Virus record (IMG/VR): IMGVR_UViG_3300025450_000002
Span: 1-64,000 of that record
Length of the DNA: 64,000 nucleotides
From: a virus
Direction: 5' to 3' (one strand)
Part shown: positions 1 through 64,000 of the stretch, piece by piece
How positions within the stretch are numbered: the first letter of the stretch is position 1
How the letters are laid out: the number at the start of each line of letters is the position of its first letter
Made by a program: the position numbers and the translations under genes
The notes under the pieces: model-generated
Databases searched by the model: none
What the model was told of the DNA's origin: nothing
What the model saw: only the letters and a program-made list of their open reading frames with translations

Positions 1-1468
1 CTGTGGCTCCTGATACAGAAATACCTGTGCCTGCAACGGCTGAAGTAACACCCGTGTTATTAATGGTTAATGTTCCTGAACCTGTAGTTGTGCTAATGCC
101 CGTACCTGTACCTAATGAGGCTACAGTGTAGTTGGTACCATTACCAATTAATAACTGCCCATTTGTTGGAGTAGTCGTAACTCCGGTACCACCTGCCGCT
201 GTAGGCAATGTTCCACTTGCTAATACTGAAGTTGATGTTGAATAAAGAGCATTTGTACCGGAAGCAAATGTAGTTAACCCTGTTCCACCATAACCTGTAC
301 CAATTGTGTTTCCATTCCAAGTTGCGCCTGTAATAGAACCTGTGTAATTTAAAGTAGATGTACCCCATGTTGTATTGGACGAAGCAAAAACACGAATACC
401 CCAAGTACCTGCACTTGTGGAGTTTGATGTACATAAAAATTGTGCAGCACCGCCCGGTGTAATTGTTTCTAATAAAGTACCTGCATTGTCATATACAGTT
501 ACGTTTGCACTTGAAGCATTTGATATGGTATAAAACGTACCTTTGAGTAAAGTCGTTGCTTGTGGTAAGTTAATTCTTTGAGCAATTGAACCAGTAATAG
601 CTTGAACTTGTGTAGAGCTTGATACTAATGATAATGCTGTAGAAGATGATATAGTTGCAGTAAATCCAACTATTGCGTTATTAACTGCTACGTTTCCAAT
701 ACCCGGATCTCCAAGACCTCCAAATGATGCTCCACCAGTAGCAAACAATGTCATTGAATCCGATGTTGCGGAAGAAGCGTTTTGTACAAAATGGATTGCG
801 TTGGATGTCCATGTAGATAAAACTAAATCAGAACCATATGCTTGTAAAAAAGAATTATTTGGTTGATTTAATGCATTGTTTTGGTACCCCGCTGCTGAAT
901 AACTATACAAGGAACTATTTGTTCCCACCTCCATATAAATGGTAGTGTAGTTGTTTGCGCCTGTAACAATCGAAGAATATGCCGTATTACTTGTATTATT
1001 TGTATTAACAAGATATAGATTACTTGATAAAGTATCAGCACCAGCAAACACAGCAATCTGTCCAGTTAAAGACTGACTGTATGTATTATCACCTACGTTT
1101 AATTTACCAACCGATGTAGTAGTGTTAGGTGCATAAGTAATATTTACGTTACCGTTTGCGTCTTGGTTTACAGATTTCTCAGCAGGGTATGTAATAAATA
1201 CAGTAGATATACCTGTTAAGTTTATCGGTGATGTATTGCCGCTAGAGTTTGAATAAACAGTAGTTCTAGTTAAAGTAGGTCCTGTAGTTGAATATGTACC
1301 AAGACCAACTTCCCATGCTGTACCACTAACAATAGTGTAGAAAGTAGTATTTCCGTTGCCGACTACGGCAAAAGATTGGTATCCAGCTACTGCTCCAGCA
1401 AGGGTTATTGCCCCTGTACCTGTGGTAGCCGTAGTCTCTTGGACTCGGTCATAAACTACTAGAGCCAT
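1..1468 (-). CDS. tail fibre protein, N-terminal part (runs off the left edge)
   Basis: The frame is open from an ATG at 1468 (start MALVVYDRVQETTATTGTG) to the window edge, about 489 codons without a stop. AGGAGTCC lies just upstream. The N-terminus, rich in Thr, Gly and Val, resembles virion-attachment regions of short-tail fibres; the rest is Ser/Thr/Asn/Gly-rich beta-structured sequence with phrases such as GTGYGGTGLTTF and GTGTGISTTTGSGT typical of phage fibre shafts. It is the last gene of the left structural block. Partial: the C-terminus is outside. Fibre identity is inferred from composition and position. Confidence 0.75.
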   Translation of the reverse strand, partial: MALVVYDRVQETTATTGTGAITLAGAVAGYQSFAVVGNGNTTFYTIVSGTAWEVGLGTYSTTGPTLTRTTVYSNSSGNTSPINLTGISTVFITYPAEKSVNQDANGNVNITYAPNTTTSVGKLNVGDNTYSQSLTGQIAVFAGADTLSSNLYLVNTNNTSNTAYSSIVTGANNYTTIYMEVGTNSSLYSYSAAGYQNNALNQPNNSFLQAYGSDLVLSTWTSNAIHFVQNASSATSDSMTLFATGGASFGGLGDPGIGNVAVNNAIVGFTATISSSTALSLVSSSTQVQAITGSIAQRINLPQATTLLKGTFYTISNASSANVTVYDNAGTLLETITPGGAAQFLCTSNSTSAGTWGIRVFASSNTTWGTSTLNYTGSITGATWNGNTIGTGYGGTGLTTFASGTNALYSTSTSVLASGTLPTAAGGTGVTTTPTNGQLLIGNGTNYTVASLGTGTGISTTTGSGTLTINNTGVTSAVAGTGISVSGAT

Positions 1469-1478
1469 TTAGGACTCC

Positions 1479-2078
1479 TTAGCTTGTAGCGGTTGTGCTA
1501 TATGTTACTGAAACTGTATCGCCAGCTGTTGTTGTTTTAGCAGTTGCAAAGTTACCTTCGGAATATAAAACACCCGCTGTACTAGATTGTGTACTTACAG
1601 CACCTGATCCTGTTACCAAGAAGCATCCATAAACTGTACCACCAGCGCCTGTAATTGTATAAGTAATTGCAGATGCAGTTGATGTTGTTACATTAGATGG
1701 TGTAGTTCCTGATGAAGTAGATGCAGCAAATACTGCTGTTCCACGTACTGCTGAACCACCAACTGTGTAGTTAATAAATTCTGTCCATGTATGAGATGCC
1801 ATTGTATCGGCAGCAGCAAATGTTGTTGAGTTACCGATCAAACCTAAGAATGGTCCAACAACGGTATATGCAGAGCCTCTTAATAATGTATCAAGCATTA
1901 ACTGTTTACCAACAGCAACTACTAAGTTAGGAAACTTTTCTTCCCACTTTAAGTTACCATCTACATCACGGCATTCAACATGGTAATGTCCATCTACCCC
2001 CATACCTTCCGGAATAGCTACATTTGCTTGTAATGTTGCTACAGCGTTATCACCGCAGCTTGCTAATTCATTTTGCAT
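1479..2078 (-). CDS. structural protein, probably tail or fibre associated (199 aa)
   Basis: The N-terminal third is compact (GVDGHYHVECRDVDG, then KFPNLVVAVGKQLMLDTLLR); the rest is Thr/Ser/Gly-rich and looks beta-structured. The N-terminal phrase recalls small structural proteins encoded next to fibre genes in many phages. It lies 10 bp upstream of the fibre gene and 8 bp downstream of the 154-aa gene, so probably co-transcribed. Function is inferred from context only. Confidence 0.7.
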   Translation of the reverse strand: MQNELASCGDNAVATLQANVAIPEGMGVDGHYHVECRDVDGNLKWEEKFPNLVVAVGKQLMLDTLLRGSAYTVVGPFLGLIGNSTTFAAADTMASHTWTEFINYTVGGSAVRGTAVFAASTSSGTTPSNVTTSTASAITYTITGAGGTVYGCFLVTGSGAVSTQSSTAGVLYSEGNFATAKTTTAGDTVSVTYSTTATS

Positions 2079-2086
2079 AATCTCTC

Positions 2087-2551
2087 CTAATCTGGACTGC
2101 TATAGTTAATACTACTTGTATTAGTTCCAATGGTTAATATCGCACTGTTGTATGCTGCTGTCGGAAACTGTACAGTAAAGCTCGTAGTACAAATTTTATC
2201 TGACCCAAAATTCAACACAAAACACGCTGCTCCTGTAGTTGCATTGTATACCAACGCACCTCGTGCAGTAAAGCTTGCGGGACTCCAAACTGCATTATTA
2301 AATGATACATAAGTTACATTGTATTGTGAATTTTGTGTTGGGTGTGTAGATATTGTTAAAGTCTGTCCACTAGCTGTATACCCTGTACCTACAACTTCAT
2401 TTACGCTTGAGTAAGTAGTAGTCTGTTGCCCTAGATTTGCATTAGCATTATATAAAGCAATTTTATACGTATAAGGTGTACCAACAGCAAAGTTCTCTAA
2501 TCCACTTAGTAAGTTTTGTTGAAAGACAGTACAGGACGTTTGGGTAATCAT
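2087..2551 (-). CDS. putative virion structural protein (154 aa)
   Basis: A Thr/Asn/Ser-rich protein with phrases such as FAVGTPYTYKIALYN and ASFTARGALVYN, consistent with a small beta-sandwich virion component. Its start overlaps the stop of the upstream adaptor-like gene by 4 bp (ATGA, 2548-2551), indicating translational coupling. Probable tail accessory or fibre-proximal protein. No catalytic motif is visible. Confidence 0.65.
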   Translation of the reverse strand: MITQTSCTVFQQNLLSGLENFAVGTPYTYKIALYNANANLGQQTTTYSSVNEVVGTGYTASGQTLTISTHPTQNSQYNVTYVSFNNAVWSPASFTARGALVYNATTGAACFVLNFGSDKICTTSFTVQFPTAAYNSAILTIGTNTSSINYSSPD

Positions 2552-3516
2552 ACGATAACATTACCTCTAAGATTAGTGTTAAGTTTAGTTTGTCCATCTC
2601 TGTAAGCATCGCCACGTTCAAGACCATTACCAAGACGGATAGCTAATTGAAGAGCCTCTTTATATTTATCTTCATAATAAGTAACCATATCTTGTTCTTG
2701 TTTCATAAATAACATAGCTTCACGCATAGAACCGTATAAAAGAACAGGATCAAAATTATCGCCAAGCCATGATGTACCAGTAGAATTATTTACCGCAGTT
2801 ATAGGAATAGAAAAACCAACACCAGATGAACCTATATAACCACTAGCTGCAGTTAATGTTTCGTTATTAGCGTAAAATTGTCCGCCATTAGTTAATGTAA
2901 CTGAACTTACTTGTCCGCTACTATTAACAGTAATATTTGCAGTTGCGCTACTACCAGCTCCAACATTTGTACCTGAATAAACTAATGGTACTTCCACATA
3001 ATTTCCTGGTGTATATGCGCTACCAGCTGTAATAGCTCCTAATGTAGAAATAATACCTTGCACGATTGAAGGTGGATAATAAAAATAATGTAATTCTGCG
3101 CTGTAAGCGGAATCTGGTGTAGGGCCAAGAATCAATGACAATTCATTGATGTTTGAATATTGGCTACCAAATAAAGCATAATATTTTGGAGTTCCTGTTT
3201 GGCTTGGATCTGGATATAGCTGACGTATAAAGTTAACGTCTTTGTTAAGCAGATAAGTATAAGGAACTGTGTAAATTGACCCTGTAGATTGATACAAGGC
3301 TAAAGAATATGTCGATATATAATCGTTTGGTAAAGATAAATAAGGATTAGTTGCAGTTAAAGATCCAGTTACATTTTTGCGCAAAGACGGAAATTGAACA
3401 GAGTTATAAACTCTCTCTTCACACTGCTGAACAAACGTAGGAATATTAGCTACAAATAATGATTCCGTATTTTCAGAGTAGTCTTGTATTGCTTGATATA
3501 ACTGGACGTAGTTCAT
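2548..3516 (-). CDS. tail adaptor-like protein (322 aa)
   Basis: The opening MNYVQLYQAIQDYSENTE followed by a helical stretch (FVQQCEERVYNSVQFPSLRK) and a P-N-D-Y beta segment is typical of the adaptor / tail tubular A-type (T7 gp11-like) ring proteins of podoviruses. The C-terminal helical part (DPVLLYGSMREAMLFMKQEQ, then YYEDKYKEALQLAIRLGNG) matches the conserved end of that family. A Gly/Ser-rich beta insertion sits at about residues 155-240. Likely part of the head-tail junction or tail tube. It overlaps both neighbours (TAATG at the start, ATGA at the end). Assigned from memory of the family; a search would settle it. Confidence 0.6.
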   Translation of the reverse strand: MNYVQLYQAIQDYSENTESLFVANIPTFVQQCEERVYNSVQFPSLRKNVTGSLTATNPYLSLPNDYISTYSLALYQSTGSIYTVPYTYLLNKDVNFIRQLYPDPSQTGTPKYYALFGSQYSNINELSLILGPTPDSAYSAELHYFYYPPSIVQGIISTLGAITAGSAYTPGNYVEVPLVYSGTNVGAGSSATANITVNSSGQVSSVTLTNGGQFYANNETLTAASGYIGSSGVGFSIPITAVNNSTGTSWLGDNFDPVLLYGSMREAMLFMKQEQDMVTYYEDKYKEALQLAIRLGNGLERGDAYRDGQTKLNTNLRGNVIV

Positions 3517-3686
3517 TACTGCACTTTTTCTTCTGGCTGTGTTTCTTGTGCAGATGCAATTACTTTACTAGCAGCAGCTTGTGCTTGCAGTTTTTGTAAA
3601 ACCATAAACGCACCGCTTTTAGTAGGTAATTCACCCAATACATTACACACAAATTCAAATTCATTTTGTTCTAATTGAAAGTTCAT
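3516..3686 (-). CDS. small conserved phage protein (56 aa)
   Basis: ATG at 3686, preceded by AAAGAGGAAAAT. The protein begins MNFQLEQNEFEFVCNVLGEL and continues with PTKSGAFMVLQKLQAQA. This 'hydrophobic helix - ELPT - K.G - helix' pattern recurs in tiny proteins of structural operons of many phages; function unknown. Its stop shares a base with the next start (TAATG). Confidence 0.6.
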   Translation of the reverse strand: MNFQLEQNEFEFVCNVLGELPTKSGAFMVLQKLQAQAAASKVIASAQETQPEEKVQ

Positions 3687-3706
3687 ATTTTCCTCTTTAG
3701 TTAAAA

Positions 3707-4009
3707 TTAAGCCATCGGGCCACGTGCCATACGCCCTTTGGTTGCTGCACCGGAACCACGGACTTCAATACCATCAGTCTTTGGTCCACGAGTCTTGTTA
3801 CCGATAGATACAGTCATAGCAGGACCGCCAGGGACTAGTTCATCGGCTCTCATAGTATTTGGATCTTTCATATCATGTCCAGTAGCTTTACGTTCTGCAG
3901 CTACGCCAGTACCATTCTTTTCGTACTCTTCTGCTGGACCATTATTCTTAGCACGCCCAGTATGCATAGGCGAACTATTTCTAGTAGTTGGTTTAATCTG
4001 AGTAGCCAT
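3707..4009 (-). CDS. small basic Gly-rich protein (100 aa), unknown function
   Basis: Basic and probably disordered; no membrane segment. The C-terminal stretch TDGIEVRGSGAATKGRM resembles KDGIAERGHTRAMMPKM in the 150-aa basic protein at 6302-6754, so the two share a 'DGI..RG.T' motif. It follows the 62-aa basic protein with a one-base start/stop overlap (TAATG at 4009). Probably a minor virion or assembly protein by position. Confidence 0.6.
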   Translation of the reverse strand: MATQIKPTTRNSSPMHTGRAKNNGPAEEYEKNGTGVAAERKATGHDMKDPNTMRADELVPGGPAMTVSIGNKTRGPKTDGIEVRGSGAATKGRMARGPMA

Positions 4010-4197
4010 TATTTGCTCCCAGGTTTTTGGTTATGAGCACGAGCCAAATTACGACCTACTGCTTTCATTGCTTTGCCTGTCACGCCACCTTTAGCCATCT
4101 TTTTAACTTTACCGCCATGCTTAAGACCTTTTTCTTTTAGCATTTTGCTGATAAGTTTTTTATCTTGTGCTTCGTCATCATGTTTCATAGTTGCCAT
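4009..4197 (-). CDS. small basic GGK-motif protein (62 aa)
   Basis: Very Lys-rich: an N-terminal acidic/Lys helix (MKHDDEAQDKKLISKMLKEK), then the motif GGKVKKMAKGGVTG and a basic tail. It belongs to a set of small basic proteins in this block that carry xKxGG motifs. Role unknown; DNA or scaffold contact inside the capsid is conceivable. Confidence 0.6.
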   Translation of the reverse strand: MATMKHDDEAQDKKLISKMLKEKGLKHGGKVKKMAKGGVTGKAMKAVGRNLARAHNQKPGSK

Positions 4198-4207
4198 TTT
4201 AATACTC

Positions 4208-4636
4208 CTAAGTTGTCGATACAGTAACTGTACCTATTGTAATCACTAAATTCAAGTCATTTGGAACAAAAGAATCAGCAAATCCTCTTGCCCCGCCAAC
4301 TGGATTCCAACCCCACTGTGTCTGTCTACTACCATCAGACGGATAACCTGCATTATTAATATCGTTACTTGCTACAGGACTTACGTATAAACCTGTACTA
4401 CCTGATGTGTAATATGATACATCTGGTCTTGGTTCACGTACACCCTGCGGGTCAGAAACAGGATACAAACCTAACTGCAACTGTGGATGATCAGGATCCC
4501 AACAAGGTCTACATACTTTTATCTTAAAAGGTTTAGTCTTAAGCGTCTCAGTACGTAGTTCATGCAACTTAAATCTTTCACCACAACGGTCACACTCCGC
4601 AATCGAATGTTTACCAGAAGCAAACTTATTTGGCAT
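4208..4636 (-). CDS. zinc-ribbon structural-region protein (142 aa)
   Basis: Cys15-x2-Cys18 (ECDRCGERF) and Cys42-x2-Cys45 (VCRPCWDPDHP) form a four-cysteine zinc ribbon at the N-terminus. The second half is Gly/Tyr/Asn-rich and beta-like. It sits 3 bp downstream of an adaptor-like gene, so a tail or head-tail joining role is likely. The zinc site is read directly from the sequence; the role is inferred. Confidence 0.65.
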   Translation of the reverse strand: MPNKFASGKHSIAECDRCGERFKLHELRTETLKTKPFKIKVCRPCWDPDHPQLQLGLYPVSDPQGVREPRPDVSYYTSGSTGLYVSPVASNDINNAGYPSDGSRQTQWGWNPVGGARGFADSFVPNDLNLVITIGTVTVSTT

Positions 4637-4639
4637 AGT

Positions 4640-5587
4640 TTACCTATAATAATTCATGTTGCGAGGCACAATACGCCAAGCAGCTTTTTCTCTATCCTCA
4701 TCAGCTGCTAACGCAAACTGCTGTTCATATTCAGTTTTTAACATAGGAATACGATTAGGATCAATACCCATAAGTTTTAAAGAAATATAAAACGATAATC
4801 CTGCAACCATAACAGGAATCCAACGGAATGGAATATCTTGATTGATCACACCTGTACCTGCGTCTTGTAAACGTCTCATACGCCAGTAAACAAAATTATA
4901 TTGAGTGCCAGGATTGCCAGTAGGCCAAATATTAACATTAGGTAAATAGTTTACGTAAATACTAGCACCTGAATTATGTGATGTAGCAGTTGTATTATTC
5001 TGCCCACGGAAACAATTTAAAAGCTGATTAGCATTACCAGTATTAGCTGTACCTATGTTTTGATAGAGTATAGTTTCTCCATCTATATTGATATAGCCTT
5101 GACTTCTTAAGTTGGCTGTACTAGCCACATATAAAGTCGTATCAGTTGCTCCAGCAGTTTGTGTTAATGTAGTTGTAGGAGTTGAATCTACGTTACCTGA
5201 CTGCCTATCTACCCACACTTGGATAGGTCTCCCATAAGCATTTTTAGTAGGGATAGTAAGATATGTATCAGCAGATATACGAGTTATATTGATATCTACT
5301 TGGCTTTGTCCTGAACCTTGACGAATAACGTGATCATATAAATCAATCGTATCTACAGGGATTGGATAACTAATTTGTCCAGCATTAATGTTGATAGGTA
5401 TCTGACCTTGCTCAACAGTCCAAAGATTAATACCACGATTAGCCCATTCAATAGTTAATAAATTAACACTACGGGCAGCCGTTCTAAAATCATATCCAGA
5501 ACGTGACTGTGACCCGCATCTTTCAAAAGCTTCCTCAACGAGATCGCCCATATCAAGATTAAATGTGGATAACCCAGATGTACTCAT
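4640..5587 (-). CDS. head-tail adaptor-like protein (315 aa)
   Basis: N-terminal helices DLVEEAFERCGSQSRSGYDF and AARSVNLLTIEWANRGINLW resemble the adaptor (P22 gp4-like / T7 gp11-like) fold: a 'hydrophobic helix - turn - AxxxLNxLxxEWxxxG' pattern. The central part is a beta domain with a Thr/Asn-rich insertion; the C-terminus returns to helix (WIPVMVAGLSFYISLKLMG). Probably forms a ring below the portal. With the 322-aa protein at 2548 this gives two adaptor-type proteins in one operon. Confidence 0.6.
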   Translation of the reverse strand: MSTSGLSTFNLDMGDLVEEAFERCGSQSRSGYDFRTAARSVNLLTIEWANRGINLWTVEQGQIPININAGQISYPIPVDTIDLYDHVIRQGSGQSQVDINITRISADTYLTIPTKNAYGRPIQVWVDRQSGNVDSTPTTTLTQTAGATDTTLYVASTANLRSQGYINIDGETILYQNIGTANTGNANQLLNCFRGQNNTTATSHNSGASIYVNYLPNVNIWPTGNPGTQYNFVYWRMRRLQDAGTGVINQDIPFRWIPVMVAGLSFYISLKLMGIDPNRIPMLKTEYEQQFALAADEDREKAAWRIVPRNMNYYR

Positions 5588-5590
5588 GGA

Positions 5591-5884
5591 TTAACTCGCA
5601 GCTGGAGTTTCAACAGGTGCAGGTGTTTCTACTGGAGCTTCAACAACAGGTTCTGGTTCAGGTGCTGGAATTACTGGTGGAGGAGCAATAACTACAGGTG
5701 TAGGATCAGGTTGTGGAACAATAGAAGCCACAAAACTTTTAACAACTGGAGAATCTGAAAAACCAGAAACTACTTTATCACTACCTAAATAAGTAACAAA
5801 GTCATTTAATAAATTATGTTCTTCGCTCTCTATTGCGTGTCCAGTGCTTTTAATATGCATCATGACTCTTTCAAATAAATTCAT
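5591..5884 (-). CDS. small protein with Pro/Glu/Val-rich tail (97 aa)
   Basis: The N-terminal ~50 residues are helical (MNLFERVMMHIKSTGHAIES); the last 45 are low-complexity repeats of P, E, V, A and T (PPPVIPAPEPEPVVEAP). Disordered Pro-rich tails of this kind occur in minor virion proteins. Start overlaps the preceding stop by 4 bp. Function unknown. Confidence 0.6.
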   Translation of the reverse strand: MNLFERVMMHIKSTGHAIESEEHNLLNDFVTYLGSDKVVSGFSDSPVVKSFVASIVPQPDPTPVVIAPPPVIPAPEPEPVVEAPVETPAPVETPAAS

Positions 5885-6141
5885 TTTTTCCTCGCTGCTT
5901 TCATGTTATCAATTAAATTAGGATAAGGTCTACCAGCTGCTTTGGCTGCTGCTTTTGCCGAGGCTTTTTTAGCAGAACTTAAATGCTTTGGTTTACCTAA
6001 ACTTTTTGGTCTAGGCTTATCCCAAACTTCACCGCCTTTTTTATACATCGTGACATCATCAGGGTTATCCTTACGGACAACCGTTTTAGCTTTAGGCATT
6101 TTGGATGGGCTAATATCTCCCATCCCACGAGACGCTCTCAC
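5881..6141 (-). CDS. small basic Lys/Ala-rich protein with KKGG motif (86 aa)
   Basis: GTG start at 6141 overlapping the previous stop (GTGA), hence coupled. It carries YKKGGEVWDKP and a Lys/Ala-rich C-terminal helix (SSAKKASAKAAAKAAG). Net charge is strongly positive. It is one of several small basic proteins with the [YFM].KGG motif here. An internal ATG (MGDIS...) would shorten it by 6 residues. Function unknown. Confidence 0.6.
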   Translation of the reverse strand: MRASRGMGDISPSKMPKAKTVVRKDNPDDVTMYKKGGEVWDKPRPKSLGKPKHLSSAKKASAKAAAKAAGRPYPNLIDNMKAARKK

Positions 6142-6299
6142 TTTTTACCCTTAGTCATGCCACCACCGCACATAGCTTTTACATGCTCATGATGCATTTT
6201 GTGAGCTGGGTCTCCATAATGCTTAGACACTTTTTCTTGCTCATGCATATGACCAGCAGCGTGTTGTTTTACATGTTCCATATGATGTTTGTGTTCCAT
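6138..6299 (-). CDS. His-rich small protein (53 aa)
   Basis: ATG at 6299 (MEHKHHMEHVKQHAAGHMHE), ending CGGGMTKGKK with TGA at 6138-6140. It has about twelve histidines and several methionines, so metal binding is possible. Start and stop fit tightly between neighbours, with a GTGA overlap to the next gene. No known family recognised. Confidence 0.6.
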   Translation of the reverse strand: MEHKHHMEHVKQHAAGHMHEQEKVSKHYGDPAHKMHHEHVKAMCGGGMTKGKK

Positions 6300-6301
6300 G
6301 A

Positions 6302-6754
6302 TTAACATTTTCCTTTCTTAGCCATTCCGCCTTTTTTCATTCCGGTTGTTGAACCAGCCATTTTAGGCATCATTGCACGTGTATGCCCACGTTCAGCAAT
6401 ACCATCTTTACTAGGAGCGCCTGTTCTAACTTTGCCCATAGTCTCTTTTGCCATACCACCACTTGCCATTTTCTTCACAGTCTTTCCTCCTTTTTTCATG
6501 CCCATCCCTGCTGCTGGAGCTGCTGGAGCAGGTCCTGCACCCATAGATGCCGCTTTCTTCGCCATCATCATACGTCTTGCCATTGCTGGATTCATTGTTG
6601 CCATCACATCACCACCTTTCTTAAATTTTTTGCCTTTATCGGCTTCACTAAAATCTTTACCCACGGATTGTGGGATACCTACCTTCTTAGCGAATGCCGG
6701 GGAGTGGGCAACCGCCTCCATCAAATTATGCTGAGATTTACTTTTGCTCGGCAT
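6302..6754 (-). CDS. basic Met/Gly/Lys-rich protein with repeated KKGG motifs (150 aa)
   Basis: N-terminal part: SKSQHNLMEAVAHSPAFAKK and a helix ending SEADKGKKF, a pattern I associate with small phage virion proteins. Then the motif KKGG recurs (KFKKGGDVMAT, GMKKGGKTVKKM, GMKKGGMAKKG), with Ala/Pro/Met-rich linkers. It shares the 'DGIAERG' element with the protein at 3707-4009. Its start overlaps the stop of the next upstream gene. Probably a capsid-interior or minor virion protein; not proven. Confidence 0.6.
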   Translation of the reverse strand: MPSKSKSQHNLMEAVAHSPAFAKKVGIPQSVGKDFSEADKGKKFKKGGDVMATMNPAMARRMMMAKKAASMGAGPAPAAPAAGMGMKKGGKTVKKMASGGMAKETMGKVRTGAPSKDGIAERGHTRAMMPKMAGSTTGMKKGGMAKKGKC

Positions 6755-6993
6755 TACTTGTGTCCTTCGATGAATCTGTCGAGTTTTGCTTCGAGCCTAT
6801 CAAAGCGGTTAATAATTTGGTCCATATCGCTGCGAACTTCACTTTTAGTAATGTAATCACGAGCAATTTCCTCTCTTGTTTTATTTAATAATATACCTTG
6901 ACGTTGTAATTCACTAGCTTTTTCTTTCAGTACAAAGCTTACAATCGCCCCTAGTACATAGGCTACCACAGTTAATATTTCATAGATAGTCAT
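6754..6993 (-). CDS. small membrane protein with coiled coil (79 aa)
   Basis: One N-terminal transmembrane helix (VVAYVLGAIVSFVLK, about residues 8-24) followed by charged coiled coil (MDQIINRFDRLEAKLDRFIE). Single-pass plus coiled coil resembles XhlA-type or accessory lysis proteins, but the gene lies in the head block, far from the endolysin. Function unresolved. Confidence 0.6.
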   Translation of the reverse strand: MTIYEILTVVAYVLGAIVSFVLKEKASELQRQGILLNKTREEIARDYITKSEVRSDMDQIINRFDRLEAKLDRFIEGHK

Positions 6994-7254
6994 TTAGCAT
7001 TTCCACCTTTTAAGGCTTGCTGCTTTACGTGTTGGTTTGCCGTTCTCATCTTTCATTGGTCCAGGCATACCAGACATACGAGCACAGAATGATTTCTTAC
7101 GAGGCCCACCTTCAGGTTGGGGAGCTTTTAAGTTTGATCCCGTTTCCCTGTTATACTTTGCACGACCTTTAGCAGTAAGTCCAGCCCCTTTAGAAACCGG
7201 GAGTTTTTCGCCTCTTCCAACTGCGAGACTGGGTCCTTTCTTCTTAGTAGCCAC
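6994..7254 (-). CDS. DUF6321-like small basic protein (86 aa)
   Basis: Conserved phrases such as GLTAKGRAKYNRETGSNLKA, KKSFCARMSGMPGPMKDENG and KPTRKAASLKRWKC are very common in phage structural modules; I place it in the DUF6321 group from memory. Basic with two cysteines. Function unknown. Tightly packed with its neighbours. Confidence 0.65.
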   Translation of the reverse strand: MATKKKGPSLAVGRGEKLPVSKGAGLTAKGRAKYNRETGSNLKAPQPEGGPRKKSFCARMSGMPGPMKDENGKPTRKAASLKRWKC

Positions 7255-7255
7255 A

Positions 7256-8029
7256 TTACGATCCGTTAGAAATTAAGTAACCTTCTTGCGAAACTGTTAA
7301 AGCAGCAGTACCAGTGCTAACTTTTGCTTGCAATTGGATATCTGTTTTTTCAGCAACAAGCCTTGGCATTACTCGTTGTGTATGATAGTTATTTGTAAAT
7401 GGGGCAATGATAGTAACAGTTGGTACACCTGAACTACTTGTTTGATAGTTTTGATATGTTGCAAATCCTGCTGGATTGGCATTTAAACTAGTATTGATGT
7501 CAATACGACTCAAATAATAAGTATATCCTGCTGGTACGGTATAAATACCCATTAAAGTACGACCATTACCTGCTGCAATCTCTGCGTACAAAGTTGTATC
7601 TGATGTATCTTTTAAAGTAATGTTACCAGTAGGAGCACCACTTGTTACTGACATACTATTGATACGGAAATAAGATTTCACTGTAGTTACAGCTGTTGTA
7701 CCGTTCAACTTAATAGTTTCAGAAATTTGATTGTAATTTGCATCCAAGCCGTTAATAGTGATTAACGCAGTTGCATCAGCACCAGTGTTAACAGAACTAA
7801 CAAGATGCATCTGAATAGCAGATGATGGGAAAGTGTAAGTAGTATTGCCTTCCCATACAGGAACAAAAGATGTGCCTACCGATGCTTGGTAGCCATAGAT
7901 ATTTAAAACACTATGACCATAGATTTGACCACGAGCAACTTGTAAATCAAACGGCTCATATTTCGCTTGACGAGTAATTGAGTTTACCGAATTATTGGTA
8001 CTTGGTATTCCACTTGAGCTTTGTGCCAT
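7256..8029 (-). CDS. virion structural protein (257 aa)
   Basis: Begins with a polar segment (SGIPSTNNSVNSITRQAKYE), then a Thr/Gly/Asn-rich body with alternating beta-like pattern (INGLDANYNQISETIKLNG) and an aromatic stretch TYYLSRIDIN. Position directly after the capsid-proximal genes suggests a head or head-tail decoration or vertex protein. Followed immediately by the 86-aa gene; a leftward terminator lies upstream of its start. Confidence 0.65.
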   Translation of the reverse strand: MAQSSSGIPSTNNSVNSITRQAKYEPFDLQVARGQIYGHSVLNIYGYQASVGTSFVPVWEGNTTYTFPSSAIQMHLVSSVNTGADATALITINGLDANYNQISETIKLNGTTAVTTVKSYFRINSMSVTSGAPTGNITLKDTSDTTLYAEIAAGNGRTLMGIYTVPAGYTYYLSRIDINTSLNANPAGFATYQNYQTSSSGVPTVTIIAPFTNNYHTQRVMPRLVAEKTDIQLQAKVSTGTAALTVSQEGYLISNGS

Positions 8030-8046
8030 ATTAATCTCCTAAGATT

Positions 8047-8069
8047 TTAAAAAGGGGCCCGAAGACCCC
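8047..8069 (-). terminator. Rho-independent terminator, leftward
   Basis: Read on the minus strand: GGGGTC, a TTCG loop, then GGCCCC (8054-8069), followed by a run of T. A UUCG-loop hairpin with a U-tract just after the stop of the 239-residue-frame gene at 8079 is a good intrinsic terminator; some read-through to the 257-aa gene is probable. Confidence 0.75.
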
Positions 8070-8078
8070 CCGGATTAA

Positions 8079-8780
8079 TTAGTCAAAGTTACCATATGGG
8101 TAAGTTGTTGCATTACCAATGTTCATATCTTGCTGTGCATACTTTAACGTAATAGCAATTTGACCAGATGTAGGTGTAGTCAAGCTTGTATTAGTAATTT
8201 TTAATGTCACAACAACTTGGCTAAACCATGAAGGTTGTGTACCAGGCTGAATATTTTGAACATCTTGCAATGTACCATAAGCATAGTCTAACTGTGTACC
8301 AACAAATGTAGCTGTTCCACGAGTAGCTGAAGTAATAGCAGCCATAGTAGCGTATACACCTGTTGAAGTTGCAAAGTTGTTAGAAACATATGGTTGAATT
8401 GAGTTAGCAGTTACTGAACCGTCAGTTGGTAAAAGACCAACGTCAACGATAACATCAGTAATGTTTGAACCTTGTGGGATTAAAAATACAGCACCACGAT
8501 AAACAGTTCCTGAAGTATCCGCTGTAGGAGCAGAAGCTACTGTAGGACCAGAGTTACTATAAATACCACTTTGTGGTGTCCAGATAGTAGCTGCTTGGTT
8601 AGGAATATTATTTGATGTAACAAATACTCTAGATCCGCCACCGTAGTTAGCTTGACCTGTTGTTGTTATTGCAAAATCTAAAAACGCTTGTTGTGCTAAC
8701 AAGACTGGACCAACGTCACGTTGTGGACCAAAACGATTATCGCCCGATAAAATTGGGCCTTCAAATGTACTACGTCCCAT
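8079..8780 (-). CDS. virion structural protein (233 aa)
   Basis: Start taken as ATG 8780 (MGRSTFEGPILSGDNRFGPQ), 8 nt after AAGGAGTCC; the frame extends 18 bases further to a TTG but that lies in the ribosome site. The N-terminal phrase is followed by beta-rich Thr/Gly/Asn sequence with a segment GAVFLIPQGSNITDVIVDVG. Bracketed by terminators upstream (8902-8924) and downstream (8054-8069), so possibly a separately controlled high-level structural protein such as head decoration. Confidence 0.65.
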   Translation of the reverse strand: MGRSTFEGPILSGDNRFGPQRDVGPVLLAQQAFLDFAITTTGQANYGGGSRVFVTSNNIPNQAATIWTPQSGIYSNSGPTVASAPTADTSGTVYRGAVFLIPQGSNITDVIVDVGLLPTDGSVTANSIQPYVSNNFATSTGVYATMAAITSATRGTATFVGTQLDYAYGTLQDVQNIQPGTQPSWFSQVVVTLKITNTSLTTPTSGQIAITLKYAQQDMNIGNATTYPYGNFD

Positions 8781-8901
8781 AATGGACTCCTTATGCAAAA
8801 GTTACTATTCCAATCGTTGCATCGTCTGCTGGGGCAGTGGTGGAATAGTTAATCACCCAGTTAATAAGATAATACTATAAATAAAAAATAATGCAATAAA
8901 A

Positions 8902-8924
8902 AAGGGGGTTTTTTAAGCCCCCTT
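8902..8924 (-). terminator. Rho-independent terminator after the major capsid gene
   Basis: On the minus strand: AAGGGGG, loop CTTAAAAAA, CCCCCTT, then TTTATTG. It starts 6 bp after the capsid stop codon (8931). It would limit transcription past the abundant capsid gene. Confidence 0.75.
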
Positions 8925-8930
8925 CACATC

Positions 8931-9833
8931 TTAGTAAGAACCGTAGATACCTAACGGATCTGATACACCGAATGAATAACGCTCACGAGACTTGTAACGT
9001 ACGTTACCAGTATCGAAGTCACCGTCCATTGAGTTCTGTAAAGGAACACGAACAAAGTGCTTTAAGCCATTTGGAACATCAGTAGTTAAGAACCAAGCAT
9101 TGGTTGCTGTCAAGAAGTGGTTAATTGTATAACCTTCTGGAATAGAACCATTGTTCTTAATTGCGTTGATATCGTTGTTGTTTGTACCAACACGTAGTTC
9201 TGTTTCTAACAAACGTGTAGCAACGAATTGCAATGCAGGTGGAACAACAAGCTTCTTAGGTCTAGCAGCGATCAAGAGTCCACGTTCATCAGTCCATGCA
9301 GCGATCTGAATAACAGCATTTTCCAATGCAGTTTCGTTCAAGTCAGCAGGAGTTGATGGAGTGTTAGCGTTAACGCCACCAGAAATCAAAGGATGCTGTG
9401 TAGAGAATAAAGGTTGTCCGTCACCGTATGTTACTTGGCCGTTGAAACCGTTGTTCAATACCGCAGCAGCTTTAACTTGCTTGGTATATGCCATAGCACG
9501 AGCTAAGCCCTTTGTATAACGTGCAGACAATGAGTCATACAAGTTATCTTCGATTGCCTCTTCTGTTAAAGAGAAACCGAGAGCGATAGTCTCATGGTTA
9601 TAGCGAGCTGTCCATGCTTCTTGTGCATTGTCATACGCGATGGCTTGGCCTTCGTTTTTGACTGGTGCAGCTGAGAAACCAGACAGTTTTGTTTCTTCTT
9701 CAAAAGAACGCTCAGAAGTCTCTGTTTCATAGATTTCTTTGTGTTCTTCACCATAGCGAGCGTACTCCAATCCAAACAAGGCGTTAAGACCGGGTAGGAG
9801 CTCTTTAAGTAGTTGTGCGCGAGAAATAGCCAT
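8931..9833 (-). CDS. major capsid protein (Mu gpT-like, HK97 fold)
   Basis: 300 aa. N-terminal helix MAISRAQLLKELLPGLNALF, then EARYGEEHKEIYE-like E-loop region, then LSGFSAAPVKNEGQAIAYD, NHETIALGFSLTEEAIEDN and SARYTKGLARAMAYTKQVK, which match the gpT-like (PF10124-type) major head protein. Conserved later elements: PLFSTQHPLISGG and AARPKKLVVPPALQF. The typical length is about 300. Expressed with a strong ribosome site (AAGGAGCAT) and followed by a terminator. Assembles the capsid shell with the scaffold encoded at 11194. Confidence 0.85.
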   Translation of the reverse strand: MAISRAQLLKELLPGLNALFGLEYARYGEEHKEIYETETSERSFEEETKLSGFSAAPVKNEGQAIAYDNAQEAWTARYNHETIALGFSLTEEAIEDNLYDSLSARYTKGLARAMAYTKQVKAAAVLNNGFNGQVTYGDGQPLFSTQHPLISGGVNANTPSTPADLNETALENAVIQIAAWTDERGLLIAARPKKLVVPPALQFVATRLLETELRVGTNNNDINAIKNNGSIPEGYTINHFLTATNAWFLTTDVPNGLKHFVRVPLQNSMDGDFDTGNVRYKSRERYSFGVSDPLGIYGSY

Positions 9834-9848
9834 TTAAATGCTCCTTAA

Positions 9849-10718
9849 TTAAACGCCAGTTGCATTGAAATAACTATGATAACCGAAGTTCCATGTTACT
9901 AATGCTTCTGGATAGCCAGTGAAAGAAAACTGCGCAGCTGTTGCTTGAGCAGTCGCTACTGCGTTGTTAATAGTAACAGACGTTCCTGAAACCGCTGTTA
10001 CGTATGTATTTGATCCAGCAGTGATGCCAGGACCAGAAACAGCCATACCAGGGGTAATTGCGCTATTAGCAGCAGATAGAGTAATAGTTGTGCTTGAGCT
10101 TGTGGCGTTAGCAGCAACAGTTACAGCAGACTCTTTAACTAACTGAACAATACGGAACGGTGCAGAACTAGTAAGCGGTGTTGATACAGTAGCAGATGCA
10201 GAAACTGCAATACCTGCTAAAGAATCACCAGTTGTGGTAGAACCAGTATTACCAGCAGCGTTACCAATGTAATAAGCATTAGATCCGACAAAAGCTGGGT
10301 TGATATACTGAATTGTAGTAGAACCACCAGTACCAGCTGGGTTAACAACAACCGCAGTTTGGAATACAGCTTGTGGATCGTCAACTACATAACCGATCGC
10401 ATCAGGAGCGCTTGTAGAAGCATTCCAATATTGATAACGGTTTTTACCATAGATTGGTCCGCCAGTTGTTGAGTACTCAGCACCAACGAAGATACCAATA
10501 GTACCTGCAACTGCAGATGAAGCGTTATATGCTAATGTTGAGGCAACTAAGTTACCGATATTTGCGCCAGTACCAATCTGAACAATGTCGCCATTGTACA
10601 AACTAGTGCTATAACCGTTAGTGATAGGGAACATGCGAGTAGAGCCCGCAAATACACGACCACCAATTAGGTTAACTGGCTTTAGTCCGTAAGGACTTGA
10701 TACTGTAGGATAAGCCAT
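9849..10718 (-). CDS. capsid-associated structural protein (289 aa)
   Basis: Starts MAYPTVSSPYGLKPVNLIGG, a phrase conserved in proteins encoded directly upstream of gpT-like capsid genes in uncultured phages; those are usually called decoration or minor capsid proteins. A region at about residues 200-260 (SSSTTITLSAANSAITPGMA, then TYVTAVSGTSVTI) looks like a small Ig- or BIg-type beta domain and resembles residues around 270-300 of the nozzle protein at 54308. Likely a capsid surface decoration protein. Confidence 0.65.
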   Translation of the reverse strand: MAYPTVSSPYGLKPVNLIGGRVFAGSTRMFPITNGYSTSLYNGDIVQIGTGANIGNLVASTLAYNASSAVAGTIGIFVGAEYSTTGGPIYGKNRYQYWNASTSAPDAIGYVVDDPQAVFQTAVVVNPAGTGGSTTIQYINPAFVGSNAYYIGNAAGNTGSTTTGDSLAGIAVSASATVSTPLTSSAPFRIVQLVKESAVTVAANATSSSTTITLSAANSAITPGMAVSGPGITAGSNTYVTAVSGTSVTINNAVATAQATAAQFSFTGYPEALVTWNFGYHSYFNATGV

Positions 10719-10738
10719 TTAAATCTCCTAAAAAATTG

Positions 10739-11191
10739 TTAAGAACCACCATTACCAAAAGTTACACTAGATTTTCTCTCCATAAAGATCGGCATTCTAG
10801 AATCACTTTGGCGCATCAAATTATTATCTACAGCATCCGCTTGAGCAGCCGTCTGACCTTGTTCATAAGCCATACGTTGTTCTACAATTTCCTCAGGGAT
10901 TTTGCAGAGTAATAATCCGCCTATTTCGATATTGTCTTTATATTGACCTTCACGAGAGGCTAACAGTCTGTATTGCGGTTGTTCGTCTACATGCACCGGT
11001 TCCCAACCCTCACGAAATTTCGCAGAAATATTGCGGGGATCAGCAGCGTTTAACATTGATACACGAATCCAGCGATAGGCATAACCAGCCTGTTTATCAG
11101 GCTCAGGGAGAAGTTCAGGAGGCATCCACTGTTTAGGACGCTCTTTTAATTCACGGTTTTCCATCTCACGTTGTAATCTATTTGTTGCCAT
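10739..11191 (-). CDS. conserved head-module protein (150 aa), unknown
   Basis: A charged protein with the phrase YAYRWIRVSMLNAADPRNIS and KFREGWEPVHVDEQP; proteins of this type lie between scaffold and capsid genes in related phages. No catalytic motif. A role in head assembly is inferred from synteny only. It starts 2 bp after the scaffold stop. Confidence 0.6.
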   Translation of the reverse strand: MATNRLQREMENRELKERPKQWMPPELLPEPDKQAGYAYRWIRVSMLNAADPRNISAKFREGWEPVHVDEQPQYRLLASREGQYKDNIEIGGLLLCKIPEEIVEQRMAYEQGQTAAQADAVDNNLMRQSDSRMPIFMERKSSVTFGNGGS

Positions 11192-11193
11192 TT

Positions 11194-12171
11194 TTAGGCC
11201 TCCAATTTAACAAATTCACGGGCATATTGCTCGGGGGTTAAGCCAAGCTTTTTTGCGATAGCTTGAGCTGATTTAGTAAGTACGATTCTTTTAGACGCGG
11301 TACTTCTTTTTGCTGGCGCTACTACCGTGCTTAGTTTTGACGTACGTTGAGGTTTTTCCTCATCGTTTTTTGCTGCTTCACCAAACTCATCCGGAAATCT
11401 GGTTTTCATTTCATTGTCAATACGCTTGTAGTATTCGTCTGTACCAACGAAACCCATTCCGTATTTGTTTTGCAATTCTTCATGGTATGTCTCAGCGTAT
11501 ACTTTCATCCGTTTTTTAGTCGGATCAACAAACCACTGATTCCGTGACACCCACTCAGCTAGTTTAGGGTCCATTTGGGGTTGAACTTGCTGAGGAATAT
11601 ATTGCTGTGATTGTATTTTTACATCATTTTGAGTATTTTGTACAGTATTTTTAAACTTTTTAGCTTTATCAAGTTTTAACTGTGCTTTAACCATGTTTTC
11701 TTGAGCTTTTAAGAGCCTATCAGAGTCTCCAGAATCATAAGCATCCTTATAATCCTGTTTTGCCTTCTCTAACTCAGCTTTTGCAGCTGATTTATAGTTG
11801 GAATTTAACTCTTTTTCACCACTTCTTAGCATATTTTGTAGACGTTTATTCTCGTCTAAAATAGCCTGAGCAGCCTTTAAAGCCTCTTGTTGTTCACGTA
11901 AAGCAGCCTCTTTTGCTCTTCTTTCTTCATGCCAAGCCTTTTTGTATTGAGAAAACTTCTCTTTTACATTTTTAGAATACTCTTCGGACTCGTCTAAAGA
12001 CTCAAGTTGATCTTTTACTTCTGCTTCCAAAGGTTTTCTATGACGGTCATCTTTAGGTGTATCGTCGACAATCTCAACTTCAACATCATCACCTTCTTCT
12101 AAAGATATGTCTAGTTTGTCCTCTGTAGCTTCGTTTTCTACTTCATCGGGGAATTTGTAAGCTTCTGCCAT
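11194..12171 (-). CDS. scaffolding protein (325 aa)
   Basis: Highly charged and helical. Acidic N-terminus (EEGDDVEVEIVDDTPKDDRH), long predicted coiled coil at about residues 60-180 (WHEERRAKEAALREQQEALK and following), then a C-terminal domain ending TSKLSTVVAPAKRSTASKRI and a small helical unit LTPEQYAREFVKLE. Position between portal and capsid genes, acidity and coiled coil are diagnostic of an internal scaffold; the basic C-terminal part would contact the capsid protein. Confidence 0.75.
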   Translation of the reverse strand: MAEAYKFPDEVENEATEDKLDISLEEGDDVEVEIVDDTPKDDRHRKPLEAEVKDQLESLDESEEYSKNVKEKFSQYKKAWHEERRAKEAALREQQEALKAAQAILDENKRLQNMLRSGEKELNSNYKSAAKAELEKAKQDYKDAYDSGDSDRLLKAQENMVKAQLKLDKAKKFKNTVQNTQNDVKIQSQQYIPQQVQPQMDPKLAEWVSRNQWFVDPTKKRMKVYAETYHEELQNKYGMGFVGTDEYYKRIDNEMKTRFPDEFGEAAKNDEEKPQRTSKLSTVVAPAKRSTASKRIVLTKSAQAIAKKLGLTPEQYAREFVKLEA

Positions 12172-12179
12172 ATAACCTC

Positions 12180-12593
12180 CTAAACAAACTTACGTGTGAT
12201 ACCGCGAGGGTCTTGTACGACTGCCTCAACAGAATCATCATTAATAATGCGGAATTCTTTTCCATGTATAACTAGACGTGTGCCAGCGTTGGGTCTTATC
12301 AAAACAAAATCCCCTTCTTTACAATACGCTCCAGATGGAAAACGCTCAGGGTCTTTATAACAATCAGGCCCCATCTTAACAACAAATAACACTGTAGTTA
12401 GTAACTCATCGTGTCGTCTTGTTATGTCTGATTTAAGAATACCATTATCGAAAGCTTCTTCAGTTTCTGGGATCGCGCACAGAATGCGATATCCTTTCGG
12501 TTCTGGAAGTTGTCTAGCCTTTTCTTCGGCTTGCTGCATTATTGCCCCTAAGTCTATTGCTCTACTTAAGTCTACATCCGTAAGATTACTCAT
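12180..12593 (-). CDS. GroES-like co-chaperonin
   Basis: 137 aa with a 36-residue N-terminal extension. From PKGYRILCAIPETEEAFDNG onward it follows the Cpn10 beta-barrel layout: mobile-loop region (GILKSDITRRHDELLTTVLF), GP at 'VVKMGPD', then 'EGDFVLIRPNAGTRLVIHGK' and 'RIINDDSVEAVV', the C-terminal strands. Phage Cpn10 proteins such as T4 gp31 replace host GroES so that GroEL can fold the capsid protein. The mobile loop is not the canonical GGIVLTG type. Its place next to scaffold and capsid genes supports a capsid-folding role. Overlaps the 65-aa gene by 8 bp. Confidence 0.75.
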   Translation of the reverse strand: MSNLTDVDLSRAIDLGAIMQQAEEKARQLPEPKGYRILCAIPETEEAFDNGILKSDITRRHDELLTTVLFVVKMGPDCYKDPERFPSGAYCKEGDFVLIRPNAGTRLVIHGKEFRIINDDSVEAVVQDPRGITRKFV

Positions 12594-12783
12594 CTGAGAT
12601 CTCCAATTTTTGTTTAAGGTCTAACGCATAATTACGTGCGGTAAGTAGACCTTTAACTTCCCCGCATACTCTTCTATACTCTTCAAAAGTATCAATCCGT
12701 CCGTCTGCTAATGCCTCTTGAAGTTGTAAAACCTTTTCATCTAACTGACGTGCTAGATGATTTAATGCTGTATCAGCATCCAT
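12586..12783 (-). CDS. small helical protein (65 aa)
   Basis: Almost wholly helical and amphipathic (LARQLDEKVLQLQEALADGR, then FEEYRRVCGEVKGLLTARNY). Its start codon overlaps the portal stop by one base. Small helical proteins beside portal genes are frequent in podoviruses; function unknown. Confidence 0.6.
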   Translation of the reverse strand: MDADTALNHLARQLDEKVLQLQEALADGRIDTFEEYRRVCGEVKGLLTARNYALDLKQKLEISDE

Positions 12784-15344
12784 TATTTACTTTCCTTTTT
12801 GGGTTGTTTAGTTTGTGCTTCCGACTGCTTTGCTGCTAATTCTCTTTGTACATCCGTCTGCATTCTTGTTACTTCTTTCTGATGAGCATGCTGCTCACGA
12901 GTTTTACCTACATCAATAGCTAATCTTGCCCCATCAGTTTCCTGTTGGGTACGTTCTTTACTCTTAGCAAGTTGAGCTTGGATAGCCATCTTAGCTCCTT
13001 CAGTTTCTTGTTGAGCCGCAATTCTTTGCTGTTCAATCTGAAGTTGCAACTGTTTAATCTGAAAGTCCTGCTGATCTTTCTGAGCTTTTCTTTGTTGCTC
13101 TTGCATCTTAATCTGAACTTCTTGTTGCTGAAGCTGGATGATCGGATCTTGTGCTTGCTGCTGAGCTTGCTGTTGTTTAGCTGATTGCTGAGATTCTTGT
13201 AAGACTTGTTGAGCTGCTTGAGCCGCCATTCTGGAGATCTGGACTTCCATTTCTGGAGACATACCTTTCTCTTCTTCATCCTCATTTTCTGGAGGAGGTG
13301 GTAAGGCAACACCCATCTTATCTTCTATCTGTTTGCGATACTCCATACCTAAATGCTCAAACACGTGAGCAGCAACAGCCGCTTGAATTTGCTGAGCTAG
13401 TTGTGGATTTGACTGCAACAACATACCTATATGTGGATCTTGCATCATAGATTGATGAGATGTTATATGAGCCTGATGATCTTGATAGAGGAAGGCTTTT
13501 ACAGGTTTACCAGATAGTAAGTTTTGATTTTCAGTTATTGGGTCACGAGGCTTCATATCCTCTGGTAACGGTACCAATTTCTGATAGTTTTTGATTCCCA
13601 ACACATCCAACATCTGACGATGGAGTACAGGTAGATCATAGAGCTGCGGTGCGGTCTGAGCGAGTTGTAGAGCTGCTTGATACTGTACAACCTTTTGCGC
13701 CATAGTTGCTGCGTTGGGATCGGAAACAGGAAGAACGTAGACCATATCGTAGTCTGACTTTTTAGCCATACGATCACCTTCTTCAGGCTCGTACTCATAT
13801 TCTTCTGGAGTGTAATCTCTAATAATATCTTTAAGAAGTTGGAACTCTTGCTTCATTGCATAGTGTATACGTGACTGTATAGCACTCATTGTTTTTAGAG
13901 TTCTTTCTAAGATAGCTAATGTTGTTCCAACAGGAGCATTAGCGCTCATGTCGGATGCTTGTAACTCAGTAGATCCAGCAAACTTTCTAGCTTCATCTAT
14001 GATAGTTTGGAATAACTGATATAAAACTGTACTTGGTTCTTTGTAAGGCATCGGTAACATATTGTCTCGTAAAGACCCACTTGTTACGTCTGCATCTCGC
14101 CATTCTCCTGGGGCTATCGGTGTATCATCTCCTTTGATTCGCATACCACGTGTCTTGAAACCACCGGGCAAGTTAGATAATGTGCCAGCGTCGACCAGTT
14201 GACGAATAAGGGAAGTGCCAGACTTGGCAAAAGCACCAATAAGATGAATAAGACCAAAAGCATAGAAGCCAAATCCTGGAATATATGGGTAATGTACAAA
14301 GTGATCTCTTTTGCGATGCGTTTCATCTTCTGGTCTCCAGTTGCGTCTAATAGCTAATATAGTATTAGTACCTTTCTCTATAGTAACCACGTATGGTAGA
14401 CCTATACCTGTGTGTTCACCCTCATCATCTTCATGTTCAAACCCAGGAAGATCAAGCTCAACATGCATCTCTAATAACTTAAATCTGTCGTCTGTTGTAG
14501 CTCTAAACCCTAACTTCTCAGCAATCTTCTTCTCAATCTCATCCATGACTTGTACAGGTTCACCAAGATCAACCTGTTTATAAAAGCCTTCATGCTGGAG
14601 TTTTAGTACATCATTTTCTGTCTTACGCATGACGTGTGTCACACGCTCTGCAGACTCAAGACTTGATGCCCCGTATGGAACTACGACATCTTCTGCTGGT
14701 ACATATATAGATACTTGTCTTTGTAAAGACGGATCAAAATATACTTTCTTAAACGCATTACCGGCAAGTCCAAGTCCCCATAACATTCTTTCATGCTCAG
14801 GTCTAAACTCTTTCATCACATCCGTGATCTGATAGTTCATATCATCTTGTACTCGCTGAGCAGCAGCTTTCTTCTCAGGGGTTTCTTTGCCAATAATCTG
14901 TGTCTTAACTGGGCCAGCTGCAGGGAATGTTTCCATCATTGTTTCTGCTTGGAATCTGACTACAGCTTCTGCTAGGAGTGGATGGTAAACCCCACAAGCC
15001 CCTTCCCACGGTTCGGCTCTCTCTTCAATTTTTAGGCCTAGAAGTTCTAAGCCATCCACATAAGTTTGTATCCAGTCTTTTCTAGCGGAGATATCGCTAT
15101 CAAAATCCGCTGTTAATTCACTGGCTAATGACTGTAATACCTGTTCATCTAATACTTCAGCCAAGTTCTGATCAAAGTCATCTGGCTCGTCATCTTTCTC
15201 CATTCTGATCAGCGGCTCACCGTCCATGCCAATCTCTACTGCTTCTGGATCTTCAATGCTAATTTCTAAGGCGTGGTCGCCAGTATCATCTGCTAGTTGA
15301 TCTATTCCCTGTGGGGCCTGATATAACGCCTTATCTATTGCCAT
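12783..15344 (-). CDS. portal protein (853 aa)
   Basis: Large P22-like/podoviral portal. Residues 1-70 acidic; core from about 80 with KDWIQTYVDGLELLGLKIEE, WEGACGVYHPLLAEAVVRFQ and AETMMETFPAAGPVKTQI, typical of portals of uncultured podoviruses. Further: GLGLAGNAFKKVYFDPSLQR, VPAEDVVVPYGASSLESAER and IHLIGAFAKSGTSLIRQLVD. From about residue 690 a long Gln-rich coiled coil (QQEVQIKMQEQQRKAQKDQQ), likely the barrel or internal tube seen in P22-like portals. It forms the 12-mer packaging vertex that docks TerL and later the adaptor. 9 bp from TerL. Confidence 0.85.
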   Translation of the reverse strand: MAIDKALYQAPQGIDQLADDTGDHALEISIEDPEAVEIGMDGEPLIRMEKDDEPDDFDQNLAEVLDEQVLQSLASELTADFDSDISARKDWIQTYVDGLELLGLKIEERAEPWEGACGVYHPLLAEAVVRFQAETMMETFPAAGPVKTQIIGKETPEKKAAAQRVQDDMNYQITDVMKEFRPEHERMLWGLGLAGNAFKKVYFDPSLQRQVSIYVPAEDVVVPYGASSLESAERVTHVMRKTENDVLKLQHEGFYKQVDLGEPVQVMDEIEKKIAEKLGFRATTDDRFKLLEMHVELDLPGFEHEDDEGEHTGIGLPYVVTIEKGTNTILAIRRNWRPEDETHRKRDHFVHYPYIPGFGFYAFGLIHLIGAFAKSGTSLIRQLVDAGTLSNLPGGFKTRGMRIKGDDTPIAPGEWRDADVTSGSLRDNMLPMPYKEPSTVLYQLFQTIIDEARKFAGSTELQASDMSANAPVGTTLAILERTLKTMSAIQSRIHYAMKQEFQLLKDIIRDYTPEEYEYEPEEGDRMAKKSDYDMVYVLPVSDPNAATMAQKVVQYQAALQLAQTAPQLYDLPVLHRQMLDVLGIKNYQKLVPLPEDMKPRDPITENQNLLSGKPVKAFLYQDHQAHITSHQSMMQDPHIGMLLQSNPQLAQQIQAAVAAHVFEHLGMEYRKQIEDKMGVALPPPPENEDEEEKGMSPEMEVQISRMAAQAAQQVLQESQQSAKQQQAQQQAQDPIIQLQQQEVQIKMQEQQRKAQKDQQDFQIKQLQLQIEQQRIAAQQETEGAKMAIQAQLAKSKERTQQETDGARLAIDVGKTREQHAHQKEVTRMQTDVQRELAAKQSEAQTKQPKKESK

Positions 15345-15353
15345 AATCTATCC

Positions 15354-16880
15354 TTAATAGTAAGCCACTTTTTTGCGGTATTTGTAAAGCAAATTATCTT
15401 CTGGTTCATCATTTGGTAGACGTATAAATCCACCCTGCCTAAATCTTAACAGAGCAAGGGTAGTTGAGTCTACTAAGTCATCATTTAAACCGCTTGGAAA
15501 GTCGTTACATTCTTCAATTACATCTTTAGCCCACCTGTGCGCAGGTGCCCAGACGATTCCTCCCGAGAACAGATCAGAGATAGCATTAACTCGAGCGATT
15601 TTGTCTTGACCTTTGCCAGGTGTAAACTCTTGCGCCGGAATACCCATACGCCTAAACTCTTGATATAGTGCCGCTCCATTGGACTTCTTTTCAACCATGA
15701 ACGAATCTGGCTGCCATGTCTTATATTCTTCAATACAAAGCTTCTTGAGTTCCGGAAACTCCATGCGTCTTTTAATCGCATTGAGTAGTATGATGTTGTA
15801 ATTCCCAACTTCTTCATTGAAGAAAACTCCCCACGTCGTAAGCGCATTGTAGTCCGAACGATTGTTTGATTCCTGCGCCGCATCGAGCGACATAATAATA
15901 TACTCACATTGTGGCGGGTCATCTTCCTCCCATATATTCCACCATTCCCGTTTGATCAGAGCACCTTCTTCTGACACAGGATTCTGCATGTATTGAGCAT
16001 TCCAGTATCTAATGTCAAGTACGGCTTTCTTAGCCAGTAACTCCTCAACCGGCCAAAACTCAGGCCACAAACTTTCGCCGTCATCTTTAATAGCTGGAAA
16101 CTGAATTACTTCCCACGGTTCAGCATCATCAATATCGTCCATCTGTTTAAGAATCTGCCCAGTTAGGTCAAGTTTTGACCATCTAGTCATAACAATAATA
16201 ATAGCGCCACCAGGCATAAGACGTTGCAAAGGACCAGATTGAAACCACTCCCAAGCGGGTAAAAATACTTCCGGTCTTCCTGTTTTAGCTTCTTGTTCTG
16301 AATGCGGATCATCAATAATAAATAGATCAGCTCCACGTCCAGCCAGAGCACCACCAACACCAATAGCAAAATATTCACCAAGAAAGTTAGTCCCCCATCG
16401 TGATGCCGACTTACTGTCAGCTTGCAATTCTACCTGCGGAAAAATGTTTTTATACGGATCTGAGCCAACGAGGTTCCTAACACGGCGACCAAAGTTAACA
16501 GCCAAATCCGCTGTGTGAGATGCCATAATAATCTTTTTCTGGGGGTACTTTCCAAGGAACCATGCGGGTGCCAAGTATGAAATGAGCTCAGACTTACCGT
16601 GTCGTGGAGCAATATTAACAATGACACGTTTTTTCTTACCGTTAGCAATATCTTCAAAAATTTGAGCCAGTTTGAGATGATGTGGCCCGACCTTGTAGCC
16701 TGGGTATACGTGTTTAACAAAGTCCAAAAAGGATACTTTTCCTCGTTCTTGTGTGAGAAACTCATCATATTTCTCCAGTAAATCCTTCGCTTTTCGCTTA
16801 ATTTCAGGCGGAGTTTTAGGGTTTTTTACCACTAAACGTAGTTTAAATAGCTGCTCCTGGGTGAGTTTTAGCTCACTCAT
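15354..16880 (-). CDS. terL: terminase large subunit
   Basis: Start taken as ATG 16880 (MSELKLTQEQ); the frame continues 12 bases to a TTG abutting GAGG. 508 aa. ATPase: Walker A NIAPRHGKSEL at about residues 89-98, Walker B DLFIIDDPH at 185-193, coupling motif MTRW at 231-234. Nuclease: SLDAAQESNNRSDYNALTTW at about 331-350, with the first catalytic Asp in 'SLDAA', and the distal acidic residues in FPSGLNDDLVDSTTLAL near the C-terminus. This is the Terminase_6/T4 gp17-like two-domain motor that pumps DNA through the portal and cuts it. It overlaps TerS by 8 bp. Confidence 0.9.
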   Translation of the reverse strand: MSELKLTQEQLFKLRLVVKNPKTPPEIKRKAKDLLEKYDEFLTQERGKVSFLDFVKHVYPGYKVGPHHLKLAQIFEDIANGKKKRVIVNIAPRHGKSELISYLAPAWFLGKYPQKKIIMASHTADLAVNFGRRVRNLVGSDPYKNIFPQVELQADSKSASRWGTNFLGEYFAIGVGGALAGRGADLFIIDDPHSEQEAKTGRPEVFLPAWEWFQSGPLQRLMPGGAIIIVMTRWSKLDLTGQILKQMDDIDDAEPWEVIQFPAIKDDGESLWPEFWPVEELLAKKAVLDIRYWNAQYMQNPVSEEGALIKREWWNIWEEDDPPQCEYIIMSLDAAQESNNRSDYNALTTWGVFFNEEVGNYNIILLNAIKRRMEFPELKKLCIEEYKTWQPDSFMVEKKSNGAALYQEFRRMGIPAQEFTPGKGQDKIARVNAISDLFSGGIVWAPAHRWAKDVIEECNDFPSGLNDDLVDSTTLALLRFRQGGFIRLPNDEPEDNLLYKYRKKVAYY

Positions 16881-17445
16881 TTTTACTTTCAACCTCGTCT
16901 ATGATCTCTTTTGCTTCTACATCTATGTATTTGTCTTCTACTTGATCTAATAATTCCATTAATTCAGCTTCAACTTCTTCCATAGTTTGTATTTTTACTG
17001 TCACTTCACTGCGTTTCTTAAAAGCATCAATTCCATCTACTTCGCCTAATACTCTCAAAGCTGATACTTTAGTCTTAACATCTTTAGCTGCCTCAACTGA
17101 ATGGACTAACTGATTAACTACATATGTTTTTAGCTCAGATAATTCATCAACTATCTGTACATTCATCTGTGCAACCATACCAGCCAGCATTGCAAGGGTT
17201 TCATTGGGGTATTTATTGAATTCTGGGCGGAATTTTGGGTCTTCAGCCATCTTTACAGCTAATTCTTTAGCATCTTGGACATCATTTTTACTAGGAAGTA
17301 TAGGTTGACCAGTAAGATCTGCCATTAAAGCAACCACATTGGCACGCATATTGAGTTCTTCTTGGGGTGTTAGAGACGGAAAAGCTTCCTGCGCACTCTT
17401 TGGCAGTGTGATATTAGACTCAATTTCTGGGATATACGCGTCCAT
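16873..17445 (-). CDS. terS: putative terminase small subunit
   Basis: Start taken as ATG 17445 (MDAYIPEIES); in-frame TTG at 17460 is possible. 190 aa, helical, acidic, with a central segment PEFNKYPNETLAMLAGMVAQ and a C-terminal coiled region. No convincing sequence similarity seen, but its position immediately before terL and its size fit a DNA-recognition subunit. No Shine-Dalgarno is visible before either start. First gene of the leftward late unit. Confidence 0.6.
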   Translation of the reverse strand: MDAYIPEIESNITLPKSAQEAFPSLTPQEELNMRANVVALMADLTGQPILPSKNDVQDAKELAVKMAEDPKFRPEFNKYPNETLAMLAGMVAQMNVQIVDELSELKTYVVNQLVHSVEAAKDVKTKVSALRVLGEVDGIDAFKKRSEVTVKIQTMEEVEAELMELLDQVEDKYIDVEAKEIIDEVESKNE

Positions 17446-17451
17446 AGCAAG

Positions 17452-17481
17452 AGTGTACAACTAATTTAAATTTAGTGTAAA
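17452..17481 (-). promoter_or_regulatory. candidate sigma70-like late promoter giving a near-leaderless terS mRNA
   Basis: Minus strand: TTTACA (17476-17481), 18-bp AT-rich spacer, TACACT (17452-17457). The terS ATG begins 6 nt after the -10 box, and no ribosome site is present, so a transcript from here would be leaderless or nearly so. Weak -10 match, so tentative. Confidence 0.35.
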
Positions 17482-17493
17482 GATTTTTTATAC

Positions 17494-17521
17494 AAAAAAG
17501 AGGGGGTAGCATTAACCCCCT
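17494..17521 (-). terminator. leftward hairpin-plus-T terminator in the late leader
   Basis: Minus strand: AGGGGGT, 7-nt loop, ACCCCCT, then CTTTTTTGT. The 7-bp GC-rich stem with T-run lies upstream of terS, so it would stop leftward transcripts begun in 17.55-18.0 kb before they reach the late genes. It could act as an insulator or as an attenuator. Confidence 0.65.
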
Positions 17522-18017
17522 AAGCACATCTCACGGGAAAATCATATATAGTATACCCCCATTTTTAGAATTGTGGGACTCCTAAGGGGGTCTTTTCTAT
17601 ATTTCAAACACATATCTACCAGGTTAAAAAAGTCAGGGGGTGGGGTCAAAAATAATATGTAAAGTTATAAAACCTATCAATTTAGGTCGTGTGTTTGGCG
17701 TTTTTTATTGTTTGGAATCAATAAGTTATGATAGTTCGTTTTTTCAATTTGTCACTGTTTTTGGATTAAATAGGGGGTAATTTATACATGATTCAAATAC
17801 CGTACTTAATGCCGATTTTGAGGTAACTTTTAGGTTAAGTTGTTGATTTATAAGGATATGATATGTAAAGTGTGACGGTTGTGTGTTTGAGGGAGAAACG
17901 CTAAGTGTTTTGGGAAAATGTAGAGTTATTTGTCTATATCTTGGGGTATGGGGGACGAGATGGAACCATTCATAGATTTGGGGGGGTGGGGGGTTAGGGT
18001 GACTTACCCCCAAAAAC
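17522..18017. other. divergent intergenic control region, G-run rich
   Basis: About 500 bp between the leftward late unit and the rightward early unit with no credible gene. It holds repeated plus-strand G tracts (17634-17646, 17942-17954, 17980-17999), the element ATATGTAAAGTTATA at about 17655-17669 and a partial copy near 17859, both shared with the two early promoters at 20.05 and 21.55 kb. A minus-strand open frame across 17744-18247 overlaps the early gene at 18090 and reads as low-complexity translation, so it is not called. Confidence 0.6.
17980..17999 (+). other. potential G-quadruplex
   Basis: Seven G, one T, six G, TTA, three G: enough G tracts for a four-stranded structure on the plus strand, with more G runs 25-40 bases upstream. 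It lies in the early/late divergence region. Confidence 0.4.
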
Positions 18018-18047
18018 TTGTTTTCATGGGTAAAAAACAGGTATAAA
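18018..18047 (+). promoter_or_regulatory. candidate sigma70-like early promoter
   Basis: TTGTTT (18018-18023), 18-bp spacer, TATAAA (18042-18047), about 43 bp before the first early start codon. A good match to host sigma70 consensus, as expected for a phage without its own RNA polymerase. Confidence 0.5.
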
Positions 18048-18089
18048 TAATACATGGCAGTATGTTCTGCTACTAACAAGGAGAAGTAT

Positions 18090-18254
18090 ATGTTATACAC
18101 AGTATCAGTATTATGGGGTAATAAAGAAGTAAAGCACACAGCACGCAGTAAGTCTAAGGCTCTTACATGGTTACACAAGTATCCTAACGAAGACATATTC
18201 ATCAAGGTTACTGATGTGTTCGGTAAGACAGTCGCTGTTAAATACAAACGCTAA
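18090..18254 (+). CDS. small early protein (54 aa), unknown
   Basis: First early gene. ATG 18090 follows AAGGAGAAGT with 3-base spacing, the ribosome site shared by many early genes here; the frame extends upstream to 18054 but without a ribosome site. MLYTVSVLWGNKEVKHTARS, then KALTWLHKYPNEDIFIKVTD: a basic alpha/beta mini-protein. First-expressed small proteins often modify host functions; nothing specific can be said. Confidence 0.65.
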   Translation: MLYTVSVLWGNKEVKHTARSKSKALTWLHKYPNEDIFIKVTDVFGKTVAVKYKR

Positions 18255-18260
18255 TCAACA

Positions 18261-18276
18261 GGGGGCGAAAGCCCCC
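18261..18276 (+). terminator. GC hairpin with GAAA tetraloop (possible attenuator)
   Basis: GGGGGC, GAAA, GCCCCC: a perfect 6-bp GC stem directly after the 54-aa gene. No T-run follows, so it may stabilise the mRNA end or act as a weak terminator rather than a complete one. Confidence 0.5.
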
Positions 18277-18294
18277 ATCACTAAGGAGAAGTAT

Positions 18295-18375
18295 ATGGAC
18301 TATCTATTTCCATTCGTAGCATTCGCAGCATTCATTGCACTTTTATATCTATTATCAATCAACGAGGAGGAGTAA
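18295..18375 (+). CDS. tiny membrane protein (26 aa)
   Basis: ATG 18295 after AAGGAGAAGT. The peptide MDYLFPFVAFAAFIALLYLL then SINEEE is one hydrophobic helix with an acidic tail. The strong ribosome site and tight spacing to neighbours support it as a real gene. Probable inner-membrane early protein. Confidence 0.6.
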   Translation: MDYLFPFVAFAAFIALLYLLSINEEE

Positions 18376-18377
18376 TC

Positions 18378-18593
18378 ATGAGGTTAGTATATGAAACAAG
18401 TGGTAACGAAGTACAAGTAGGTGATAAAACATCAACATTCAGAGATGAGTTAGTTGAGGTGAAGTATATTACTAAGCCACACAAACCAAGTAGCACAGGT
18501 CGTGTAGGTGTGCGGTTTCTAAATGAACAACACACAGTCGAGTTCTTTCCAGGCGTTATCAATGCCGAGTGGATAGAAAGAGAAGATCGGTAA
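18378..18593 (+). CDS. small early protein (71 aa), unknown
   Basis: ATG 18378 follows GAGGAGGAGTAATC. Beta-rich, mixed charge (RLVYETSGNEVQVGDKTSTF; VGVRFLNEQHTVEFFPGVI), compatible with a small beta-barrel. No family recognised. Followed by a GNRA-loop hairpin. Confidence 0.65.
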   Translation: MRLVYETSGNEVQVGDKTSTFRDELVEVKYITKPHKPSSTGRVGVRFLNEQHTVEFFPGVINAEWIEREDR

Positions 18594-18599
18594 CACCAG

Positions 18600-18615
18600 A
18601 CCGGCGCAAGCCGGT
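18600..18615 (+). terminator. hairpin ACCGGC-GCAA-GCCGGT
   Basis: A 6-bp stem with GCAA tetraloop 6 bp after the stop codon of the 71-aa gene. Followed by TTGATA, not a full T-run. Similar in design to the GAAA hairpin at 18261. Probable mRNA end or weak terminator. Confidence 0.5.
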
Positions 18616-18679
18616 TTGATACCAGTTACCTATCCCCGAGCGTGTTAAGCGTGCGTGTGGTCAAGCGTGTTAAATAGAG

Positions 18680-18697
18680 TTCCACTTAGGCGTGGAA
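18680..18697 (+). repeat. 18-bp inverted repeat TTCCAC-N6-GTGGAA, copy 1
   Basis: TTCCAC TTAGGC GTGGAA, intergenic, ~100 bp before the 214-aa gene. Perfect arms. See the finding on this family. Confidence 0.7.
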
Positions 18698-18720
18698 GTT
18701 TGCATATCAATCAATTTATC

Positions 18721-18756
18721 AGGTATATATAACTTACCTAAGCAATATCGTTTAGG
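18721..18756 (+). promoter_or_regulatory. overlapping inverted repeats upstream of the 214-aa gene
   Basis: AGGTA (18721-18725) with TACCT (18735-18739), then CCTAA (18737-18741) with TTAGG (18752-18756). Two short dyads separated by AT-rich spacers and placed 40-75 bp before the start codon could be operators. Short arms, so weak evidence. Confidence 0.25.
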
Positions 18757-18797
18757 TTTTAATCAACGCATTACTTATTTTATAAGGAGAAGTAAAC

Positions 18798-19442
18798 ATG
18801 GTTACTAAAACCAAAAACCCCGTATTATCCCTCAACGTTACATCTTTAAAAGATGGTGCTTATCAACAAGCCAAAGCAAACGATACAATCCGTGTAGTTG
18901 CTCGTTATGCTATCAATAACATTGTAGGCTTTCCTGAAGATATCCCTAAGGAATCTTTAGAGCAGTTGAATGAGGGTTATCTCTTAAGATGGAATGAAAA
19001 TAATCCCCCTGTTACATACGCCGTTATCAATGACCATTTTATTACATACGACGAAGCAATCCATAAGGACTGTGAAAAGCGTGTTATTGGTGCTGATTAC
19101 ATTATGTCATTCAGTGGTCAGGCTTTTGGTGCATTAAAAGAGTCTGAACCATACTTACATGAGTTGTTAGTTCCAATTCGTAAGAAAATTCAAACTTACT
19201 GCAGTAACAGGGTCAACGATTTAAAGCGTGTAGGTAAACAGATAGTCAAAGAGTCAGACCCTGCTAGTAATACACGCTCATCAATTAAGAGTTTCAACGA
19301 AGTTGTCAAGGAAGTATTCGACGGCAAGAATGGTTTAGTTGCACGTTGCAAGACTGCTAAAAAGCAACGCAACGATACTGAAGCCGACGAAGTAAAATTA
19401 ACTCAATCAATTAACGCTTTCATGAAAGTATGGAATAGTTAA
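18798..19442 (+). CDS. early protein (214 aa), unknown
   Basis: ATG 18798 after TAAGGAGAAGTAAAC. Mixed alpha/beta: N-terminal ITV-rich region, central GADYIMSFSGQAFGALKESE, C-terminal basic helices (NRVNDLKRVGKQIVKESDP, CKTAKKQRNDTEADEVKL). Single-gene transcript: spaced from the preceding genes by ~200 bp and followed by a strong terminator, so probably expressed at high level very early. No family recognised. Confidence 0.7.
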   Translation: MVTKTKNPVLSLNVTSLKDGAYQQAKANDTIRVVARYAINNIVGFPEDIPKESLEQLNEGYLLRWNENNPPVTYAVINDHFITYDEAIHKDCEKRVIGADYIMSFSGQAFGALKESEPYLHELLVPIRKKIQTYCSNRVNDLKRVGKQIVKESDPASNTRSSIKSFNEVVKEVFDGKNGLVARCKTAKKQRNDTEADEVKLTQSINAFMKVWNS

Positions 19443-19452
19443 TTATTTTTAG

Positions 19453-19485
19453 ACCTGATACACGCAAGTGTATCAGGTTTTTTTT
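19453..19485 (+). terminator. strong Rho-independent terminator
   Basis: An 11-bp stem ACCTGATACAC, GCAA loop, GTGTATCAGGT, followed by a run of 8 T (19478-19485). Ends the first early unit after the 214-aa gene. Confidence 0.9.
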
Positions 19486-19575
19486 CGTCCGTCAACTATG
19501 AAACCAGTTACATATTTGTGCGTGCGTGAGTGTGCATCATTTAATTTTATTCTAAATGACAGGATTTACTTTGCT

Positions 19576-19593
19576 TTCCACGTGGACGTGGAA
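19576..19593 (+). repeat. 18-bp inverted repeat TTCCAC-N6-GTGGAA, copy 2
   Basis: TTCCAC GTGGAC GTGGAA; intergenic, at the left border of the AT-rich repeat region. The spacer repeats the right arm. Confidence 0.7.
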
Positions 19594-19846
19594 AAATTCC
19601 AAGTTTTTGACGTCGCCCTCATGTGTTCGACAAAAAAATTCTAGAATTTTTATAACAACTTGGAATTTTTTTCGCTTGTAACTTATTGATTTAGTTAAAC
19701 AATAAAAAAAATTCCAAAAATTCCAACTTTTTTTGGGAGTATGTCAGGTTAAAAGCAGTTTTTTTCATATCAAGAGAGTCTTGCATAGAGTGCATATTAG
19801 TAAATAAAAAAATCGCCTGCAAAGTCCCGTATACTTAAAAAAACAT

Positions 19847-19874
19847 GGAATTTTTGGAATTTTTGGAATTTTTT
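19847..19874 (+). repeat. tandem 9-bp repeat GGAATTTTT x3
   Basis: Three head-to-tail units at 19847, 19856 and 19865, followed within a few bases by the ATT/TTA microsatellite (19878-19903). Confidence 0.8.
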
Positions 19875-20053
19875 ATATATTATTATTATTATTATTATTA
19901 TTTAATTAATAAATACAAGGACTTAGCGATTTTCACCAACAAAAAATCAAGCACTTACCTCAACCCCAAACTTGGAATTTTTCTTAGAATTTTCCATCAA
20001 ACTTGGAATTTTTTACCCACCACCTCAAACTAACTAAATAAACTAAAGGGGTA

Positions 20054-20080
20054 TTGTTATATGTAAAGTTATGTTATACT
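20054..20080 (+). promoter_or_regulatory. early promoter A
   Basis: TTGTTA at 20054-20059 and TATACT at 20075-20080, with 15-bp spacing (or TATTGT with 17 bp). The spacer and downstream bases ATGTAAAGTTAT and TATACTTATAACAG are shared almost exactly with promoter B at 21551. Just downstream, AGATGG and CCATCT (about 20087-20117) form an inverted repeat in the leader. Confidence 0.6.
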
Positions 20081-20142
20081 TATAACAGATGGGAGAAGTA
20101 AATTAACTCACCATCTACTTAGCGTCGTATTTTTATTTAATC

Positions 20143-20160
20143 TTCCACGTCCACGTGGAA
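20143..20160 (+). repeat. 18-bp inverted repeat TTCCAC-N6-GTGGAA, copy 3
   Basis: TTCCAC GTCCAC GTGGAA, a perfect palindrome except the centre, in the leader 17 bp before the 65-aa gene. As RNA it would form a hairpin next to the ribosome site. Confidence 0.7.
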
Positions 20161-20177
20161 AACCTTAGGAGAATGTC

Positions 20178-20375
20178 ATGGATAACAACCAAACTGCATT
20201 GAACGCTGTATTAACTTATAGACTCAAGAACACACAGGCTATCATCGAGGAGATTTTTACCCCAATGCAACGTGCTGAACTGCAACAACGTATTGACTCA
20301 CTTCGTGCTATCCAAGTTGAAGACGAATACATACAACAGAATGTAGTTGACTACATGGTAACGACCTTTCGCTAA
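20178..20375 (+). CDS. small early helical protein (65 aa)
   Basis: ATG 20178 after TTAGGAGAATGTC. Helical, mixed charge (NAVLTYRLKNTQAIIEEIFT, MQRAELQQRIDSLRAIQVED). No motif recognised. Lies downstream of promoter A and an 18-bp repeat. Confidence 0.65.
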   Translation: MDNNQTALNAVLTYRLKNTQAIIEEIFTPMQRAELQQRIDSLRAIQVEDEYIQQNVVDYMVTTFR

Positions 20376-20392
20376 TTAGTTTTTCACTACAT

Positions 20393-20414
20393 GGTGGAAC
20401 GTAAAACTTCCACC
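20393..20414 (+). repeat. hairpin of opposite polarity GGTGGAA-N8-TTCCACC
   Basis: Arms 20393-20399 and 20408-20414, 8-nt loop, 17 bp after the 65-aa stop. It is the same arm sequence as the 18-bp repeats but turned outwards (GTGGAA first), forming a 7-bp stem. It may serve as an mRNA end. Confidence 0.6.
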
Positions 20415-20454
20415 TATTCCATTTCTATTTATCTATTTTTATTTAGGAGAAGTT

Positions 20455-20667
20455 ATGAGTGCAATCAAAAGACAATACATGAACTGGTGCGAGCAACACA
20501 ATATAGAACCTGAAGATGACCTTGCATGGCTTCACAAAGCAGTCGAGCAACCACAATGGGTCAACGACTTTAACAACTGGCTAGACCAAATCACTTATAA
20601 GCATCCACTATCAGATGGAGAACTAAATGACATGAACAACACGAACATGGAGAACGACAATGATTGA
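20455..20667 (+). CDS. small acidic early protein (70 aa)
   Basis: ATG 20455 after TAGGAGAAGTT. Trp-rich and acidic (YMNWCEQHNIEPEDDLAWLH; QPQWVNDFNNWLDQITY). No known family. Overlaps the next gene by 8 bp. Confidence 0.65.
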   Translation: MSAIKRQYMNWCEQHNIEPEDDLAWLHKAVEQPQWVNDFNNWLDQITYKHPLSDGELNDMNNTNMENDND

Positions 20668-20878
20668 TGAATCTTTTACACCACAGTGCAAGTTATGTGG
20701 TTCTATCTATGATAAGCGTCGCTTTGATATAGGATTCTTATTCTGCATGCCATGTGGTAACGACGTAGCCAAGCAAGTCAAACGCACAGTAGTGCCAATG
20801 CACAAATCAAACTACATGATGGTCACAAACCGAGATGACTTAATCGGTATTAACAACAAGGGAGGACTTGTCAAATGA
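20660..20878 (+). CDS. zinc-ribbon small protein (72 aa)
   Basis: Cys10-x2-Cys13 and Cys29-x2-Cys32 (QCKLCGS and FCMPCGND) form a zinc ribbon; the rest is short and basic. It may bind nucleic acid or a host protein. Coupled to the 70-aa gene by an 8-bp overlap. Confidence 0.65.
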   Translation: MIDESFTPQCKLCGSIYDKRRFDIGFLFCMPCGNDVAKQVKRTVVPMHKSNYMMVTNRDDLIGINNKGGLVK

Positions 20879-20908
20879 TAACCAATGAACAGAAGAAAGG
20901 GGAGTGAA

Positions 20909-21364
20909 ATGGGATATAGGTCAGCAGTAGCATACACGATCAGGTTTATACCTGATGAAAACGAGAAGCCTTTAGGCAAGGTGCGTGATTCATTTTATAC
21001 ATTCTTAGCCGAAGCGAAAGCCAAGACAGAAACACAGTTATGTTTCGACGAAGACCAAGCCATGAATGTCAAAGAGGAAAATGGCGAGGGGTTTTATGTT
21101 AATGAGCAAGAGATGAAGATTGACTTCCTTGCGTGGCACGTCAAGTGGTATGACGGCTATCCTGATGTCGATTGTCATGAAGCGTTACTCTCATTAGCGC
21201 AAGAGTGGTGCGAAGATGAAGCGACAGGTAACCCATATATCGGTGGTGCTTATGTAAGGATTGGCGAGGAAGTAGATGACAACGACGAGCGATGGTTTGG
21301 AACTGCCGAGAGCGACTGGTTATCTATCAGTAGAACTATATGTAGAGATGGGAAAGAGATATGA
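20909..21364 (+). CDS. conserved phage protein of the MGYRS type (151 aa), unknown
   Basis: Start chosen at ATG 20909 (MGYRSAVAYTIRFIPDENEK) after AAAGGGGAGTGAA; an upstream in-frame ATG at 20885 is in the ribosome site. The MGYRS..AY opening is seen in small unknown proteins of many phages and plasmids. Acidic, Trp/Tyr-rich (FLAWHVKWYDGYPDVDCHEA). Start of next gene overlaps by ATGA. Confidence 0.65.
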   Translation: MGYRSAVAYTIRFIPDENEKPLGKVRDSFYTFLAEAKAKTETQLCFDEDQAMNVKEENGEGFYVNEQEMKIDFLAWHVKWYDGYPDVDCHEALLSLAQEWCEDEATGNPYIGGAYVRIGEEVDDNDERWFGTAESDWLSISRTICRDGKEI

Positions 21365-21540
21365 GAATAACAGTTGAAAGACGTAGCGTGTATGGCAACG
21401 AGATGATATACCCCAAGTGCGAGACTGCGAAACTATTGGCGAAACTAGCCAACCATGTGACGCTAACCAAGCATGATATATCAGTTATTAAACAATTAGG
21501 CTATGAAGTTGTATGCCTAGCAAACGAAATAACTTTATAG
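21361..21540 (+). CDS. small protein (59 aa), unknown
   Basis: ATG 21361 overlaps the previous stop (ATGA). MRITVERRSVYGNEMIYPKC then ETAKLLAKLANHVTLTKHDI and KQLGYEVVCLA: a short conserved-looking alpha/beta protein that I associate with small unknown proteins in other phages. Missing from simple long-frame searches because of its length. Confidence 0.65.
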   Translation: MRITVERRSVYGNEMIYPKCETAKLLAKLANHVTLTKHDISVIKQLGYEVVCLANEITL

Positions 21541-21550
21541 AATAAAAGAC

Positions 21551-21579
21551 TTGTATAATATGTAAAGTTATAGTATACT
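21551..21579 (+). promoter_or_regulatory. early promoter B
   Basis: TTGTAT (21551-21556), exactly 17 bp, TATACT (21574-21579), nearly ideal for host sigma70. It shares ATGTAAAGTTAT and TATACTTATAACAG with promoter A, pointing to a common regulator or a duplicated promoter. It would drive the 30-aa membrane protein and the ATPase/VWA cassette. Confidence 0.65.
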
Positions 21580-21604
21580 TATAACAGTTGGGAAAGGAAT
21601 ATTT

Positions 21605-21697
21605 ATGTTAGAAGATATCGTAGTGAAGTTAGTAATCGTAGGTGCTTTAATCTATTTAGCCTTCCACGTTATAGTGGATTTTCATTTAATCAATTAA
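21605..21697 (+). CDS. tiny membrane protein (30 aa)
   Basis: ATG 21605 after GGGAAAGGAATATTT. MLEDIVVKLVIVGALIYLAF then HVIVDFHLIN: one transmembrane helix. An 18-bp repeat lies in its coding sequence and supplies FHVIVD, the same peptide type the repeat gives in the next gene. Confidence 0.55.
   Translation: MLEDIVVKLVIVGALIYLAFHVIVDFHLIN
21662..21679 (+). repeat. 18-bp inverted repeat, copy 4 (one arm mismatch)
   Basis: TTCCAC GTTATA GTGGAT, inside the 30-aa coding sequence, encoding FHVIVD. Confidence 0.55.
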
Positions 21698-21706
21698 GGA
21701 GAAGTT

Positions 21707-22633
21707 ATGGACAGTATTAGAACCAACCTAGAAATGCCTGAGCATTTAATCTCACTAGCGACAAGCGCAGTATTAGTAAGCGTCGATGTCAGCGTGTGGT
21801 CAGCAACGAAACAAGATAGGGGTATCAGTGATGAGGTTACTACATCAAAGAATGCAGACAAGTCGGCAGGTCGCTACGTTAAGAATCTATTGGCGAACCA
21901 CCCGTCGCACAAAGCCATTGTGAATTATAGGCAGACTATATATAACTGGCTTCAGCGTCGCACTTATAAGTGGAATCAGTCACAAGAATTACTACCATGC
22001 GTTGACCTACCCAAGTTTAAGCAAGAGTGGCATGAACATGAAACTGCGTTCCACGTCCTCGTGGATACGTTTAAGAACCAGTATGATTCTATCGTATCGG
22101 ATATGGCTTTCAAACAAGGTGATATGTTTAACAGAAATGATTATCCACCCAAAGAACAGATTACATCAAAGTTTAGTCTTAACTTGTATGTGAGCGAAGT
22201 GCCTGTTAATGACTTTAGATGCAATATTGCAAGGGATATCGCAGATGATCTTTTTAGTTCATTGTCCAAGCAATCCAAGTCAATTATAGAGAACATAGCG
22301 AACGAACAAGTCGAAAGGCTAATAGATGTGATGCAGAGTATCTCGCATTGTTGTGGTGTGGACGAGTTAGTTCCGAAAGATGGTGGTGAAATAAAAACCA
22401 AGCGTCGCAAGATATACGATACGACGATACAGAAAGCGTTAGAGATGTGTGAGAGTTACAAAGTATTTAATCTTAAGCATGATAACGAGCTAGAACTGGC
22501 ACGTGCATCGCTAGAGAAAGTCTTACATGGTGTTACGGCAGAGGATATCCGAGATAGTGACGCTGTGCGTTCCAATGTCAAAGAGGGGGTTGATGGCATT
22601 TTGTCGAAGTTCGGTGCATTTAGTTGTGTATAG
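21707..22633 (+). CDS. DUF3150-like partner of the ATPase/VWA cassette (308 aa)
   Basis: ATG 21707 after TTAAGGAGAAGTT. The N-terminal strand VLVSVDVSVWSATKQDR followed by helical sequence resembles DUF3150-type proteins, which are found beside MoxR-like ATPases and VWA proteins in phages and mobile elements. Mostly helical; two clusters of charged residues near the C-terminus. The family call is from memory and should be treated as tentative; the genomic context (ATPase at 22783, VWA metallopeptidase at 24267) agrees. An 18-bp repeat lies inside it at 22049. Confidence 0.55.
   Translation: MDSIRTNLEMPEHLISLATSAVLVSVDVSVWSATKQDRGISDEVTTSKNADKSAGRYVKNLLANHPSHKAIVNYRQTIYNWLQRRTYKWNQSQELLPCVDLPKFKQEWHEHETAFHVLVDTFKNQYDSIVSDMAFKQGDMFNRNDYPPKEQITSKFSLNLYVSEVPVNDFRCNIARDIADDLFSSLSKQSKSIIENIANEQVERLIDVMQSISHCCGVDELVPKDGGEIKTKRRKIYDTTIQKALEMCESYKVFNLKHDNELELARASLEKVLHGVTAEDIRDSDAVRSNVKEGVDGILSKFGAFSCV
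22049..22066 (+). repeat. 18-bp inverted repeat, copy 5 (one arm mismatch)
   Basis: TTCCAC GTCCTC GTGGAT inside the 308-aa gene, encoding FHVLVD, in the same reading frame as copy 4. Confidence 0.6.
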
Positions 22634-22641
22634 GAGGTTTC

Positions 22642-22782
22642 ATGGATGAAGCATTAATGCAGTTTTATGAATGGAAAGAATGGGCAGTGCCATTCACACC
22701 CGAAGGGGAAAAGTTGTATGAAGCACAGAAGACAAGCTGGTTGGCTTGTTGGGAATTTTTAACTAATCAAAAGGAGAAGTAA
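22642..22782 (+). CDS. small Trp-rich protein (46 aa)
   Basis: ATG 22642 after TAGGAGGTTTC. MDEALMQFYEWKEWAVPFTP, then EGEKLYEAQKTSWLACWEFL. Its stop codon touches the start of the ATPase gene (TAAATG), and the ATPase ribosome site lies in its last codons, so the two are translationally linked. Function unknown. Confidence 0.65.
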   Translation: MDEALMQFYEWKEWAVPFTPEGEKLYEAQKTSWLACWEFLTNQKEK

Positions 22783-23856
22783 ATGAGTAAAATGAATTTT
22801 GTTCCAACAGTATCTATCAACGAGTTGCGTAAACTCATTCCTGTAATAGCATCAGAATTGACAGTAGTCATAACTAGCGAACCTGGTTGTGGCAAGACAA
22901 GTCTATTAAAAATGATGGAAGAAGATCTTGGAGATGCTTACCAATATATCTACGTTGACTGTCCTGTAAAAGATATGTCAGACATAGGTATGACAATACC
23001 GAACCACACTACCAAGACCCTTGAGTATTATGTGTCTAGTCTATTCTGTTTAGATGACCCAAGACCTAAGGTTATTTGTCTAGACGAGTTCATGAAGTCA
23101 CCCAAGTTATTGCAAGTTATCTTTACTCGCATGATGTTAGATAAAATGGTAGGCGATGTTCCACTACCACGTGGAAGCCTAATCTTTGCAACGAGTAACA
23201 ATGCTTCCGATGGTGTAGGCGACTCAATGCTTGCTCATGCTGGCAATCGTGTATGTAAGGTAGAGATGGCAAAGCCTGATACTAATACTTGGCTTCAATG
23301 GGCATCAGATAATAATATCTCTCGTGTTGTCAGAGCGTTCGTTGCGTTGTTCCCAAGAGTTCTCGCATCATATAGAGATGGCAACCAAGACGATAACCCA
23401 TACATCTTCAAACCTAACATGAACACCTTGTCATTCTGTTCGCCTCGTTCCTTAGCGAAGTGCGACGTGATTGTAAAGAATAGAGATGTCTTAGGTGAGA
23501 ATGCAACAATGGTCGCACTTGCAGGCACTATCGGTCAGAGTGCATCGGCAGATATGTCAGCGTTTCTATCGCTAGAGAAAACCTTAATAGATGTAAAAGA
23601 TATTCTCAAAGCACCAGAGTTAGTAAAGATACCTGACGAGATATCAGCGCAGTTAATGATTATGTTTCAGGCAGTAGATGTATTAGAGACGCAAGACGAG
23701 TTGACGAAGTTCATGTCATTCGTTAATAAGATTCCTAGTTCAGAAGTCCAAGCCGTATTCTTTACTATGATGATGCGTAATGCAAAGGCAATTAAGTTGG
23801 CTCGCAATAATGCACAGATTGCAGAGTGGGCTAAGAACAACCATGAATTATTTTAA
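22783..23856 (+). CDS. MoxR-like AAA ATPase
   Basis: 357 aa. Walker A EPGCGKTS at residues 33-40, Walker B VICLDEF with D101-E102, then SLIFATSNNASDGVGDSM, a sensor-1 region with the Asn after the strand. Subunit size and layout match MoxR/dynein-like AAA ATPases that act as chaperones for VWA proteins. It is paired with the VWA metallopeptidase three genes downstream. Predicted cytoplasmic hexamer that remodels a target using the VWA protein as adaptor; the target is unknown. Confidence 0.8.
   Translation: MSKMNFVPTVSINELRKLIPVIASELTVVITSEPGCGKTSLLKMMEEDLGDAYQYIYVDCPVKDMSDIGMTIPNHTTKTLEYYVSSLFCLDDPRPKVICLDEFMKSPKLLQVIFTRMMLDKMVGDVPLPRGSLIFATSNNASDGVGDSMLAHAGNRVCKVEMAKPDTNTWLQWASDNNISRVVRAFVALFPRVLASYRDGNQDDNPYIFKPNMNTLSFCSPRSLAKCDVIVKNRDVLGENATMVALAGTIGQSASADMSAFLSLEKTLIDVKDILKAPELVKIPDEISAQLMIMFQAVDVLETQDELTKFMSFVNKIPSSEVQAVFFTMMMRNAKAIKLARNNAQIAEWAKNNHELF
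23159..23176 (+). repeat. 18-bp inverted repeat, copy 6
   Basis: TTCCAC TACCAC GTGGAA, perfect arms, inside the ATPase gene (encoding VPLPRGS). Confidence 0.65.
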
Positions 23857-23866
23857 GGAGAAGTAA

Positions 23867-24073
23867 ATGTTAAAGACATTAAATATAACAGACGAAGAGT
23901 TTACTAGATTAACAGACCAAGCAACAATAGATATGTATGAAGAATACTTATCGGAATCAGAAGATAAAGTCACTAGCGATCTTCGTGAAGACACATTCAT
24001 CAATGGGTTTCGATTAGGTATGAAATTCGTAGCCTTATTAATTAAGAAACAGATAGAAGGAGAAAGTAAATGA
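23867..24073 (+). CDS. small acidic helical protein (68 aa)
   Basis: ATG 23867 after AAGGAGAAGTAA. Acidic (DEEFTRLTDQATIDMYEEYL) with a hydrophobic C-terminal patch (GFRLGMKFVALLIKKQ). Overlaps the next start by ATGA. Lies inside the ATPase/VWA cassette. Function unknown. Confidence 0.65.
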   Translation: MLKTLNITDEEFTRLTDQATIDMYEEYLSESEDKVTSDLREDTFINGFRLGMKFVALLIKKQIEGESK

Positions 24074-24264
24074 TTACGATAACACCAAGCGAGTTTATTT
24101 TAATAATATGGGGGATAGTTATGACTGTCTTATGGCAAAGAGCATTATACAAGTCAGAGGAGTTCAAACAGTTTACAGTTCGCAAGTTGCAAGAGATTGT
24201 GAAAGGCGAAGCGAAGATTGTAGACAATGGCGAATCAATCCAAATAATTAGGATAAAGGACTAA
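24070..24264 (+). CDS. small membrane protein (64 aa)
   Basis: One transmembrane helix near the N-terminus (EFILIIWGIVMTVLW, residues 7-21) followed by a charged cytoplasmic-type tail (KQFTVRKLQEIVKGEAKIVD). Translationally coupled on both sides. It may tether the neighbouring ATPase/VWA system to the membrane; inference from position. Confidence 0.65.
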   Translation: MITITPSEFILIIWGIVMTVLWQRALYKSEEFKQFTVRKLQEIVKGEAKIVDNGESIQIIRIKD

Positions 24265-24266
24265 TC

Positions 24267-25556
24267 ATGGAAATGAAAAACAAACAGGAAACAAGACTGA
24301 AGAAAGCACATATCGCATTGATGAAACACCCTGAGACTGCGTTGTATTCAGGTGTGATGCTTATGGGTAAGAGCGAGATAGCGGACGAAGTATTTACTGC
24401 ATATACAGATGGTGTGAACAAGAGATATTCTAAGCCATTCGTTGAGAAAATACTTATCGAAGCGAAGTTGCGTGGCTTAGTCTTGCATGAGAATCTTCAC
24501 GTTGCATTGAAACAGATTCCAAGAGGTAAGGATATGTTCAAGGAAGATAGACAGATTGCAAACATGGCAGCCGACTTTGTGGTCAACGACATAATAAAGA
24601 ATATTACAGGAACAGTTGCGAATGGTCACGAGCCTATCGTAGAGTTACCTGATGGTGCGTTGTATGACTCATTCTTTCATAATTGGTCGATGCGTGAAGT
24701 ATATAACCACATACGCAAAGAGAATCCTCAGCGACAGAAACCTAGTGATAGCTCATGTGATGAGCCTACCAAAGGCGATGGAGATGAAGATAGTAGTCCA
24801 CGTGGTAGTGGAACGATATATGCGAATGGCAAGCCTTATGATATTGGGCATCAATTCGATGAACATGACTGGGAATCGTATGTCGAAGGACTCAGCGACG
24901 AGGAACGCAAGGAGTTGGGAGATAAGATTGACCGAGCCTTGCGTGAGGGTGGTATGCTTGCAGGTCGTATGGGTGGCAAGATGCCTAGACAGATTAGTGA
25001 CTTGCTTGAACCGAGAGTAGATTGGCGAGAAGTCTTGCGTGAGTTTGTCGCTTCCACGATGAAAGGGAACGATGAATACACATGGCGCAAGATGAGTAAG
25101 CGTCACATGGCTAATGACATTTATCTACCAAGCATGGAGAACGAGACGATCGGTGAGGTTGTCGTTGCGATAGATACTTCAGGTTCAATCGGTGAGCGTG
25201 AGTTGACAGAGTTTGCAACGGAACTGGCATCAATCGTCGATCTTGTGTCGCCTGAAGCAGTTAGAGTTATATGGTGGGATTACGATGTTCATGGTGAGCA
25301 ATACTTCAAGCCTGAACATTACAGAGATATTGCATCATTACTAAAACCCTTAGGTGGTGGTGGCACTAGAGTCTCATCAGTCAACCATTACATCAATGAG
25401 AAGAAGATTAACGCAGAGTGTGTCATCGTGTTTACCGATGGTTATGTAGAAAGTGACATCGAGTGGACAATCTCTTCCCCTACCCTGTGGATGGTAACTC
25501 AGAACAAAGCACTTGAAGTCCCATCAGGTAAGAAAGTCGTAGTTAACAATGATTGA
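24267..25556 (+). CDS. metallopeptidase-VWA protein (DUF2201-like)
   Basis: 429 aa. N-terminal helical domain with the zincin motif HENLH at residues 74-78 (LVLHENLHVAL), as in the putative metallopeptidase half of DUF2201 proteins. Acidic/Gly linker at about 155-200. C-terminal von Willebrand A-like domain: VVVAIDTSGSIGE gives the MIDAS residues D303, S305 and S307; GGGGTRVSSV supplies the Thr; VIVFTDGYVE supplies the Asp. Partner of the MoxR-like ATPase. Such pairs act in metal insertion or in protein remodelling; here the substrate may be a host factor or virion part. Overlaps the next gene by 8 bp. Confidence 0.75.
   Translation: MEMKNKQETRLKKAHIALMKHPETALYSGVMLMGKSEIADEVFTAYTDGVNKRYSKPFVEKILIEAKLRGLVLHENLHVALKQIPRGKDMFKEDRQIANMAADFVVNDIIKNITGTVANGHEPIVELPDGALYDSFFHNWSMREVYNHIRKENPQRQKPSDSSCDEPTKGDGDEDSSPRGSGTIYANGKPYDIGHQFDEHDWESYVEGLSDEERKELGDKIDRALREGGMLAGRMGGKMPRQISDLLEPRVDWREVLREFVASTMKGNDEYTWRKMSKRHMANDIYLPSMENETIGEVVVAIDTSGSIGERELTEFATELASIVDLVSPEAVRVIWWDYDVHGEQYFKPEHYRDIASLLKPLGGGGTRVSSVNHYINEKKINAECVIVFTDGYVESDIEWTISSPTLWMVTQNKALEVPSGKKVVVNND
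24796..24813 (+). repeat. 18-bp inverted repeat, copy 7 (one mismatch)
   Basis: GTCCAC GTGGTA GTGGAA, inside the metallopeptidase-VWA gene, in the Ser/Gly linker. Confidence 0.5.
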
Positions 25557-25857
25557 AGTATTCACCAATTACGTAAGAGCAAACGCTCGAGTTAATTATG
25601 TTAATGGAGAGATAGCGTATTCACGTGATTGGCAAACCCAATTTATAAGGATATGTATGCCTGATGGAAAAGAACAATGGTATAGCACCAATGCGAATGA
25701 CCCTAGATTTGCAAACGATATAACAGAGTTGTTAAAAGAAACGCATGGGGATAGAGCATATTTCTATGCGTTGGAAAGAGTAGTTAGTGAGAGTAGTAGT
25801 AAGGAAGAAGTAAAACTATGGAAAGCAGTATTAACTTTATTAGACAAGGAGAAGTAA
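25549..25857 (+). CDS. early protein (102 aa), unknown
   Basis: Overlaps the VWA gene by 8 bp. N-terminal beta-type segment with NYVNGEIAYSRDWQTQFIRI, then helical C-terminus. No motif recognised. The last codons carry the AAGGAGAAGT ribosome site of the next gene. Confidence 0.65.
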   Translation: MIEVFTNYVRANARVNYVNGEIAYSRDWQTQFIRICMPDGKEQWYSTNANDPRFANDITELLKETHGDRAYFYALERVVSESSSKEEVKLWKAVLTLLDKEK

Positions 25858-26901
25858 ATGGATAGCACATTGAATTGGAATAGACTTACAAACATAACTA
25901 AAACTGTGAAACCCTTTCGTGGAACAACCAATAGGTTTCCTATCGCTAATAGATCTCATAATACAAAGTGTTTTTATGTAGAAGAGTTAGATGGCGAAAC
26001 TGTATACCGAGTGACGTATGGCTATCATTACAAAGAAATCTTCCATACTAAAGAAGAATGGGAGAAAGACCCAAATAAAATCTCTTGTAGAGACTGGGAA
26101 GAAGATGAGAGCAAGAAGTATGTTACCTACACTACTATACCTAGAGACTTAGGCATCGTGCGTTCTGACAACACGTTTCAGTTTACTGCCAAATACTACG
26201 GACAAGGTGACAATACTATGCTTAGTGGTTGGGGGCAAGGTTGGTTCTTTAGTAGTTCACGTCATGGTGGAATGGTATATATGAACGCATACAGAGGTGA
26301 TGATAGAAGTATCTTTCATCCGATATTCGAAGGTATGCGAATCAACATGAATACTATGATGCCCCATGAATCTTCTAACTATCAAGTGTTAGGTAGACGT
26401 GTATCACGTATTGATGCCAAGAAGTTTTTAACTAGATACGAAACATTCTACAAAGTAAATGAGGTTATGTTCAAAACGATTGATTGGAAGACATTGATGG
26501 ATACGGCAGTCGACGTAGTAAGTTCATTGGTAGATGAAAGTGAGTTACAAAACTATTACATCAGTAGCACATCAAACGAGAAAATAATAACGTGGGCAGA
26601 CGATAACATTGACGTAGCACCACTTGACTCAGCCCTAGCATTTGCAGTTGGGCATGACATAGGTAATATGTATCGACGAATGAGAGCGCACGCTATTGAC
26701 TCAAACAGTAATCAATTCCGTTGGATGGATTCAGAGCCAATGAATCTCTACGCAAATCTCAAGCGTAAGTTGAATCATGAACTATACAAGCGTCACCATG
26801 GAGTAATGAAAGACGTTACGTTCCCGATGGGCAAACCATATCCAGCAAGTAACTGGGGGATACGAGTTATGGTTGATGGTAAAGAAGTAAAACAATACTA
26901 A
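25858..26901 (+). CDS. early protein (347 aa), unknown
   Basis: ATG 25858 directly after the previous stop. N-terminal beta-rich half with Tyr/Gly/Trp-rich strings (YRVTYGYHYKEIFHTKEEW; GQGDNTMLSGWGQGWFFSSS; MVYMNAYRGDDRSIFHPIFE), then helices. Unknown in function, but proteins with this look occur in large early regions of related phages. No catalytic motif found. Confidence 0.65.
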   Translation: MDSTLNWNRLTNITKTVKPFRGTTNRFPIANRSHNTKCFYVEELDGETVYRVTYGYHYKEIFHTKEEWEKDPNKISCRDWEEDESKKYVTYTTIPRDLGIVRSDNTFQFTAKYYGQGDNTMLSGWGQGWFFSSSRHGGMVYMNAYRGDDRSIFHPIFEGMRINMNTMMPHESSNYQVLGRRVSRIDAKKFLTRYETFYKVNEVMFKTIDWKTLMDTAVDVVSSLVDESELQNYYISSTSNEKIITWADDNIDVAPLDSALAFAVGHDIGNMYRRMRAHAIDSNSNQFRWMDSEPMNLYANLKRKLNHELYKRHHGVMKDVTFPMGKPYPASNWGIRVMVDGKEVKQY

Positions 26902-26909
26902 GGAGAATC

Positions 26910-27227
26910 ATGGTTGAAATAGAAAAAGTAGAGATGCCCTACAAGGAATACGTTATTTCGGACAAGGTAGACGAGAGCCTAGCATATCTTTCTAACTATA
27001 CTGCTCGACGTGTTAGGTATAAGTTTCCTAATGGATACGGCGCTAGTGTTGTTATGGGTAATTTGTTTTATTCCGATGAGGGGACAGGTTTATATGAATT
27101 ATGTCCCATGAAAGATAATGCGTTGTGGTATGACGCAGTAGACCCTAGCAACAATGATGTGTATGGGTATCTCAATGATGAAGAGTTATATATTTTATTA
27201 ACGAAAATTTTAACGAAGGAGAAGTGA
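26910..27227 (+). CDS. early protein (105 aa), unknown
   Basis: ATG 26910 after AAGGAGAATC. Mixed alpha/beta with acidic surface (SDKVDESLAYLSNYTARRVR; GASVVMGNLFYSDEGTGLYE). No family recognised. Similar size and style to the 102-aa protein at 25549 (both end with a helix after D.ND...LL.E), so they may be distantly related. Confidence 0.6.
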   Translation: MVEIEKVEMPYKEYVISDKVDESLAYLSNYTARRVRYKFPNGYGASVVMGNLFYSDEGTGLYELCPMKDNALWYDAVDPSNNDVYGYLNDEELYILLTKILTKEK

Positions 27228-27228
27228 A

Positions 27229-28164
27229 ATGAAATACGCAATAGAAGGAATTACAAAGCAAGCAACAATAGACTATATCGAGAGTTCACCAGTAAAGAAA
27301 CTCATATATGAATTGAATTACAAGTATGGCTTAAAAGCGTTGACTGTAATAGCAGTCGAAAAACGAGGGGAAAATGTCCGTCACGAGGTTGTGTTAACCG
27401 ACCCTATGGGTGGGTTTGCCGTAGGTAGAGTATGGACAACAGTAGACAATAAAGACATCGTGTATCACTATCGTTCGCCTTACGCTTCAAAGGATAGAGG
27501 TAGGACTAGTGAGGATAGAGAAACTTATTATGGTAAGAAATTATCATCTTTGATGAGTGTGCTAAAAACTAACGAAGTAATACCTACTAAAGATAGTCCA
27601 CAACTATTAACTATTCATAATCGTATTTTCGCCAATGCTAATTACTCTTTACAAGAAACACACGGTAAACACAGAAAAGATGTAGAGTTAACTTTAGATG
27701 AACAACATTCTTTATTGAGATACGCACTAGGTGAAACTACTACTCTATTTGATGAAAATAAATGTAAAAAAATACTTGACAAATATAATACGTTAGATAA
27801 AATAAAACAAGAATCAGACGAAGATGTAGATAGGTTCTTCAACAAAGGTTTCTATGCAGTTGGTGTAGATATGTTTAATCATTTAATAGTGGGGAAAGTT
27901 GTGAAAAATAAATCTAGTTACGAAATAGTAGAATCATTCGAGAGGGTGATGGACTTCAGTAAGCATGAACATCTACAAGCAATCATGACTATGCAAAAAG
28001 TTTATCATGAGCAACAAGGTAAATACACTAAGTTCTACGGAAATTACATTCCACTATACAGTGGATACCTAAAAGACCTAGACATCATTCAGATGAATAA
28101 TCGTGAGCCACACATTCATGACTTAGCTTGGACTCTTATCCCATGCACAGCACTTTCCGTATGA
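27229..28164 (+). CDS. early protein (311 aa), unknown
   Basis: ATG 27229 after AAGGAGAAGTGAA. Alternating strands in the first 120 residues (RHEVVLTDPMGGFAVGRVWT; VYHYRSPYASKDRGRTSEDR), helical second half. No recognisable motif. Stop overlaps the next start (ATGA at 28161-28164). An 18-bp repeat lies at 28049. Confidence 0.65.
   Translation: MKYAIEGITKQATIDYIESSPVKKLIYELNYKYGLKALTVIAVEKRGENVRHEVVLTDPMGGFAVGRVWTTVDNKDIVYHYRSPYASKDRGRTSEDRETYYGKKLSSLMSVLKTNEVIPTKDSPQLLTIHNRIFANANYSLQETHGKHRKDVELTLDEQHSLLRYALGETTTLFDENKCKKILDKYNTLDKIKQESDEDVDRFFNKGFYAVGVDMFNHLIVGKVVKNKSSYEIVESFERVMDFSKHEHLQAIMTMQKVYHEQQGKYTKFYGNYIPLYSGYLKDLDIIQMNNREPHIHDLAWTLIPCTALSV
28049..28066 (+). repeat. 18-bp inverted repeat, copy 8 (one arm mismatch)
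   Basis: TTCCAC TATACA GTGGAT, inside the 311-aa gene. Confidence 0.55.
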
Positions 28165-28514
28165 AGATAGAAATGCTTAGCCCAATAGCACATCAATATA
28201 CACATGGGCTATATCGTGTGCCGTTACATAAAGACGGAAATCATTACACACTATTTGTAGCCGATGGGTATAAGAGAGACTTTGACGAGAACACTTTACC
28301 TGATGAGATCAAAACTAAGATAGCCATGATACTTGCGAGAGATAAACAAATCGCACATGACCATGAGTTAACACACTTAGGATTGATGGCATCTGTAAAA
28401 GATGATGCGTTAATAGACGTGGGGTGGCAAAGGAGTGAAAGTTGGTTCATCATCGTGTTACCCATAGCATCGTTAATGAAACTAAGAGGAGAGAATAATG
28501 GCGCAGACACCTGA
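28161..28514 (+). CDS. early protein (117 aa), unknown
   Basis: Start taken at ATG 28161 (MKIEMLSPIAHQYTHGLYRV) because it overlaps the previous stop by ATGA. Helix in the middle (ETALMILARDKQ-like), C-terminus DVGWQRSESWFIIVLPIASL. Overlaps VRR-NUC by 17 bp. No family recognised. Confidence 0.6.
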   Translation: MKIEMLSPIAHQYTHGLYRVPLHKDGNHYTLFVADGYKRDFDENTLPDEIKTKIAMILARDKQIAHDHELTHLGLMASVKDDALIDVGWQRSESWFIIVLPIASLMKLRGENNGADT

Positions 28515-28806
28515 AGCAAAAGTTAAAAAGAAAGTAAAACAGTATCTTACCACTAGAGGTATTTATTTTACTATGCCGTTCACTGCTGGTTTTGGGGCGA
28601 ACGGAGTGCCTGACATACTTGTGTGTTATCAAGGAAAGTTTATAGCGATAGAGTGCAAGGCTAATGGCAACAAGCCAACAGCATTACAAGGAGAACACAT
28701 GAAGAGAATTCAACGTGGGGGTGGAACGGCAGTTGTCGTTGATGAAAGGAATGTCGACACAATGCTAGAGGGATTATTTGATGATACAGATGATGGGAGA
28801 TGCTAG
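28498..28806 (+). CDS. VRR-NUC domain nuclease
   Basis: 102 aa, a stand-alone VRR-NUC (PD-(D/E)XK fold) as in many phages. Start after GAGGAGAGAATA. Conserved Glu6 in the first helix; GVPDILVCYQGKFIAIECKA carries D39, E52 and K54 of the catalytic motif; then helix with LQGEHMKRIQRGGGTAVVVD. Stand-alone enzymes of this type are structure-specific DNA nucleases (Holliday-junction-type resolvases). Probably acts on replication or recombination intermediates. Confidence 0.9.
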   Translation: MAQTPEAKVKKKVKQYLTTRGIYFTMPFTAGFGANGVPDILVCYQGKFIAIECKANGNKPTALQGEHMKRIQRGGGTAVVVDERNVDTMLEGLFDDTDDGRC

Positions 28807-28821
28807 ATAACTGGCTTCAAT

Positions 28822-29043
28822 ATGACCGACCAAGATAAAGAATATTTAAGAGATTTGTTTGCGTGCTTCGCCATGAATGCGATAGTAAGTCGAGGTATAA
28901 GAGAAGAGATAGTAGATAGTGTTGCAGAAAACTCTTATATGATGGCAGACGCTATGATGGAAGCCCGCAACAAAAAAGAACCCAAGATGGGTATAACCGC
29001 AGTAAACCAACCTAAGAGGAGAAGTAGAAATGAAAGTAAGTAA
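28822..29043 (+). CDS. small early protein (73 aa), unknown
   Basis: N-terminal half acidic helix (DQDKEYLRDLFACFAMNAIV), C-terminus basic (KPKMGITAVNQPKRRSRNES-like). The end overlaps the next start by 14 bp. No clear ribosome site. Modest support as a gene: gap-free packing and an early-gene style. Confidence 0.55.
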   Translation: MTDQDKEYLRDLFACFAMNAIVSRGIREEIVDSVAENSYMMADAMMEARNKKEPKMGITAVNQPKRRSRNESK

Positions 29044-29485
29044 AATCCAAGCAGTAAAAAACTTGATGGACAAAAACCCTAGCATGACCGCATCTGAGAT
29101 ATCCAAGAAGTTAGGAATTAAGATTGGCTATGTCTACACAATGATGTCTAAGATAAGAAAACCAAAATTTGATATTAAAAAGATAGAAGCCGTTTTACAG
29201 GAAGAAGCATCACCCCCAGTAAGCGTCGAACAGGTAAAAGATTTTGTATATAGCATTTCACTAGGACGTGGAACAGTAGATAACGTCAATCATCCATCCC
29301 ATTACAAGACAGGTGGCATTGAAACAATCGACTTCATTGAAGCGAAGCAGTTGGGATACCATCTCGGTAACGTCGTCAAATATATTACTAGAGCAGACCA
29401 CAAGGGTAACAAGTTGGAAGACTTGATGAAAGCCCAATGGTATTTGAGCCGTGCGATAGAGAACGAGGAGAAGAATAATGGATGA
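29030..29485 (+). CDS. HTH domain fused to DUF3310
   Basis: ATG 29030 after AGAGGAGAAGTAGAA. 151 aa: N-terminal HTH (residues about 1-45, MTASEISKKLGIKIGYVYTM), linker, then from about residue 84 a DUF3310 module: VNHPSHYKTGGIETIDFIEA, LGYHLGNVVKYITRADHKGN, LEDLMKAQWYLSRAIE. DUF3310 proteins are found in phages near nucleotide metabolism or DNA replication genes; activity unproven. The HTH-DUF3310 fusion suggests DNA targeting. Overlaps the next start by 8 bp. Confidence 0.8.
   Translation: MKVSKIQAVKNLMDKNPSMTASEISKKLGIKIGYVYTMMSKIRKPKFDIKKIEAVLQEEASPPVSVEQVKDFVYSISLGRGTVDNVNHPSHYKTGGIETIDFIEAKQLGYHLGNVVKYITRADHKGNKLEDLMKAQWYLSRAIENEEKNNG
29266..29283 (+). repeat. 18-bp inverted repeat, copy 9 (one mismatch)
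   Basis: TTTCAC TAGGAC GTGGAA, inside the HTH-DUF3310 gene in the linker before the DUF3310 module. Confidence 0.5.
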
Positions 29486-29864
29486 AGGATTTGTAATATT
29501 ACTACTGGCAGGTATCCTTGTTGTAACTAGTGGTATTGGTGGATGTATGTATGGGATGCCTAAATACAATGTCTATCATCAACAGATGGAAGGCGAAGCC
29601 GAATTAGCGAAAGCAAACTTTAGCAAACAAACTGCTATACAAGAAGCCCACGCTAAGATGGAATCCGCTAAGTTGCTTGCAGACGCAGAAGTGATCAGGG
29701 CTGAAGGAGTTGCAAAAGCTAATAAGATCATTGGCGATAGCTTGAACAACAACGAAGCGTATTTGCGATATCTGTATATCAATAATCTTGAACACACGCA
29801 GAATCAGATTATCTATGTGCCGACTGAAGCGAATCTACCTATTTTAGAAGCAAAGCGTAAGTAA
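29478..29864 (+). CDS. SPFH/Band 7-like small membrane protein
   Basis: 128 aa. N-terminal hydrophobic segment (VILLLAGILVVTSGIGGC, residues about 6-23); GIGGC could be a lipobox with Cys at 23. Then a charged helical region QMEGEAELAKANFSKQTAIQ and AEVIRAEGVAKANKIIGDSL, which matches the C-terminal coiled coil of Band-7/flotillin/HflK-type proteins, ending YVPTEANLPILEA. A truncated SPFH protein: the globular SPFH core is missing. Phage versions may sequester HflKC-FtsH or organise membrane. Followed by a strong terminator. Confidence 0.7.
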   Translation: MDEGFVILLLAGILVVTSGIGGCMYGMPKYNVYHQQMEGEAELAKANFSKQTAIQEAHAKMESAKLLADAEVIRAEGVAKANKIIGDSLNNNEAYLRYLYINNLEHTQNQIIYVPTEANLPILEAKRK

Positions 29865-29872
29865 TTTTTTGG

Positions 29873-29904
29873 GGGGTAAGGTTCATGCCTTGCTCCCCTT
29901 TTTT
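29873..29904 (+). terminator. Rho-independent terminator
   Basis: Imperfect stem GGGGTAAGG ... CCTTGCTCCCC (29873-29898) with TTCATG loop followed by six T. Ends the cassette after the SPFH-like gene. Confidence 0.8.
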
Positions 29905-29940
29905 GTAACTATACACCACGTTATTTAAGGAAACTAATTT

Positions 29941-30195
29941 ATGTCAACAAGCTCTTTCCCAAGTCCACCACCATTGAGTATATCTTTACCAAATTTAAAT
30001 ATACCATTACCACAAGCACCACCCGAGTATTTACCAAATGAAATAGCTGAATATTTAAAGAGTATGGGTTGGGAGATGAACATGAACGGTTCACAATACT
30101 TTTTTAGATCGTTGAATGGTCGCCCAGCAGGTTATTACAGTTGGAGTGAAGCAGTAACGTATTGCCTAATTAAACCATTTTTAAAGGAGGAGTAA
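29941..30195 (+). CDS. small protein with Pro/Ser-rich N-terminus (84 aa)
   Basis: First ~35 residues Pro/Ser-rich (SFPSPPPLSISLPNLNIPLP), then a compact domain with EIAEYLKSMGWEMNMNGSQY and GRPAGYYSWSEAVTY. First gene after a terminator, so it probably has its own promoter in 29905-29940. Function unknown. Confidence 0.6.
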   Translation: MSTSSFPSPPPLSISLPNLNIPLPQAPPEYLPNEIAEYLKSMGWEMNMNGSQYFFRSLNGRPAGYYSWSEAVTYCLIKPFLKEE

Positions 30196-30196
30196 G

Positions 30197-30547
30197 ATGA
30201 GTGAAGAAAAACAAATTGATATTAGCAACGGAGTGAACATCGTGTTGGCAAGAATGGACACGCACCCTGAGGAGTTTTGGGGCGAGTGCGAGAAGTGGCG
30301 CTTCATCTATAAAGAATATTTTAGAGATGCCATGACAGAAGTGCAGAAGGGACAGATCTTCGAGAAAATCAAACAGATTCGCATGGAAGAATTTAACCAC
30401 ATGGTATTTGCTACGCTGACCGAAGAGGAAGAAAAAGAAGAGGAAGAGGACGGTTGGACACCATCCACAGGAATATTTGGAAGTGCGCCAATGAAACGTG
30501 AAGGCAGTTCGGTTAACTACCATACTAAGTGGAAGGCAAAGAAATGA
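30197..30547 (+). CDS. ARMDTHPEEF-family protein, paralogue 1 (116 aa)
   Basis: NGVNIVLARMDTHPEEFWGE, then DAMTEVQKGQIFEKIKQIRM and an acidic linker plus basic C-terminus. The 'LxRMxTHPxEF' signature at about residues 15-25 and the following two helices are shared with the 117- and 134-aa paralogues at 30544 and 31537. Function unknown; a compact 60-residue helical domain with variable tails. Coupled to the next gene (ATGA). Confidence 0.7.
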   Translation: MSEEKQIDISNGVNIVLARMDTHPEEFWGECEKWRFIYKEYFRDAMTEVQKGQIFEKIKQIRMEEFNHMVFATLTEEEEKEEEEDGWTPSTGIFGSAPMKREGSSVNYHTKWKAKK

Positions 30548-30897
30548 ACGGTGGAGTAGAAATATTATTAGCGAGGATGGATACGCACCCTGAGGAGTTC
30601 TTTCAAGACAGTAGGTGGCGCAATCTTATTATGGACTTTGTTAGGGACTTACCTAAAGAGGATGTTCAAGCATTAGAAAATAAACTGAAAGAGTGTCGTC
30701 AGAAAGAATTTACAGGGATAGTCTTAGAGCGCTTGGTCAATGAAGAGAAGGAAGATAAAAGACTTATGAGAAATTATAGTAATCCGATGATGTTTCATGG
30801 CTTTACGCAATTAGATGCTGATGAAGAGGATATGAAGGAAGACGGACTGAGCGATGCACAGATTGCAGTAATTAAAAAGATGAAAGGTGAGAAATGA
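30544..30897 (+). CDS. ARMDTHPEEF-family protein, paralogue 2 (117 aa)
   Basis: ATG 30544 overlaps the previous stop (ATGA); the frame is open five codons further upstream, but the paralogue alignment begins at MNGGVEILLARMDTHPEEFF. Helices LPKEDVQALENKLKECRQKE, then acidic tail. Second of three paralogues. Overlaps the next start by ATGA. Confidence 0.7.
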   Translation: MNGGVEILLARMDTHPEEFFQDSRWRNLIMDFVRDLPKEDVQALENKLKECRQKEFTGIVLERLVNEEKEDKRLMRNYSNPMMFHGFTQLDADEEDMKEDGLSDAQIAVIKKMKGEK

Positions 30898-31292
30898 CAG
30901 CAAATGAATTAATAGATAAGTTAGAAAGTGTAAGTATTAGATTGCTGGGTAAAGAAACTGAGCAAGCAGGTAGAGCTATTATTCTTTACAGAGAATCAGC
31001 GATTATGCTACTCCAACAAGCCCAAAAAATAGAAGCGTTGAAAAAAGAACTAGCACTACAAAGACTATCTGATTTTAGTCAAGAGATTGAGGATAGGGAA
31101 TCTGCTATATACGCAACTGGCTATTGGAAAGGCATTGAGTATAAAAAAATGCGTGAATTAAGTGATGCAACAATACGAGAACTGTCAGTTGCTTTTATGT
31201 TGGTATTACGCAGAACTCCTGAAGATGAACTTTTTGAAAATGTATATGAATATTCAAAATTACTATTAAAGAAAGCGAGTAGTGAGAAATGA
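30894..31292 (+). CDS. helical early protein (132 aa), unknown
   Basis: Coupled by ATGA to paralogue 2. Nearly all-helical with charged coiled-coil character (SAIMLLQQAQKIEALKKELA; RELSDATIRELSVAFMLVLR). No family recognised. Confidence 0.6.
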   Translation: MTANELIDKLESVSIRLLGKETEQAGRAIILYRESAIMLLQQAQKIEALKKELALQRLSDFSQEIEDRESAIYATGYWKGIEYKKMRELSDATIRELSVAFMLVLRRTPEDELFENVYEYSKLLLKKASSEK

Positions 31293-31435
31293 CACCTAGA
31301 GAAGAACTTGTTTACAAATTACGCAGTGAAGGAATGATATACAGATTAATAGGTGAACAGCTTGGGGTTACAGGTGTAAGAGCGAATCAAATTTACAAAA
31401 AATGCCTAAGAAAAAATGCTAAGAAAGGCGAGTGA
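31289..31435 (+). CDS. small HTH-like protein (48 aa)
   Basis: ATG 31289 overlaps the previous stop (ATGA). MTPREELVYKLRSEGMIYRL, then IGEQLGVTGVRANQIYKKCL: helix-turn-helix pattern resembling sigma region 4 or a simple DNA-binding unit. Basic end. Short, but all neighbours are equally tightly coupled. Confidence 0.6.
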   Translation: MTPREELVYKLRSEGMIYRLIGEQLGVTGVRANQIYKKCLRKNAKKGE

Positions 31436-31438
31436 GAA

Positions 31439-31540
31439 ATGAGTACGTTTTTTGAGTGGTACATTGAAATTTTATGGTTAAGTATGTTTTTAGTTGGTTT
31501 TGCTATTGGTGTTGCTTTAAAGATAGGGAAAAAGAAATGA
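31439..31540 (+). CDS. tiny membrane protein (33 aa)
   Basis: ATG 31439 follows the previous TGA by 3 bp. MSTFFEWYIEILWLSMFLVG, then FAIGVALKIGKKK: one transmembrane helix with positive tail. Its stop overlaps the next start (ATGA). Confidence 0.6.
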   Translation: MSTFFEWYIEILWLSMFLVGFAIGVALKIGKKK

Positions 31541-31941
31541 ACGCAGGAATTGAAATAATACTAGAGCGTATGAAGACACACCCTGATGAGTTTGTGATAG
31601 GATCACCGATCACTTATGATAGTAAATGGGGAAGTTTTCTTAGAGAGATAATGGACGCTGAATACTTTGATGAAACAGAAAAAGATGCAGTCCGTATCGC
31701 TGTTCGTGAAGCAAACCGAGAGGGTTTTACTGGTCGTGTGATGCAACATTTAGCAGGAGAGGGCGAAGCGAGTGACATGGGAAAGTTCCAATCCCACACG
31801 TTTACCACGCAACCAATAAACCCCTATTATGGTCAGGGGCTGATCAGTCAGTTACAAGCTGGGCAAATAGGCTTAGCCTCGGCACAACAACAGTCGGCGC
31901 AACAATCTTCCCTAAGTAAGACGAAGGCAAAACTTAAATGA
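31537..31941 (+). CDS. ARMDTHPEEF-family protein, paralogue 3 (134 aa)
   Basis: Start set to ATG 31537 (MNAGIEIILERMKTHPDEFV) from the paralogue alignment and the ATGA overlap; the frame is open to 31474 but that part is in the membrane gene. It has a helical core (EYFDETEKDAVRIAVREANR) and a Gln-rich tail (ISQLQAGQIGLASAQQQSAQ). Overlaps PolA start by ATGA. Confidence 0.7.
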   Translation: MNAGIEIILERMKTHPDEFVIGSPITYDSKWGSFLREIMDAEYFDETEKDAVRIAVREANREGFTGRVMQHLAGEGEASDMGKFQSHTFTTQPINPYYGQGLISQLQAGQIGLASAQQQSAQQSSLSKTKAKLK

Positions 31942-33830
31942 ATCTAATAACATTAGATTTTGAGACGATGTATAGTCAAGACTACTCGCTAACGAAACTC
32001 ACTACTGAGGAATACATTAGAGACAAACGCTTCGAGGTGATAGGTGTCGGAGTTAAACTAAACGATGGTGTTACTGAGTGGTTTAGTGGTTCGCATCTTG
32101 AGGTCGCTAAATACCTTTCCACCCTGCCGTGGAACGATAGTGCCTTACTCTGTCATAACACAATGTTTGATGGTGCGATTCTTAAGTGGCGCTTTCAATT
32201 AAGTCCTAAGTTATATCTTGATACTTTGTGTATGGGTAGGGCTATACATGGCGTAGATGTAGGCGGATCATTAGCCTACCTTGCTGAAAAATATAATTTA
32301 GGGAAGAAGGGACATGAGGTAGTTGAGGCTAAAGGTAAAAATATAACTGGTTTCACAAATAGCGAACTTGCCCAATACGGCGAGTATTGTAAAAATGATG
32401 TGGAGTTAACTTTCAAACTTTTCCAAGTATTGTCTAGTGCGTTTCCTGCCGATGAGATAAACCTGATCGACATGACTTTACGTATGTTTATTCAACCTGT
32501 ATTACGAGTTGATTATGATTTATTGCAAGAACGATTGGAAGAACTGAAGCATGAGAAGTTACAGTTATTAGGGACGCTCAAAGAGAAACTAAGTTGTGAA
32601 AACGAAGAAGCTGTGCGTAAACGCTTGGCAAGTAATAAGCAGTTTGCAGGTTTGCTCAAAGAGTTTAATATCCCAGTGCCATTAAAAATAAGTCCTACTA
32701 CTGGTAAAGAAACATTTGCATTAGCCAAGAACGATACAGGCTTTATTGAGTTAGTAGAACATGAAGACCCGTTCGTACAACAACTCGCTGCGGTGCGTTT
32801 GGGAACGAAATCAACAATTGAGGAGAGTAGAATTGAACGGTTTATCGACGTTGGGGCTAGGAACAAGGGTATGCTACCAATCCCCCTTAAATATTATGGC
32901 GCACATACAGGTAGGTGGGCGGGTTCGGACAAGGTCAACTTCCAAAACTTACCGAGTAGAGACAAGAAGAAAAAGGCTCTTAAAAATGCCGTTATCGCTC
33001 CTGACGGGTATGTCGTTATCAACTGTGATTCGTCGCAAATTGAAGCTAGAGTCCTTGCGTGGTTATCAGGTCAGGAAGGGCTGGTCAATTCGTTTGCCAA
33101 TGGGAACGATGTTTACTCCGAGTTTGCGTCGAAAATATATGAAAGACCAATCAGTAAAAAAGACCCTATTGAAAGGTTTGTGGGCAAGACGTGCATACTC
33201 GGGCTGGGATATGGGACTGGTGCGTTAAAGTTACAACACACATTAAAGACACAACCCCCTGGAGCTGACCTTACGGAAGATGTGTGTGATGATATTGTTA
33301 AGCTATACAGATCTGAGAATGATCAGATTGTGAAGCTGTGGAAGGAAGGCGACAAAGCATTAAAGGCTATGAATAATTGGACTAAAGATAAAAAGCCTTT
33401 CTACTATGGCAAGCATAGATGTGTTGAAGTGCATAGCGATGGTATACGCTTGCCGAACGGACTCTATATCCGTTACCCTGAACTCCAGCTTAACACTGAT
33501 GAACTTATTAGCGGATACCAATATAAGTCACGCAAAGGGCCCGTTAGTTTGTGGGGCGGATCAGTTGTGGAAAACGTAGTGCAAGCACTTGCAAGAATTA
33601 TTGTAGGTGAACAGATGTTAAAACTAACTGAGCGTTATCGCCCAGTGCTTACTGTACACGACGCAGCGGTGTGTGTCGTGCCTGAAGATGATGTAGATGA
33701 GGCTTGTGCATGGATCGTCGAGGTCATGTCAACAGCACCAGACTGGGCTAAAGGACTACCCGTCGCTTGTGAGGCTCAATATGGATATAACTATGGGGAA
33801 ATGAAAGAATGGAAACCGAAGAAAGAATAA
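31938..33830 (+). CDS. polA: family A DNA polymerase with 3'-5' exonuclease
   Basis: 630 aa, T7-like size. Exonuclease: D7 and E9 in LITLDFETMY (Exo I), then ALLCHNTMFDGAILKW (Exo II) and GEYCKNDVELTF (Exo III). Polymerase: motif A INCDSSQIEARVLAWLSG with D364 and E369; motif B RFVGKTCILGLGYG with K417 and Leu421 at the position of E. coli Phe762; motif C VHDA with D575 and Ala576 where most have VHDE. No 5'-nuclease domain. Replicative enzyme of the phage; needs primase-helicase (39504). Carries an 18-bp repeat at 32117. Confidence 0.95.
   Translation: MNLITLDFETMYSQDYSLTKLTTEEYIRDKRFEVIGVGVKLNDGVTEWFSGSHLEVAKYLSTLPWNDSALLCHNTMFDGAILKWRFQLSPKLYLDTLCMGRAIHGVDVGGSLAYLAEKYNLGKKGHEVVEAKGKNITGFTNSELAQYGEYCKNDVELTFKLFQVLSSAFPADEINLIDMTLRMFIQPVLRVDYDLLQERLEELKHEKLQLLGTLKEKLSCENEEAVRKRLASNKQFAGLLKEFNIPVPLKISPTTGKETFALAKNDTGFIELVEHEDPFVQQLAAVRLGTKSTIEESRIERFIDVGARNKGMLPIPLKYYGAHTGRWAGSDKVNFQNLPSRDKKKKALKNAVIAPDGYVVINCDSSQIEARVLAWLSGQEGLVNSFANGNDVYSEFASKIYERPISKKDPIERFVGKTCILGLGYGTGALKLQHTLKTQPPGADLTEDVCDDIVKLYRSENDQIVKLWKEGDKALKAMNNWTKDKKPFYYGKHRCVEVHSDGIRLPNGLYIRYPELQLNTDELISGYQYKSRKGPVSLWGGSVVENVVQALARIIVGEQMLKLTERYRPVLTVHDAAVCVVPEDDVDEACAWIVEVMSTAPDWAKGLPVACEAQYGYNYGEMKEWKPKKE
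32117..32134 (+). repeat. 18-bp inverted repeat, copy 10
   Basis: TTCCAC CCTGCC GTGGAA, perfect arms, inside the polymerase exonuclease region. Confidence 0.65.
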
Positions 33831-34105
33831 AAGCACTTGAAGAACAAGTTAAAGATTTAGAACGAGGATTAAAGCATCTCTTGATAGCACATAGAGGGTT
33901 TACAGATTCTATTGTTACCGCCGAAGAACGTAACGAGATTGAGTATTCTAAACTTAGAGTTGAACGCCAAGCCATGAGTTTAGTAAATCAAAGAATGATC
34001 GAACGTAAATATTCAGAGTATGCTGGTGAAATAGAAAGAATAAAAGATCACATGCGAATTATGGAGCAAGACAACCCATTCCTAAAAGGAAATTATGGAA
34101 ATTAA
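33809..34105 (+). CDS. coiled-coil protein (98 aa)
   Basis: Overlaps PolA by 22 bp. Heptad-rich throughout (MEERIKALEEQVKDLERGLK-like N-terminus, then EIEYSKLRVERQAMSLVNQR). Possibly a small replisome accessory by position. No motif. Confidence 0.6.
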   Translation: METEERIKALEEQVKDLERGLKHLLIAHRGFTDSIVTAEERNEIEYSKLRVERQAMSLVNQRMIERKYSEYAGEIERIKDHMRIMEQDNPFLKGNYGN

Positions 34106-34277
34106 AATACCCGTATTCACAGCTATCCGTTACATGGTCTACGAACTTGATAGTCCGCTAAGAGGATTTGCAACCAAGAAAGAGGCTGATGAGTTTGCTT
34201 CTAAAGATTCTGATTTAAGAGTTAAATTTATACCCCAAAAGTATAAAACTTATGAAGTAGAGGAAGCACCGTTTTGA
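34095..34277 (+). CDS. small early protein (60 aa), unknown
   Basis: Overlaps both neighbours (11 bp upstream, 4 bp downstream). MEIKIPVFTAIRYMVYELDS, then GFATKKEADEFASKDSDLRV. A simple beta-hairpin-helix unit. Function unknown. Confidence 0.6.
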   Translation: MEIKIPVFTAIRYMVYELDSPLRGFATKKEADEFASKDSDLRVKFIPQKYKTYEVEEAPF

Positions 34278-34717
34278 AAACTAAACGAATCGGATGGATG
34301 TCTTCAGGCGCACTATATACCAAGAGCGTAAAATTTTTTTGGTTTAGTAGACGCAAGCGTGACGGATATGACATACCGATATATACTGATGAAAAACTTT
34401 TTAAGAAAGGTAAGAAAATGGCTAAGAAGAAACTGGAAGTAGCAGTGCCAGCTATCAAAGAGAAGTCTGGTAAAGTTGTCAAAGCGCCGAGCAAGGCATG
34501 GTCGCATGATGAGTTGATTGCTAAAGAGGGCAAAAAAGCTAAAGGCGCTAAACACGAGTTTGCATTAACTGATGGAGAAGTAGTTAATCGCAAGAAGGCT
34601 GCGAAGGTAGCAGAGAAAGCAGGTGAAGTTCCCAAGTCAGTAGGTAAGAAACTTCATAGCCATGACTTACGCAAGGCGGCCCGCATTAAAAAGATCAAAG
34701 AGAGTAGCATAAAATGA
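34274..34717 (+). CDS. basic Lys/Ala-rich protein (147 aa)
   Basis: Possible TTG start at 34274 overlapping the previous TGA; in-frame ATG at 34298 and 34418 are alternatives, the latter with a good site AAAGGTAAGAAA. N-terminal 45 residues Tyr/Trp-rich (GWMSSGALYTKSVKFFWFSR), the rest is strongly basic (MAKKKLEVAVPAIKEKSGKV; KAAKVAEKAGEVPKSVGKK). May be one protein or a translational fusion. DNA binding possible. Overlaps the next start by 4 bp. Confidence 0.55.
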   Translation: MKTKRIGWMSSGALYTKSVKFFWFSRRKRDGYDIPIYTDEKLFKKGKKMAKKKLEVAVPAIKEKSGKVVKAPSKAWSHDELIAKEGKKAKGAKHEFALTDGEVVNRKKAAKVAEKAGEVPKSVGKKLHSHDLRKAARIKKIKESSIK

Positions 34718-34899
34718 GTAAAGAACGCATGTCTTTAGAAGAAATACTTGGTCGGCAAAACAACATGACACAGCATGAGGTTGCTGAAGCACTAGGAATA
34801 TCTAGATCGCAAGTCGATACTTTAGAGAAACTTGCGTTGCGAAAATTAAGGCATTATTTAAAGCAAAAAAACTATACCAAAGAAGACTTTTTAGTGTAA
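34714..34899 (+). CDS. sigma-70 region 4-like HTH protein (61 aa)
   Basis: NMTQHEVAEALGISRSQVDT followed by LEKLALRKLRHYL matches the region 4 HTH of sigma factors ('S..V..LE..AL.KLR'). Region 2 is absent, so it is not a full sigma factor; it may act as an anti-sigma mimic or DNA-binding regulator of late promoters. Start overlaps the previous stop by ATGA. Confidence 0.7.
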   Translation: MSKERMSLEEILGRQNNMTQHEVAEALGISRSQVDTLEKLALRKLRHYLKQKNYTKEDFLV

Positions 34900-34908
34900 T
34901 ATGTATAG

Positions 34909-35562
34909 ATGAACTTTACATGGTCATTCTCCTCTCTTAAAGACTATATTAACTGTCCTAAGCAGTATCAGGAAGTTAAGGTTCTTAAACGCTACGTCAA
35001 ATATCCGACGGAGCAGATGCGTTATGGTACGGAAGTGCATAAGGCTTGCGAGGACTACGTTGCTAGAGATATACCGCTTGCGAAGAACTATCAGAGGTTT
35101 CAGAGTACACTCGATTCACTACGGGCTATTCCGGGTGTAAAGTATCCTGAGCATCAGATGGCACTCTCATCAGCGAAAGAACCATGTGCGTATGGTAAAG
35201 GTTATTGGGTACGAGGGATTGTAGACTTGCTAATCGTGGATGGTAATGAGGCTTTTATCATTGACTATAAAACAGGCAGTGCAAAATACCCTGACGTAAA
35301 ACAATTAACTTTGATGGCTTTAATGACGTTCGCTCACTTCCCTGAAGTTAACAATATAAAGGCTGGTCTATTGTTTGTCATGCACGATGCTTTCGTTACT
35401 GAAGTTTATAGACGTGAGAACATAGATAAGATGTGGGAAACTTTTGAATCCCACCTTGAAAGATTACAGCTTTCATACGAAAATGATGTTTGGCAAGCTA
35501 ATCCAACACCTCTTTGCCCGTGGTGTCCAGTTAAGACTTGCGAATTCCATAAGGAGAGATGA
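34909..35562 (+). CDS. Cas4/RecB-like PD-(D/E)XK nuclease
   Basis: 217 aa. SFSSLKDYINCPKQYQE opening, then H44 (GTEVHKACEDY), GIVDLLIV with D106, FIIDYKTGS with D119 and K121, Q132. Cys16 plus C203, C206, C211 near the C-terminus match the Cas4-type iron-sulphur cluster (one N-terminal and three C-terminal cysteines). Probable 5'-3' or end-processing exonuclease for recombination. Coupled to the next gene. Confidence 0.85.
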   Translation: MNFTWSFSSLKDYINCPKQYQEVKVLKRYVKYPTEQMRYGTEVHKACEDYVARDIPLAKNYQRFQSTLDSLRAIPGVKYPEHQMALSSAKEPCAYGKGYWVRGIVDLLIVDGNEAFIIDYKTGSAKYPDVKQLTLMALMTFAHFPEVNNIKAGLLFVMHDAFVTEVYRRENIDKMWETFESHLERLQLSYENDVWQANPTPLCPWCPVKTCEFHKER

Positions 35563-35906
35563 TGCCATACGTTAACAAACCTAGACCATACGCAAAAGAA
35601 TATCAACAAGAGAAATCACGTGGTGAACATGAACGACGCATGGAGCGTCAACGTGCTAGACGTGCGATTGATAAAAAGTTTGCAGACAAGAACAAGAACG
35701 GCAAAGCCGATATCCGTGAGGGCAAAGACGTAGCACACGTCAAAGCGCTCGATAAAGGTGGATCAAATAAAGCTGGTGTGTTTATTGAGAGCGCACATGG
35801 CAATCGTTCTTTTAAGAGAGATTCAAAAGGTAATCTGATTTCCGAGAAGTCTAAGAAAGAAAAAGGCGGAGAGAAGAAATTAAGTAAGGTAGTAAAAGTT
35901 AAATAG
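35559..35906 (+). CDS. HNH-like small protein (115 aa)
   Basis: ATG 35559 overlaps the previous stop. Strongly basic N-terminal helix (EHERRMERQRARRAIDKKFA), then GKDVAHVKALDKGGSNKAGV and NRSFKRDSKGNLI. This order matches small HNH proteins of phages (DH..PL..GGSN...L....NRSF), but the usual D-H pair is A-H here and the Asn-Leu position is changed, so nuclease activity is uncertain. Unresolved: HNH nuclease or an inactive derivative. Confidence 0.55.
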   Translation: MMPYVNKPRPYAKEYQQEKSRGEHERRMERQRARRAIDKKFADKNKNGKADIREGKDVAHVKALDKGGSNKAGVFIESAHGNRSFKRDSKGNLISEKSKKEKGGEKKLSKVVKVK

Positions 35907-35931
35907 TTTGTTACGTCGGACGTCGTAAGGC

Positions 35932-36075
35932 ATGAGTGGACTAAAACCATGTCAGTTGAGCGGTGAACTGAAGACTAGTGTAACCCCATTAGCACTTCTC
36001 CTTGCACGACAGGCTCAACCGATTAACTCCCGTAAGGAGTTGTTAAATTTAGTTAAGGGACAGTCGTGGAAATAG
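35932..36075 (+). CDS. small overlooked open frame before the helicase (47 aa)
   Basis: ATG 35932 (MSGLKPCQLSGELKTSVTPL), open to TAG 36073-36075, overlapping the GTG start of the helicase gene by 10 bp. A weak site AAGG precedes it. The 160-bp gap otherwise has nothing else obvious. It may act as a leader peptide coupling translation to the GTG start. Confidence 0.45.
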   Translation: MSGLKPCQLSGELKTSVTPLALLLARQAQPINSRKELLNLVKGQSWK

Positions 36076-37628
36076 TACAAAATCAAGCGGTAAAAGTTGT
36101 TATACAGTCAGATAATGTTGGGTTAATAACTAATCATATAGAAAAAAGCGAAATACTGACAGACAACGGGAATCATGCTGAAGTGTTAGTGTATTGGGGT
36201 ATTGAAGAAATGCAACACCTAACAAAAGTCCTTCAGGAAAAAGTTCCATCACCGATAGAAAAGGATTACATCTGGCCCGGAATGTATACACCATTCCATC
36301 ATCAAAAAGTTACAGCATCATTCCTCTCCTTACATCAACGCGCTTTCTGTTTCAATGAAGCTGGTACAGGTAAAACATCTTCAGTCATTTGGGCTATCGA
36401 CTATCTAATGTCTCAAGGTTTAGTTAAGCGTGTGCTGGTTATCTGTCCTTTATCAATTATGTATTCAGCATGGCAGGCAGACATTTTTAAAACTGCTATG
36501 CACCGCACCGTTGCAGTCGCTTATGGAGATGCAAGCAAACGCAAGAAAGTTATCAATGGGGCTTATGAGTTTGTAATCATTAACTATGATGGTGTAAATA
36601 TTGTCCGTGAAGATGTTGCTAAAGCAGGCTTTGACCTGATCGTAGTTGATGAAGCTAATGCCTACAAGACTGTTACCACAAAGCGCTGGAAGACGTTGGC
36701 AAAGCTAATCACCCCTAGTACACGCTTATGGATGTTAACAGGTACGCCTGCATCTCAGTCACCAGTAGATGCCTTCGGTCTAGCAAAGCTCGTCTCGCCC
36801 GCTAATGTGCCGAAGTATCTTACGGCATGGAGAGATAAAGTAATGTACCAAGTTACTAAATTTAAATACGTACCTAGACCTACTGCACGGCATGATGTCT
36901 ACAATGCTTTGCAACCAGCAATAAGATTTGAGAAAGCGCAGTGTCTCGATTTACCACCAGTCATGTATCAGACACGTGAAGTACCACTTAGCGTTCAAGT
37001 AACTAAATACTATAACAATATAAAAAACCAAATGCTTATAGAAGCCGCAGGAGAAAAAGTTAGCGCTGTCAATGCGGCGGCGAAGCTAACAAAGCTATTA
37101 CAGATTTCGGGAGGGGCTGTCTATACGGACACCCATGATATTGTGGAGTTTGATGTATCACCACGATTAAATGCCCTAACGGAGGTGCTTGATGAGACAG
37201 AACATAAAGTTATTATATTTGTTCCGTATGGTCACACCATTGATTTAGTTTCTAAACATTTACAAGGAGAAGGAGTTACAAATGAAATTATTAGAGGAAG
37301 CGTAAGCGCAAGAGAACGATCTGAAATCATTAACCGTTTTCAGACAACAGATTTTCCACGGGTTTTAATCATTCAACCACAATCAGCATCACATGGTGTT
37401 ACTTTAACCGCTGCCAATACTGTAGTCTTTTGGTCGCCGGTCATGAGTGTGGAAACATATTTACAATGTATTGCTCGTATTGATCGTGTAGGTCAAGTGA
37501 ATAACATGACTGTAGTTCATTTACAAGGCTCAGAGGTCGAACGAAAGATGTATGCGATGCTACAAGGCAAGGTAGATAACCATGAGAAGTTGGTTGATTT
37601 ATACAAGGAAGAGTTAGGAATAAAATGA
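36066..37628 (+). CDS. SNF2-family DEAD/H helicase
   Basis: GTG start at 36066 preceded by AAGGGACAGTC. 520 aa, SF2/SNF2 type. Motif I NEAGTGKTS at residues 97-105, motif II VVDEANAY at 194-200 (DEAN), motif III LTGTPAS at 225-230, C-terminal motifs IIFVPYGHTI and ASHGVTLTAANTVVFWSP, motif VI QCIARIDRVGQ. Phage enzymes of this type remodel nucleoprotein or help recombination/replication. Unusual compact N-terminal domain (70 residues). Confidence 0.9.
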   Translation: MEIVQNQAVKVVIQSDNVGLITNHIEKSEILTDNGNHAEVLVYWGIEEMQHLTKVLQEKVPSPIEKDYIWPGMYTPFHHQKVTASFLSLHQRAFCFNEAGTGKTSSVIWAIDYLMSQGLVKRVLVICPLSIMYSAWQADIFKTAMHRTVAVAYGDASKRKKVINGAYEFVIINYDGVNIVREDVAKAGFDLIVVDEANAYKTVTTKRWKTLAKLITPSTRLWMLTGTPASQSPVDAFGLAKLVSPANVPKYLTAWRDKVMYQVTKFKYVPRPTARHDVYNALQPAIRFEKAQCLDLPPVMYQTREVPLSVQVTKYYNNIKNQMLIEAAGEKVSAVNAAAKLTKLLQISGGAVYTDTHDIVEFDVSPRLNALTEVLDETEHKVIIFVPYGHTIDLVSKHLQGEGVTNEIIRGSVSARERSEIINRFQTTDFPRVLIIQPQSASHGVTLTAANTVVFWSPVMSVETYLQCIARIDRVGQVNNMTVVHLQGSEVERKMYAMLQGKVDNHEKLVDLYKEELGIK

Positions 37629-38017
37629 GCGATATAAATTTAGATGAATTAGTAAAAATTTACTTGACAATAAGAAGTGAACGTGAAAAACTAGAGCTTC
37701 AAGACAGAGAACTGAAAAACGATTTAGATATGATAGCTCAACAAATGTTAATCAAGTGCAACGAGGCTAATGCCACAAGCATTAAAACCAACGAAGGCAC
37801 TGTAGTTAAGAAGTTAAGCGAAAGATTTACTTTGTCTGATAGAAGTAGTTTTGATGCATTTGTCCGTGAGCATGATGCCATTGAGTTGTATGAGGCACGT
37901 ATTCATCAGGGCAATTTTAAAGAATTTATTTCTGAAAGAGGGGACGAAGGTTTACCTCCAGGAGTGAATGTTATGAGAGAGTTTACAATCGTAGTTCGTA
38001 AACCAAGCTCAGATTAG
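37625..38017 (+). CDS. helical early protein (130 aa), unknown
   Basis: Overlaps the helicase stop by ATGA. N-terminal coiled coil (LTIRSEREKLELQDRELKND), C-terminal alpha/beta with FVREHDAIELYEARIHQGNF. Proteins of this size next to single-strand-DNA-binding genes occur in related phages; function unknown. Confidence 0.65.
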   Translation: MSDINLDELVKIYLTIRSEREKLELQDRELKNDLDMIAQQMLIKCNEANATSIKTNEGTVVKKLSERFTLSDRSSFDAFVREHDAIELYEARIHQGNFKEFISERGDEGLPPGVNVMREFTIVVRKPSSD

Positions 38018-38043
38018 TTTAATTAAGTTAAAAGGAGTTTTAA

Positions 38044-38889
38044 ATGAGTAATGAATTATTAGATTTAAGCGCATTGGGAGCATTGACAGTTGCAGGAGAA
38101 CTTGATGAAGATACATTAGCCGTTGCTGGTGGTAAGCGTGATGGTAACAAACGTATCTCTATTAAAGGTGGAGTCTTCCGCAAGTATGCAGGTGGTAAAG
38201 AGATCGGTGCTATTGAAGACCGACACATGAATGTTATCTTTGTAAAGATGGCACATAAAGCTTCACGGATGTTTTACGATAAAGGTTATAAAGAAGGTGA
38301 AAAGGTTAGCCCAGCTTGCTGGTCATCTGATTCAGAAGCACCTGATGCAGATGTAAAAAACCCAATCGCAAGTAGTTGTTTAAATTGTCCTAACAGTGCT
38401 AAAGGTTCTAGCGATAATGGTACAAGCGCAAAATGCAGACTATCATGGAGAACCGCTGTTGTTCTACCGAACGATCCAGCAGGCGACGTTATGCAATTAG
38501 TTTTGCCAGCAACTTCTTCATTTGGTAAAGAAGATAATGGAAGATGGCCGTTCAGACCATACATTCAACACTTAGCGTCGCACAACGTATCAGCGGGCCG
38601 TGTTGTTACTAAGATGGCATTCGATACAAAATCTCCTACACCAAAGGTATTGTTCTCACCAGTAGGTGCTGTACCTGAAGATGATTTGGATATAATCGCT
38701 CGTCAGTCTAAGAGTGTAGAAGCTGAGAAAGCTATCAAGTTAAACGTGTATCAGATGGATGCACCTGAAGTAGCTACTTCACCCGAAGTGGATGAAACAC
38801 CAGAGCCAGTCAAACGTGAGTCAAAAGCTCCTGTCGGTGAGAAGGCTTCTGATATTTCAGACACTATTAAAAAATGGTCTAAGAAATAA
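38044..38889 (+). CDS. Cys-containing DNA-metabolism protein (281 aa), possible ssDNA-binding protein
   Basis: ATG 38044 after AAAAGGAGTTTTAA. Domain with SPACWSSDSE, SSCLNCPNSA and AKCRLSWRTAVVLPND: four or five cysteines, a likely zinc site. Beta-rich middle (MQLVLPATSSFGKEDNGRWP), then a disordered acidic/Pro tail and basic end (DTIKKWSKK). Position between helicase and primase-helicase genes suggests the phage's ssDNA-binding or annealing factor. No OB-fold signature could be confirmed by eye. Confidence 0.5.
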   Translation: MSNELLDLSALGALTVAGELDEDTLAVAGGKRDGNKRISIKGGVFRKYAGGKEIGAIEDRHMNVIFVKMAHKASRMFYDKGYKEGEKVSPACWSSDSEAPDADVKNPIASSCLNCPNSAKGSSDNGTSAKCRLSWRTAVVLPNDPAGDVMQLVLPATSSFGKEDNGRWPFRPYIQHLASHNVSAGRVVTKMAFDTKSPTPKVLFSPVGAVPEDDLDIIARQSKSVEAEKAIKLNVYQMDAPEVATSPEVDETPEPVKRESKAPVGEKASDISDTIKKWSKK

Positions 38890-38897
38890 GGATAGAA

Positions 38898-39212
38898 ATG
38901 CCACGGACATATAGCAAAGAATTTATTAAAGAGTTAGGAACACTGAAACCTTTTGACACGACAGGTATTCAGTTAGCAAAGGCGTGCATAAGGGCAAACA
39001 TCCCAGCGCTGTACGTCGCTAATGCCTTAGAAGTTACTCGTATGACAGTTCATAGTTGGTTTCGTGGCAATCCTATTCGTGATAAGAAACGCCGATTAGT
39101 AGCCGTATTTACTGAGTTGGTTGAGGAAGATTTAGATAACGGAGTATTACCCGCTAAAAGCACTGCTCATGCAAAGAAGTATATAGAGGATATGGTCGGA
39201 AGACAAATTTAA
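38898..39212 (+). CDS. HTH DNA-binding protein (104 aa)
   Basis: KACIRANIPALYVANALEVT and MTVHSWFRGN read as a helix-turn-helix of the transposase/regulator type. Basic. May be the replication- or late-gene regulator. Spaced 8 bp from its upstream neighbour. Confidence 0.6.
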   Translation: MPRTYSKEFIKELGTLKPFDTTGIQLAKACIRANIPALYVANALEVTRMTVHSWFRGNPIRDKKRRLVAVFTELVEEDLDNGVLPAKSTAHAKKYIEDMVGRQI

Positions 39213-39225
39213 TTAGGAGAGATAT

Positions 39226-39492
39226 ATGCTTACGGAAAAACAGATTCAGTTATTAAAATCGGCAGCAAGACCAAGATACATACACGGTAAAGAAAACCCA
39301 ATGTTTGGTAGGGAGAATAAATTTTTAGATGAAGTTATAGCCCAAATTAAAGAAGAGAACCCTCAGAGTTTTTTAACTCCATCTGAGTTAAGTAAGAGAG
39401 TTTTCTTTCATAAACCTAAAGATGCCCTTAACGCAAAACATCAGGTGAGTTACGCTAGTTATGTTACCCCGTATCTAGGTGACCGTATTTAA
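39226..39492 (+). CDS. early protein (88 aa), unknown
   Basis: ATG 39226 after TTAGGAGAGATAT. Basic N-terminus (QLLKSAARPRYIHGKENPMF), then helices LTPSELSKRVFFHKPKDALN. No family recognised. Immediately before the primase-helicase gene. Confidence 0.6.
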   Translation: MLTEKQIQLLKSAARPRYIHGKENPMFGRENKFLDEVIAQIKEENPQSFLTPSELSKRVFFHKPKDALNAKHQVSYASYVTPYLGDRI

Positions 39493-39503
39493 ATAACGGG
39501 GTC

Positions 39504-42410
39504 ATGCCCCACCCAATAACCCAAGCGGAGCAATCCGCTTTTTTAGACTCTGCGCATATGTTAAAACAATTTTACGAGAAAGCATTGCCATCACAAGGAG
39601 TTTATTGCACTTGCGGTATAGACCCAGCAACAGGTAAAACAACAAGCCGATTTGCAGAAACACTTGATGATTTATATACGAATATTGAAATACTAAAGAA
39701 GAAAGAAATTAATGTATATGTAACACCAGCATCATACGAAGGATGGAGTAGGAAGGCTGATAACTGTGCATTTGTTAGAACATTCTTTTTAGATATTGAT
39801 ACTCACGGAAAAAACTCTTATGGTTCTAAAGAAGAAACAATAGAAGCATTAAACCACTTAATAGAAGTTACAGGTTTACCTGACCCAGTTTATATCGACT
39901 CGGGTGGTGGCATTCATGCATACTGGATTATGGATAGGGACATACCCTATGAAGAATGGAAACCTCTCGCTGAGAAGTTTAAAGAAGTATGCCAAAAGCA
40001 CATCAACCTAGACCGCAGTGTAACGGCTGATGGCGCAAGGCTGATGAGATGTCCTGATACATTAAACTACAGATACGATCCACCACGCATGGCTGTTGTG
40101 ACAAGCGACGCTATACACGTGTATGACCTTGATGAGTTTAAAGATTTTTTAGCGACACAAGATGTAGAGGTCCAGGGCCTAGCAAACGATGTGTTGGCAA
40201 AAGTCAAGAAGGGTTTAGACGAAGATACCCTAGCCATGAAGAAGATGGATAACTTTGAATGGGACTTTGAGAAGTTAGCTGATCGCTCAGTGGCTGGCGA
40301 TGGATGTAACCAAGTAAAGTATTGGTTAGAGAACTTAGAATCATTAGGTTACGAAGATTGGTTCTCCAGTATGAACATCGCATACTTCTGCAAAGACGGC
40401 GATAAATGGATACATGAACTATCTAAACCTCATCCTGAATACACATATGAAAATGTTGAAAAGAAACGTCTTGAATATGAAAAGCTAGGCAAGCCACAAA
40501 CCTGCCAGCATTTAGAAAACCAGAACCCAGAACGGTGTAAAGGATGCAAACATTATGGAAAAATTAACACGCCGATCGTACTCGGCAAAACACTTAGAAA
40601 AGCAACAGAAGAAACTCCCATCGAAATTAATACGGCGCAATCAGTTCGGGAGACACCGAGTACCGAAACGATTCCAGTCTTCCCAGACTTCTTAAAACCT
40701 TTTTTCCGTGGTGAGAATGGTGGTGTATATCAAGAGTTACCGCCCACAAAAAGTAAGAAGGGTATTGAGTATCACCAACCTATAGAAATATTACCACAAG
40801 TATTATATCCAACACGTAGACTTTATAGTCCGCTTGATGGCGAATGTTTATCAATGGTTTTAGTTCTACCTAACGATGGTAAAAAAGAATTCTTATTACC
40901 ACTAAAAGCTGTTACTAGTTTAGAAGAATTAAAACGCACATTATCATTTAATCAAGTAGTTCATTCACCAAAGGTGGCTACTAATATTCAAGAATACATT
41001 ATTAGATGGGGTCAATATATGATTTTAATAAGCAAAGCCCAACAGATGCGTATGCAGTTTGGTTGGTCAGAAAGTCGCACTAGTGATAATTGGGATGATA
41101 GGACTTTTGTTTTTGGTAAGAATGAAGTTATATCAACTACTGAAATTATAGAGTCGCCTGTATCACCATACATAAAACAATTAGCCGAGCATTTTAAACC
41201 AGTCGGTACTTTTGAAAAGTGGAAACAAAGCGCTCTCGAACTTAAAAGACCTGGGCTTGAACTACATGCTTTGATGTGTCTATCAGGATTCGGTTCACCA
41301 CTTATGGAATTCATTAATCAAGGTGGCTTTACGATCGGTTTGTATGGTGGGTCTGGTAATGGTAAAACAGGTGCTATGTATGCAGCAATTAGTACGTTCG
41401 GCAATCCTAAAGCATTGAGCCTTTTTGATACTACAGATAATGCTATGACTCAGCGTTTTGTGACTTTACGTAGTTTAGTGTTTGGGATGGATGAAGTAAC
41501 TAATAAAGATCCAGCAGTTGTATCTCAACTTATTCATAAGATATCGCAGGGTACAGCTAGAATCAGGATGCAAGCTTCAAGTAATGCTGAAAGAGAACAT
41601 TCACTAGGCGCATCTTTGATTGGTATTCTTACTACTAACGACTCTCTTGAAGGCAAACTTGAGAAGCATAGATCAACTCCGCATGGTGAACGTGCTAGAT
41701 ATGCAGAGCTTTACATAGAGCAACCAGATATTCTTAAAGGTCCTGAAGGTGATGCATTAGGAAGAAAGATATTTGATCCTTTTAGATTTAATTATGGTCA
41801 TGCAGGCCCTATGTTTATCAAAGAACTATTCAAGTTTAGTACCAATCAGATTATGGATAAGCTGGAAAAATGGGGTGAGCGTTACACAAATGATACGCAG
41901 AATGATGCATCTTATCGTTACTATAAAAACTTTATAATGTGTACGTTTACTGCCGCTGAGATTGTAGTTGATTCAGGCATCCTTGATTATGATATAGAAC
42001 ATATTTATAAGAAGACGATTGATACATTAAATTATATGAAACAAAACGTATCTAAAATTAATGTCACAGACTATTCAGCTATACTTACGGACTTTATTTA
42101 TGAAAACATGGGTAACATCTTACGTATTAGAGATGGTAAAGTTGTTGATGAACCCCGTGGTAGGTTAGTTGCAAGGGTATCAACCGATGAGCCTACACGT
42201 ATATCTAAAGAAGTGTTTAAAGATTATTTGAACAAACGCAATTTATCTACTAGGGAATTTGAAAAGGTAATGAAAGAGCAGGGCATACTTATTAAGGTGG
42301 ATAGAAAGCATTTGGAAACTGGGTGGAAACCAACTACCAACTCTCAGGCATCTTATGTGTACATTATTAAAAATGATTTTCTAGATGATAAACCCGAATC
42401 AAATAATTGA
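39504..42410 (+). CDS. primase (AEP)-DUF927 helicase fusion
   Basis: 968 aa. N-terminal archaeo-eukaryotic primase fold: FFLDIDTHG with D97 and D99, then IDSGGGIHAYW (S133-H138) and LDRSVTADGARLMRCPDTLN. Middle: CQHLENQNPERCKGCKHYG, a likely zinc element. C-terminal helicase of the DUF927 superfamily: Walker A GGSGNGKT at residues 615-622, Walker B VFGMDEVTN with D663-E664, plus TARIRMQASSNAEREHSLGA. Initiates strands for PolA and unwinds DNA at the fork. No clear Shine-Dalgarno, only GGGG. Confidence 0.85.
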   Translation: MPHPITQAEQSAFLDSAHMLKQFYEKALPSQGVYCTCGIDPATGKTTSRFAETLDDLYTNIEILKKKEINVYVTPASYEGWSRKADNCAFVRTFFLDIDTHGKNSYGSKEETIEALNHLIEVTGLPDPVYIDSGGGIHAYWIMDRDIPYEEWKPLAEKFKEVCQKHINLDRSVTADGARLMRCPDTLNYRYDPPRMAVVTSDAIHVYDLDEFKDFLATQDVEVQGLANDVLAKVKKGLDEDTLAMKKMDNFEWDFEKLADRSVAGDGCNQVKYWLENLESLGYEDWFSSMNIAYFCKDGDKWIHELSKPHPEYTYENVEKKRLEYEKLGKPQTCQHLENQNPERCKGCKHYGKINTPIVLGKTLRKATEETPIEINTAQSVRETPSTETIPVFPDFLKPFFRGENGGVYQELPPTKSKKGIEYHQPIEILPQVLYPTRRLYSPLDGECLSMVLVLPNDGKKEFLLPLKAVTSLEELKRTLSFNQVVHSPKVATNIQEYIIRWGQYMILISKAQQMRMQFGWSESRTSDNWDDRTFVFGKNEVISTTEIIESPVSPYIKQLAEHFKPVGTFEKWKQSALELKRPGLELHALMCLSGFGSPLMEFINQGGFTIGLYGGSGNGKTGAMYAAISTFGNPKALSLFDTTDNAMTQRFVTLRSLVFGMDEVTNKDPAVVSQLIHKISQGTARIRMQASSNAEREHSLGASLIGILTTNDSLEGKLEKHRSTPHGERARYAELYIEQPDILKGPEGDALGRKIFDPFRFNYGHAGPMFIKELFKFSTNQIMDKLEKWGERYTNDTQNDASYRYYKNFIMCTFTAAEIVVDSGILDYDIEHIYKKTIDTLNYMKQNVSKINVTDYSAILTDFIYENMGNILRIRDGKVVDEPRGRLVARVSTDEPTRISKEVFKDYLNKRNLSTREFEKVMKEQGILIKVDRKHLETGWKPTTNSQASYVYIIKNDFLDDKPESNN

Positions 42411-42594
42411 ACCTGAATGGTTATTGCCGTTTGAAGGCATGGGGATTGGGGATAGTTTCTTTATTCCTACCCTGCGCCCAGCGGAACTAATTTATTCCAT
42501 TGACTGCGGCGCAAAGCGTGCTGGTGTTAGAGTGAAGTCATATGTTGCAGAAAAGGAAGGCTACATAGGCGTACGTTGTTGGCGTACTGCTTAG
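42385..42594 (+). CDS. small conserved phage protein (69 aa)
   Basis: Overlaps the primase-helicase by 26 bp. EPEWLLPFEGMGIGDSFFIP, TLRPAELIYSIDCGAKRAGV, ending VRCWRTA. Phrase 'IGDSFFIPT...' recurs in small proteins of phages and MGEs that may bind DNA. Last gene of the rightward unit; its TAG overlaps the stop of the leftward ejection gene by four bases. Confidence 0.65.
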   Translation: MINPNQIIEPEWLLPFEGMGIGDSFFIPTLRPAELIYSIDCGAKRAGVRVKSYVAEKEGYIGVRCWRTA

Positions 42595-45500
42595 CGTGGT
42601 CTTTCCATACCATAAGCTTCAAACATATTCATCATCTGATACTTAACTAAGTTTTGTTGGTATTGATTAATCTTTAACAACTCGCTTTTCATAGCTGGAT
42701 CATAAGATTGATTCTCTCTGATCTTGTTTGCATCTGACCTTAACTTATTTAAATTCTGATTGATAGCTTTGTTATAGTAATTAACGACTAGTTCATCCAT
42801 CGGTCTTTCAGCTCTAAATCTAGCCATCTGATATGGGTCAGTCTTAAACTCATTGATAACACGTTGTTTTTCTTTTATCTCAGTTTCCATTTTAGCGAAT
42901 TGACGGCTATCAACACTAGACTTAGAACCAAAGAATGAACCAAATAACGGCACATCATTTTTAACATTAAATTCTTTTTTGCCATCGGCTAATTGAGACA
43001 TGCCATATGCTAGTTCTCCAATACGTGTAACACCATCAGCATAGCTGTTAGCGAAGAAGTATAAAGAATTAGGACTTATATCAAGTTCACCTAAACTTTC
43101 ATTAGCCATCCACACCGCTAAGTCTTTCCATACTTGTGGTACTTTATCTCCACCAACATAAGCATCGCCCATCTTACGATTTGAGTCATTATAAATACTT
43201 TGACCAAGACCATTCTTATTCATAACAAACTCAACTAATGGACGAACAGTGCTTGGCATCATTGAGTCAACAGCAAATGCTAGTGGGTCTTCTACAGCAT
43301 TCATACGTGATACTGGAATAGGTACAAATGAATCTAAAGAGATACCTAAGAATATATTAGACAACGCACTCTTTAGTGACTGGGATCCAGAAAGTACTGA
43401 AGCAAACTGTGCGCCAGCCGCAGCGAACGCACCGAGTCCAAAGCCCCAAGGAATCTGTATAGGTGTTCTATCTTCACTTAACCAGCGTGGTAAATGGAAA
43501 CGAGCAAATCTAGTCCACTGATCCATGTTGTCGTTTAGTACATCATTACGACCCATATCATCGTCGTCTGCCGCAAGTGCTGCCATAGCGTATGCTGTCA
43601 TACCCATACCTATTAATACACCTACCATTTTTTGCGCGTTTCTTTTTTTAACCATGTAATTACGTTTAAAAGTTTCTTGTGCTTCTGTATTTTCAGCTAG
43701 TCCAGATACAGTACCGATTGCATCTTTTAATGCGCTATCCACACTTCTAAATGCTGGAGCAACTGCTTCTATAGCACGCACAGCGCCAGTAGCAGATGGG
43801 CGGAAGAACATATAGAACGCACCCATAGCTTTACCCCATTCACCGACCTGTTCAAAGTTTGCAAGGTTTTTAGCGAAAGCGGCAGCACGTGTTTTAGCAG
43901 CCTCTTCAGTCATATTTTGAGTCATGTAATTACTTTTCATTAACCCATATGCTGCGGCACGGCTAGACAATTCAAACATATTGTTATATATGTCCATAAA
44001 CTTATCTAGTTGTTCTTTGCTTTTTACTATTCTTGACTTACCTAATTCTTTATCTAATGAATCCCAGTTAGACTTTAAGCTAATGCCTTCTAGATATGAA
44101 GTCTGTCCACCTTCTCTTATGAACTCAAGCATATTTTTAATTAGTGGATCTTTATCAGCGTACGCTTCCAACTCTTTGAATCTACCTTTTTCTATCATGT
44201 AAGAAACTTTTGCTGCTTTACTTAAACCACCTTTAGCTACTTGTGCGCTAATCTGTCCTATGAGTTTGGCGGATGCAACTGGACCAAGTTCAGCACCAAT
44301 AGCCCAAGCGTTAGTTAAAGTATCACGTACATAGTTTAATGGTGCAAAGTTGTAGTTATAACGGGTATGTAATTGACCAAAGAAACTAGTAATATTATTA
44401 GCCCAATCAGTTAGAGTACTTGTTTGCTGATAGGTACGACGTAAACTATCTAGCATAGCCTTATCATTAATTTCTAAAACATATATGCCACCATTATCAT
44501 CGTAATGAAGAATAGTTTTTTCTTTAGGTATTTTATTTAATCTATCAGTATCACGTTCATTAAATGCTATATAGTCTTTTACCACACCAGCAATTACACC
44601 TTGTCCGTTAGGATTGTATTTACCTTTTGCTAAAAGATTTTTAATTGATAGGGTTAATCCTTTACGACCTGCACGGGTAGATGCACGTATAGCCTCAGAC
44701 ATGGTTTGTAAAACTGGATTATCTGAAACAGTAAAACGACCATCAAACCCATATTCTTTATCTTGCAAGTCTTTACCTAGACGTTTACTATTGCCAACAT
44801 CTAAGTCTTCATCTACCTGACTGTGTTCATTAAATTTGCTTTTACCTCTAAACGGCGCATAGTTATCGTAGTTATAAAAGTTAACTCTATTGTCTACATA
44901 ATCAGACCAATAGTCAGCTTCTTTATTAAGCATTTTTGTTACGTCATTTAATTCTTTTAAGTTAGCAAGAATGCTATCTAGTATTGGTTTTAAGTTAGCA
45001 TTCTCTTGATATGCTTTTATACGTGAAGCAAGAATATTTCTATCCACACCAAGTACGTTGTATCTTTCATGATTGATATTTAATAAGTCTTTATTACCTT
45101 GCTGCCCTTTAGATAATAAGCTACTAAATTCAGATGCATACCTAGATGCAATGGTATCTAATTCTTTACGTAAAGCTGTTGCTTGATCTTTAGTTAAGCG
45201 TTTAGTGTCAAGTAATTTTACTATTTGGTTACGTCTTTCAGCTGGGCTTAGTGTATTGTTATTTAAAACTTTTTTATCACTAAGTGGTACAGTTAAAATA
45301 TATTTAACCATGCGGCGCTCACCTTCGTGCAAGGCTTCTAGCAATTTATGGACTGTACTTAAAGCACCATCAGTATCAGAATTCATAGCCTTAGCCAACT
45401 TTGCAATACCTTTTTCTAGGCGTTCACGTGGCGCAGCAACATATCTACTAAATAAATTTTTAGCTCTAGTATTAGAAAGGGTTATAAATGTCCAAGGAGT

Positions 45501-48500
45501 ATTTATCTTGTCATCATTTTCCCAGTTAACCATCTCTGCAAGTTCCATATTGTTTTGCAAAGCTTTAGCGTTATAACTTCTGTTTTGAAATAATGTAGCC
45601 ATTTTTCTTCTACCAGGATCAGTAGTAAAGAATTTAGTTATGCTGCTAATCTTTTTTGGTTTTTGTTTAGCTGGTACTGAATAAGGATCATTTTCTTCAG
45701 TGGTAAATAAATCGCCTTCTTTACCATGAAGTTTTTCTTCTGTCTTAAGTTTGGTAACTTTTGGTTTACCAGCAGCGCCTTGTTTAGCGGCAGCTAGAGG
45801 AGCAACTTCAATGCCAGCTTCTGGTGCTTCAAGAATGTCGCCTAGTATTTCTGATACTTCTAATAATAGATTACCTTCATAACCTGGCTGCATGCTATAA
45901 AACATTTTTCCAGGTTTATATTTTTGTTTAGCTTCTTTAACTGGTGTTTCAACACCGAACTTCATTTCTCCTACATCTGTTGTAGTAATACCTTCTTCAT
46001 CAGTTTCTTCATAAAGACCTTCTTTATCCATAGGAGTTAAACTCTTAGATATTGCTTCAAATAATTCTGGTCTTAATTGAGTCTTTGTAGGTCCAGCGTT
46101 AACTAAACTATACAATTTAGCGAATGCTTGAGTTATGTTATCCCATACATTTTTTACTATGCCAACAGTATATTTAGCAAGAAGGCGTACTTGTGTATTA
46201 GCAAGTTCATTTTGAAATTTACTATCAGTCATAGCATAAGTTACAAACTCGTAAAGATTTTCAAATGCATTACGATACTTGCCGCCAAGCTTCTTTTTAG
46301 AAAAATCAAAAATCTTTTGTAAGTGTTCTAATGCTTCACGCTGATTCTGAGATAAAGAACTAGGGTCAGTCAAAAATTTATTAATTAATTTAACAGTACC
46401 GGCGTGAGTAATTTCATGAAGTACAGTCGATTCATCAAATCCATTTTTAGTAAAATAAAATGTATCAGTCTTAGGATCATATTCAGCTAATTTGCCTTCA
46501 CGTTCTAATCGCTGGATAATTTCATTATTTGTGTCTGTAACTACTTTAGAATTAAAAGTAATTTCGCTTAGCGCTCTCGCTAAAAATCTATTAACAAATT
46601 TGGTAAGTTTAGATTGGCGTTCTATTAAACTTCTAACAGCCGCTTTACCTTCATCAAGCTCGCCTCTTTCTAAAGTTATATTTTTACCTTCAGCACTATT
46701 TATTAAACCTAATAAAGCACCATTAATATTGCTATTTTCTAATGCAGTGCGTACTTCATTAGATACTTGTTTACCTTTACCTTGAGCAGATTCTTCAGTA
46801 GCTTTTTCTTTAGCAATACGTTCTTGTGCAGCAGCATGTGTAGCTTCACTAGTTTGACGCGTTTTTAATTGTTCAATACCAGCACGAGTTACACCGCGTA
46901 TTCCTTTACCTTCTTTTTCTAGTTGTTCAGCAACTGCAGTAAATCCGGCATTTTGTTCTGCGACTGTATTATTTTTAACTGAACCCATGTAGGCATTTTT
47001 AGCTTCAGAAGATAACCCACCCCATGCAGGTAGGTCTATACCTAATTCACGTTGATACGCTTTACGGCTATCTTCATAACCGTTAATAACTTTTTGTTGT
47101 CCAGTAGATACAGCGCCTTCACCTGTATCACTTTTTTGTTCTATATAATTAGCTAATGCTTTAGCTGCGTTATCAAAAGCACTAGCCGCTGGGATAACTG
47201 TAGGAGCTTGTTGCCTATATTCTTTTTTAATTGCTTCTAATTCTTCTTTAGATTTTATGTCTGCTAATGATTTACCTTGCGCTGCAAGATATTGTTCAAT
47301 GCCTTGTCCAGTTTCACCAGTTTTTAATTCACTTAAATATTTATCTTTTTCATCAGCTGTCAAGTCTTCCCATGCTGGTATTTGCACGCCTTTTTCAGTT
47401 AAAGCTTGGCGCGATAATTCATACTCGTCTCTTAACTCAGCATCAGTTTTAGTTTGAGGAATAGTTTTACCAGCTATTTCTTGTAAGTCAGCTTGACGTT
47501 GTGCTTCTATAGCAGCTTTTTCTTGTTGATCTTTTTCAAATGCCGTTTGCAGTTGAGCAGTTTGTTGCTGAGAAGTTTGTTGTATAGCAGCTTGTCGCTG
47601 CGCTATCTGTTCTGGTGTAGGCGGTATTTGTACAGCGCTTTGTTGATCTAATGGATTGAGCTGTGTCGTTTCTCCAGCTCCAGGCTGGACTTCAGTAATA
47701 TTAGGTCCGCCCAGTCCTCCCTGCTGATCTCCTTTAACTGTGGTGGGGTTGTTATTTGTCTCCACTCCGCTAGATATTGTAGTGCTAGTTCTATCTGTTC
47801 CAGTGTCAGTTGTTCCAACATCTTTACCTCCTAATTTTGCTAGATGATCTTTAATCATTTGTACGCCATTAGCATTTGTAGTGCCAATAGGTATAGTTAA
47901 TCCTAACGCTTTTGCTATTTTTCTATATTCAGATTGTTTAATTTTTTCGCCACCATCTATACCAGCAATATACTGATTAGCTGCTTCTATAGCATCTTGG
48001 GGGGTTACTTGTGTTACTGAATCCGGTATTAAATTTTCATCTTCTTTTTTAGCAATGTTCTGAACAACAGAAGCGGACTCAGCTAATGCTTCACCTTTTT
48101 CATCTGTAGAGGCATTTAACATTGCAGCTTCTTCAGGTGTTAGCGTATCTACTTTCTTTTCAATATTTTTATCTAAGCCAGTAAACGAGTCTTTGCCGCT
48201 AGCTTCATTACCAGGCGATGTTTCATGAGCACTATTCATAAAGGTACGTACACCACCCATACCACCAGGTACTATAGACATAGCAAAAGACGCACCAGCA
48301 GTATTGATGTAATCTTTTAAAGCTTCTGCATCTGTTAAAGATAGACTAGCGCCATAGCGCTCTGCCATAGTTTGGATTTCTTCTGGTAATAATTCTTTAG
48401 CGCCAGTAGTTCCGATCGCTTTTGCTACGTCGTAGAATAGTTTTCCAGTTGACTCTTGGCTTAAACCTTTTAAGTTAAGTCCTTTAGCACCTTGTAATAA

Positions 48501-49337
48501 AAACTTCTCAGCAGCAAAGTCAGCTATTGAGTGTATAGCAGCTGCTGGTAATACTCTACCTAAATCTAAATCTTCAGCTGTTTTACCTTGTCTTTCTAAT
48601 TCACCTAAGGCTCTGTTTGTAGTTTCGCCAGCGCCATGCATAATAGCTTGTCCACCAAGACCTGCTTGTACGCCCATAGTTTTAAGAGTAGATTTTGCTT
48701 CTTTTTTAATTAATTCTTCAGCTTTATCTTTAGCGCCTTCTTTAATTAATGCTTCGGCTTGCTCTTTGATTCCTTTTTTAATTAATGTTTTAGCAAGCAT
48801 ACCTTCTAAAGCGCCAGGTACTGCGCCAACACCCATTCCAGTTACTGCACCTACACCAGCACCAATACCAGTAAACGCAGCAGTCTCAGCTAAATTACCT
48901 AGGCCAGAACCAATTTGATATGGAAGCCAATCAGTTAATACAGAACCAATACCTTTGTTCCAAGCTTCAGTAAGTTCATCCGATGGTTTAACTCTTTGTT
49001 GAGCTTCAGCTTCGTGCATTCCTTGCACACCGCTTTCCATCATTTCTTTATTACCTAAAGTCTTTCCAGCTAATACTTTTGCAGCATTATATGTGCTTTT
49101 AATTCCGGGTAACGTGTTTGAAATACCACGCATAAAATCACTAGATGTATCATCTTCTGATAGTACTTGCGGACCAGTAGGTGCAGATTTTACTTGCTGT
49201 GGAGTATGCCCAATTTTTTTACTAAAGTCTTCAAAAGGTATATCAGAATAATGTTTTTCATGTAACCCTTTAACTAGGTCGTTATCTGACATATCATCAT
49301 ATTGAGGATACTGTTGTCTAAACTCTTGTAAGTTCAT
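42591..49337 (-). CDS. giant polyvalent internal virion (ejection) protein
   Basis: 2248 aa. Head: EFRQQYPQYDDMSDNDLVKG, typical of such proteins. Residues ~155-180 hydrophobic Gly-rich. Gln-rich coiled coil around 550-850. Zincin motif HEITH at residues 974-978 (STVLHEITHAG) followed by YEFVTYAMTD. C-terminal region with an LPD38-like stretch (QKMVGVLIGMGMTAYAMAAL, then FARFHLPRWLSEDRTPIQIP). Large polyvalent proteins are injected with the DNA and act as transglycosylase/peptidase or toxin-like modules. Leftward, convergent with the early unit. Confidence 0.8.
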   Translation of the reverse strand: MNLQEFRQQYPQYDDMSDNDLVKGLHEKHYSDIPFEDFSKKIGHTPQQVKSAPTGPQVLSEDDTSSDFMRGISNTLPGIKSTYNAAKVLAGKTLGNKEMMESGVQGMHEAEAQQRVKPSDELTEAWNKGIGSVLTDWLPYQIGSGLGNLAETAAFTGIGAGVGAVTGMGVGAVPGALEGMLAKTLIKKGIKEQAEALIKEGAKDKAEELIKKEAKSTLKTMGVQAGLGGQAIMHGAGETTNRALGELERQGKTAEDLDLGRVLPAAAIHSIADFAAEKFLLQGAKGLNLKGLSQESTGKLFYDVAKAIGTTGAKELLPEEIQTMAERYGASLSLTDAEALKDYINTAGASFAMSIVPGGMGGVRTFMNSAHETSPGNEASGKDSFTGLDKNIEKKVDTLTPEEAAMLNASTDEKGEALAESASVVQNIAKKEDENLIPDSVTQVTPQDAIEAANQYIAGIDGGEKIKQSEYRKIAKALGLTIPIGTTNANGVQMIKDHLAKLGGKDVGTTDTGTDRTSTTISSGVETNNNPTTVKGDQQGGLGGPNITEVQPGAGETTQLNPLDQQSAVQIPPTPEQIAQRQAAIQQTSQQQTAQLQTAFEKDQQEKAAIEAQRQADLQEIAGKTIPQTKTDAELRDEYELSRQALTEKGVQIPAWEDLTADEKDKYLSELKTGETGQGIEQYLAAQGKSLADIKSKEELEAIKKEYRQQAPTVIPAASAFDNAAKALANYIEQKSDTGEGAVSTGQQKVINGYEDSRKAYQRELGIDLPAWGGLSSEAKNAYMGSVKNNTVAEQNAGFTAVAEQLEKEGKGIRGVTRAGIEQLKTRQTSEATHAAAQERIAKEKATEESAQGKGKQVSNEVRTALENSNINGALLGLINSAEGKNITLERGELDEGKAAVRSLIERQSKLTKFVNRFLARALSEITFNSKVVTDTNNEIIQRLEREGKLAEYDPKTDTFYFTKNGFDESTVLHEITHAGTVKLINKFLTDPSSLSQNQREALEHLQKIFDFSKKKLGGKYRNAFENLYEFVTYAMTDSKFQNELANTQVRLLAKYTVGIVKNVWDNITQAFAKLYSLVNAGPTKTQLRPELFEAISKSLTPMDKEGLYEETDEEGITTTDVGEMKFGVETPVKEAKQKYKPGKMFYSMQPGYEGNLLLEVSEILGDILEAPEAGIEVAPLAAAKQGAAGKPKVTKLKTEEKLHGKEGDLFTTEENDPYSVPAKQKPKKISSITKFFTTDPGRRKMATLFQNRSYNAKALQNNMELAEMVNWENDDKINTPWTFITLSNTRAKNLFSRYVAAPRERLEKGIAKLAKAMNSDTDGALSTVHKLLEALHEGERRMVKYILTVPLSDKKVLNNNTLSPAERRNQIVKLLDTKRLTKDQATALRKELDTIASRYASEFSSLLSKGQQGNKDLLNINHERYNVLGVDRNILASRIKAYQENANLKPILDSILANLKELNDVTKMLNKEADYWSDYVDNRVNFYNYDNYAPFRGKSKFNEHSQVDEDLDVGNSKRLGKDLQDKEYGFDGRFTVSDNPVLQTMSEAIRASTRAGRKGLTLSIKNLLAKGKYNPNGQGVIAGVVKDYIAFNERDTDRLNKIPKEKTILHYDDNGGIYVLEINDKAMLDSLRRTYQQTSTLTDWANNITSFFGQLHTRYNYNFAPLNYVRDTLTNAWAIGAELGPVASAKLIGQISAQVAKGGLSKAAKVSYMIEKGRFKELEAYADKDPLIKNMLEFIREGGQTSYLEGISLKSNWDSLDKELGKSRIVKSKEQLDKFMDIYNNMFELSSRAAAYGLMKSNYMTQNMTEEAAKTRAAAFAKNLANFEQVGEWGKAMGAFYMFFRPSATGAVRAIEAVAPAFRSVDSALKDAIGTVSGLAENTEAQETFKRNYMVKKRNAQKMVGVLIGMGMTAYAMAALAADDDDMGRNDVLNDNMDQWTRFARFHLPRWLSEDRTPIQIPWGFGLGAFAAAGAQFASVLSGSQSLKSALSNIFLGISLDSFVPIPVSRMNAVEDPLAFAVDSMMPSTVRPLVEFVMNKNGLGQSIYNDSNRKMGDAYVGGDKVPQVWKDLAVWMANESLGELDISPNSLYFFANSYADGVTRIGELAYGMSQLADGKKEFNVKNDVPLFGSFFGSKSSVDSRQFAKMETEIKEKQRVINEFKTDPYQMARFRAERPMDELVVNYYNKAINQNLNKLRSDANKIRENQSYDPAMKSELLKINQYQQNLVKYQMMNMFEAYGMERPR

Positions 49338-49340
49338 GAC

Positions 49341-52130
49341 TTATTTCTTTCTTAAACCTAGTGGGTCATCTGTATTTGTTTTACCGCTTCTTTCTAAAAT
49401 TTTATTCTCAATATCTGCCTTACTAGATCTAACATCTTTTTCAAGTTCTTTAATTCTATTTCTAGCCACAGTTTGCTGATCTTTCATTTGTTTAGTTGCA
49501 TTAGCAGGAAGAGCCATATTAGCCATATCATATATATCTTTATTATCTTTTTGTATTCTTTCTAATTGCCCATTAATTACATTAACTTGATCACGTAATT
49601 TTGCGTCTTCTCTTGCTTCTCTTGTAAGTCTATTACTTTCAGCATGTTGTGCGGTACTAGCCGTACTAGCCTGATAATCTCTATCAGCTTTATATATGGC
49701 AGCTTTATATTGCATTTTATGCCCAGCGTCTTGTGCTTGTATTTCACTTGATTTTAATATGTGATCAACAGCTTTTGACGTATGTTTATCAGCTATATCC
49801 CATTTCTGTAAAGCTTCAGCGCGTTTAGCTTTATTTACTTCAGCCTTAGCATCATCAATAGCGTTTAAAGCTTGGTTACGTCTTTCATCATTACTAATAA
49901 TTTGCGGAATAGCATGTTGAATACCAGCTAATGTAGCTTGTATTAATGAACCAGGAGTCGAACCAATTTTTGCCCACATACTTGCGTAAACTAATTTTTG
50001 GTTTTTATCATACATTTTTGTTTCACGTTCTAGACGTTTATCTAATTTAGCAAGACGTTCAGCGCTATCGTCAGGACCTAAATATGATTGTAATTTAGCC
50101 ATGTATGCGTCATGTATAGCATTTTTTTCTGCTTCTGTAGGTACTTTTAAATACCCTTCTATCTCAGGATTATTACCATTTTTAACAGTTTCGTTTGATA
50201 CTTTTTCAGCAACAACTGCAGGAATATTAACTTTAGGTTTTTGTGATGCGTTAGTAATAGCGCCAGGTGCAGTAGTCGGTTGAACTGGTGGTTGAGCTGG
50301 TGGTTGTTGAGCTGGTGGAGGAGCCTGAACTGAAGGTTGTTGAGTTGTAGGAGCAGATGCTACATTAGCACTTCCTTGCCAATCTTGAGTTGAAGGCTGA
50401 ACTGAAGTAATACCTAAACGTGCAGCGGCGGCTGTACCCGGCGTTGGAGCTTGAGGTGTAGTTCTACCAGCTCTAATATCAGCTGTTGTTAAGCCACTAC
50501 TTTGAGATGCATTTTGGTCATTACTAAATCTTGATGTAGGTGTACCCATTGCTGCAAACCTACTAGAATTTACAGGTGTAGCTAAAGAAGAGTTTTGTGC
50601 CTTTTGCATATTAGCTGCATCAATATATGCTTGTCTTACTGCAGTTGGGTCTTCTTTTATTGCCTCACCATCATTGCCATCAGAAAACGCAATAATCCCA
50701 CCGCCAGCATATTGTGCACCAGCGCGTGCTTGAAGGATCTGTTTAATTTGATTTTTAATAGTTGGGCTTTGTGTAACGCTCATTTCTTTTTGCAAAGCGT
50801 CAGTAGGCATATCTTCTAAATCTGATTGTGTACCGCCTATCACGCCACCAACTGCATAACCTTTAATACCTTTTTTAAACTCAGAAGGTAGACCACCTCT
50901 TGCTCCAGCTAATGATCCAGCAACGCCAGCAACACCAACAGCTTGATTCAACGCACTAGGCGCAGCTTGATATTGCTGAGTAGTAGCAGCTTGCATAGGT
51001 AAACCATGCAACATATTAGACATAGTACCCAACTGCATAAGCGGATACTGCTGTGCAGTGGCGTAGTTCTGGATACCTTGATTAATAATCTGCTGAGCAT
51101 TAGCTTGTTGTGCTGCACCTTGTGCTGCTTGTTGATTAATAATGTTTTGTTGAGCACCAAGTTGTTGTCCACCAATACCAGCAAGAGTAGCACCCGCCTG
51201 ACCAGCCTGACCATATCCAGCTTGTTGAGCTCCAACACCTTGTAATCCAGTTTGCGCACCTTGTATACCTAACTGACCAGCTTGCCCAGCGCCTTGTAAA
51301 CCCATGCCATAACCTTGTAATGCTTGTGCATTACCTGATAAAGCAGCTTGATTAGCAGCATTCATTTGTTGTTGGGCTTGGCCATATGCGGTGTTATAAG
51401 CATTACCGATTAACTGATTATTAGCCAGCATTTGATTCTGTTGATTTAAACCAGCCATTAATGCTTCACGTGTTCCGCCAAACGCACCAACTTTAGTAGC
51501 GTTAGCTTGTTCTTGTTGGCCCATCATGCCATACTGCTGATTAGATAATTGCAGTGCTGGGTTTAAAGCATTTTGAATGTATGGATTCATGTATGCGCCA
51601 ACAGCATTAGGATTTGTAGACATCTGACCTAATGAAGCACCTATGTTTGCTCCCTGCTGCCCAGCCATTGCTCCTAATCCGCCATAAGCGTTTGACATAC
51701 CAGCAGCTTGTTGACCTGCCATATTACCCATGCCACCATACATACCAGCTTGACCTGTTGTACCTAAAGCACCTAAACCAGATGCAGTTGCTAAATTAGT
51801 AGCAGCGCCATATTGACCAGGCATTTGTAAGTTGGCAGCGGAAGATTGAGCTTGTTGTTGAAGTGGTGAAAATCCAGCTACTGCTTGTGAAGCGTTGTTA
51901 TATGCAGTTTGATCCATACCAGAGTAAGGCTGGTACTGATTGAAGCCAGTTACGTTACCACTTGCATCTGTTTGAAATATTTGCGCCTGTGTGGCGTTCA
52001 TCATATTCTGGACGTACGGCTGTGCGTACTGAGGTATATTCGTTTGATATACGTTTGTACCAGTTGGTTGCGATGCAGCGGTTCCACCGCTAGGATTAAA
52101 TATGTTTCCTAAAAAACTTAAGTCTGCCAT
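49341..52130 (-). CDS. Ala/Gln/Gly-rich ejection protein (929 aa)
   Basis: Residues 1-400 consist of low-complexity A, G, Q, N and M with motif GAFGGTREALMAGL at about 210, typical of phage DNA-transfer proteins. GYAVGGVIGG and QYAGGGIIAFSDG at about 425-485, Pro/Gln-rich hinge (QAPPPAQQPPAQPPV), then a helical, charged C-terminal third. It sits between the polyvalent protein and the Gly-rich protein: a set of ejection proteins as in P22 gp7/16/20 or T7 gp14-16. Assigned by composition and order. Confidence 0.65.
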   Translation of the reverse strand: MADLSFLGNIFNPSGGTAASQPTGTNVYQTNIPQYAQPYVQNMMNATQAQIFQTDASGNVTGFNQYQPYSGMDQTAYNNASQAVAGFSPLQQQAQSSAANLQMPGQYGAATNLATASGLGALGTTGQAGMYGGMGNMAGQQAAGMSNAYGGLGAMAGQQGANIGASLGQMSTNPNAVGAYMNPYIQNALNPALQLSNQQYGMMGQQEQANATKVGAFGGTREALMAGLNQQNQMLANNQLIGNAYNTAYGQAQQQMNAANQAALSGNAQALQGYGMGLQGAGQAGQLGIQGAQTGLQGVGAQQAGYGQAGQAGATLAGIGGQQLGAQQNIINQQAAQGAAQQANAQQIINQGIQNYATAQQYPLMQLGTMSNMLHGLPMQAATTQQYQAAPSALNQAVGVAGVAGSLAGARGGLPSEFKKGIKGYAVGGVIGGTQSDLEDMPTDALQKEMSVTQSPTIKNQIKQILQARAGAQYAGGGIIAFSDGNDGEAIKEDPTAVRQAYIDAANMQKAQNSSLATPVNSSRFAAMGTPTSRFSNDQNASQSSGLTTADIRAGRTTPQAPTPGTAAAARLGITSVQPSTQDWQGSANVASAPTTQQPSVQAPPPAQQPPAQPPVQPTTAPGAITNASQKPKVNIPAVVAEKVSNETVKNGNNPEIEGYLKVPTEAEKNAIHDAYMAKLQSYLGPDDSAERLAKLDKRLERETKMYDKNQKLVYASMWAKIGSTPGSLIQATLAGIQHAIPQIISNDERRNQALNAIDDAKAEVNKAKRAEALQKWDIADKHTSKAVDHILKSSEIQAQDAGHKMQYKAAIYKADRDYQASTASTAQHAESNRLTREAREDAKLRDQVNVINGQLERIQKDNKDIYDMANMALPANATKQMKDQQTVARNRIKELEKDVRSSKADIENKILERSGKTNTDDPLGLRKK

Positions 52131-52147
52131 TTATATTCCCCTAATAA

Positions 52148-53617
52148 TTATGAAGGTATAAATTTATCGGTCTTAAGTTGAGGCGCTTGTTTCTTTCTGC
52201 CTGTCTTAGCCATTCTAACTTTATCCATCATACCGTGTAACTTTTCTGCACCTGCTTCAGTTGAGCCATTACCTAAATGACTTACTACATCTGCTGGCAC
52301 TACAAACTCTCCATCAGCTAATCTAGCTGGTTGTCTTTCACCAATTGTTGCAGGAATATCATCGCTCATGCCATCACCAGGACCTCTAAGCAAACGAGGA
52401 TTACCACCATGTGCATAACCACCTAAACTGTATCCCATGATTCCGCCACTAGCAGCATTTTGTGTTTGTTGAGCTTGTTGAGCTTGTTGAACCATGTAAG
52501 GGTCTGTATTAATTGTTCCGTAAGGCGCAGTTTGTTGATTTAGTCCAATACCTGCACTAGTAGGCATACCTGATCTAGCATATGCTTGCGCTAGTTGATA
52601 TTTAGTTTTATCTAGAGGCGATAAGTTTTTAGTATTAGGGTCAGTATCAACAACAATTCCTACATCTTTTACCCAACTTGGATCTTCTGTATTAACATGT
52701 TGTGGGGCTAACATACTTTCATATTGTTGTATATCTTCATATACAGTTTTACCTTTACTAAAACTAGCAATACCACCTGAAGCATATCCTGTAGGTTGAT
52801 AAGGGTTTTGTACATAGTTAGGGTATGGTGGGGTAACTCCAGGTTTAACCGGACCTGTTACTGGTTGTGGTCTATTAGGTTGGAATGTAGAAGGATCTAA
52901 TTTAAAATAACCTGTATCCATATTAGAGGGAGTAGCACCAGCTGGTAAACTTACTGCTGGTTGTTTACCTAAACCTAAAGCACTAGCCGCAGTATAAAGT
53001 CCCAACCCCGTTAATATTTTATTTCTGTTCATCCAAGCTCCGGCGGCTTCCATACCATTTGCAAGCGAACTACCACCAGCAGCTCCAGTAGCTCCAGCAC
53101 CACCTAAAAGACTTGACCCAGCAGTTGCTGTTCCGCCGCCATATGCTGTACCACCTAATTGAGCTGAAGTATCAGTAATAGCCCCAGAACCTAATCCATT
53201 TAATGAAGCTCCACCTAAATTAGAACCAGTATATCCAGCACCTAAAGAAGAAGTACCAGGAGTAAATGTAGTTGGAGCAGGACCAGCGCCTACAGCACCA
53301 GCAACAGTATTACCAGGTCCAGTAACACCAGTAGTGCCAGGAATAGCATTATTACCCCCTAAAGTAGCTCCACTTCCAGGAAGATTAAATAACGCATCAG
53401 TAGCGTCACTACCAAATCCTAAAGCACCAGCTCCGTAAGCAAAGCCGCCACCTAATAAACCACCCATCAACATATCTTGACCGACATTACCGCCAGTCGC
53501 AGCACCGTATAGTCCACCAGCACCAGCACCTAAAAGTGCACCACCTCCAATAGCAGCTGCAGTTCCTTCAAGACCGACAGCTGAACCTACCGCAACAGCT
53601 ATATCAACGACTGCCAT
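52148..53617 (-). CDS. Gly-rich virion/ejection protein (489 aa)
   Basis: Very Gly/Ala-rich N-terminal half with hydrophobic glycine segments that may cross the host membrane (AAIGGGALLGAGAGGLYGAA, MLMGGLLGGGFAYGAG). Then YASGGIASFSKGK and GYSLGGYAHGG motifs; C-terminal conserved block PARLADGEFVVPADVVSHLG and AEKLHGMMDKVRMAKTGR, which recurs at the ends of ejection and tape-measure-like proteins. Likely the first or second ejection protein. Confidence 0.65.
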   Translation of the reverse strand: MAVVDIAVAVGSAVGLEGTAAAIGGGALLGAGAGGLYGAATGGNVGQDMLMGGLLGGGFAYGAGALGFGSDATDALFNLPGSGATLGGNNAIPGTTGVTGPGNTVAGAVGAGPAPTTFTPGTSSLGAGYTGSNLGGASLNGLGSGAITDTSAQLGGTAYGGGTATAGSSLLGGAGATGAAGGSSLANGMEAAGAWMNRNKILTGLGLYTAASALGLGKQPAVSLPAGATPSNMDTGYFKLDPSTFQPNRPQPVTGPVKPGVTPPYPNYVQNPYQPTGYASGGIASFSKGKTVYEDIQQYESMLAPQHVNTEDPSWVKDVGIVVDTDPNTKNLSPLDKTKYQLAQAYARSGMPTSAGIGLNQQTAPYGTINTDPYMVQQAQQAQQTQNAASGGIMGYSLGGYAHGGNPRLLRGPGDGMSDDIPATIGERQPARLADGEFVVPADVVSHLGNGSTEAGAEKLHGMMDKVRMAKTGRKKQAPQLKTDKFIPS

Positions 53618-53618
53618 A

Positions 53619-54005
53619 TTAGTTTCCTTCCAATGCTAGAGTATCTATAAACATATGTTCTAACTTTTCAATATCAGTTTCTTCAGTAGCAAATATGTTT
53701 TGAAATACAACTGTTTCTAATATATACGCTACTTTCCTACCAGGTTTTGCTACAAATGTAGCTGGAGCTACGAGCTCTGCAACTTCACCATCTTCATTCT
53801 TTACTCTCATACGCCCTTGAAGCATGACGCATAGATGTTCTGTTTTGTGTGGTTTACCAATAACTATTGCACCAGCAGGCATGGTTACTTCTCTTACATA
53901 TAACCCGGGCCCAAAGTAATGTTTAGTTTTACAATCTAATTGTGGTAATGCTCTAAGTTCAGGTAACACTACATCTAACTTAGTACGTTGAGTAGATAAT
54001 ATCAT
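53619..54005 (-). CDS. cupin-like protein (128 aa)
   Basis: Single-domain cupin fold: strand pairs with VREVTMPAGAIVIGKPHKTE, H-x3-H type HKTEHLCVMLQGRMRV, then PATFVAKPGRKVAYI. The two-His element (HKTEH) fits a cupin metal site; the Glu in motif 1 may be the third ligand. Found in virion gene blocks of some phages; may be a structural cap or an enzyme. Placed between the ejection and nozzle genes. Confidence 0.6.
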   Translation of the reverse strand: MILSTQRTKLDVVLPELRALPQLDCKTKHYFGPGLYVREVTMPAGAIVIGKPHKTEHLCVMLQGRMRVKNEDGEVAELVAPATFVAKPGRKVAYILETVVFQNIFATEETDIEKLEHMFIDTLALEGN

Positions 54006-54308
54006 TTAAACCGCCGTTCCGCTACTATTTACCCATTTAGATCCACTCCACCATATTGGATAACCAAGCGTTTGATCAAAATAAAATCTACCTATTTGTA
54101 AAGCTACTTTTGGTCTTTGAGCTGTAGTCCCTGTACTAGGTGTTTGAGTAGCTTGAGCAAAGTTATTTAATTGATTAAAGTAAAGCCTTAATGCATTAAA
54201 AATATGGTTTTCAAAATCAGAACTATAACTTTGTGGCGGCACTGGTAAATTTGGTGGTGTAGGAACAAGTGGAGTTCCGTTATAGGTATCAAAATTTGAA
54301 TTAGCCAT
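54006..54308 (-). CDS. small virion-region protein (100 aa)
   Basis: N-terminal PTPPNLPVPPQSYSSD region then a helix and WWSGSKWVNSSGT ending. The C-terminus 'IGRFYFDQTLGYPIWWSGSK' resembles the fragment found at fibre tips. One base of overlap with the nozzle gene. Function unknown. Confidence 0.6.
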   Translation of the reverse strand: MANSNFDTYNGTPLVPTPPNLPVPPQSYSSDFENHIFNALRLYFNQLNNFAQATQTPSTGTTAQRPKVALQIGRFYFDQTLGYPIWWSGSKWVNSSGTAV

Positions 54309-56467
54309 TATCTTCTTCCATCTGACTTAAGGTCAATTCTTGGACTACCAAGCTGCCATGTAGTGCCCACTGTATTTGACTCAATCCTAAATGACATCTG
54401 ACGACCTCTTAGTCTTGTATAGACTTGACCATCAAACTGCTGAATTGTATATACCTGATTAGTTTTGCTATAAGGTTGTGGGCTACCATATAAAGTATTT
54501 GATCCACCATAAGAAGGTACTAATGGATTAGCGGCTACGCCATAAGGTGCGCCTGAGTTTTGTCTTGGTACAACTGTCATATTTACGGATGGATAGCCAT
54601 TGACAGAGCCGTTAAAGTTTACGTCTGGAAGAATACGCCATACAAACCCAAAGTTTTGTCCGTCACCAATATCAAAGTCAGAAGACTGTATATAAGCATC
54701 AATAGGTAAAGTAGTTCCTGTAGCAACATCATCTACGCCGTTTTCATGGAAAAGCAATCTACTGTTATAGTCTGCAGCAATCGGATAATTAAATATGCCA
54801 GAATCTAACCAAGCTGTACGAGCCATAGTGCCGTAATACCATACGTTATCTAAATAGTTAAAAATTACATATCTATCTACTGTTTGTCCGCCACCACTTA
54901 CGCTACAGTAAAACCACCATACTTCACTATAAGCTTCATTAGCACCAGCAAAAATCTGGTAAGACTGATCTTGATTAATATCATCAAAGATGTATTGTCT
55001 TAGTGAACAAGGTAAAGTTTGCACTGTACCAGAATAAAAATAAAATTTCTCTTTACCCATCCAGTAAGTTATATTATTTACTGTGATCATTGAGTTTGGA
55101 GACATAACAGATATGTTATCCATTAATAGCTGGAAACCCCAAACATAAGGTGCGCCGATATATTGCATTGAATAAAGCGCTGAATCAGTCCAAACTAAAA
55201 TCTCTTGGCGAGTCGAACGCGCCGCCATAATGTAAGAGCCATTAGTTAAAGTAAATTCACCAGCCTGATTAGTTAGTATTGGTATCCACTGATACTGGTT
55301 AGCTTGATCAGACCAACGCACAAGCATAGGATTAAACGTAGTGTTAGGCGTACCAGGACTATATGGGTTAGCACCAAAGGCAATAACGAATTGTTGTATA
55401 GATGAAGTAATTACCTGCAAGGTTTCGATCGGTACGTACGCACCTGCGTACGAGAAATTATATGTGCTTGAACTAGGTAAAGTAGTTGTTGTACCAGCAG
55501 GATAAAGAGGTACAGTAGTAGACCCTGTGACGTACGACGGCGCTACGTAAGTACCAGCTGGAATGCCAATACCAGTAATGTACATGTTAGGATAAATATT
55601 TGGAGCGTTAGTTGCTGTTACTGTAATACTTGACGCACCAGAACCGAATGTAGAAGCATCGACTACAGCCGTAGTTGTATTAGCCAAAGCGGATAAATAC
55701 TGAGCCCTAACAGATACGCCGTTAGCATCTTGCCAATAAAAGATAGGACCGCCACGTGGTGCAATAACTAGGTCTTGTCCAAAGTTATCATTCGACCATA
55801 AACGCAAAGATTGAGTTACGCCTGAAGTATATCCACTACCCCAACCACCTCGACCAAAAGGACCAACACCCCATCCAGTACCAGGTACATACGTATTTAA
55901 TCCTGTAGGATATTCATAATAGATGCTAGTGATTGCGCCTGAAGTTGTAGAGGATGTTGCAGCAGTTGCAGCCGTGAATGTAAAAGTTGTAGCGCTAGGT
56001 ACGCTAGTTACTACGTATTCTACCTGTTGTCCAGCCGTAGCTAAAGTAATACCACCTACTGTAATTGCAGTTGATGGATTATAGAAATAAAAGTAATCAC
56101 CTACGTTTGGGTTATAAGATGTATCTGTGATTGTTACAGTCTTTGAAGTATTAACAGTAGTAGCTGTACCTGTAGTCGTAGTTTGTACTACTGGCGTTAT
56201 GTCATTGTAAAAACCACCGCCTTGAATATAATACTTAAGGTTAGTACCAACACCAATATAGTTATTGCCGTTAAGATCAATCCAGTTCCATAATGACCTT
56301 GCAATACCTAAAAACTGATATGAAGATTGCTGAACCCAGCCGCCTATCTTTTCAGGAAACCCGAAACGGAACCTTATCTTATTGCCATCAAACCATCCGC
56401 CTTCATTAGAGTAAGTAGTAACCTCTCTAGTAAGTCCTGGACGAAATTGTAGCTTCTGTAAAGGCAT
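54308..56467 (-). CDS. tail nozzle / hub protein (gp12- or P22 gp10-like)
   Basis: 719 aa. N-terminus PLQKLQFRPGLTREVTTYSN and GGWFDGNKIRFRFGFPEKIG are the conserved entry of podoviral tail-hub proteins ('KIRFR.G.PEK.GGW'). The body is beta-propeller-like, Trp/Tyr/Gly-rich, with an Ig-like insertion at about 270-330 (TVVPRQNSGAPYG much later). Forms the distal tail tube that the ejection proteins pass. Confident assignment as tail tube/nozzle; the exact homologue (T7 gp12 or P22 gp10) is unclear. Confidence 0.75.
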   Translation of the reverse strand: MPLQKLQFRPGLTREVTTYSNEGGWFDGNKIRFRFGFPEKIGGWVQQSSYQFLGIARSLWNWIDLNGNNYIGVGTNLKYYIQGGGFYNDITPVVQTTTTGTATTVNTSKTVTITDTSYNPNVGDYFYFYNPSTAITVGGITLATAGQQVEYVVTSVPSATTFTFTAATAATSSTTSGAITSIYYEYPTGLNTYVPGTGWGVGPFGRGGWGSGYTSGVTQSLRLWSNDNFGQDLVIAPRGGPIFYWQDANGVSVRAQYLSALANTTTAVVDASTFGSGASSITVTATNAPNIYPNMYITGIGIPAGTYVAPSYVTGSTTVPLYPAGTTTTLPSSSTYNFSYAGAYVPIETLQVITSSIQQFVIAFGANPYSPGTPNTTFNPMLVRWSDQANQYQWIPILTNQAGEFTLTNGSYIMAARSTRQEILVWTDSALYSMQYIGAPYVWGFQLLMDNISVMSPNSMITVNNITYWMGKEKFYFYSGTVQTLPCSLRQYIFDDINQDQSYQIFAGANEAYSEVWWFYCSVSGGGQTVDRYVIFNYLDNVWYYGTMARTAWLDSGIFNYPIAADYNSRLLFHENGVDDVATGTTLPIDAYIQSSDFDIGDGQNFGFVWRILPDVNFNGSVNGYPSVNMTVVPRQNSGAPYGVAANPLVPSYGGSNTLYGSPQPYSKTNQVYTIQQFDGQVYTRLRGRQMSFRIESNTVGTTWQLGSPRIDLKSDGRR

Positions 56468-56472
56468 GGGGT

Positions 56473-56988
56473 TTACCCTAACATTGATTCAGATAATGTT
56501 TTTACTTCAGCAACTCTATTAAGCCAACCTTTTCCAAAAGTAGGGAATGTACTTAGTGATTTATAAAAAGCTTCTTTTAACTGACTAAACTTTTCAATTA
56601 ACTCTTTAGGGTCAGCCTTTTGAATAAACGATAAGCTCGTGGGTCCCAGCACGCCATCCGCAGCAACTCCAGCTGCCTCTTGTATGAGTTTGGCAGCTCT
56701 GCCCACGCCCATGTTAACAGCACTATCAAATACGGCATAGTCGACACCAGCAGGAAGGTCATCACCATGAATCTTATCCCAATAATTTTGCTTATATAAA
56801 TTATACACGTCTTCATCAGGGATTACCCTAAGTTCATCTTTAGTAATGTGTGGGTTTCTTTTCCATTCACGATAAACGGCTAAGGTAATTCCTTTCATAG
56901 TAGCCCCACCTGGATCGGCAGGATTATCACTCCAAAGTCCTTCGCTCTTTAATACGTGGGCTAACGCAGCTTCATAATTATTTTTCAT
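56473..56988 (-). CDS. endolysin, glycoside hydrolase family 108
   Basis: 171 aa. Catalytic Glu16 in HVLKSEGLWSDNPADPGGAT, then MKGITLAVYREW and WDKIHGDDLPAGVDYAVFDS, the typical GH108 pattern; the C-terminal half (GVLGPTSLSFIQKADPKELI) is a PG_binding_3 domain. Hydrolyses peptidoglycan between MurNAc and GlcNAc. No signal peptide, so needs a holin; the neighbouring genes provide candidates. Overlaps the holin candidate by 11 bp. Confidence 0.9.
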   Translation of the reverse strand: MKNNYEAALAHVLKSEGLWSDNPADPGGATMKGITLAVYREWKRNPHITKDELRVIPDEDVYNLYKQNYWDKIHGDDLPAGVDYAVFDSAVNMGVGRAAKLIQEAAGVAADGVLGPTSLSFIQKADPKELIEKFSQLKEAFYKSLSTFPTFGKGWLNRVAEVKTLSESMLG

Positions 56989-57190
56989 CGTCGTTTCCTA
57001 TTTTGATACCAGTAATAAGCCCTATGAATCCACCAATCACAGTTTGGAAAGCCGGACCAATAATATCGAATACTTTTGTATCATCTACAGCAGGATCAAT
57101 AATGGCATAAATAAACATTAGAATAAATGCGCCAACTACGCCAACTAAAGCATAAGTAGCAATTAATAAAATGTGTTCTTTATGGTTCAT
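56978..57190 (-). CDS. putative holin/antiholin (70 aa)
   Basis: Two hydrophobic helices: LIATYALVGVVGAFILMFI (about 9-27) and FQTVIGGFIGLITGIKIG (about 48-66), separated by an acidic loop; typical small type II/III holin. Lies between the endolysin and a 3TM-type holin. ATGA overlap with the next gene. Confidence 0.65.
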   Translation of the reverse strand: MNHKEHILLIATYALVGVVGAFILMFIYAIIDPAVDDTKVFDIIGPAFQTVIGGFIGLITGIKIGNDDEK

Positions 57191-57594
57191 TTTGATGCAA
57201 CTCCTTGTACTTTTTCAAATGTTCTTAATCCACCCATACCAAGCATACCCATCATTAACTGCCAAAGATTATCGTCAAGTCCAGGCAGGGGTGGGGCAGC
57301 GATACCAAAAGCAGGTAAAATTCCTGTCGCTAATGGCTTTAATAAATATTGATAGAACAATGCCAACGCGCATACCCAACCAATTGCTGGTCTCCAGCCC
57401 GATACAAATATTGAAGCACTTTGAGCCTCCTGCTTATTAATGTCTGTCTGAGCAGTCATGGTAGCTAAATCACCAGACTGTTGTAGCTTTAAAAGTTCTA
57501 GTTTAGCATTAGCGGCTTGAGCGGGATCAGGAAAAATTCTAGTGATTAGAGTATTACCTAAGTCTAATGCTGCTGAGATTGGATCTAGTGCCAT
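57187..57594 (-). CDS. 3TM-type holin (GTA_holin-like)
   Basis: 135 aa. DPISAALDLGNTLITRIFPD and LKLQQSGDLATMTAQTDINK are the characteristic N-terminal parts of the 3TM holin family; then SIFVSGWRPAIGWVCALALF and further hydrophobic segments towards the C-terminus (PLPGLDDNLWQLMMGMLGMG). Forms membrane lesions that release the endolysin. Directly before the 70-aa holin candidate. Confidence 0.8.
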   Translation of the reverse strand: MALDPISAALDLGNTLITRIFPDPAQAANAKLELLKLQQSGDLATMTAQTDINKQEAQSASIFVSGWRPAIGWVCALALFYQYLLKPLATGILPAFGIAAPPLPGLDDNLWQLMMGMLGMGGLRTFEKVQGVASK

Positions 57595-57595
57595 A

Positions 57596-57673
57596 TCAAC
57601 CCTTTAACAATATAATTAACATCATACAAATTAATGCGAACATTGTCCACCACTTAAACAAATCATCATCCAC
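57596..57673 (-). CDS. tiny membrane protein (25 aa)
   Basis: GTG start at 57673, after AAGGATATAGTCC. MDDDLFKWWTMFALICMMLI, then ILLKG: single helix with an acidic N-terminus. It overlaps the previous small gene by 8 bp. Plausible regulator of the lysis cassette. Confidence 0.4.
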   Translation of the reverse strand: MDDDLFKWWTMFALICMMLIILLKG

Positions 57674-57842
57674 GGACTATATCCTTCTTGGTTCGGACTA
57701 ATACCTTATGTCCTTTATCAAATTTTGGTCTTGGTACCCGTATTTTTTCTAGTTCTTTAATCTCAAAATGCAAATAAATTACATAAGACCAAATAACTAA
57801 TTCAACTAAAAATACCGCAAACCAATACTTAACCCAGCTCAT
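57666..57842 (-). CDS. small membrane protein (58 aa), possible spanin component
   Basis: ATG 57842 overlaps the previous stop (ATGA). N-terminal helix KYWFAVFLVELVIWSYVIYL, then charged basic C-terminus (KELEKIRVPRPKFDKGHKV). Rz-like topology (N-in, C-out) is conceivable but very short; unresolved between spanin and holin regulator. Confidence 0.5.
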   Translation of the reverse strand: MSWVKYWFAVFLVELVIWSYVIYLHFEIKELEKIRVPRPKFDKGHKVLVRTKKDIVRG

Positions 57843-58291
57843 ACAAGATTAAAGTAATACAGCAAACAGGTAATAATAAAGGCAGCAAACCAGCAATAAA
57901 ACTGTACCCTCCTTACATCCTCTAATTTATGCCCATAATACTTTTTACTTTCTTGATGTTCTTTTTCAACTACCGCTTTTAACTCTAAGACCTTAGCCCA
58001 TTCTTTTGCACCATACTTGGCTTTAAACTCTCGCTCGGCTTGATTTTCTGCTTCAATAATTGCACTTTGATTCTGATACTCTTGGATTGCCCGATATATC
58101 ATCGAGTTCTCCATCGCCTCTTCGTGTATCTTGTGCTTTTTTCTTGCTTCTAATTCTTGTAAAGCAACTTCCGTGCCATCACGCTGGATGTTTTCAATGC
58201 TTTTGGTAAGTTTTTTACCTGCCTCTCTACTTTGTTCAAGGCTATTTGCTAAAGACTTTGCACCCTCGGCAATCGGATTGATGTCTGGCAT
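57839..58291 (-). CDS. coiled-coil protein with C-terminal membrane anchor (150 aa)
   Basis: Heptad-rich (ALQELEARKKHKIHEEAMEN; AEREFKAKYGAKEWAKVLEL), then FYCWFAAFIITCLLYYF at the C-terminus. Tail-anchored coiled coil in the lysis cassette, possibly a spanin-like connector or a virion anchor. No family recognised. Confidence 0.6.
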   Translation of the reverse strand: MPDINPIAEGAKSLANSLEQSREAGKKLTKSIENIQRDGTEVALQELEARKKHKIHEEAMENSMIYRAIQEYQNQSAIIEAENQAEREFKAKYGAKEWAKVLELKAVVEKEHQESKKYYGHKLEDVRRVQFYCWFAAFIITCLLYYFNLV

Positions 58292-58299
58292 TCACTTAC

Positions 58300-58551
58300 T
58301 TATTGTCCTAACAATGCTTTTACTTCACTTTCTGATAAACCAAGTGCTGTTAATTTAGCAAGTGCGGAGGCTTTAGCATCTTTAGAGGCTTGTTCTTCTT
58401 GTACTTCTTGTGTTTCTAATTCTGCTAGTTTTGCTTGTGCTTGTGACATATCATATTGCACTGGATTACCATCTTTGTCGTAAGCATCTTCACCGTTAAT
58501 AGTAATAATGCTTGAGTTTAATGCTCGAATTGCGTCATGTAAATGTGCCAT
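58300..58551 (-). CDS. small structural-region protein (83 aa)
   Basis: Start set to ATG 58551 (MAHLHDAIRALNSSIITING) with CAGGATC upstream; the longer open frame begins with unrelated sequence of the neighbouring gene. ...EDAYDKDGNPVQYD, then helices. Small proteins of this type lie near fibre genes and may act as assembly factors (XkdW-like resemblance, weak). Confidence 0.6.
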   Translation of the reverse strand: MAHLHDAIRALNSSIITINGEDAYDKDGNPVQYDMSQAQAKLAELETQEVQEEQASKDAKASALAKLTALGLSESEVKALLGQ

Positions 58552-58552
58552 A

Positions 58553-58978
58553 TTATGATCCTGAAATTTCCATAAGAATAAATGAACAAGTTTGGTTGTT
58601 GTAGGGTACATATATAGTGGAACCCGAACCTAAAACTTGAACTGTATATGTTAGTGCGCTTGTTGTTGCTGGCGAATCAAGATATACCGGTGTTTCATAA
58701 ACAATAGTATTGCCAGCTGAGTTATATATTGTGTAGGTACTTTGAGTATAAACAGCACTTCCATTTCTAACAATTTGAAAACTTCCACCACCAGCCGCAG
58801 CGTAATATACAGAAAAACTAGGCATTACTAAAATTTTACTTGTTGTTGAAAACGGAGTAATTGAAGCAGTAATATTTGTGTTTACAAATGTTGTTGATGA
58901 TGTTGAAAGTGTAGTAGAGCTAGTTGACTGAACAACTTGTAATACTGTTTGTCCACTGCCGTATAAAGATACTGACAT
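58553..58978 (-). CDS. fibre-tip-like structural protein (141 aa)
   Basis: Thr/Ser-rich beta protein (QSTSSTTLSTSSTTFVNTNI; GSFQIVRNGSAVYTQ), ending YNNQTCSFILMEISGS. This C-terminal pattern 'tCSFILMEI' recurs in distal fibre modules of other phages. Short gene in a row of similar tip modules, suggesting exchangeable receptor-binding tips. Confidence 0.6.
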   Translation of the reverse strand: MSVSLYGSGQTVLQVVQSTSSTTLSTSSTTFVNTNITASITPFSTTSKILVMPSFSVYYAAAGGGSFQIVRNGSAVYTQSTYTIYNSAGNTIVYETPVYLDSPATTSALTYTVQVLGSGSTIYVPYNNQTCSFILMEISGS

Positions 58979-58988
58979 AGCCTACTCC

Positions 58989-59414
58989 TTAAGCGTTAGC
59001 CGTAATTGCAGATTGAACAGGGGTAATAGCGTCTAATAACTGTTGAGTTGTTGTAGCAGAAGAAATAGCAGTACGAGCAGTTGTAAGTAATGCCAACCAA
59101 TCTGCGTCTGATAACTTGTTTTCTATACCAATACCCGCATTTGTTGTGCGGTGTGTTACTTCTGCCTTCGCCATACCATTTAACATAGTGTTAGCAAATG
59201 TTTTAGCCTTATCAAGATTAACAGTTACAGTTGAACCTGACATTTCCCAAGCATCAAAGAACTTAGCATCGGAACCTTGTGGGAGTGTGTCAGAATCAAC
59301 AATGATTGAACCTGCTGGAGTATCTTTTGTTTTAACTGCATCAATAGGTAACTCGCCTGTAGGAACGGTAACTGAAACTCCACCGTTGTCGTTTGTGTAA
59401 ATAATTACTTGCAT
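58989..59414 (-). CDS. tail fibre assembly-region protein (141 aa)
   Basis: MQVIIYTNDNGGVSVTVPTG, PIDAVKTKDTPAGSIIVDSD, then helical half with AFANTMLNGMAKAEVTHR-like sequence. The 'IIYTNDNGG...P' opening is common in small proteins next to fibre genes. Function unknown. Confidence 0.6.
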   Translation of the reverse strand: MQVIIYTNDNGGVSVTVPTGELPIDAVKTKDTPAGSIIVDSDTLPQGSDAKFFDAWEMSGSTVTVNLDKAKTFANTMLNGMAKAEVTHRTTNAGIGIENKLSDADWLALLTTARTAISSATTTQQLLDAITPVQSAITANA

Positions 59415-59433
59415 TTAAATCTCCTTTAAAAAA

Positions 59434-59799
59434 TTAATTGCTAAAAATTGTAACACTTCCTCTATCCACATTAGTTGCAACAATAGAAGTATTAATATAA
59501 GCTACTTGAACTTGTGATGCGGTGGGAGTAAACGTATTATTGTCTAATGTACCAACATATGATGAATTATCAGCACCACTTATTTGTGTAACATAATTAG
59601 CAGTAGGCATTGCAGTTGTAAAACTAATTAAATATCTTCCTGAGCTTGGATTGGTGATGCTTGAAACATTATAAGAAGAAAGAACGCTAGTTCCATTATG
59701 CACAATCCATGCTTTAGCACAGCCACTTATTACGTTGGTAGTTGAGGTGCTTGCACCAGCACCGTTTTGAATTGTATCTGAGACGATTGTTCCTGCCAT
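59434..59799 (-). CDS. fibre-tip paralogue 1 (121 aa)
   Basis: MAGTIVSDTIQNGAGA, CAKAWIVHNGTSVLSSYNVS, SSGRYLISFTTAMPTANYVT. Same layout as the 130-aa neighbour: MAGT[IL]V.DT, [CI]AKAW...NGT, [YN]..[F]TTAMP.ANY. A pair of paralogous receptor-binding tip candidates. Confidence 0.65.
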   Translation of the reverse strand: MAGTIVSDTIQNGAGASTSTTNVISGCAKAWIVHNGTSVLSSYNVSSITNPSSGRYLISFTTAMPTANYVTQISGADNSSYVGTLDNNTFTPTASQVQVAYINTSIVATNVDRGSVTIFSN

Positions 59800-59812
59800 G
59801 ATTTATCCTTTA

Positions 59813-60205
59813 TTAAGCGTGTATTGCAACGTAGTATTCTGCTGGATCGTAAAAATTATTTGTATATGAAACATAAGCAACACTTAATTGAGTAGTACTT
59901 TTTAATCCTGAAGCGCCAACAGTTCCACTACCATATATTTGTGCAAAGACTGCTCCATTCGCTGAACCATACATAGGGCAAGCCACAACTGGAGCGTAGT
60001 TAGCATTGGGCATTGCTGTTGAGAAATTAACAGTATAATTTCCTGTGCTATTACGAGTTACAGAACTAACATTAAAAGTTGAAACAGTTGCTCCTGTTGT
60101 CCCATTAAAATATACCCAAGCCTTTGCAATACCACTCATTCCATTATTAGTAGATAGTGGTCCTGAACTTGCGTTTAATGTATCAATTACTAATGTACCT
60201 GCCAT
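59813..60205 (-). CDS. fibre-tip paralogue 2 (130 aa)
   Basis: MAGTLVIDTLNASSGPLSTN, GIAKAWVYFNGTTGATVSTF, GNYTVNFSTAMPNANYAPVV. Paralogue of the 121-aa protein; about 40 percent identity by eye over the aligned core. Probable fibre tip. Confidence 0.65.
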   Translation of the reverse strand: MAGTLVIDTLNASSGPLSTNNGMSGIAKAWVYFNGTTGATVSTFNVSSVTRNSTGNYTVNFSTAMPNANYAPVVACPMYGSANGAVFAQIYGSGTVGASGLKSTTQLSVAYVSYTNNFYDPAEYYVAIHA

Positions 60206-60214
60206 AATTTTTCC

Positions 60215-62059
60215 TTAGTTAATTACCCAACGTGAACCGTCTGGGATGGTTACTATTACACCGTCTGCTACTGTTATAGGTCCTGCTGATTCACCATTAT
60301 TACCTGATGTCATTGTATAGTTACTTGTGATGGTTTGTCCATTTTCATAGACACATCCATTAGCTAATGGAGTTGCTCCAGTAATCCAAGAAAAAGCTGA
60401 GCCGTTATAGTATAAAACTGTATTAGCTGACGGAGCAGCAATAAACCCTGTAGCATTTACTCCTGTTTGGTAAGGTATTTGTTTAGCTGCACCACCAGCT
60501 ATATTTATTGAATAAGTAGCGTTTGTTGCATTTGTTGAGTTAGTAGCTGATCCTGCTGTTGTAGCAAAACTTACACTCTGTGAACCGATATTTGAAGATG
60601 TAATAAATGATCCACCAGATTGTGGGTTTGTTGCAGTTGTAGCATTTCCTGTAGTATTTTGGTTTAGTGTAGCAATATATGCGGGTTGGATTACTGAACC
60701 CTGCCAAGTACCAGTACTAATTGTTCCAAGAGTGGTTATATTTGTTGAACCAGCAAGTGGTGAAGCACCAATAGTATTATAAGAAATAGTTACGTTTGCA
60801 CTGTTGTTAAATGCTGTTCCTGAAGAAGCTCCTGAACCACTACTATTAAAAGTTGCCGAATATGTTGTGCTTGAACTACCAGCAGCCGCCCAAGAAAAAG
60901 ATGATCCATTCCAAGACAAATAAGTAACACCTGTAGTCGGTGCAGTAATAAATGATGTTGTTCCAGCGGTTGTTTGGTAAGGTATTTGATTAGATGAACC
61001 ACTAGCTAAATTAGTTGATGTTGTAGCAGTTGTTGCACTTCCTACAGATAAGGTTGATTGAGCTACATATTGTGGAGCACTTGCCCCAGCAGTAAGAACG
61101 TAGTTAGTTGTACCTAAACCTAATGTAGAAGTTGAGCCTGAACCTGTTTGATAGACAATAGAACCTGCAGCTCCGCCAGCAATATTAGTTGCCGTTGTTG
61201 CAGTAGTAGCGGTTGTTGCACTACCTACAGATAAGGTTGATTGGGCTACATATTGAGGTGCAGAAGCACCTGCTGTAAGAACATAATTAGTTGTACCTAA
61301 AGCTAAAAACCCTGTCGTATTAGCGCCTGTTTGGTAAGCTATTTGTCCTGCTGAACCGTTATTTAAGTTAGTTGCTTGTAATGAATTACCTACACTTAAA
61401 GTACCTTGAGAAACATATTGCGGTGCAGTAGATCCAGCAGTAAGAACATAACTAGATGTACCTAAAGCTAAAAATGAAGTATTACCAGAAGAGGTTTGAT
61501 ATGGTATATATCCAGTATTACCATTAGCTATATTAGTTGCTGTCGTAGCACTTGTAGCAGTTGCTGCATTTCCACCAATAGATAAACCTGCTGCTGTTCC
61601 AGTAAGTCCAGTTCCAGCGCCGCTAAATATACTTGCGGTAAATGTTCCAGATGTTGAATTAGAAGCTGGATAAAAATTTGTACCATCACAATAAACAATC
61701 ATTGCAGATGCTGTAGATGTATACGGTATAGATACGGTAGCACCTGTGGTTGCGCCAATGGTAATGGCTACATTGGTTCTATTAATAACTACATAAAGTT
61801 TAGTAACTAGCGGAGCAACAATCTGATTAAATGATCCAGGAGAACCATTAGCAATGATAACCATCTTACGAGCTTCATCACTAGCATAATTAATATTGCT
61901 TAATGTATAGTTATTTGATCCGTTAAAAGTAATGCTTGATACACCAGCAATTGAATCGTCAATTAACTGCATGTTTGTATTTACAGAAGTACCCCAAGTA
62001 CCTGACTGATCCCCAGTGTTTATTTCTTGTAGTAATAGACTAGTTGTAGGTGTAGACAT
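60215..62059 (-). CDS. tail fibre with tandem ~55-aa modules (614 aa)
   Basis: Starts SLLLQEINTGDQSGTWGTSV and NTNMQLIDDSIAGVSSITFN, the virion-attachment unit of many fibres. About six copies of a module: (I)PYQT..G.T.FLALGT..YVLTAG, .APQYV.Q.TLSVG.ATTAT(N). Copies are close enough at DNA level (for example near 61040 and 61220) to recombine. C-terminal tip: GCVYENGQTITSNYTMTSG then IPDGSRWVIN. Trimeric beta-helical shaft presumably. Confidence 0.8.
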   Translation of the reverse strand: MSTPTTSLLLQEINTGDQSGTWGTSVNTNMQLIDDSIAGVSSITFNGSNNYTLSNINYASDEARKMVIIANGSPGSFNQIVAPLVTKLYVVINRTNVAITIGATTGATVSIPYTSTASAMIVYCDGTNFYPASNSTSGTFTASIFSGAGTGLTGTAAGLSIGGNAATATSATTATNIANGNTGYIPYQTSSGNTSFLALGTSSYVLTAGSTAPQYVSQGTLSVGNSLQATNLNNGSAGQIAYQTGANTTGFLALGTTNYVLTAGASAPQYVAQSTLSVGSATTATTATTATNIAGGAAGSIVYQTGSGSTSTLGLGTTNYVLTAGASAPQYVAQSTLSVGSATTATTSTNLASGSSNQIPYQTTAGTTSFITAPTTGVTYLSWNGSSFSWAAAGSSSTTYSATFNSSGSGASSGTAFNNSANVTISYNTIGASPLAGSTNITTLGTISTGTWQGSVIQPAYIATLNQNTTGNATTATNPQSGGSFITSSNIGSQSVSFATTAGSATNSTNATNATYSINIAGGAAKQIPYQTGVNATGFIAAPSANTVLYYNGSAFSWITGATPLANGCVYENGQTITSNYTMTSGNNGESAGPITVADGVIVTIPDGSRWVIN

Positions 62060-62067
62060 ACAAATCC

Positions 62068-63207
62068 TTATTGAGAATCATTAATCAAAGTCCATGCTGT
62101 TGATTGCGTATTGTTAATATTATCCCATGTTACTGTACTACTATTATTAATAGCATTCCATGTTACTGTCTGATCATCATTAATTTTAACCCATCCTGTA
62201 ACAATGTAAAGAGCTAATAAGTTAATATTTTCGGCAATGTTTTCAAGAAAATTAGATTGTTGAGTACTAAAATCCGTTAAAGTTACATTTTCAGAAATAG
62301 TATCTAAAAACTGGGCAGTTATAGACTGTACAGAAGCAACCGCTGAATTCTCAATAATAGATAGTAAATATATAGAAACTATTGTTTCTACGTCTGCCAT
62401 AGTCACAGCTTCAGCGATACTTGTAGAGTATTGAGCTGAGATTGACGAGCTATCGTTTACACCTATATTTTCAGTATCGGACACAGCAAAAGCAGCTTTT
62501 ATTGTTTCAGCATCTGCTAAATTACTATTTTCACTAATTGAATTCAAGAAAGTAGACTGCTGAGTACTAGAATCAGCTACAGTAATATTCTCGGTATCTG
62601 ATACAGCAAACCCAGCTCCAATAGATTCGGTTTCAGCAGATGTAATTGGTTCAGTTCTAGTTTGCAAGAAAGTAGATTGTTGAGTGCTGGAATCGTCTGG
62701 ATTAATGTTTTCAGTATCGCTAACCGCAAACTGAGCAGTAATTGAATCTGTTTCTGCCAAAGTAATGTTTTCAGTATCTGTAAAGTTAAAACTAGAGGCT
62801 TGACTATTAGAGTCAGCAATATTGACGTTCTCTGTATCAGATTCTAAAGCCGCAAAGTATTGAGCACTAAAATCAGCCATAGTTACAGCTTCTGTGTCGC
62901 TTACTGCAAACTGCGCAGCAATACTAGGCGTATCTAATTGCGTTAAGTTTTCTGAGATAGACTCTAAGAATGCAGATATTTGAGTGCTTGAATCCGCTAT
63001 ACCAGTGTTTTCAGTAACACTTCCATACAAGTTTTGTTGTTCTGCATCACCATTGTTCATGGTAATGTTATCGGTAAAACTAAACAAAAAAGCATCTAAC
63101 TGCGTACTAGAATCGGCTAATCCTGAGTTTTCAGTAATGGAAAACGTATATAGGGTTGTACCTAAGCCAGCGTAGGGTGCTTGCGCAAAGGTTGATATAC
63201 CAAACAT
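62068..63207 (-). CDS. repeat fibre/adhesin protein (379 aa)
   Basis: About a dozen units of 23-29 aa of the type 'ENIT.ADSSTQQSTFL' and 'AQFAVSDTENITLAE', in alternation (ADSSTQ / AQFAVSDTE). C-terminus VTGWVKINDDQTVTWNAINN, then DNINNTQSTAWTLINDSQ, three short copies of a '[QS]TVTW..IN[ND]' motif. Shares the tail end with no other local gene. Fibre or tail appendage with repeated acidic beta strands. Confidence 0.7.
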   Translation of the reverse strand: MFGISTFAQAPYAGLGTTLYTFSITENSGLADSSTQLDAFLFSFTDNITMNNGDAEQQNLYGSVTENTGIADSSTQISAFLESISENLTQLDTPSIAAQFAVSDTEAVTMADFSAQYFAALESDTENVNIADSNSQASSFNFTDTENITLAETDSITAQFAVSDTENINPDDSSTQQSTFLQTRTEPITSAETESIGAGFAVSDTENITVADSSTQQSTFLNSISENSNLADAETIKAAFAVSDTENIGVNDSSSISAQYSTSIAEAVTMADVETIVSIYLLSIIENSAVASVQSITAQFLDTISENVTLTDFSTQQSNFLENIAENINLLALYIVTGWVKINDDQTVTWNAINNSSTVTWDNINNTQSTAWTLINDSQ

Positions 63208-63752
63208 TATCTAAACCTCGGACCATTAACCCACATAGTTGCGCTATATCTTACGCCAGATTCAATGGGGATAACTCTATGTTCTAAGAATGATGGAAAT
63301 GCGATAATAGAACCTTTTTCTAAAGGCGCTGTATAGTCTTGATATAACTTAAGTTGAAACTGCCCACCAGTAAATTCGCTTGGATCATTCATTAAACAAA
63401 CTACTGTTATCTTTCTATCTATTGGTCTGCCAGATAAAGGAAACGTATCTACGTGCCAATGGTAATGTTGTTTTGGCCCATATTCTGCATATTGAACAGC
63501 TTCATGTCCTTTAGCATCAAAATCCCAGCCGCATTCTTTATTGGCAATCATGGCAAAGTTATACATCTTTAGACCAAACCAATTATCATCTTCAGCAAAT
63601 GCAACTGTTGTATCTCTACCAACAACATCTAAGCTTTCCCCATCCGGACCCATTGTGGCTTTCTTAGTTTCAATCGCTTTAAATTCTTGGTTAGCCTTAT
63701 TAATCTCTTCTTCAGGTACTCGTCCAAGATACCAAATAGGGAGATGACTCAT
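63207..63752 (-). CDS. 2OG-Fe(II) dioxygenase (prolyl hydroxylase-like)
   Basis: 181 aa. Double-stranded beta-helix with [14 protein letters not shown] giving H100-x-D102, then [19 protein letters not shown] giving H158 and the 2-oxoglutarate-binding Arg168 (10 residues later). PKHD-hydroxylase/P4H-type, as found in many phages. Its start overlaps the stop of a collagen-like fibre gene (ATGA), so prolyl hydroxylation of that protein is a plausible role. The fibre gene at 62068 starts at its last base. Confidence 0.85.
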
Positions 63753-64000
63753 ACAATAACCGCCCTATAACCTGTAGCCACAGTTAAGGTAACGCCCGTG
63801 TTAATTGTCAAAGGTCCAGCTGCCATAGCGTTATAACCTGTAATAGTTAAGTTAGACGATAAAGTATTTGCATTTTGGAAGAATGGTCCAGTAGAAGGTA
63901 ATTGGTTTGGTCCAGCAGGTCCAGTTGGTCCTGTCGGCCCAGTTGGTCCAGTAGGTCCTGGGCTTCCAGTTGGTCCAGTTGGTCCGGGGCTACCTGTAGA
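63749..64000 (-). CDS. collagen-like tail fibre, C-terminal part (enters from the right edge)
   Basis: Open through the edge to TGA 63749-63751. Reading leftward from the edge: Gly-X-Y triplets [33 protein letters not shown], then a globular beta end [20 protein letters not shown] and [20 protein letters not shown]. Collagen-like triple-helix shafts occur in phage fibres. Partial: the N-terminus is outside. Stop overlaps the oxygenase start. Confidence 0.8.

Follow-up and report, generated by a model that had tools for sequence, protein, structure and literature searches.

An array of dispersed dyads that changes class between related freshwater phages, and an early gene product as its candidate binding protein

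Introduction

Cluster A mycobacteriophages such as L5 and Bxb1 carry 20-30 stoperators, located mostly outside promoters, and heteroimmune phages possess distinct motifs (PMC6550527). These sites are 13 bp long, asymmetric and oriented with transcription (PMC6550527; PMC9283540), and the immunity repressor of these temperate phages, Rep, is a monomer that combines an HTH with a stoperator domain (PMC9283540). In Bacillus phage SPbeta the 15 bp SPBRE sites occur in promoter regions and belong to MrpR, a repressor with a tyrosine-recombinase fold; the site was described long before its protein (PMC10516654).

This article describes an array of dyads in a stretch of viral DNA of 64,000 nucleotides (positions 1 to 64,000 of IMG/VR record IMGVR_UViG_3300025450_000002; hereafter the window) and in its relatives. 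As in Cluster A, one short site is present in many copies, most of them outside promoters, and the site motif and the repressor (here a candidate, the product of the gene g18798) vary together between related phages. Unlike stoperators, the sites are palindromes of 18-20 bp without orientation which cluster in the early block. Rep has an N-terminal HTH and a stoperator domain, whereas g18798, the first early gene, encodes an orphan without Pfam, PDB or fold match; and in contrast to the temperate Cluster A phages, no lysogeny functions were found among ~30 scanned proteins. Shared with MrpR and SPBRE are a phage-encoded DNA-binding protein, again a candidate here, and a site that recurs several times in the genome of the phage; however, g18798 gave no match to the tyrosine-recombinase fold.

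The dyad array of the window

Allowing up to two mismatches, TTCCAC-N6-GTGGAA matches the window 18 times, against a mean of 2.16 and a maximum of 6 in 100 dinucleotide shuffles. Five copies are perfect, as the initial annotation had reported, and seven carry one mismatch. All 12 are located within 18680-32134 and the scan of the whole 65,737-base record returned no further copy with one mismatch or fewer, in agreement with the earlier claim of confinement to the early region. Two-mismatch dyads are found in the same block at 21958, 25052, 25475 and 26255, and those at 12136 and 36674 are consistent with chance. This block lies at the start of the rightward early genes and encodes an ATPase (phrog_1297), a DUF2201/VWA protein, a DUF3310 protein and a family-A DNA polymerase (PolA); the opposite strand carries late genes including terminase, portal and capsid. 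The gene and the sites referred to below are the following.

18680..18697, dyad TTCCACTTAGGCGTGGAA: perfect; 100 bp 5' of the g18798 start; proposed autoregulatory operator
18798..19442, + strand, g18798: encodes a 214-aa orphan and is the first gene of any size in the rightward early block; its product is the proposed cognate binder of the dyads
19576..19593, dyad TTCCACGTGGACGTGGAA: perfect; intergenic, 3' of g18798
20143..20160, dyad TTCCACGTCCACGTGGAA: perfect; in the leader of ORF 20178
20382..20399, dyad TTTCACTACATGGTGGAA: one mismatch; an extra half-site TTCCAC at 20409 gives the "reversed hairpin" 20393-20414
21662..21679, dyad TTCCACGTTATAGTGGAT: one mismatch; in the leader of ORF 21707
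22049..22066, dyad TTCCACGTCCTCGTGGAT: one mismatch; within ORF 21707-22633; homologous position in 27/77 genomes
23159..23176, dyad TTCCACTACCACGTGGAA: perfect; within the ATPase gene; homologous position in 57/80 genomes
24796..24813, dyad GTCCACGTGGTAGTGGAA: one mismatch; within the DUF2201/VWA gene; homologous position in 73/79 genomes, several operator classes
26255..26272, weak dyad GTTCACGTCATGGTGGAA: two mismatches; within ORF 25858-26901; homologous position in 52/69 genomes
28049..28066, dyad TTCCACTATACAGTGGAT: one mismatch; at the end of ORF 27229-28164; homologous positions compared across relatives
28709..28726, dyad TTCAACGTGGGGGTGGAA: one mismatch; within ORF 28498-28806
29256..29273, dyad TTTCACTAGGACGTGGAA: one mismatch; within the HTH-DUF3310 ORF 29030-29485; homologous positions compared across relatives
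32117..32134, dyad TTCCACCCTGCCGTGGAA: perfect; near the polA gene start; last site of the array; homologous positions compared across relatives

The ten sites listed by the initial annotation are real, but those at 20382 and 28709 had been overlooked, the coordinate 29266 belongs to the site at 29256-29273, and the copy at 24796 begins with GTCCAC instead of TTCCAC. The reversed hairpin is present as described, although the one-mismatch dyad at 20382 that overlaps it had passed unnoticed. An AT-rich repeat region is also located in this part of the genome, at 19.6-20.0 kb.

Operator classes and conserved positions in the relatives

The relatives comprise 80 IMG/VR loci collected through the ATPase gene and ~45 from later scans. 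Dyads built on the same 18-20 bp plan are dispersed over nearly all of these ~125 loci, which belong to a freshwater phage group, at 7-21 per locus. The nearest relatives have the TTCCAC site of the window, and the sites of close relatives were found at the same places, a comparison on which the standing of the repeat had initially been made to depend. Across lineages the arms are TTCCAC, CCCAC, TTCAC, TCTCAC, CCCAGC, ATCTGTCA, TTCCGTC, TGTGGACA, TGTCGTCA or RTCTTG, separated by 2-6 bp. Symmetric motif fits yielded 7-21 sites per locus for CCCAC, TTCAC, TCTCAC, CCCAGC, ATCTGTCA, TTCCGTC, TGTGGACA and TGTCGTCA; in the shuffle control, run on thirteen sequences, the best dyad reached mostly 2-4 copies, 0 or 1 of them perfect. 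The sites lack orientation and their mutation spectrum is symmetric, as are the dyads themselves.

Megablast against named phages returned no relatives of the window. A distant named relative with the same ATPase-VWA-PolA order, Rhizobium phage RHph_TM3_14A, carries ~50 GTTACC-N6-GGTAAC sites, and an array of such dyads is absent from Pseudomonas phage KPP25, a PolA relative.

Dyads occupy homologous positions across classes, in the VWA gene (73/79 genomes), the ATPase gene (57/80) and ORF 25858 (52/69), these counts being lower bounds with wrong-strand ORF rows left out (e.g., L007, L023, L051, L071, L083). At the VWA site the same codons read GTCCACGTGGTAGTGGAA in the window, ATCTGTCAGGTGACAGAC in L046, TTCCGTCAGGGGGCGGAA in L070 and ACCCAGCCAATGCTGGGC in L026, and the encoded protein is altered with them (SPRGSGT in the window, DLSGDRP in L046, VPSGGGN in L070). 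Rewriting of these codons to the local operator with a change of the protein points to selection on the DNA and not to copying of a mobile repeat; the initial judgment against copying is thus borne out by dyads at homologous positions whose class changed in situ. The whole set of sites of a genome switches together, which implies a trans-acting factor. At the sequence level, the array, its conserved positions, the switching of class and the co-variation with g18798 described below are features of these genomes.

g18798 as the candidate binding protein

Genes of the g18798 family are preceded by a dyad within 300 bp in 97 of 103 cases, at a median of 90 bp before the start codon, and site density is 1.15/kb downstream of the gene start vs 0.09/kb upstream. 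The gene is tandemly duplicated in 34/82 loci. In L062, a locus fitting none of the known classes, a dyad was located 84 bp before the gene, the expected distance, adjoining a TTGACA-N16-TAGAAT promoter, and about eight related sites (RTCTTG-N6-CAAGAY) are present.

For ~30 families, protein distance was correlated with operator distance after core-gene distance had been partialled out. The g18798 family ranked first, with a partial correlation of 0.54 over all genomes and a partial Mantel value of 0.63, followed by the g21707 family with 0.50. In genome pairs with ATPases 85-99.5% identical, which are mutually non-independent, the median identity of g18798 is 0.76 when the operator is the same (n=116) and 0.33 when it is different (n=50), and the corresponding shift for the other genes tested is at most 0.17. 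The loci L070 (TTCCGTC) and L071 (CCCAGC) illustrate this pattern: ATPase, TerL, PolA and g21707 are 97, 98, 93 and 84% identical and g18798 only ~30%. Early genes of this pair are mostly 70-98% identical, with three others at 50-65%, and some late structural genes are 37-42% identical. Since all sites switch along with the first early gene, g18798 is marked as a likely DNA-binding regulator, and its product is, judging from this co-variation, very probably the protein that binds the dyads.

Searches of g18798 against Pfam, PHROG, PDB and fold collections gave no match and its AlphaFold model showed no similarity to known DNA-binding folds. When divergent members of the family served as queries, each of two scans recovered just the contig of the query itself. 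A homologue was undetectable in RHph_TM3_14A despite the larger array of this phage, which counts against g18798 as the binder, and so was homology with EVB41_028, its first-gene protein.

Residues proposed to read the half-site

The g18798 columns that best follow operator class are N137 and R138, and positions 141 and 144 score highly too. The AlphaFold model (pLDDT 86.7) puts all four into one long helix (residues 118-153), spaced so that they share a face, and N137, R138, D141 and R144 are proposed to read the half-site. The helix motif changes with the class: S-N-R-x-x-D accompanies CAC arms, QGA/SGC CCCAGC, SDK/SDT TTCCGTC, STK ATCTGTCA, SKN TGTGGACA and SQR/SKN TGTCGTCA. N137 occurs with every CAC operator and never with a non-CAC one (67/67 genomes). 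Both N137 and the CAC operator changed four times on the core-gene tree, which was built by a quick search and has several weakly supported forks, and the independent CAC/non-CAC contrasts are only 3-4, so that a sign test is unable to reach significance. The later-fetched L188 and L190 combine CAC operators with SNR, though non-CAC phages are among the loci nearest to them by ATPase in this set; some TTCAC genomes (L177-179, L191, L197) keep N137 but not R138. In a control, single columns of VWA and TerL equalled those of g18798 in correlation with operator class. For this reason single-column correlation was dropped as proof, and the residue evidence is carried by the clustering on one helix face and by the matched pairs.

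Proposed function in the early region

The dyads would be DNA operators bound by a dimeric protein of the phage, most probably the g18798 product, with the helix around residues 137-144 reading ~6-8 bp per half-site. With an operator ~90 bp ahead of its start, g18798 would be autoregulated, and the remaining 7-20 operators would extend the reach of the protein over the early/replication operon. The protein may occlude the promoter of its own gene and, where dyads fall in leaders or within genes, act as a roadblock to elongation, like mycobacteriophage stoperators. Binding, dimerization, the direction of regulation and immunity are what we infer here. From the sequences, the reading that a dimeric g18798 product binds the dyads, autoregulates and acts across the early/replication operon, most likely silencing it, is probable by a modest degree; chances are about even that the protein would be an autoregulated early-region repressor or roadblock.

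A -35-like hexamer tends to begin right after the upstream dyad (14 of 19 scored promoters of g18798-family genes have it at offsets 20-25, against a scatter in shuffles), which would center the operator near -46; an operator so placed fits an activator as well as a repressor. An activator of early transcription, with the in-gene sites weak or secondary, is nevertheless unlikely, as promoter-like sites are not commoner in the early block than in shuffles (36 vs 47.5), several dyads are located deep in genes or in leaders where the start codon follows after 15-30 bp, and the promoter match beside the upstream operator of the window itself is poor.

A similarly low probability is given to a protein-site system that partitions or organizes the phage genome in the manner of ParB-parS, or marks replication origins, instead of acting on transcription. 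Multiple palindromic sites are common to both, many of the dyads are scattered through genes, and the AT-rich repeat region could be an origin; partition systems diversify through incompatibility, and the CAC arms are presumably similar to parS arms. However, parS is a contiguous palindrome and the arms of the dyads are split by 2-6 bp, g18798 has no Pfam match, ParA and ParB-family proteins are absent among the ~30 scanned window proteins, and the array follows the early operon from g18798 on, with a site at fixed distance from the g18798 start.

If silencing is the function of the g18798 protein, it would act on any DNA of the same class and could therefore silence superinfecting relatives; this silencing of same-class phages would explain why relatives switched to new protein-operator pairs. 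The speed at which near-identical phages have switched class suggests a function in telling self from non-self, e.g., superinfection exclusion, which is put forward for the g18798 system only tentatively. Just as speculative is the wider proposal that g18798 is the founder of a new protein family which binds DNA sequence-specifically and lacks a known fold, and whose protein-operator pairs would provide self/non-self silencing of the early region, shut off early genes and exclude close relatives at superinfection, with specificity switched repeatedly by rewriting of the whole set, coding sequence included, and no sign of lysogeny. No integrase or ParA was found among the ~30 scanned window proteins, which cover the small ORFs in part, and no prophage in 84,980 host genomes, the only hit being one stray metagenome-bin contig.

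Other candidate binders and the RNA hairpin

It is rather improbable that a different protein, a host factor or another phage product, binds the dyads and that g18798 merely diverges in step. The second family in co-variation, g21707 (308 aa, without family; its predicted model gave no fold matches), is 84% identical between L070 and L071 despite their different operators. Short HTH-like phage proteins can be seen in the translations at 29030-29485, 31289-31435, 34714-34899 and 38898-39212. That at 38898 was rejected as its putative recognition helix is near-invariant in all classes, and that at 29030 because the HTH is missing from the aligned homologues of the site-bearing G001 and G003 and its operator tracking is only 0.03; those at 31289 and 34714 are present in few relatives.

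The repeats are almost certainly DNA operators and not RNA elements. Hairpins of the early mRNA (6-bp stem, 6-nt loop) for processing or translational control are extremely improbable: the majority of sites lie in sense-transcribed early genes and unpooled changes favor G-U-compatible ones (186 vs 104), but a handful of large sets of homologous sites account for this excess, and with one count per set it is gone (37 vs 33 core transitions, p 0.72), Rfam gave no matches, the classes with a two-bp center (ATGTGGACA-N2) would leave a loop of 2 nt, and, over 938 non-redundant sites of the CAC class, the two arms of a site match each other no more often than arms exchanged among the sites of one genome, and none of the variable positions covaries between the arms. 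The initial annotation had left the choice between a dimeric DNA-binding protein and an RNA hairpin; the evidence favors the protein, and the hairpin was discarded on the missing arm covariation, the pooled counts and the Rfam result.

Significance

For the dispersed operators of a widespread, uncultured group of freshwater phages, this analysis provides a probable binding protein together with a provisional specificity code. The ~10 natural operator classes, most of them with their own protein known, constitute a test of the joint change of protein and site specificity. If g18798 silences early transcription without lysogeny, it would represent a stoperator-like system outside temperate phages. 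Such silencing, if true, might also let virulent relatives exclude superinfection by one another, and g18798 possibly tells the DNA of its own phage from that of a relative.

Promoter-Like Units and an Apparently Non-coding Stretch in the Early Region

Two of the dispersed palindromic operators of the window (TTCCAC-N6-GTGGAA), those in the leaders of ORFs 20178 and 21707, are preceded by a 28-bp element, ATGTAAAGTTATNNTATACTTATAACAG, of which two copies occur in the window against zero expected:

20061-20088, copy 1, ~55-75 bp upstream of the operator at 20143
21560-21587, copy 2, ~55-75 bp upstream of the operator at 21662

In both places the arrangement resembles a promoter unit with an operator placed after it. 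The stretch 19600-20010 is AT-rich, contains TTGGAATTTTT and its complement in many copies, apparently lacks a coding function and is a possible replication origin.

Elsewhere in the window, the DUF3310 protein encoded at 29030-29485 carries an HTH-like N-terminal extension, the HTH of which was not seen in the aligned homologs of G001 and G003, two relatives carrying sites, and 42591-49337 encodes a 2248-aa protein with an LPD38 domain, which is large for a 66-kb phage.

A Distant Relative and a Possible Host

The following features concern Rhizobium phage RHph_TM3_14A (MN988472.1, locus L086), which has a GTTACC-class array:

18372-19100 (L086 6743-7471), EVB41_028, first sizeable early gene
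42239-45322 and 26780-26793, annotated "putative integrase" and attL/attR

EVB41_028 encodes an orphan protein, is flanked by GTTACC dyads on both sides (18319 and 19176) and may be an analog of g18798, the gene of the proposed operator-binding protein of the window, with which homology was not detectable. The window DUF927 protein (39504-42410) has a 22% match in MN988472.1; the "putative integrase" seems to be its counterpart. The labels of an integrase and of attL/attR in this record seem questionable.

The sole relative from a genome collection, L211 (CAIPLJ010000099.1), is a contig of 7.6 kb from a metagenome bin assigned to an actinobacterium; it gives a weak hint of a host and could be mis-binned.

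Copies of the Proposed Regulator Gene and Operator Classes Across Relatives

A second g18798 gene occurs in tandem in 34 of 82 loci (including L012, L038, L064, L070 and L071), most tandem copies having their own operator upstream. Operator classes with a 2-bp center (L046, L064, L068) consist of near-perfect 18-20 bp palindromes at few sites (7-8), whereas the CAC classes, which include that of the window, have weaker 6-bp arms and many sites (often 13-21); thus, site number is inversely related to site information.

Follow-up and report, generated by a model that had tools for sequence, protein, structure and literature searches.

NorQ-NorD, RavA-ViaA and CbbQ-CbbO share the principle of an AAA ring with a VWA cochaperone, and none of them is known to have a DUF3150 subunit or the zincin domain of DUF2201. 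In NorQD the VWA domain sits as a plug in the AAA ring, and action on the target, unlike ring binding, depends on the MIDAS (PMC9976466, PMC13036017). In phages, N4 gp24 and gp25, listed as N4-like core genes and reported as middle genes, middle-transcribed (PMC4193335), are neighbouring genes for an AAA protein and a DUF2201 metallopeptidase-VWA protein, and Iyer et al. 2021 (PMC7824862) describe in jumbo phages a MoxR AAA+ protein with a vWA protein bearing an N-terminal metallopeptidase, the same domain architecture as in the phage analysed here; theirs is another phage group, and the part of that paper treating this pair mentions no third subunit. The AAA and DUF2201 pair is already known in phages from these two cases, what is new here is the ternary composition and a distant link to plasmid DUF3150 sets. 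The open literature (a library of 5.39 million papers, subscription journals lying outside it) returned no paper on 'DUF3150', the ternary set therefore appears undescribed there, and it returned no functional study of phage DUF2201 or gp24/gp25.

We compared with these systems a cassette from a 64,000-nucleotide stretch of viral DNA (the window), in which three genes, orf1, the AAA ATPase and the metallopeptidase-VWA protein (the trio), lie with several small genes (Table 1). Every gene named by the initial annotation within 21707-25556 is open and on the + strand, and the trio and the 68-aa and 64-aa genes overlap a neighbour or are separated from one by at most ~10 bases, counting the small ORF before the ATPase. 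The two small proteins named there exist, the first soluble and the second with an N-terminal TM segment. The leader AAGGAGAAGTAAATG, or one much like it, recurs at several cassette starts, and the ribosome-binding sites of the 68-aa and 64-aa genes are good. Two further small ORFs were absent from that annotation: the TM peptide, which is probably the first ORF of the unit, and the small ORF before the ATPase (~22642-22782), whose start is more likely ATG 22642 (46 aa), preceded by AGGAGG, than the listed TTG. The membrane protein is less conserved than the trio members. A comparison of orf1, AAA, the membrane protein and VWA gave pN/pS of 0.14-0.31, which shows purifying selection on them and, with the conserved residues described below, marks them as working, selected genes. 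A sigma70-like promoter had been proposed ahead of the unit, and we reject it: no upstream site reached 9/12, the best candidate by eye (TTGTAT-17-TATACT, 21551-21579) matches at 8/12, and the upstream region holds 26 promoter-like sites versus 38.2 in shuffles, fewer than by chance. Downstream of the trio, genes of 347 aa and 311 aa (25858-28164) recur in most relatives, their families having no Pfam or PHROGs match.

Table 1. Genes of the cassette and its immediate flanks, in window coordinates.
Feature	Coordinates	Strand	Remarks
TM peptide, 30 aa	21605-21697	+	KD 2.53; weakly conserved; homologues at E~1e-4 in several relatives
orf1, putative third subunit, 308 aa, DUF3150-like, mostly helical	21707-22633	+	deep profile versus DUF3150 profile
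Small ORF, listed with TTG start	22624-22782	+	rarely conserved; homologue in few loci
AAA+ ATPase, 357 aa	22783-23856	+	phrog_1297; AAA+ motifs
Soluble protein, 68 aa	23867-24073	+	confined to close relatives
N-terminally membrane-anchored protein, 64 aa	24070-24264	+	KD 1.82 at residue 2; in many relatives, not all
DUF2201 metallopeptidase (zincin HENLH + D103)-VWA protein, full MIDAS	24267-25556	+	PF13203, 3.2e-28; PF09967, 1.6e-16
Downstream genes, 102 aa and 347 aa	25549-26901	+	follow the trio in close relatives

The VWA protein exceeds the cut-offs of both DUF2201 models (DUF2201_N 99.5 vs. 23.2 bits; DUF2201 61 vs. 26.4 bits), and its fold matches VWA domains including that of the NorQD complex, whilst a DUF2201 profile found no match among solved structures. 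All zinc-site residues are present (HENLH H74/E75/H78, N99 and D103), giving the HExxH and acidic third ligand (H74 E75 H78 D103) by which we recognise DUF2201, and the MIDAS is complete (D303/S305/S307/T367/D391), so that the zincin HENLH-VWA protein with intact MIDAS read from the letters is confirmed. Across 103 distinct phage relatives E75, H78, N99, D103 and DxSxS are invariant and H74 is kept in 102, whilst T367 and D391 do not vary among the 100 long enough to include them; the catalytic Glu is kept in 103/103 phage proteins but lost in 4/77 cellular relatives. In a quick VWA tree, which has some long branches (Pag-Yong1) and unsure exact placements, trio-bearing phages cluster without forming one clade, the starred branches forcing at least two changes of trio label. 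The PHROG label 'HNH endonuclease' was rejected for this protein, as Pfam gives DUF2201; its family, phrog_1314, carries that label as a whole, and many phage records with matches to phrog_1314 are annotated 'HNH' or 'homing endonuclease'. The analysis thereby exposes a widespread misannotation of a metallopeptidase-VWA family.

The ATPase belongs to phrog_1297 (E = 5e-52), its top PDB profile match is midasin (E 1e-12), and it carries Walker A (GEPGCGKT), Walker B (DE101-102), sensor 1 (N139), Arg finger (R156) and sensor 2 (R222) motifs, of which Walker A G35/G37/K38, E102, N139, R156 and R222 are invariant in 94 phage relatives. We took complete AAA+ motifs and a neighbouring VWA gene as the mark of a MoxR-type ATPase, and this protein has both. 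The MoxR-like assignment of the initial annotation stands on these motifs and this neighbour but not on Pfam, where the generic AAA models all fell below cut-off (MoxR/AAA_5 13.5 of 22 bits); some ATPase homologues from the same kind of trio do exceed the AAA_5 cut-off.

The orf1 protein had been called DUF3150-like, a claim that holds at profile level and not as Pfam membership. It has no Pfam match and no convincing PHROGs match, DUF3150 (PF11348) was absent even at E<=10 in a direct genome search, and the best Pfam DUF3150 score among the family members seen was 16.8 of the 24.9 bits required. By hhalign, a profile of 28 orf1 sequences aligned to a DUF3150 profile built from conjugative elements and bacterial genomes with a score of 75.3 (96.5%, 230 columns), against 17.6 for the reversed profile, no more than 20.4 for any of 60 column shuffles and <=19.4 for seven unrelated profiles. 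Of the hhalign comparisons only this deep profile versus profile worked, a profile from 17 orf1 sequences having been negative with a lone DUF3150 protein. The orf1 HMM also matches some DUF3150 proteins directly (best 7e-6, small set). A cyanophage homologue bears the depositor's label 'DUF3150 domain-containing protein'. The AlphaFold2 model is moderate (mean pLDDT 73, pTM 0.45), and Foldseek returned no PDB structure for it at E<=0.001. On its sequence profile, orf1 is best described as a distant DUF3150 relative, outside the Pfam family proper, that holds the equivalent place in the gene set.

With the VWA and the 308-aa orf1 as queries, IMG/VR gave 42 and 33 loci respectively, and in these the order was orf1-AAA-VWA wherever all three genes were visible. 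The orf1 profile also matches in a Pseudovibrio locus and a Polaromonas-MAG locus reached when cellular sequences were scanned with the VWA alignment, and the Polaromonas orf1 protein as query yielded 80 further viral loci. Together the scans with these two orf1 members, in which AAA and VWA played no part, brought in 113 environmental viral loci; the complete trio is present in 87 of them, and in the other 26 a contig edge lies on the side of the missing gene (listed contig ranges). Gene order amongst the 87 was orf1-AAA-VWA (32), AAA-orf1-VWA (9) or AAA-VWA-orf1 (46), always on one strand, the linkage of the trio therefore survives rearrangement. The one known exception to co-occurrence is the cultured phage Tunturi_3, which has an orf1 homologue and no VWA detectable with the VWA profile or Pfam VWA. 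Neither of the outcomes named beforehand as counting against the cassette was seen: DUF2201 and, at profile level, DUF3150 matches are there, and in relatives no frameshift lies between the genes. One contig binned to an actinobacterium MAG, probably of phage origin, also has the trio, and its VWA shares 60% identity with that of the window. Two genes from the trio VWA of Planktothrix phage Pag-Yong1 lies a gene annotated as anti-CRISPR AcrVA2 (L083:637-1677, - strand), and another, 279-aa protein beside the ATPase of this phage is not orf1. Elsewhere in the window, 18798-19442 encodes a 214-aa protein shared with relatives L028, L061 and L067, several relatives having two neighbouring paralogues.

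Compared with N4, both the AAA proteins (tblastn 22.6% identity) and the metallopeptidase-VWA partners are homologous, but N4 and three other N4-like loci checked have no orf1/DUF3150-like gene, and the head genes of the window phage, whose portal and TerL are nearest to those of HTVC023P/Pag-Yong1-type phages, do not appear to be of the type of N4 and its family, the Schitoviridae. The N4-like phages thus keep AAA and VWA without orf1, and the third subunit is therefore not universally needed. A Band_7/SPFH protein lies near the orf1-less pair in N4 (L002:5325-6161) and Vibrio phage PJN101 (L003:8430-9731).

In pR997, classed as SXT-type by its bet/exo region, and in P. aeruginosa pMKPA34-1, DUF3150 itself has a CbbQ/NorQ-type AAA on one side and a VWA protein on the other. 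As in the phages, AAA, DUF3150 relative and VWA share one cluster, but the AAA is CbbQ/NorQ-type, the pR997 VWA is CobT-like, and neither VWA scanned (pR997, pMKPA34-1) has the DUF2201 peptidase domain of the phage protein, the peptidase is therefore no shared feature of phage and plasmid sets. Transfer of SXT falls no more than 10-fold in deletions of bet, exo, s067, s068 and s070 (PMC2791158). Purely from gene order beside bet and exo, we infer that s067-s070 are the AAA-DUF3150-VWA set of SXT. Given the relation of orf1 to DUF3150 and the plasmid trio, phages and plasmids may therefore share a machine.

The chaperone-like remodelling that the initial annotation drew from MoxR-VWA pairs remains the best-supported reading, given the AAA and VWA domain matches and genes that are not split in relatives. 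We favour, at evenly balanced confidence, a three-component AAA+ remodelling peptidase that acts in the infected cell on a host or phage-replication target and does not serve virion building. The AAA protein, to judge from its motifs, would form a ring, on which the VWA protein would dock as cochaperone and grip the target with its MIDAS metal by analogy with NorQD, where ring, docking and MIDAS dependence have experimental precedent (PMC9976466, PMC13036017). The N-terminal zincin domain would then cut or trim the engaged target, and the DUF3150-like protein would be a required third subunit of the AAA-VWA-orf1 complex, probably an adaptor or scaffold. The machine would work inside the cell in early or middle infection, where its host or phage-replication target would be remodelled or cleaved. 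The catalytic, MIDAS and ATPase residues, essentially invariant over deep divergence, support this machine, as do the purifying selection, the co-occurrence of the three genes, the distant DUF3150 relation with its plasmid sets, and the all-or-none presence and replication-side position described below. Against it count Tunturi_3, with orf1 and no detectable VWA, the N4-like phages that have the pair and no orf1, the lack of a DUF2201 domain in the two plasmid VWA proteins, and the moderate orf1 model (pTM 0.45).

The alternative that survives best, though we think it rather unlikely, is that the AAA-VWA pair is a chaperone-protease of virion assembly or maturation that folds and trims structural proteins, an option also raised by the initial annotation. 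It is the published proposal of Iyer et al. 2021 for jumbo phages (PMC7824862), the AAA/VWA pair of Acidianus two-tailed virus (ATV), cited in PMC7824862 and PMC7911831, is a precedent, and N4-like phages have gp24/gp25 in their gene core (PMC4193335). The nearest TerL and portal proteins, however, are those of DSL-LC04, 023Pt_psg01, Pelagibacter phages HTVC023P/HTVC027P and Planktothrix phage Pag-Yong1/MinM2, and whole-record profile searches for VWA, AAA and orf1 in seven distinct related portal/TerL phages found the trio all-or-none: Pag-Yong1/MinM2 carries all three genes, whilst HTVC027P, HTVC023P, DSL-LC04, 023Pt_psg01, Caulobacter GB2A and Roseobacter CRP-901 have no part of it. As six of seven such phages lack the trio, this head type does not depend on it, and the pattern speaks against an obligatory role in virion assembly and weakens the proposal made for jumbo phages. 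A related set also occurs in conjugative elements, and these build no virions, the trio lies in a + strand replication-side cluster away from the - strand head genes, and N4 gp24/25 are described as middle genes. Between the two options originally offered, host-protein inactivation is more likely than virion maturation. The HTVC027P infection transcriptome is unusable for dating the trio, as this phage lacks it; among 20 window proteins scanned with PHROGs none matched an RNA polymerase, and a 2248-aa protein (42591-49337, - strand) has a C-terminal LPD38 large-polyvalent-protein domain and no PHROG match.

Quite doubtful is a metal-insertion or chelatase-like remodeller of the NorQD or CobST type, in which the HENLH metal would serve transfer or structure and not peptide cleavage: NorQD does insert iron (PMC13036017) and the conjugative counterparts have CbbQ/NorQ-type AAA proteins and, in pR997, a CobT-like VWA, but the phages keep the catalytic Glu without exception, even though a few cellular relatives lose it, and the window genes scanned include no recognisable metalloenzyme target. 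That the phage carries a defence (superinfection exclusion) of kin with the MoxR-vWA ternary conflict systems, to which the initial annotation had also pointed, is very unlikely, since although such systems exist in bacteria (PMC7159879) and a small membrane partner is present, Pfam finds in the cassette proteins neither a third component (VMAP, iSTAND, FtsH) nor a VWA with a fused effector, and PADLOC gives no convincing model, only weak generic ATPase matches (E>=0.001).

The link drawn here gives the AAA-VWA pair a third subunit to test and joins the conserved SXT-type AAA-DUF3150-VWA set to N4 gp24/gp25, part of the gene core of a model phage group. We tentatively suggest that one ancient AAA/DUF3150/VWA remodelling machine may be common to phages and conjugative elements, to which the phage VWA would add a zinc peptidase that the plasmid version lacks, and that this machine may protect or establish incoming DNA in a new host cell.
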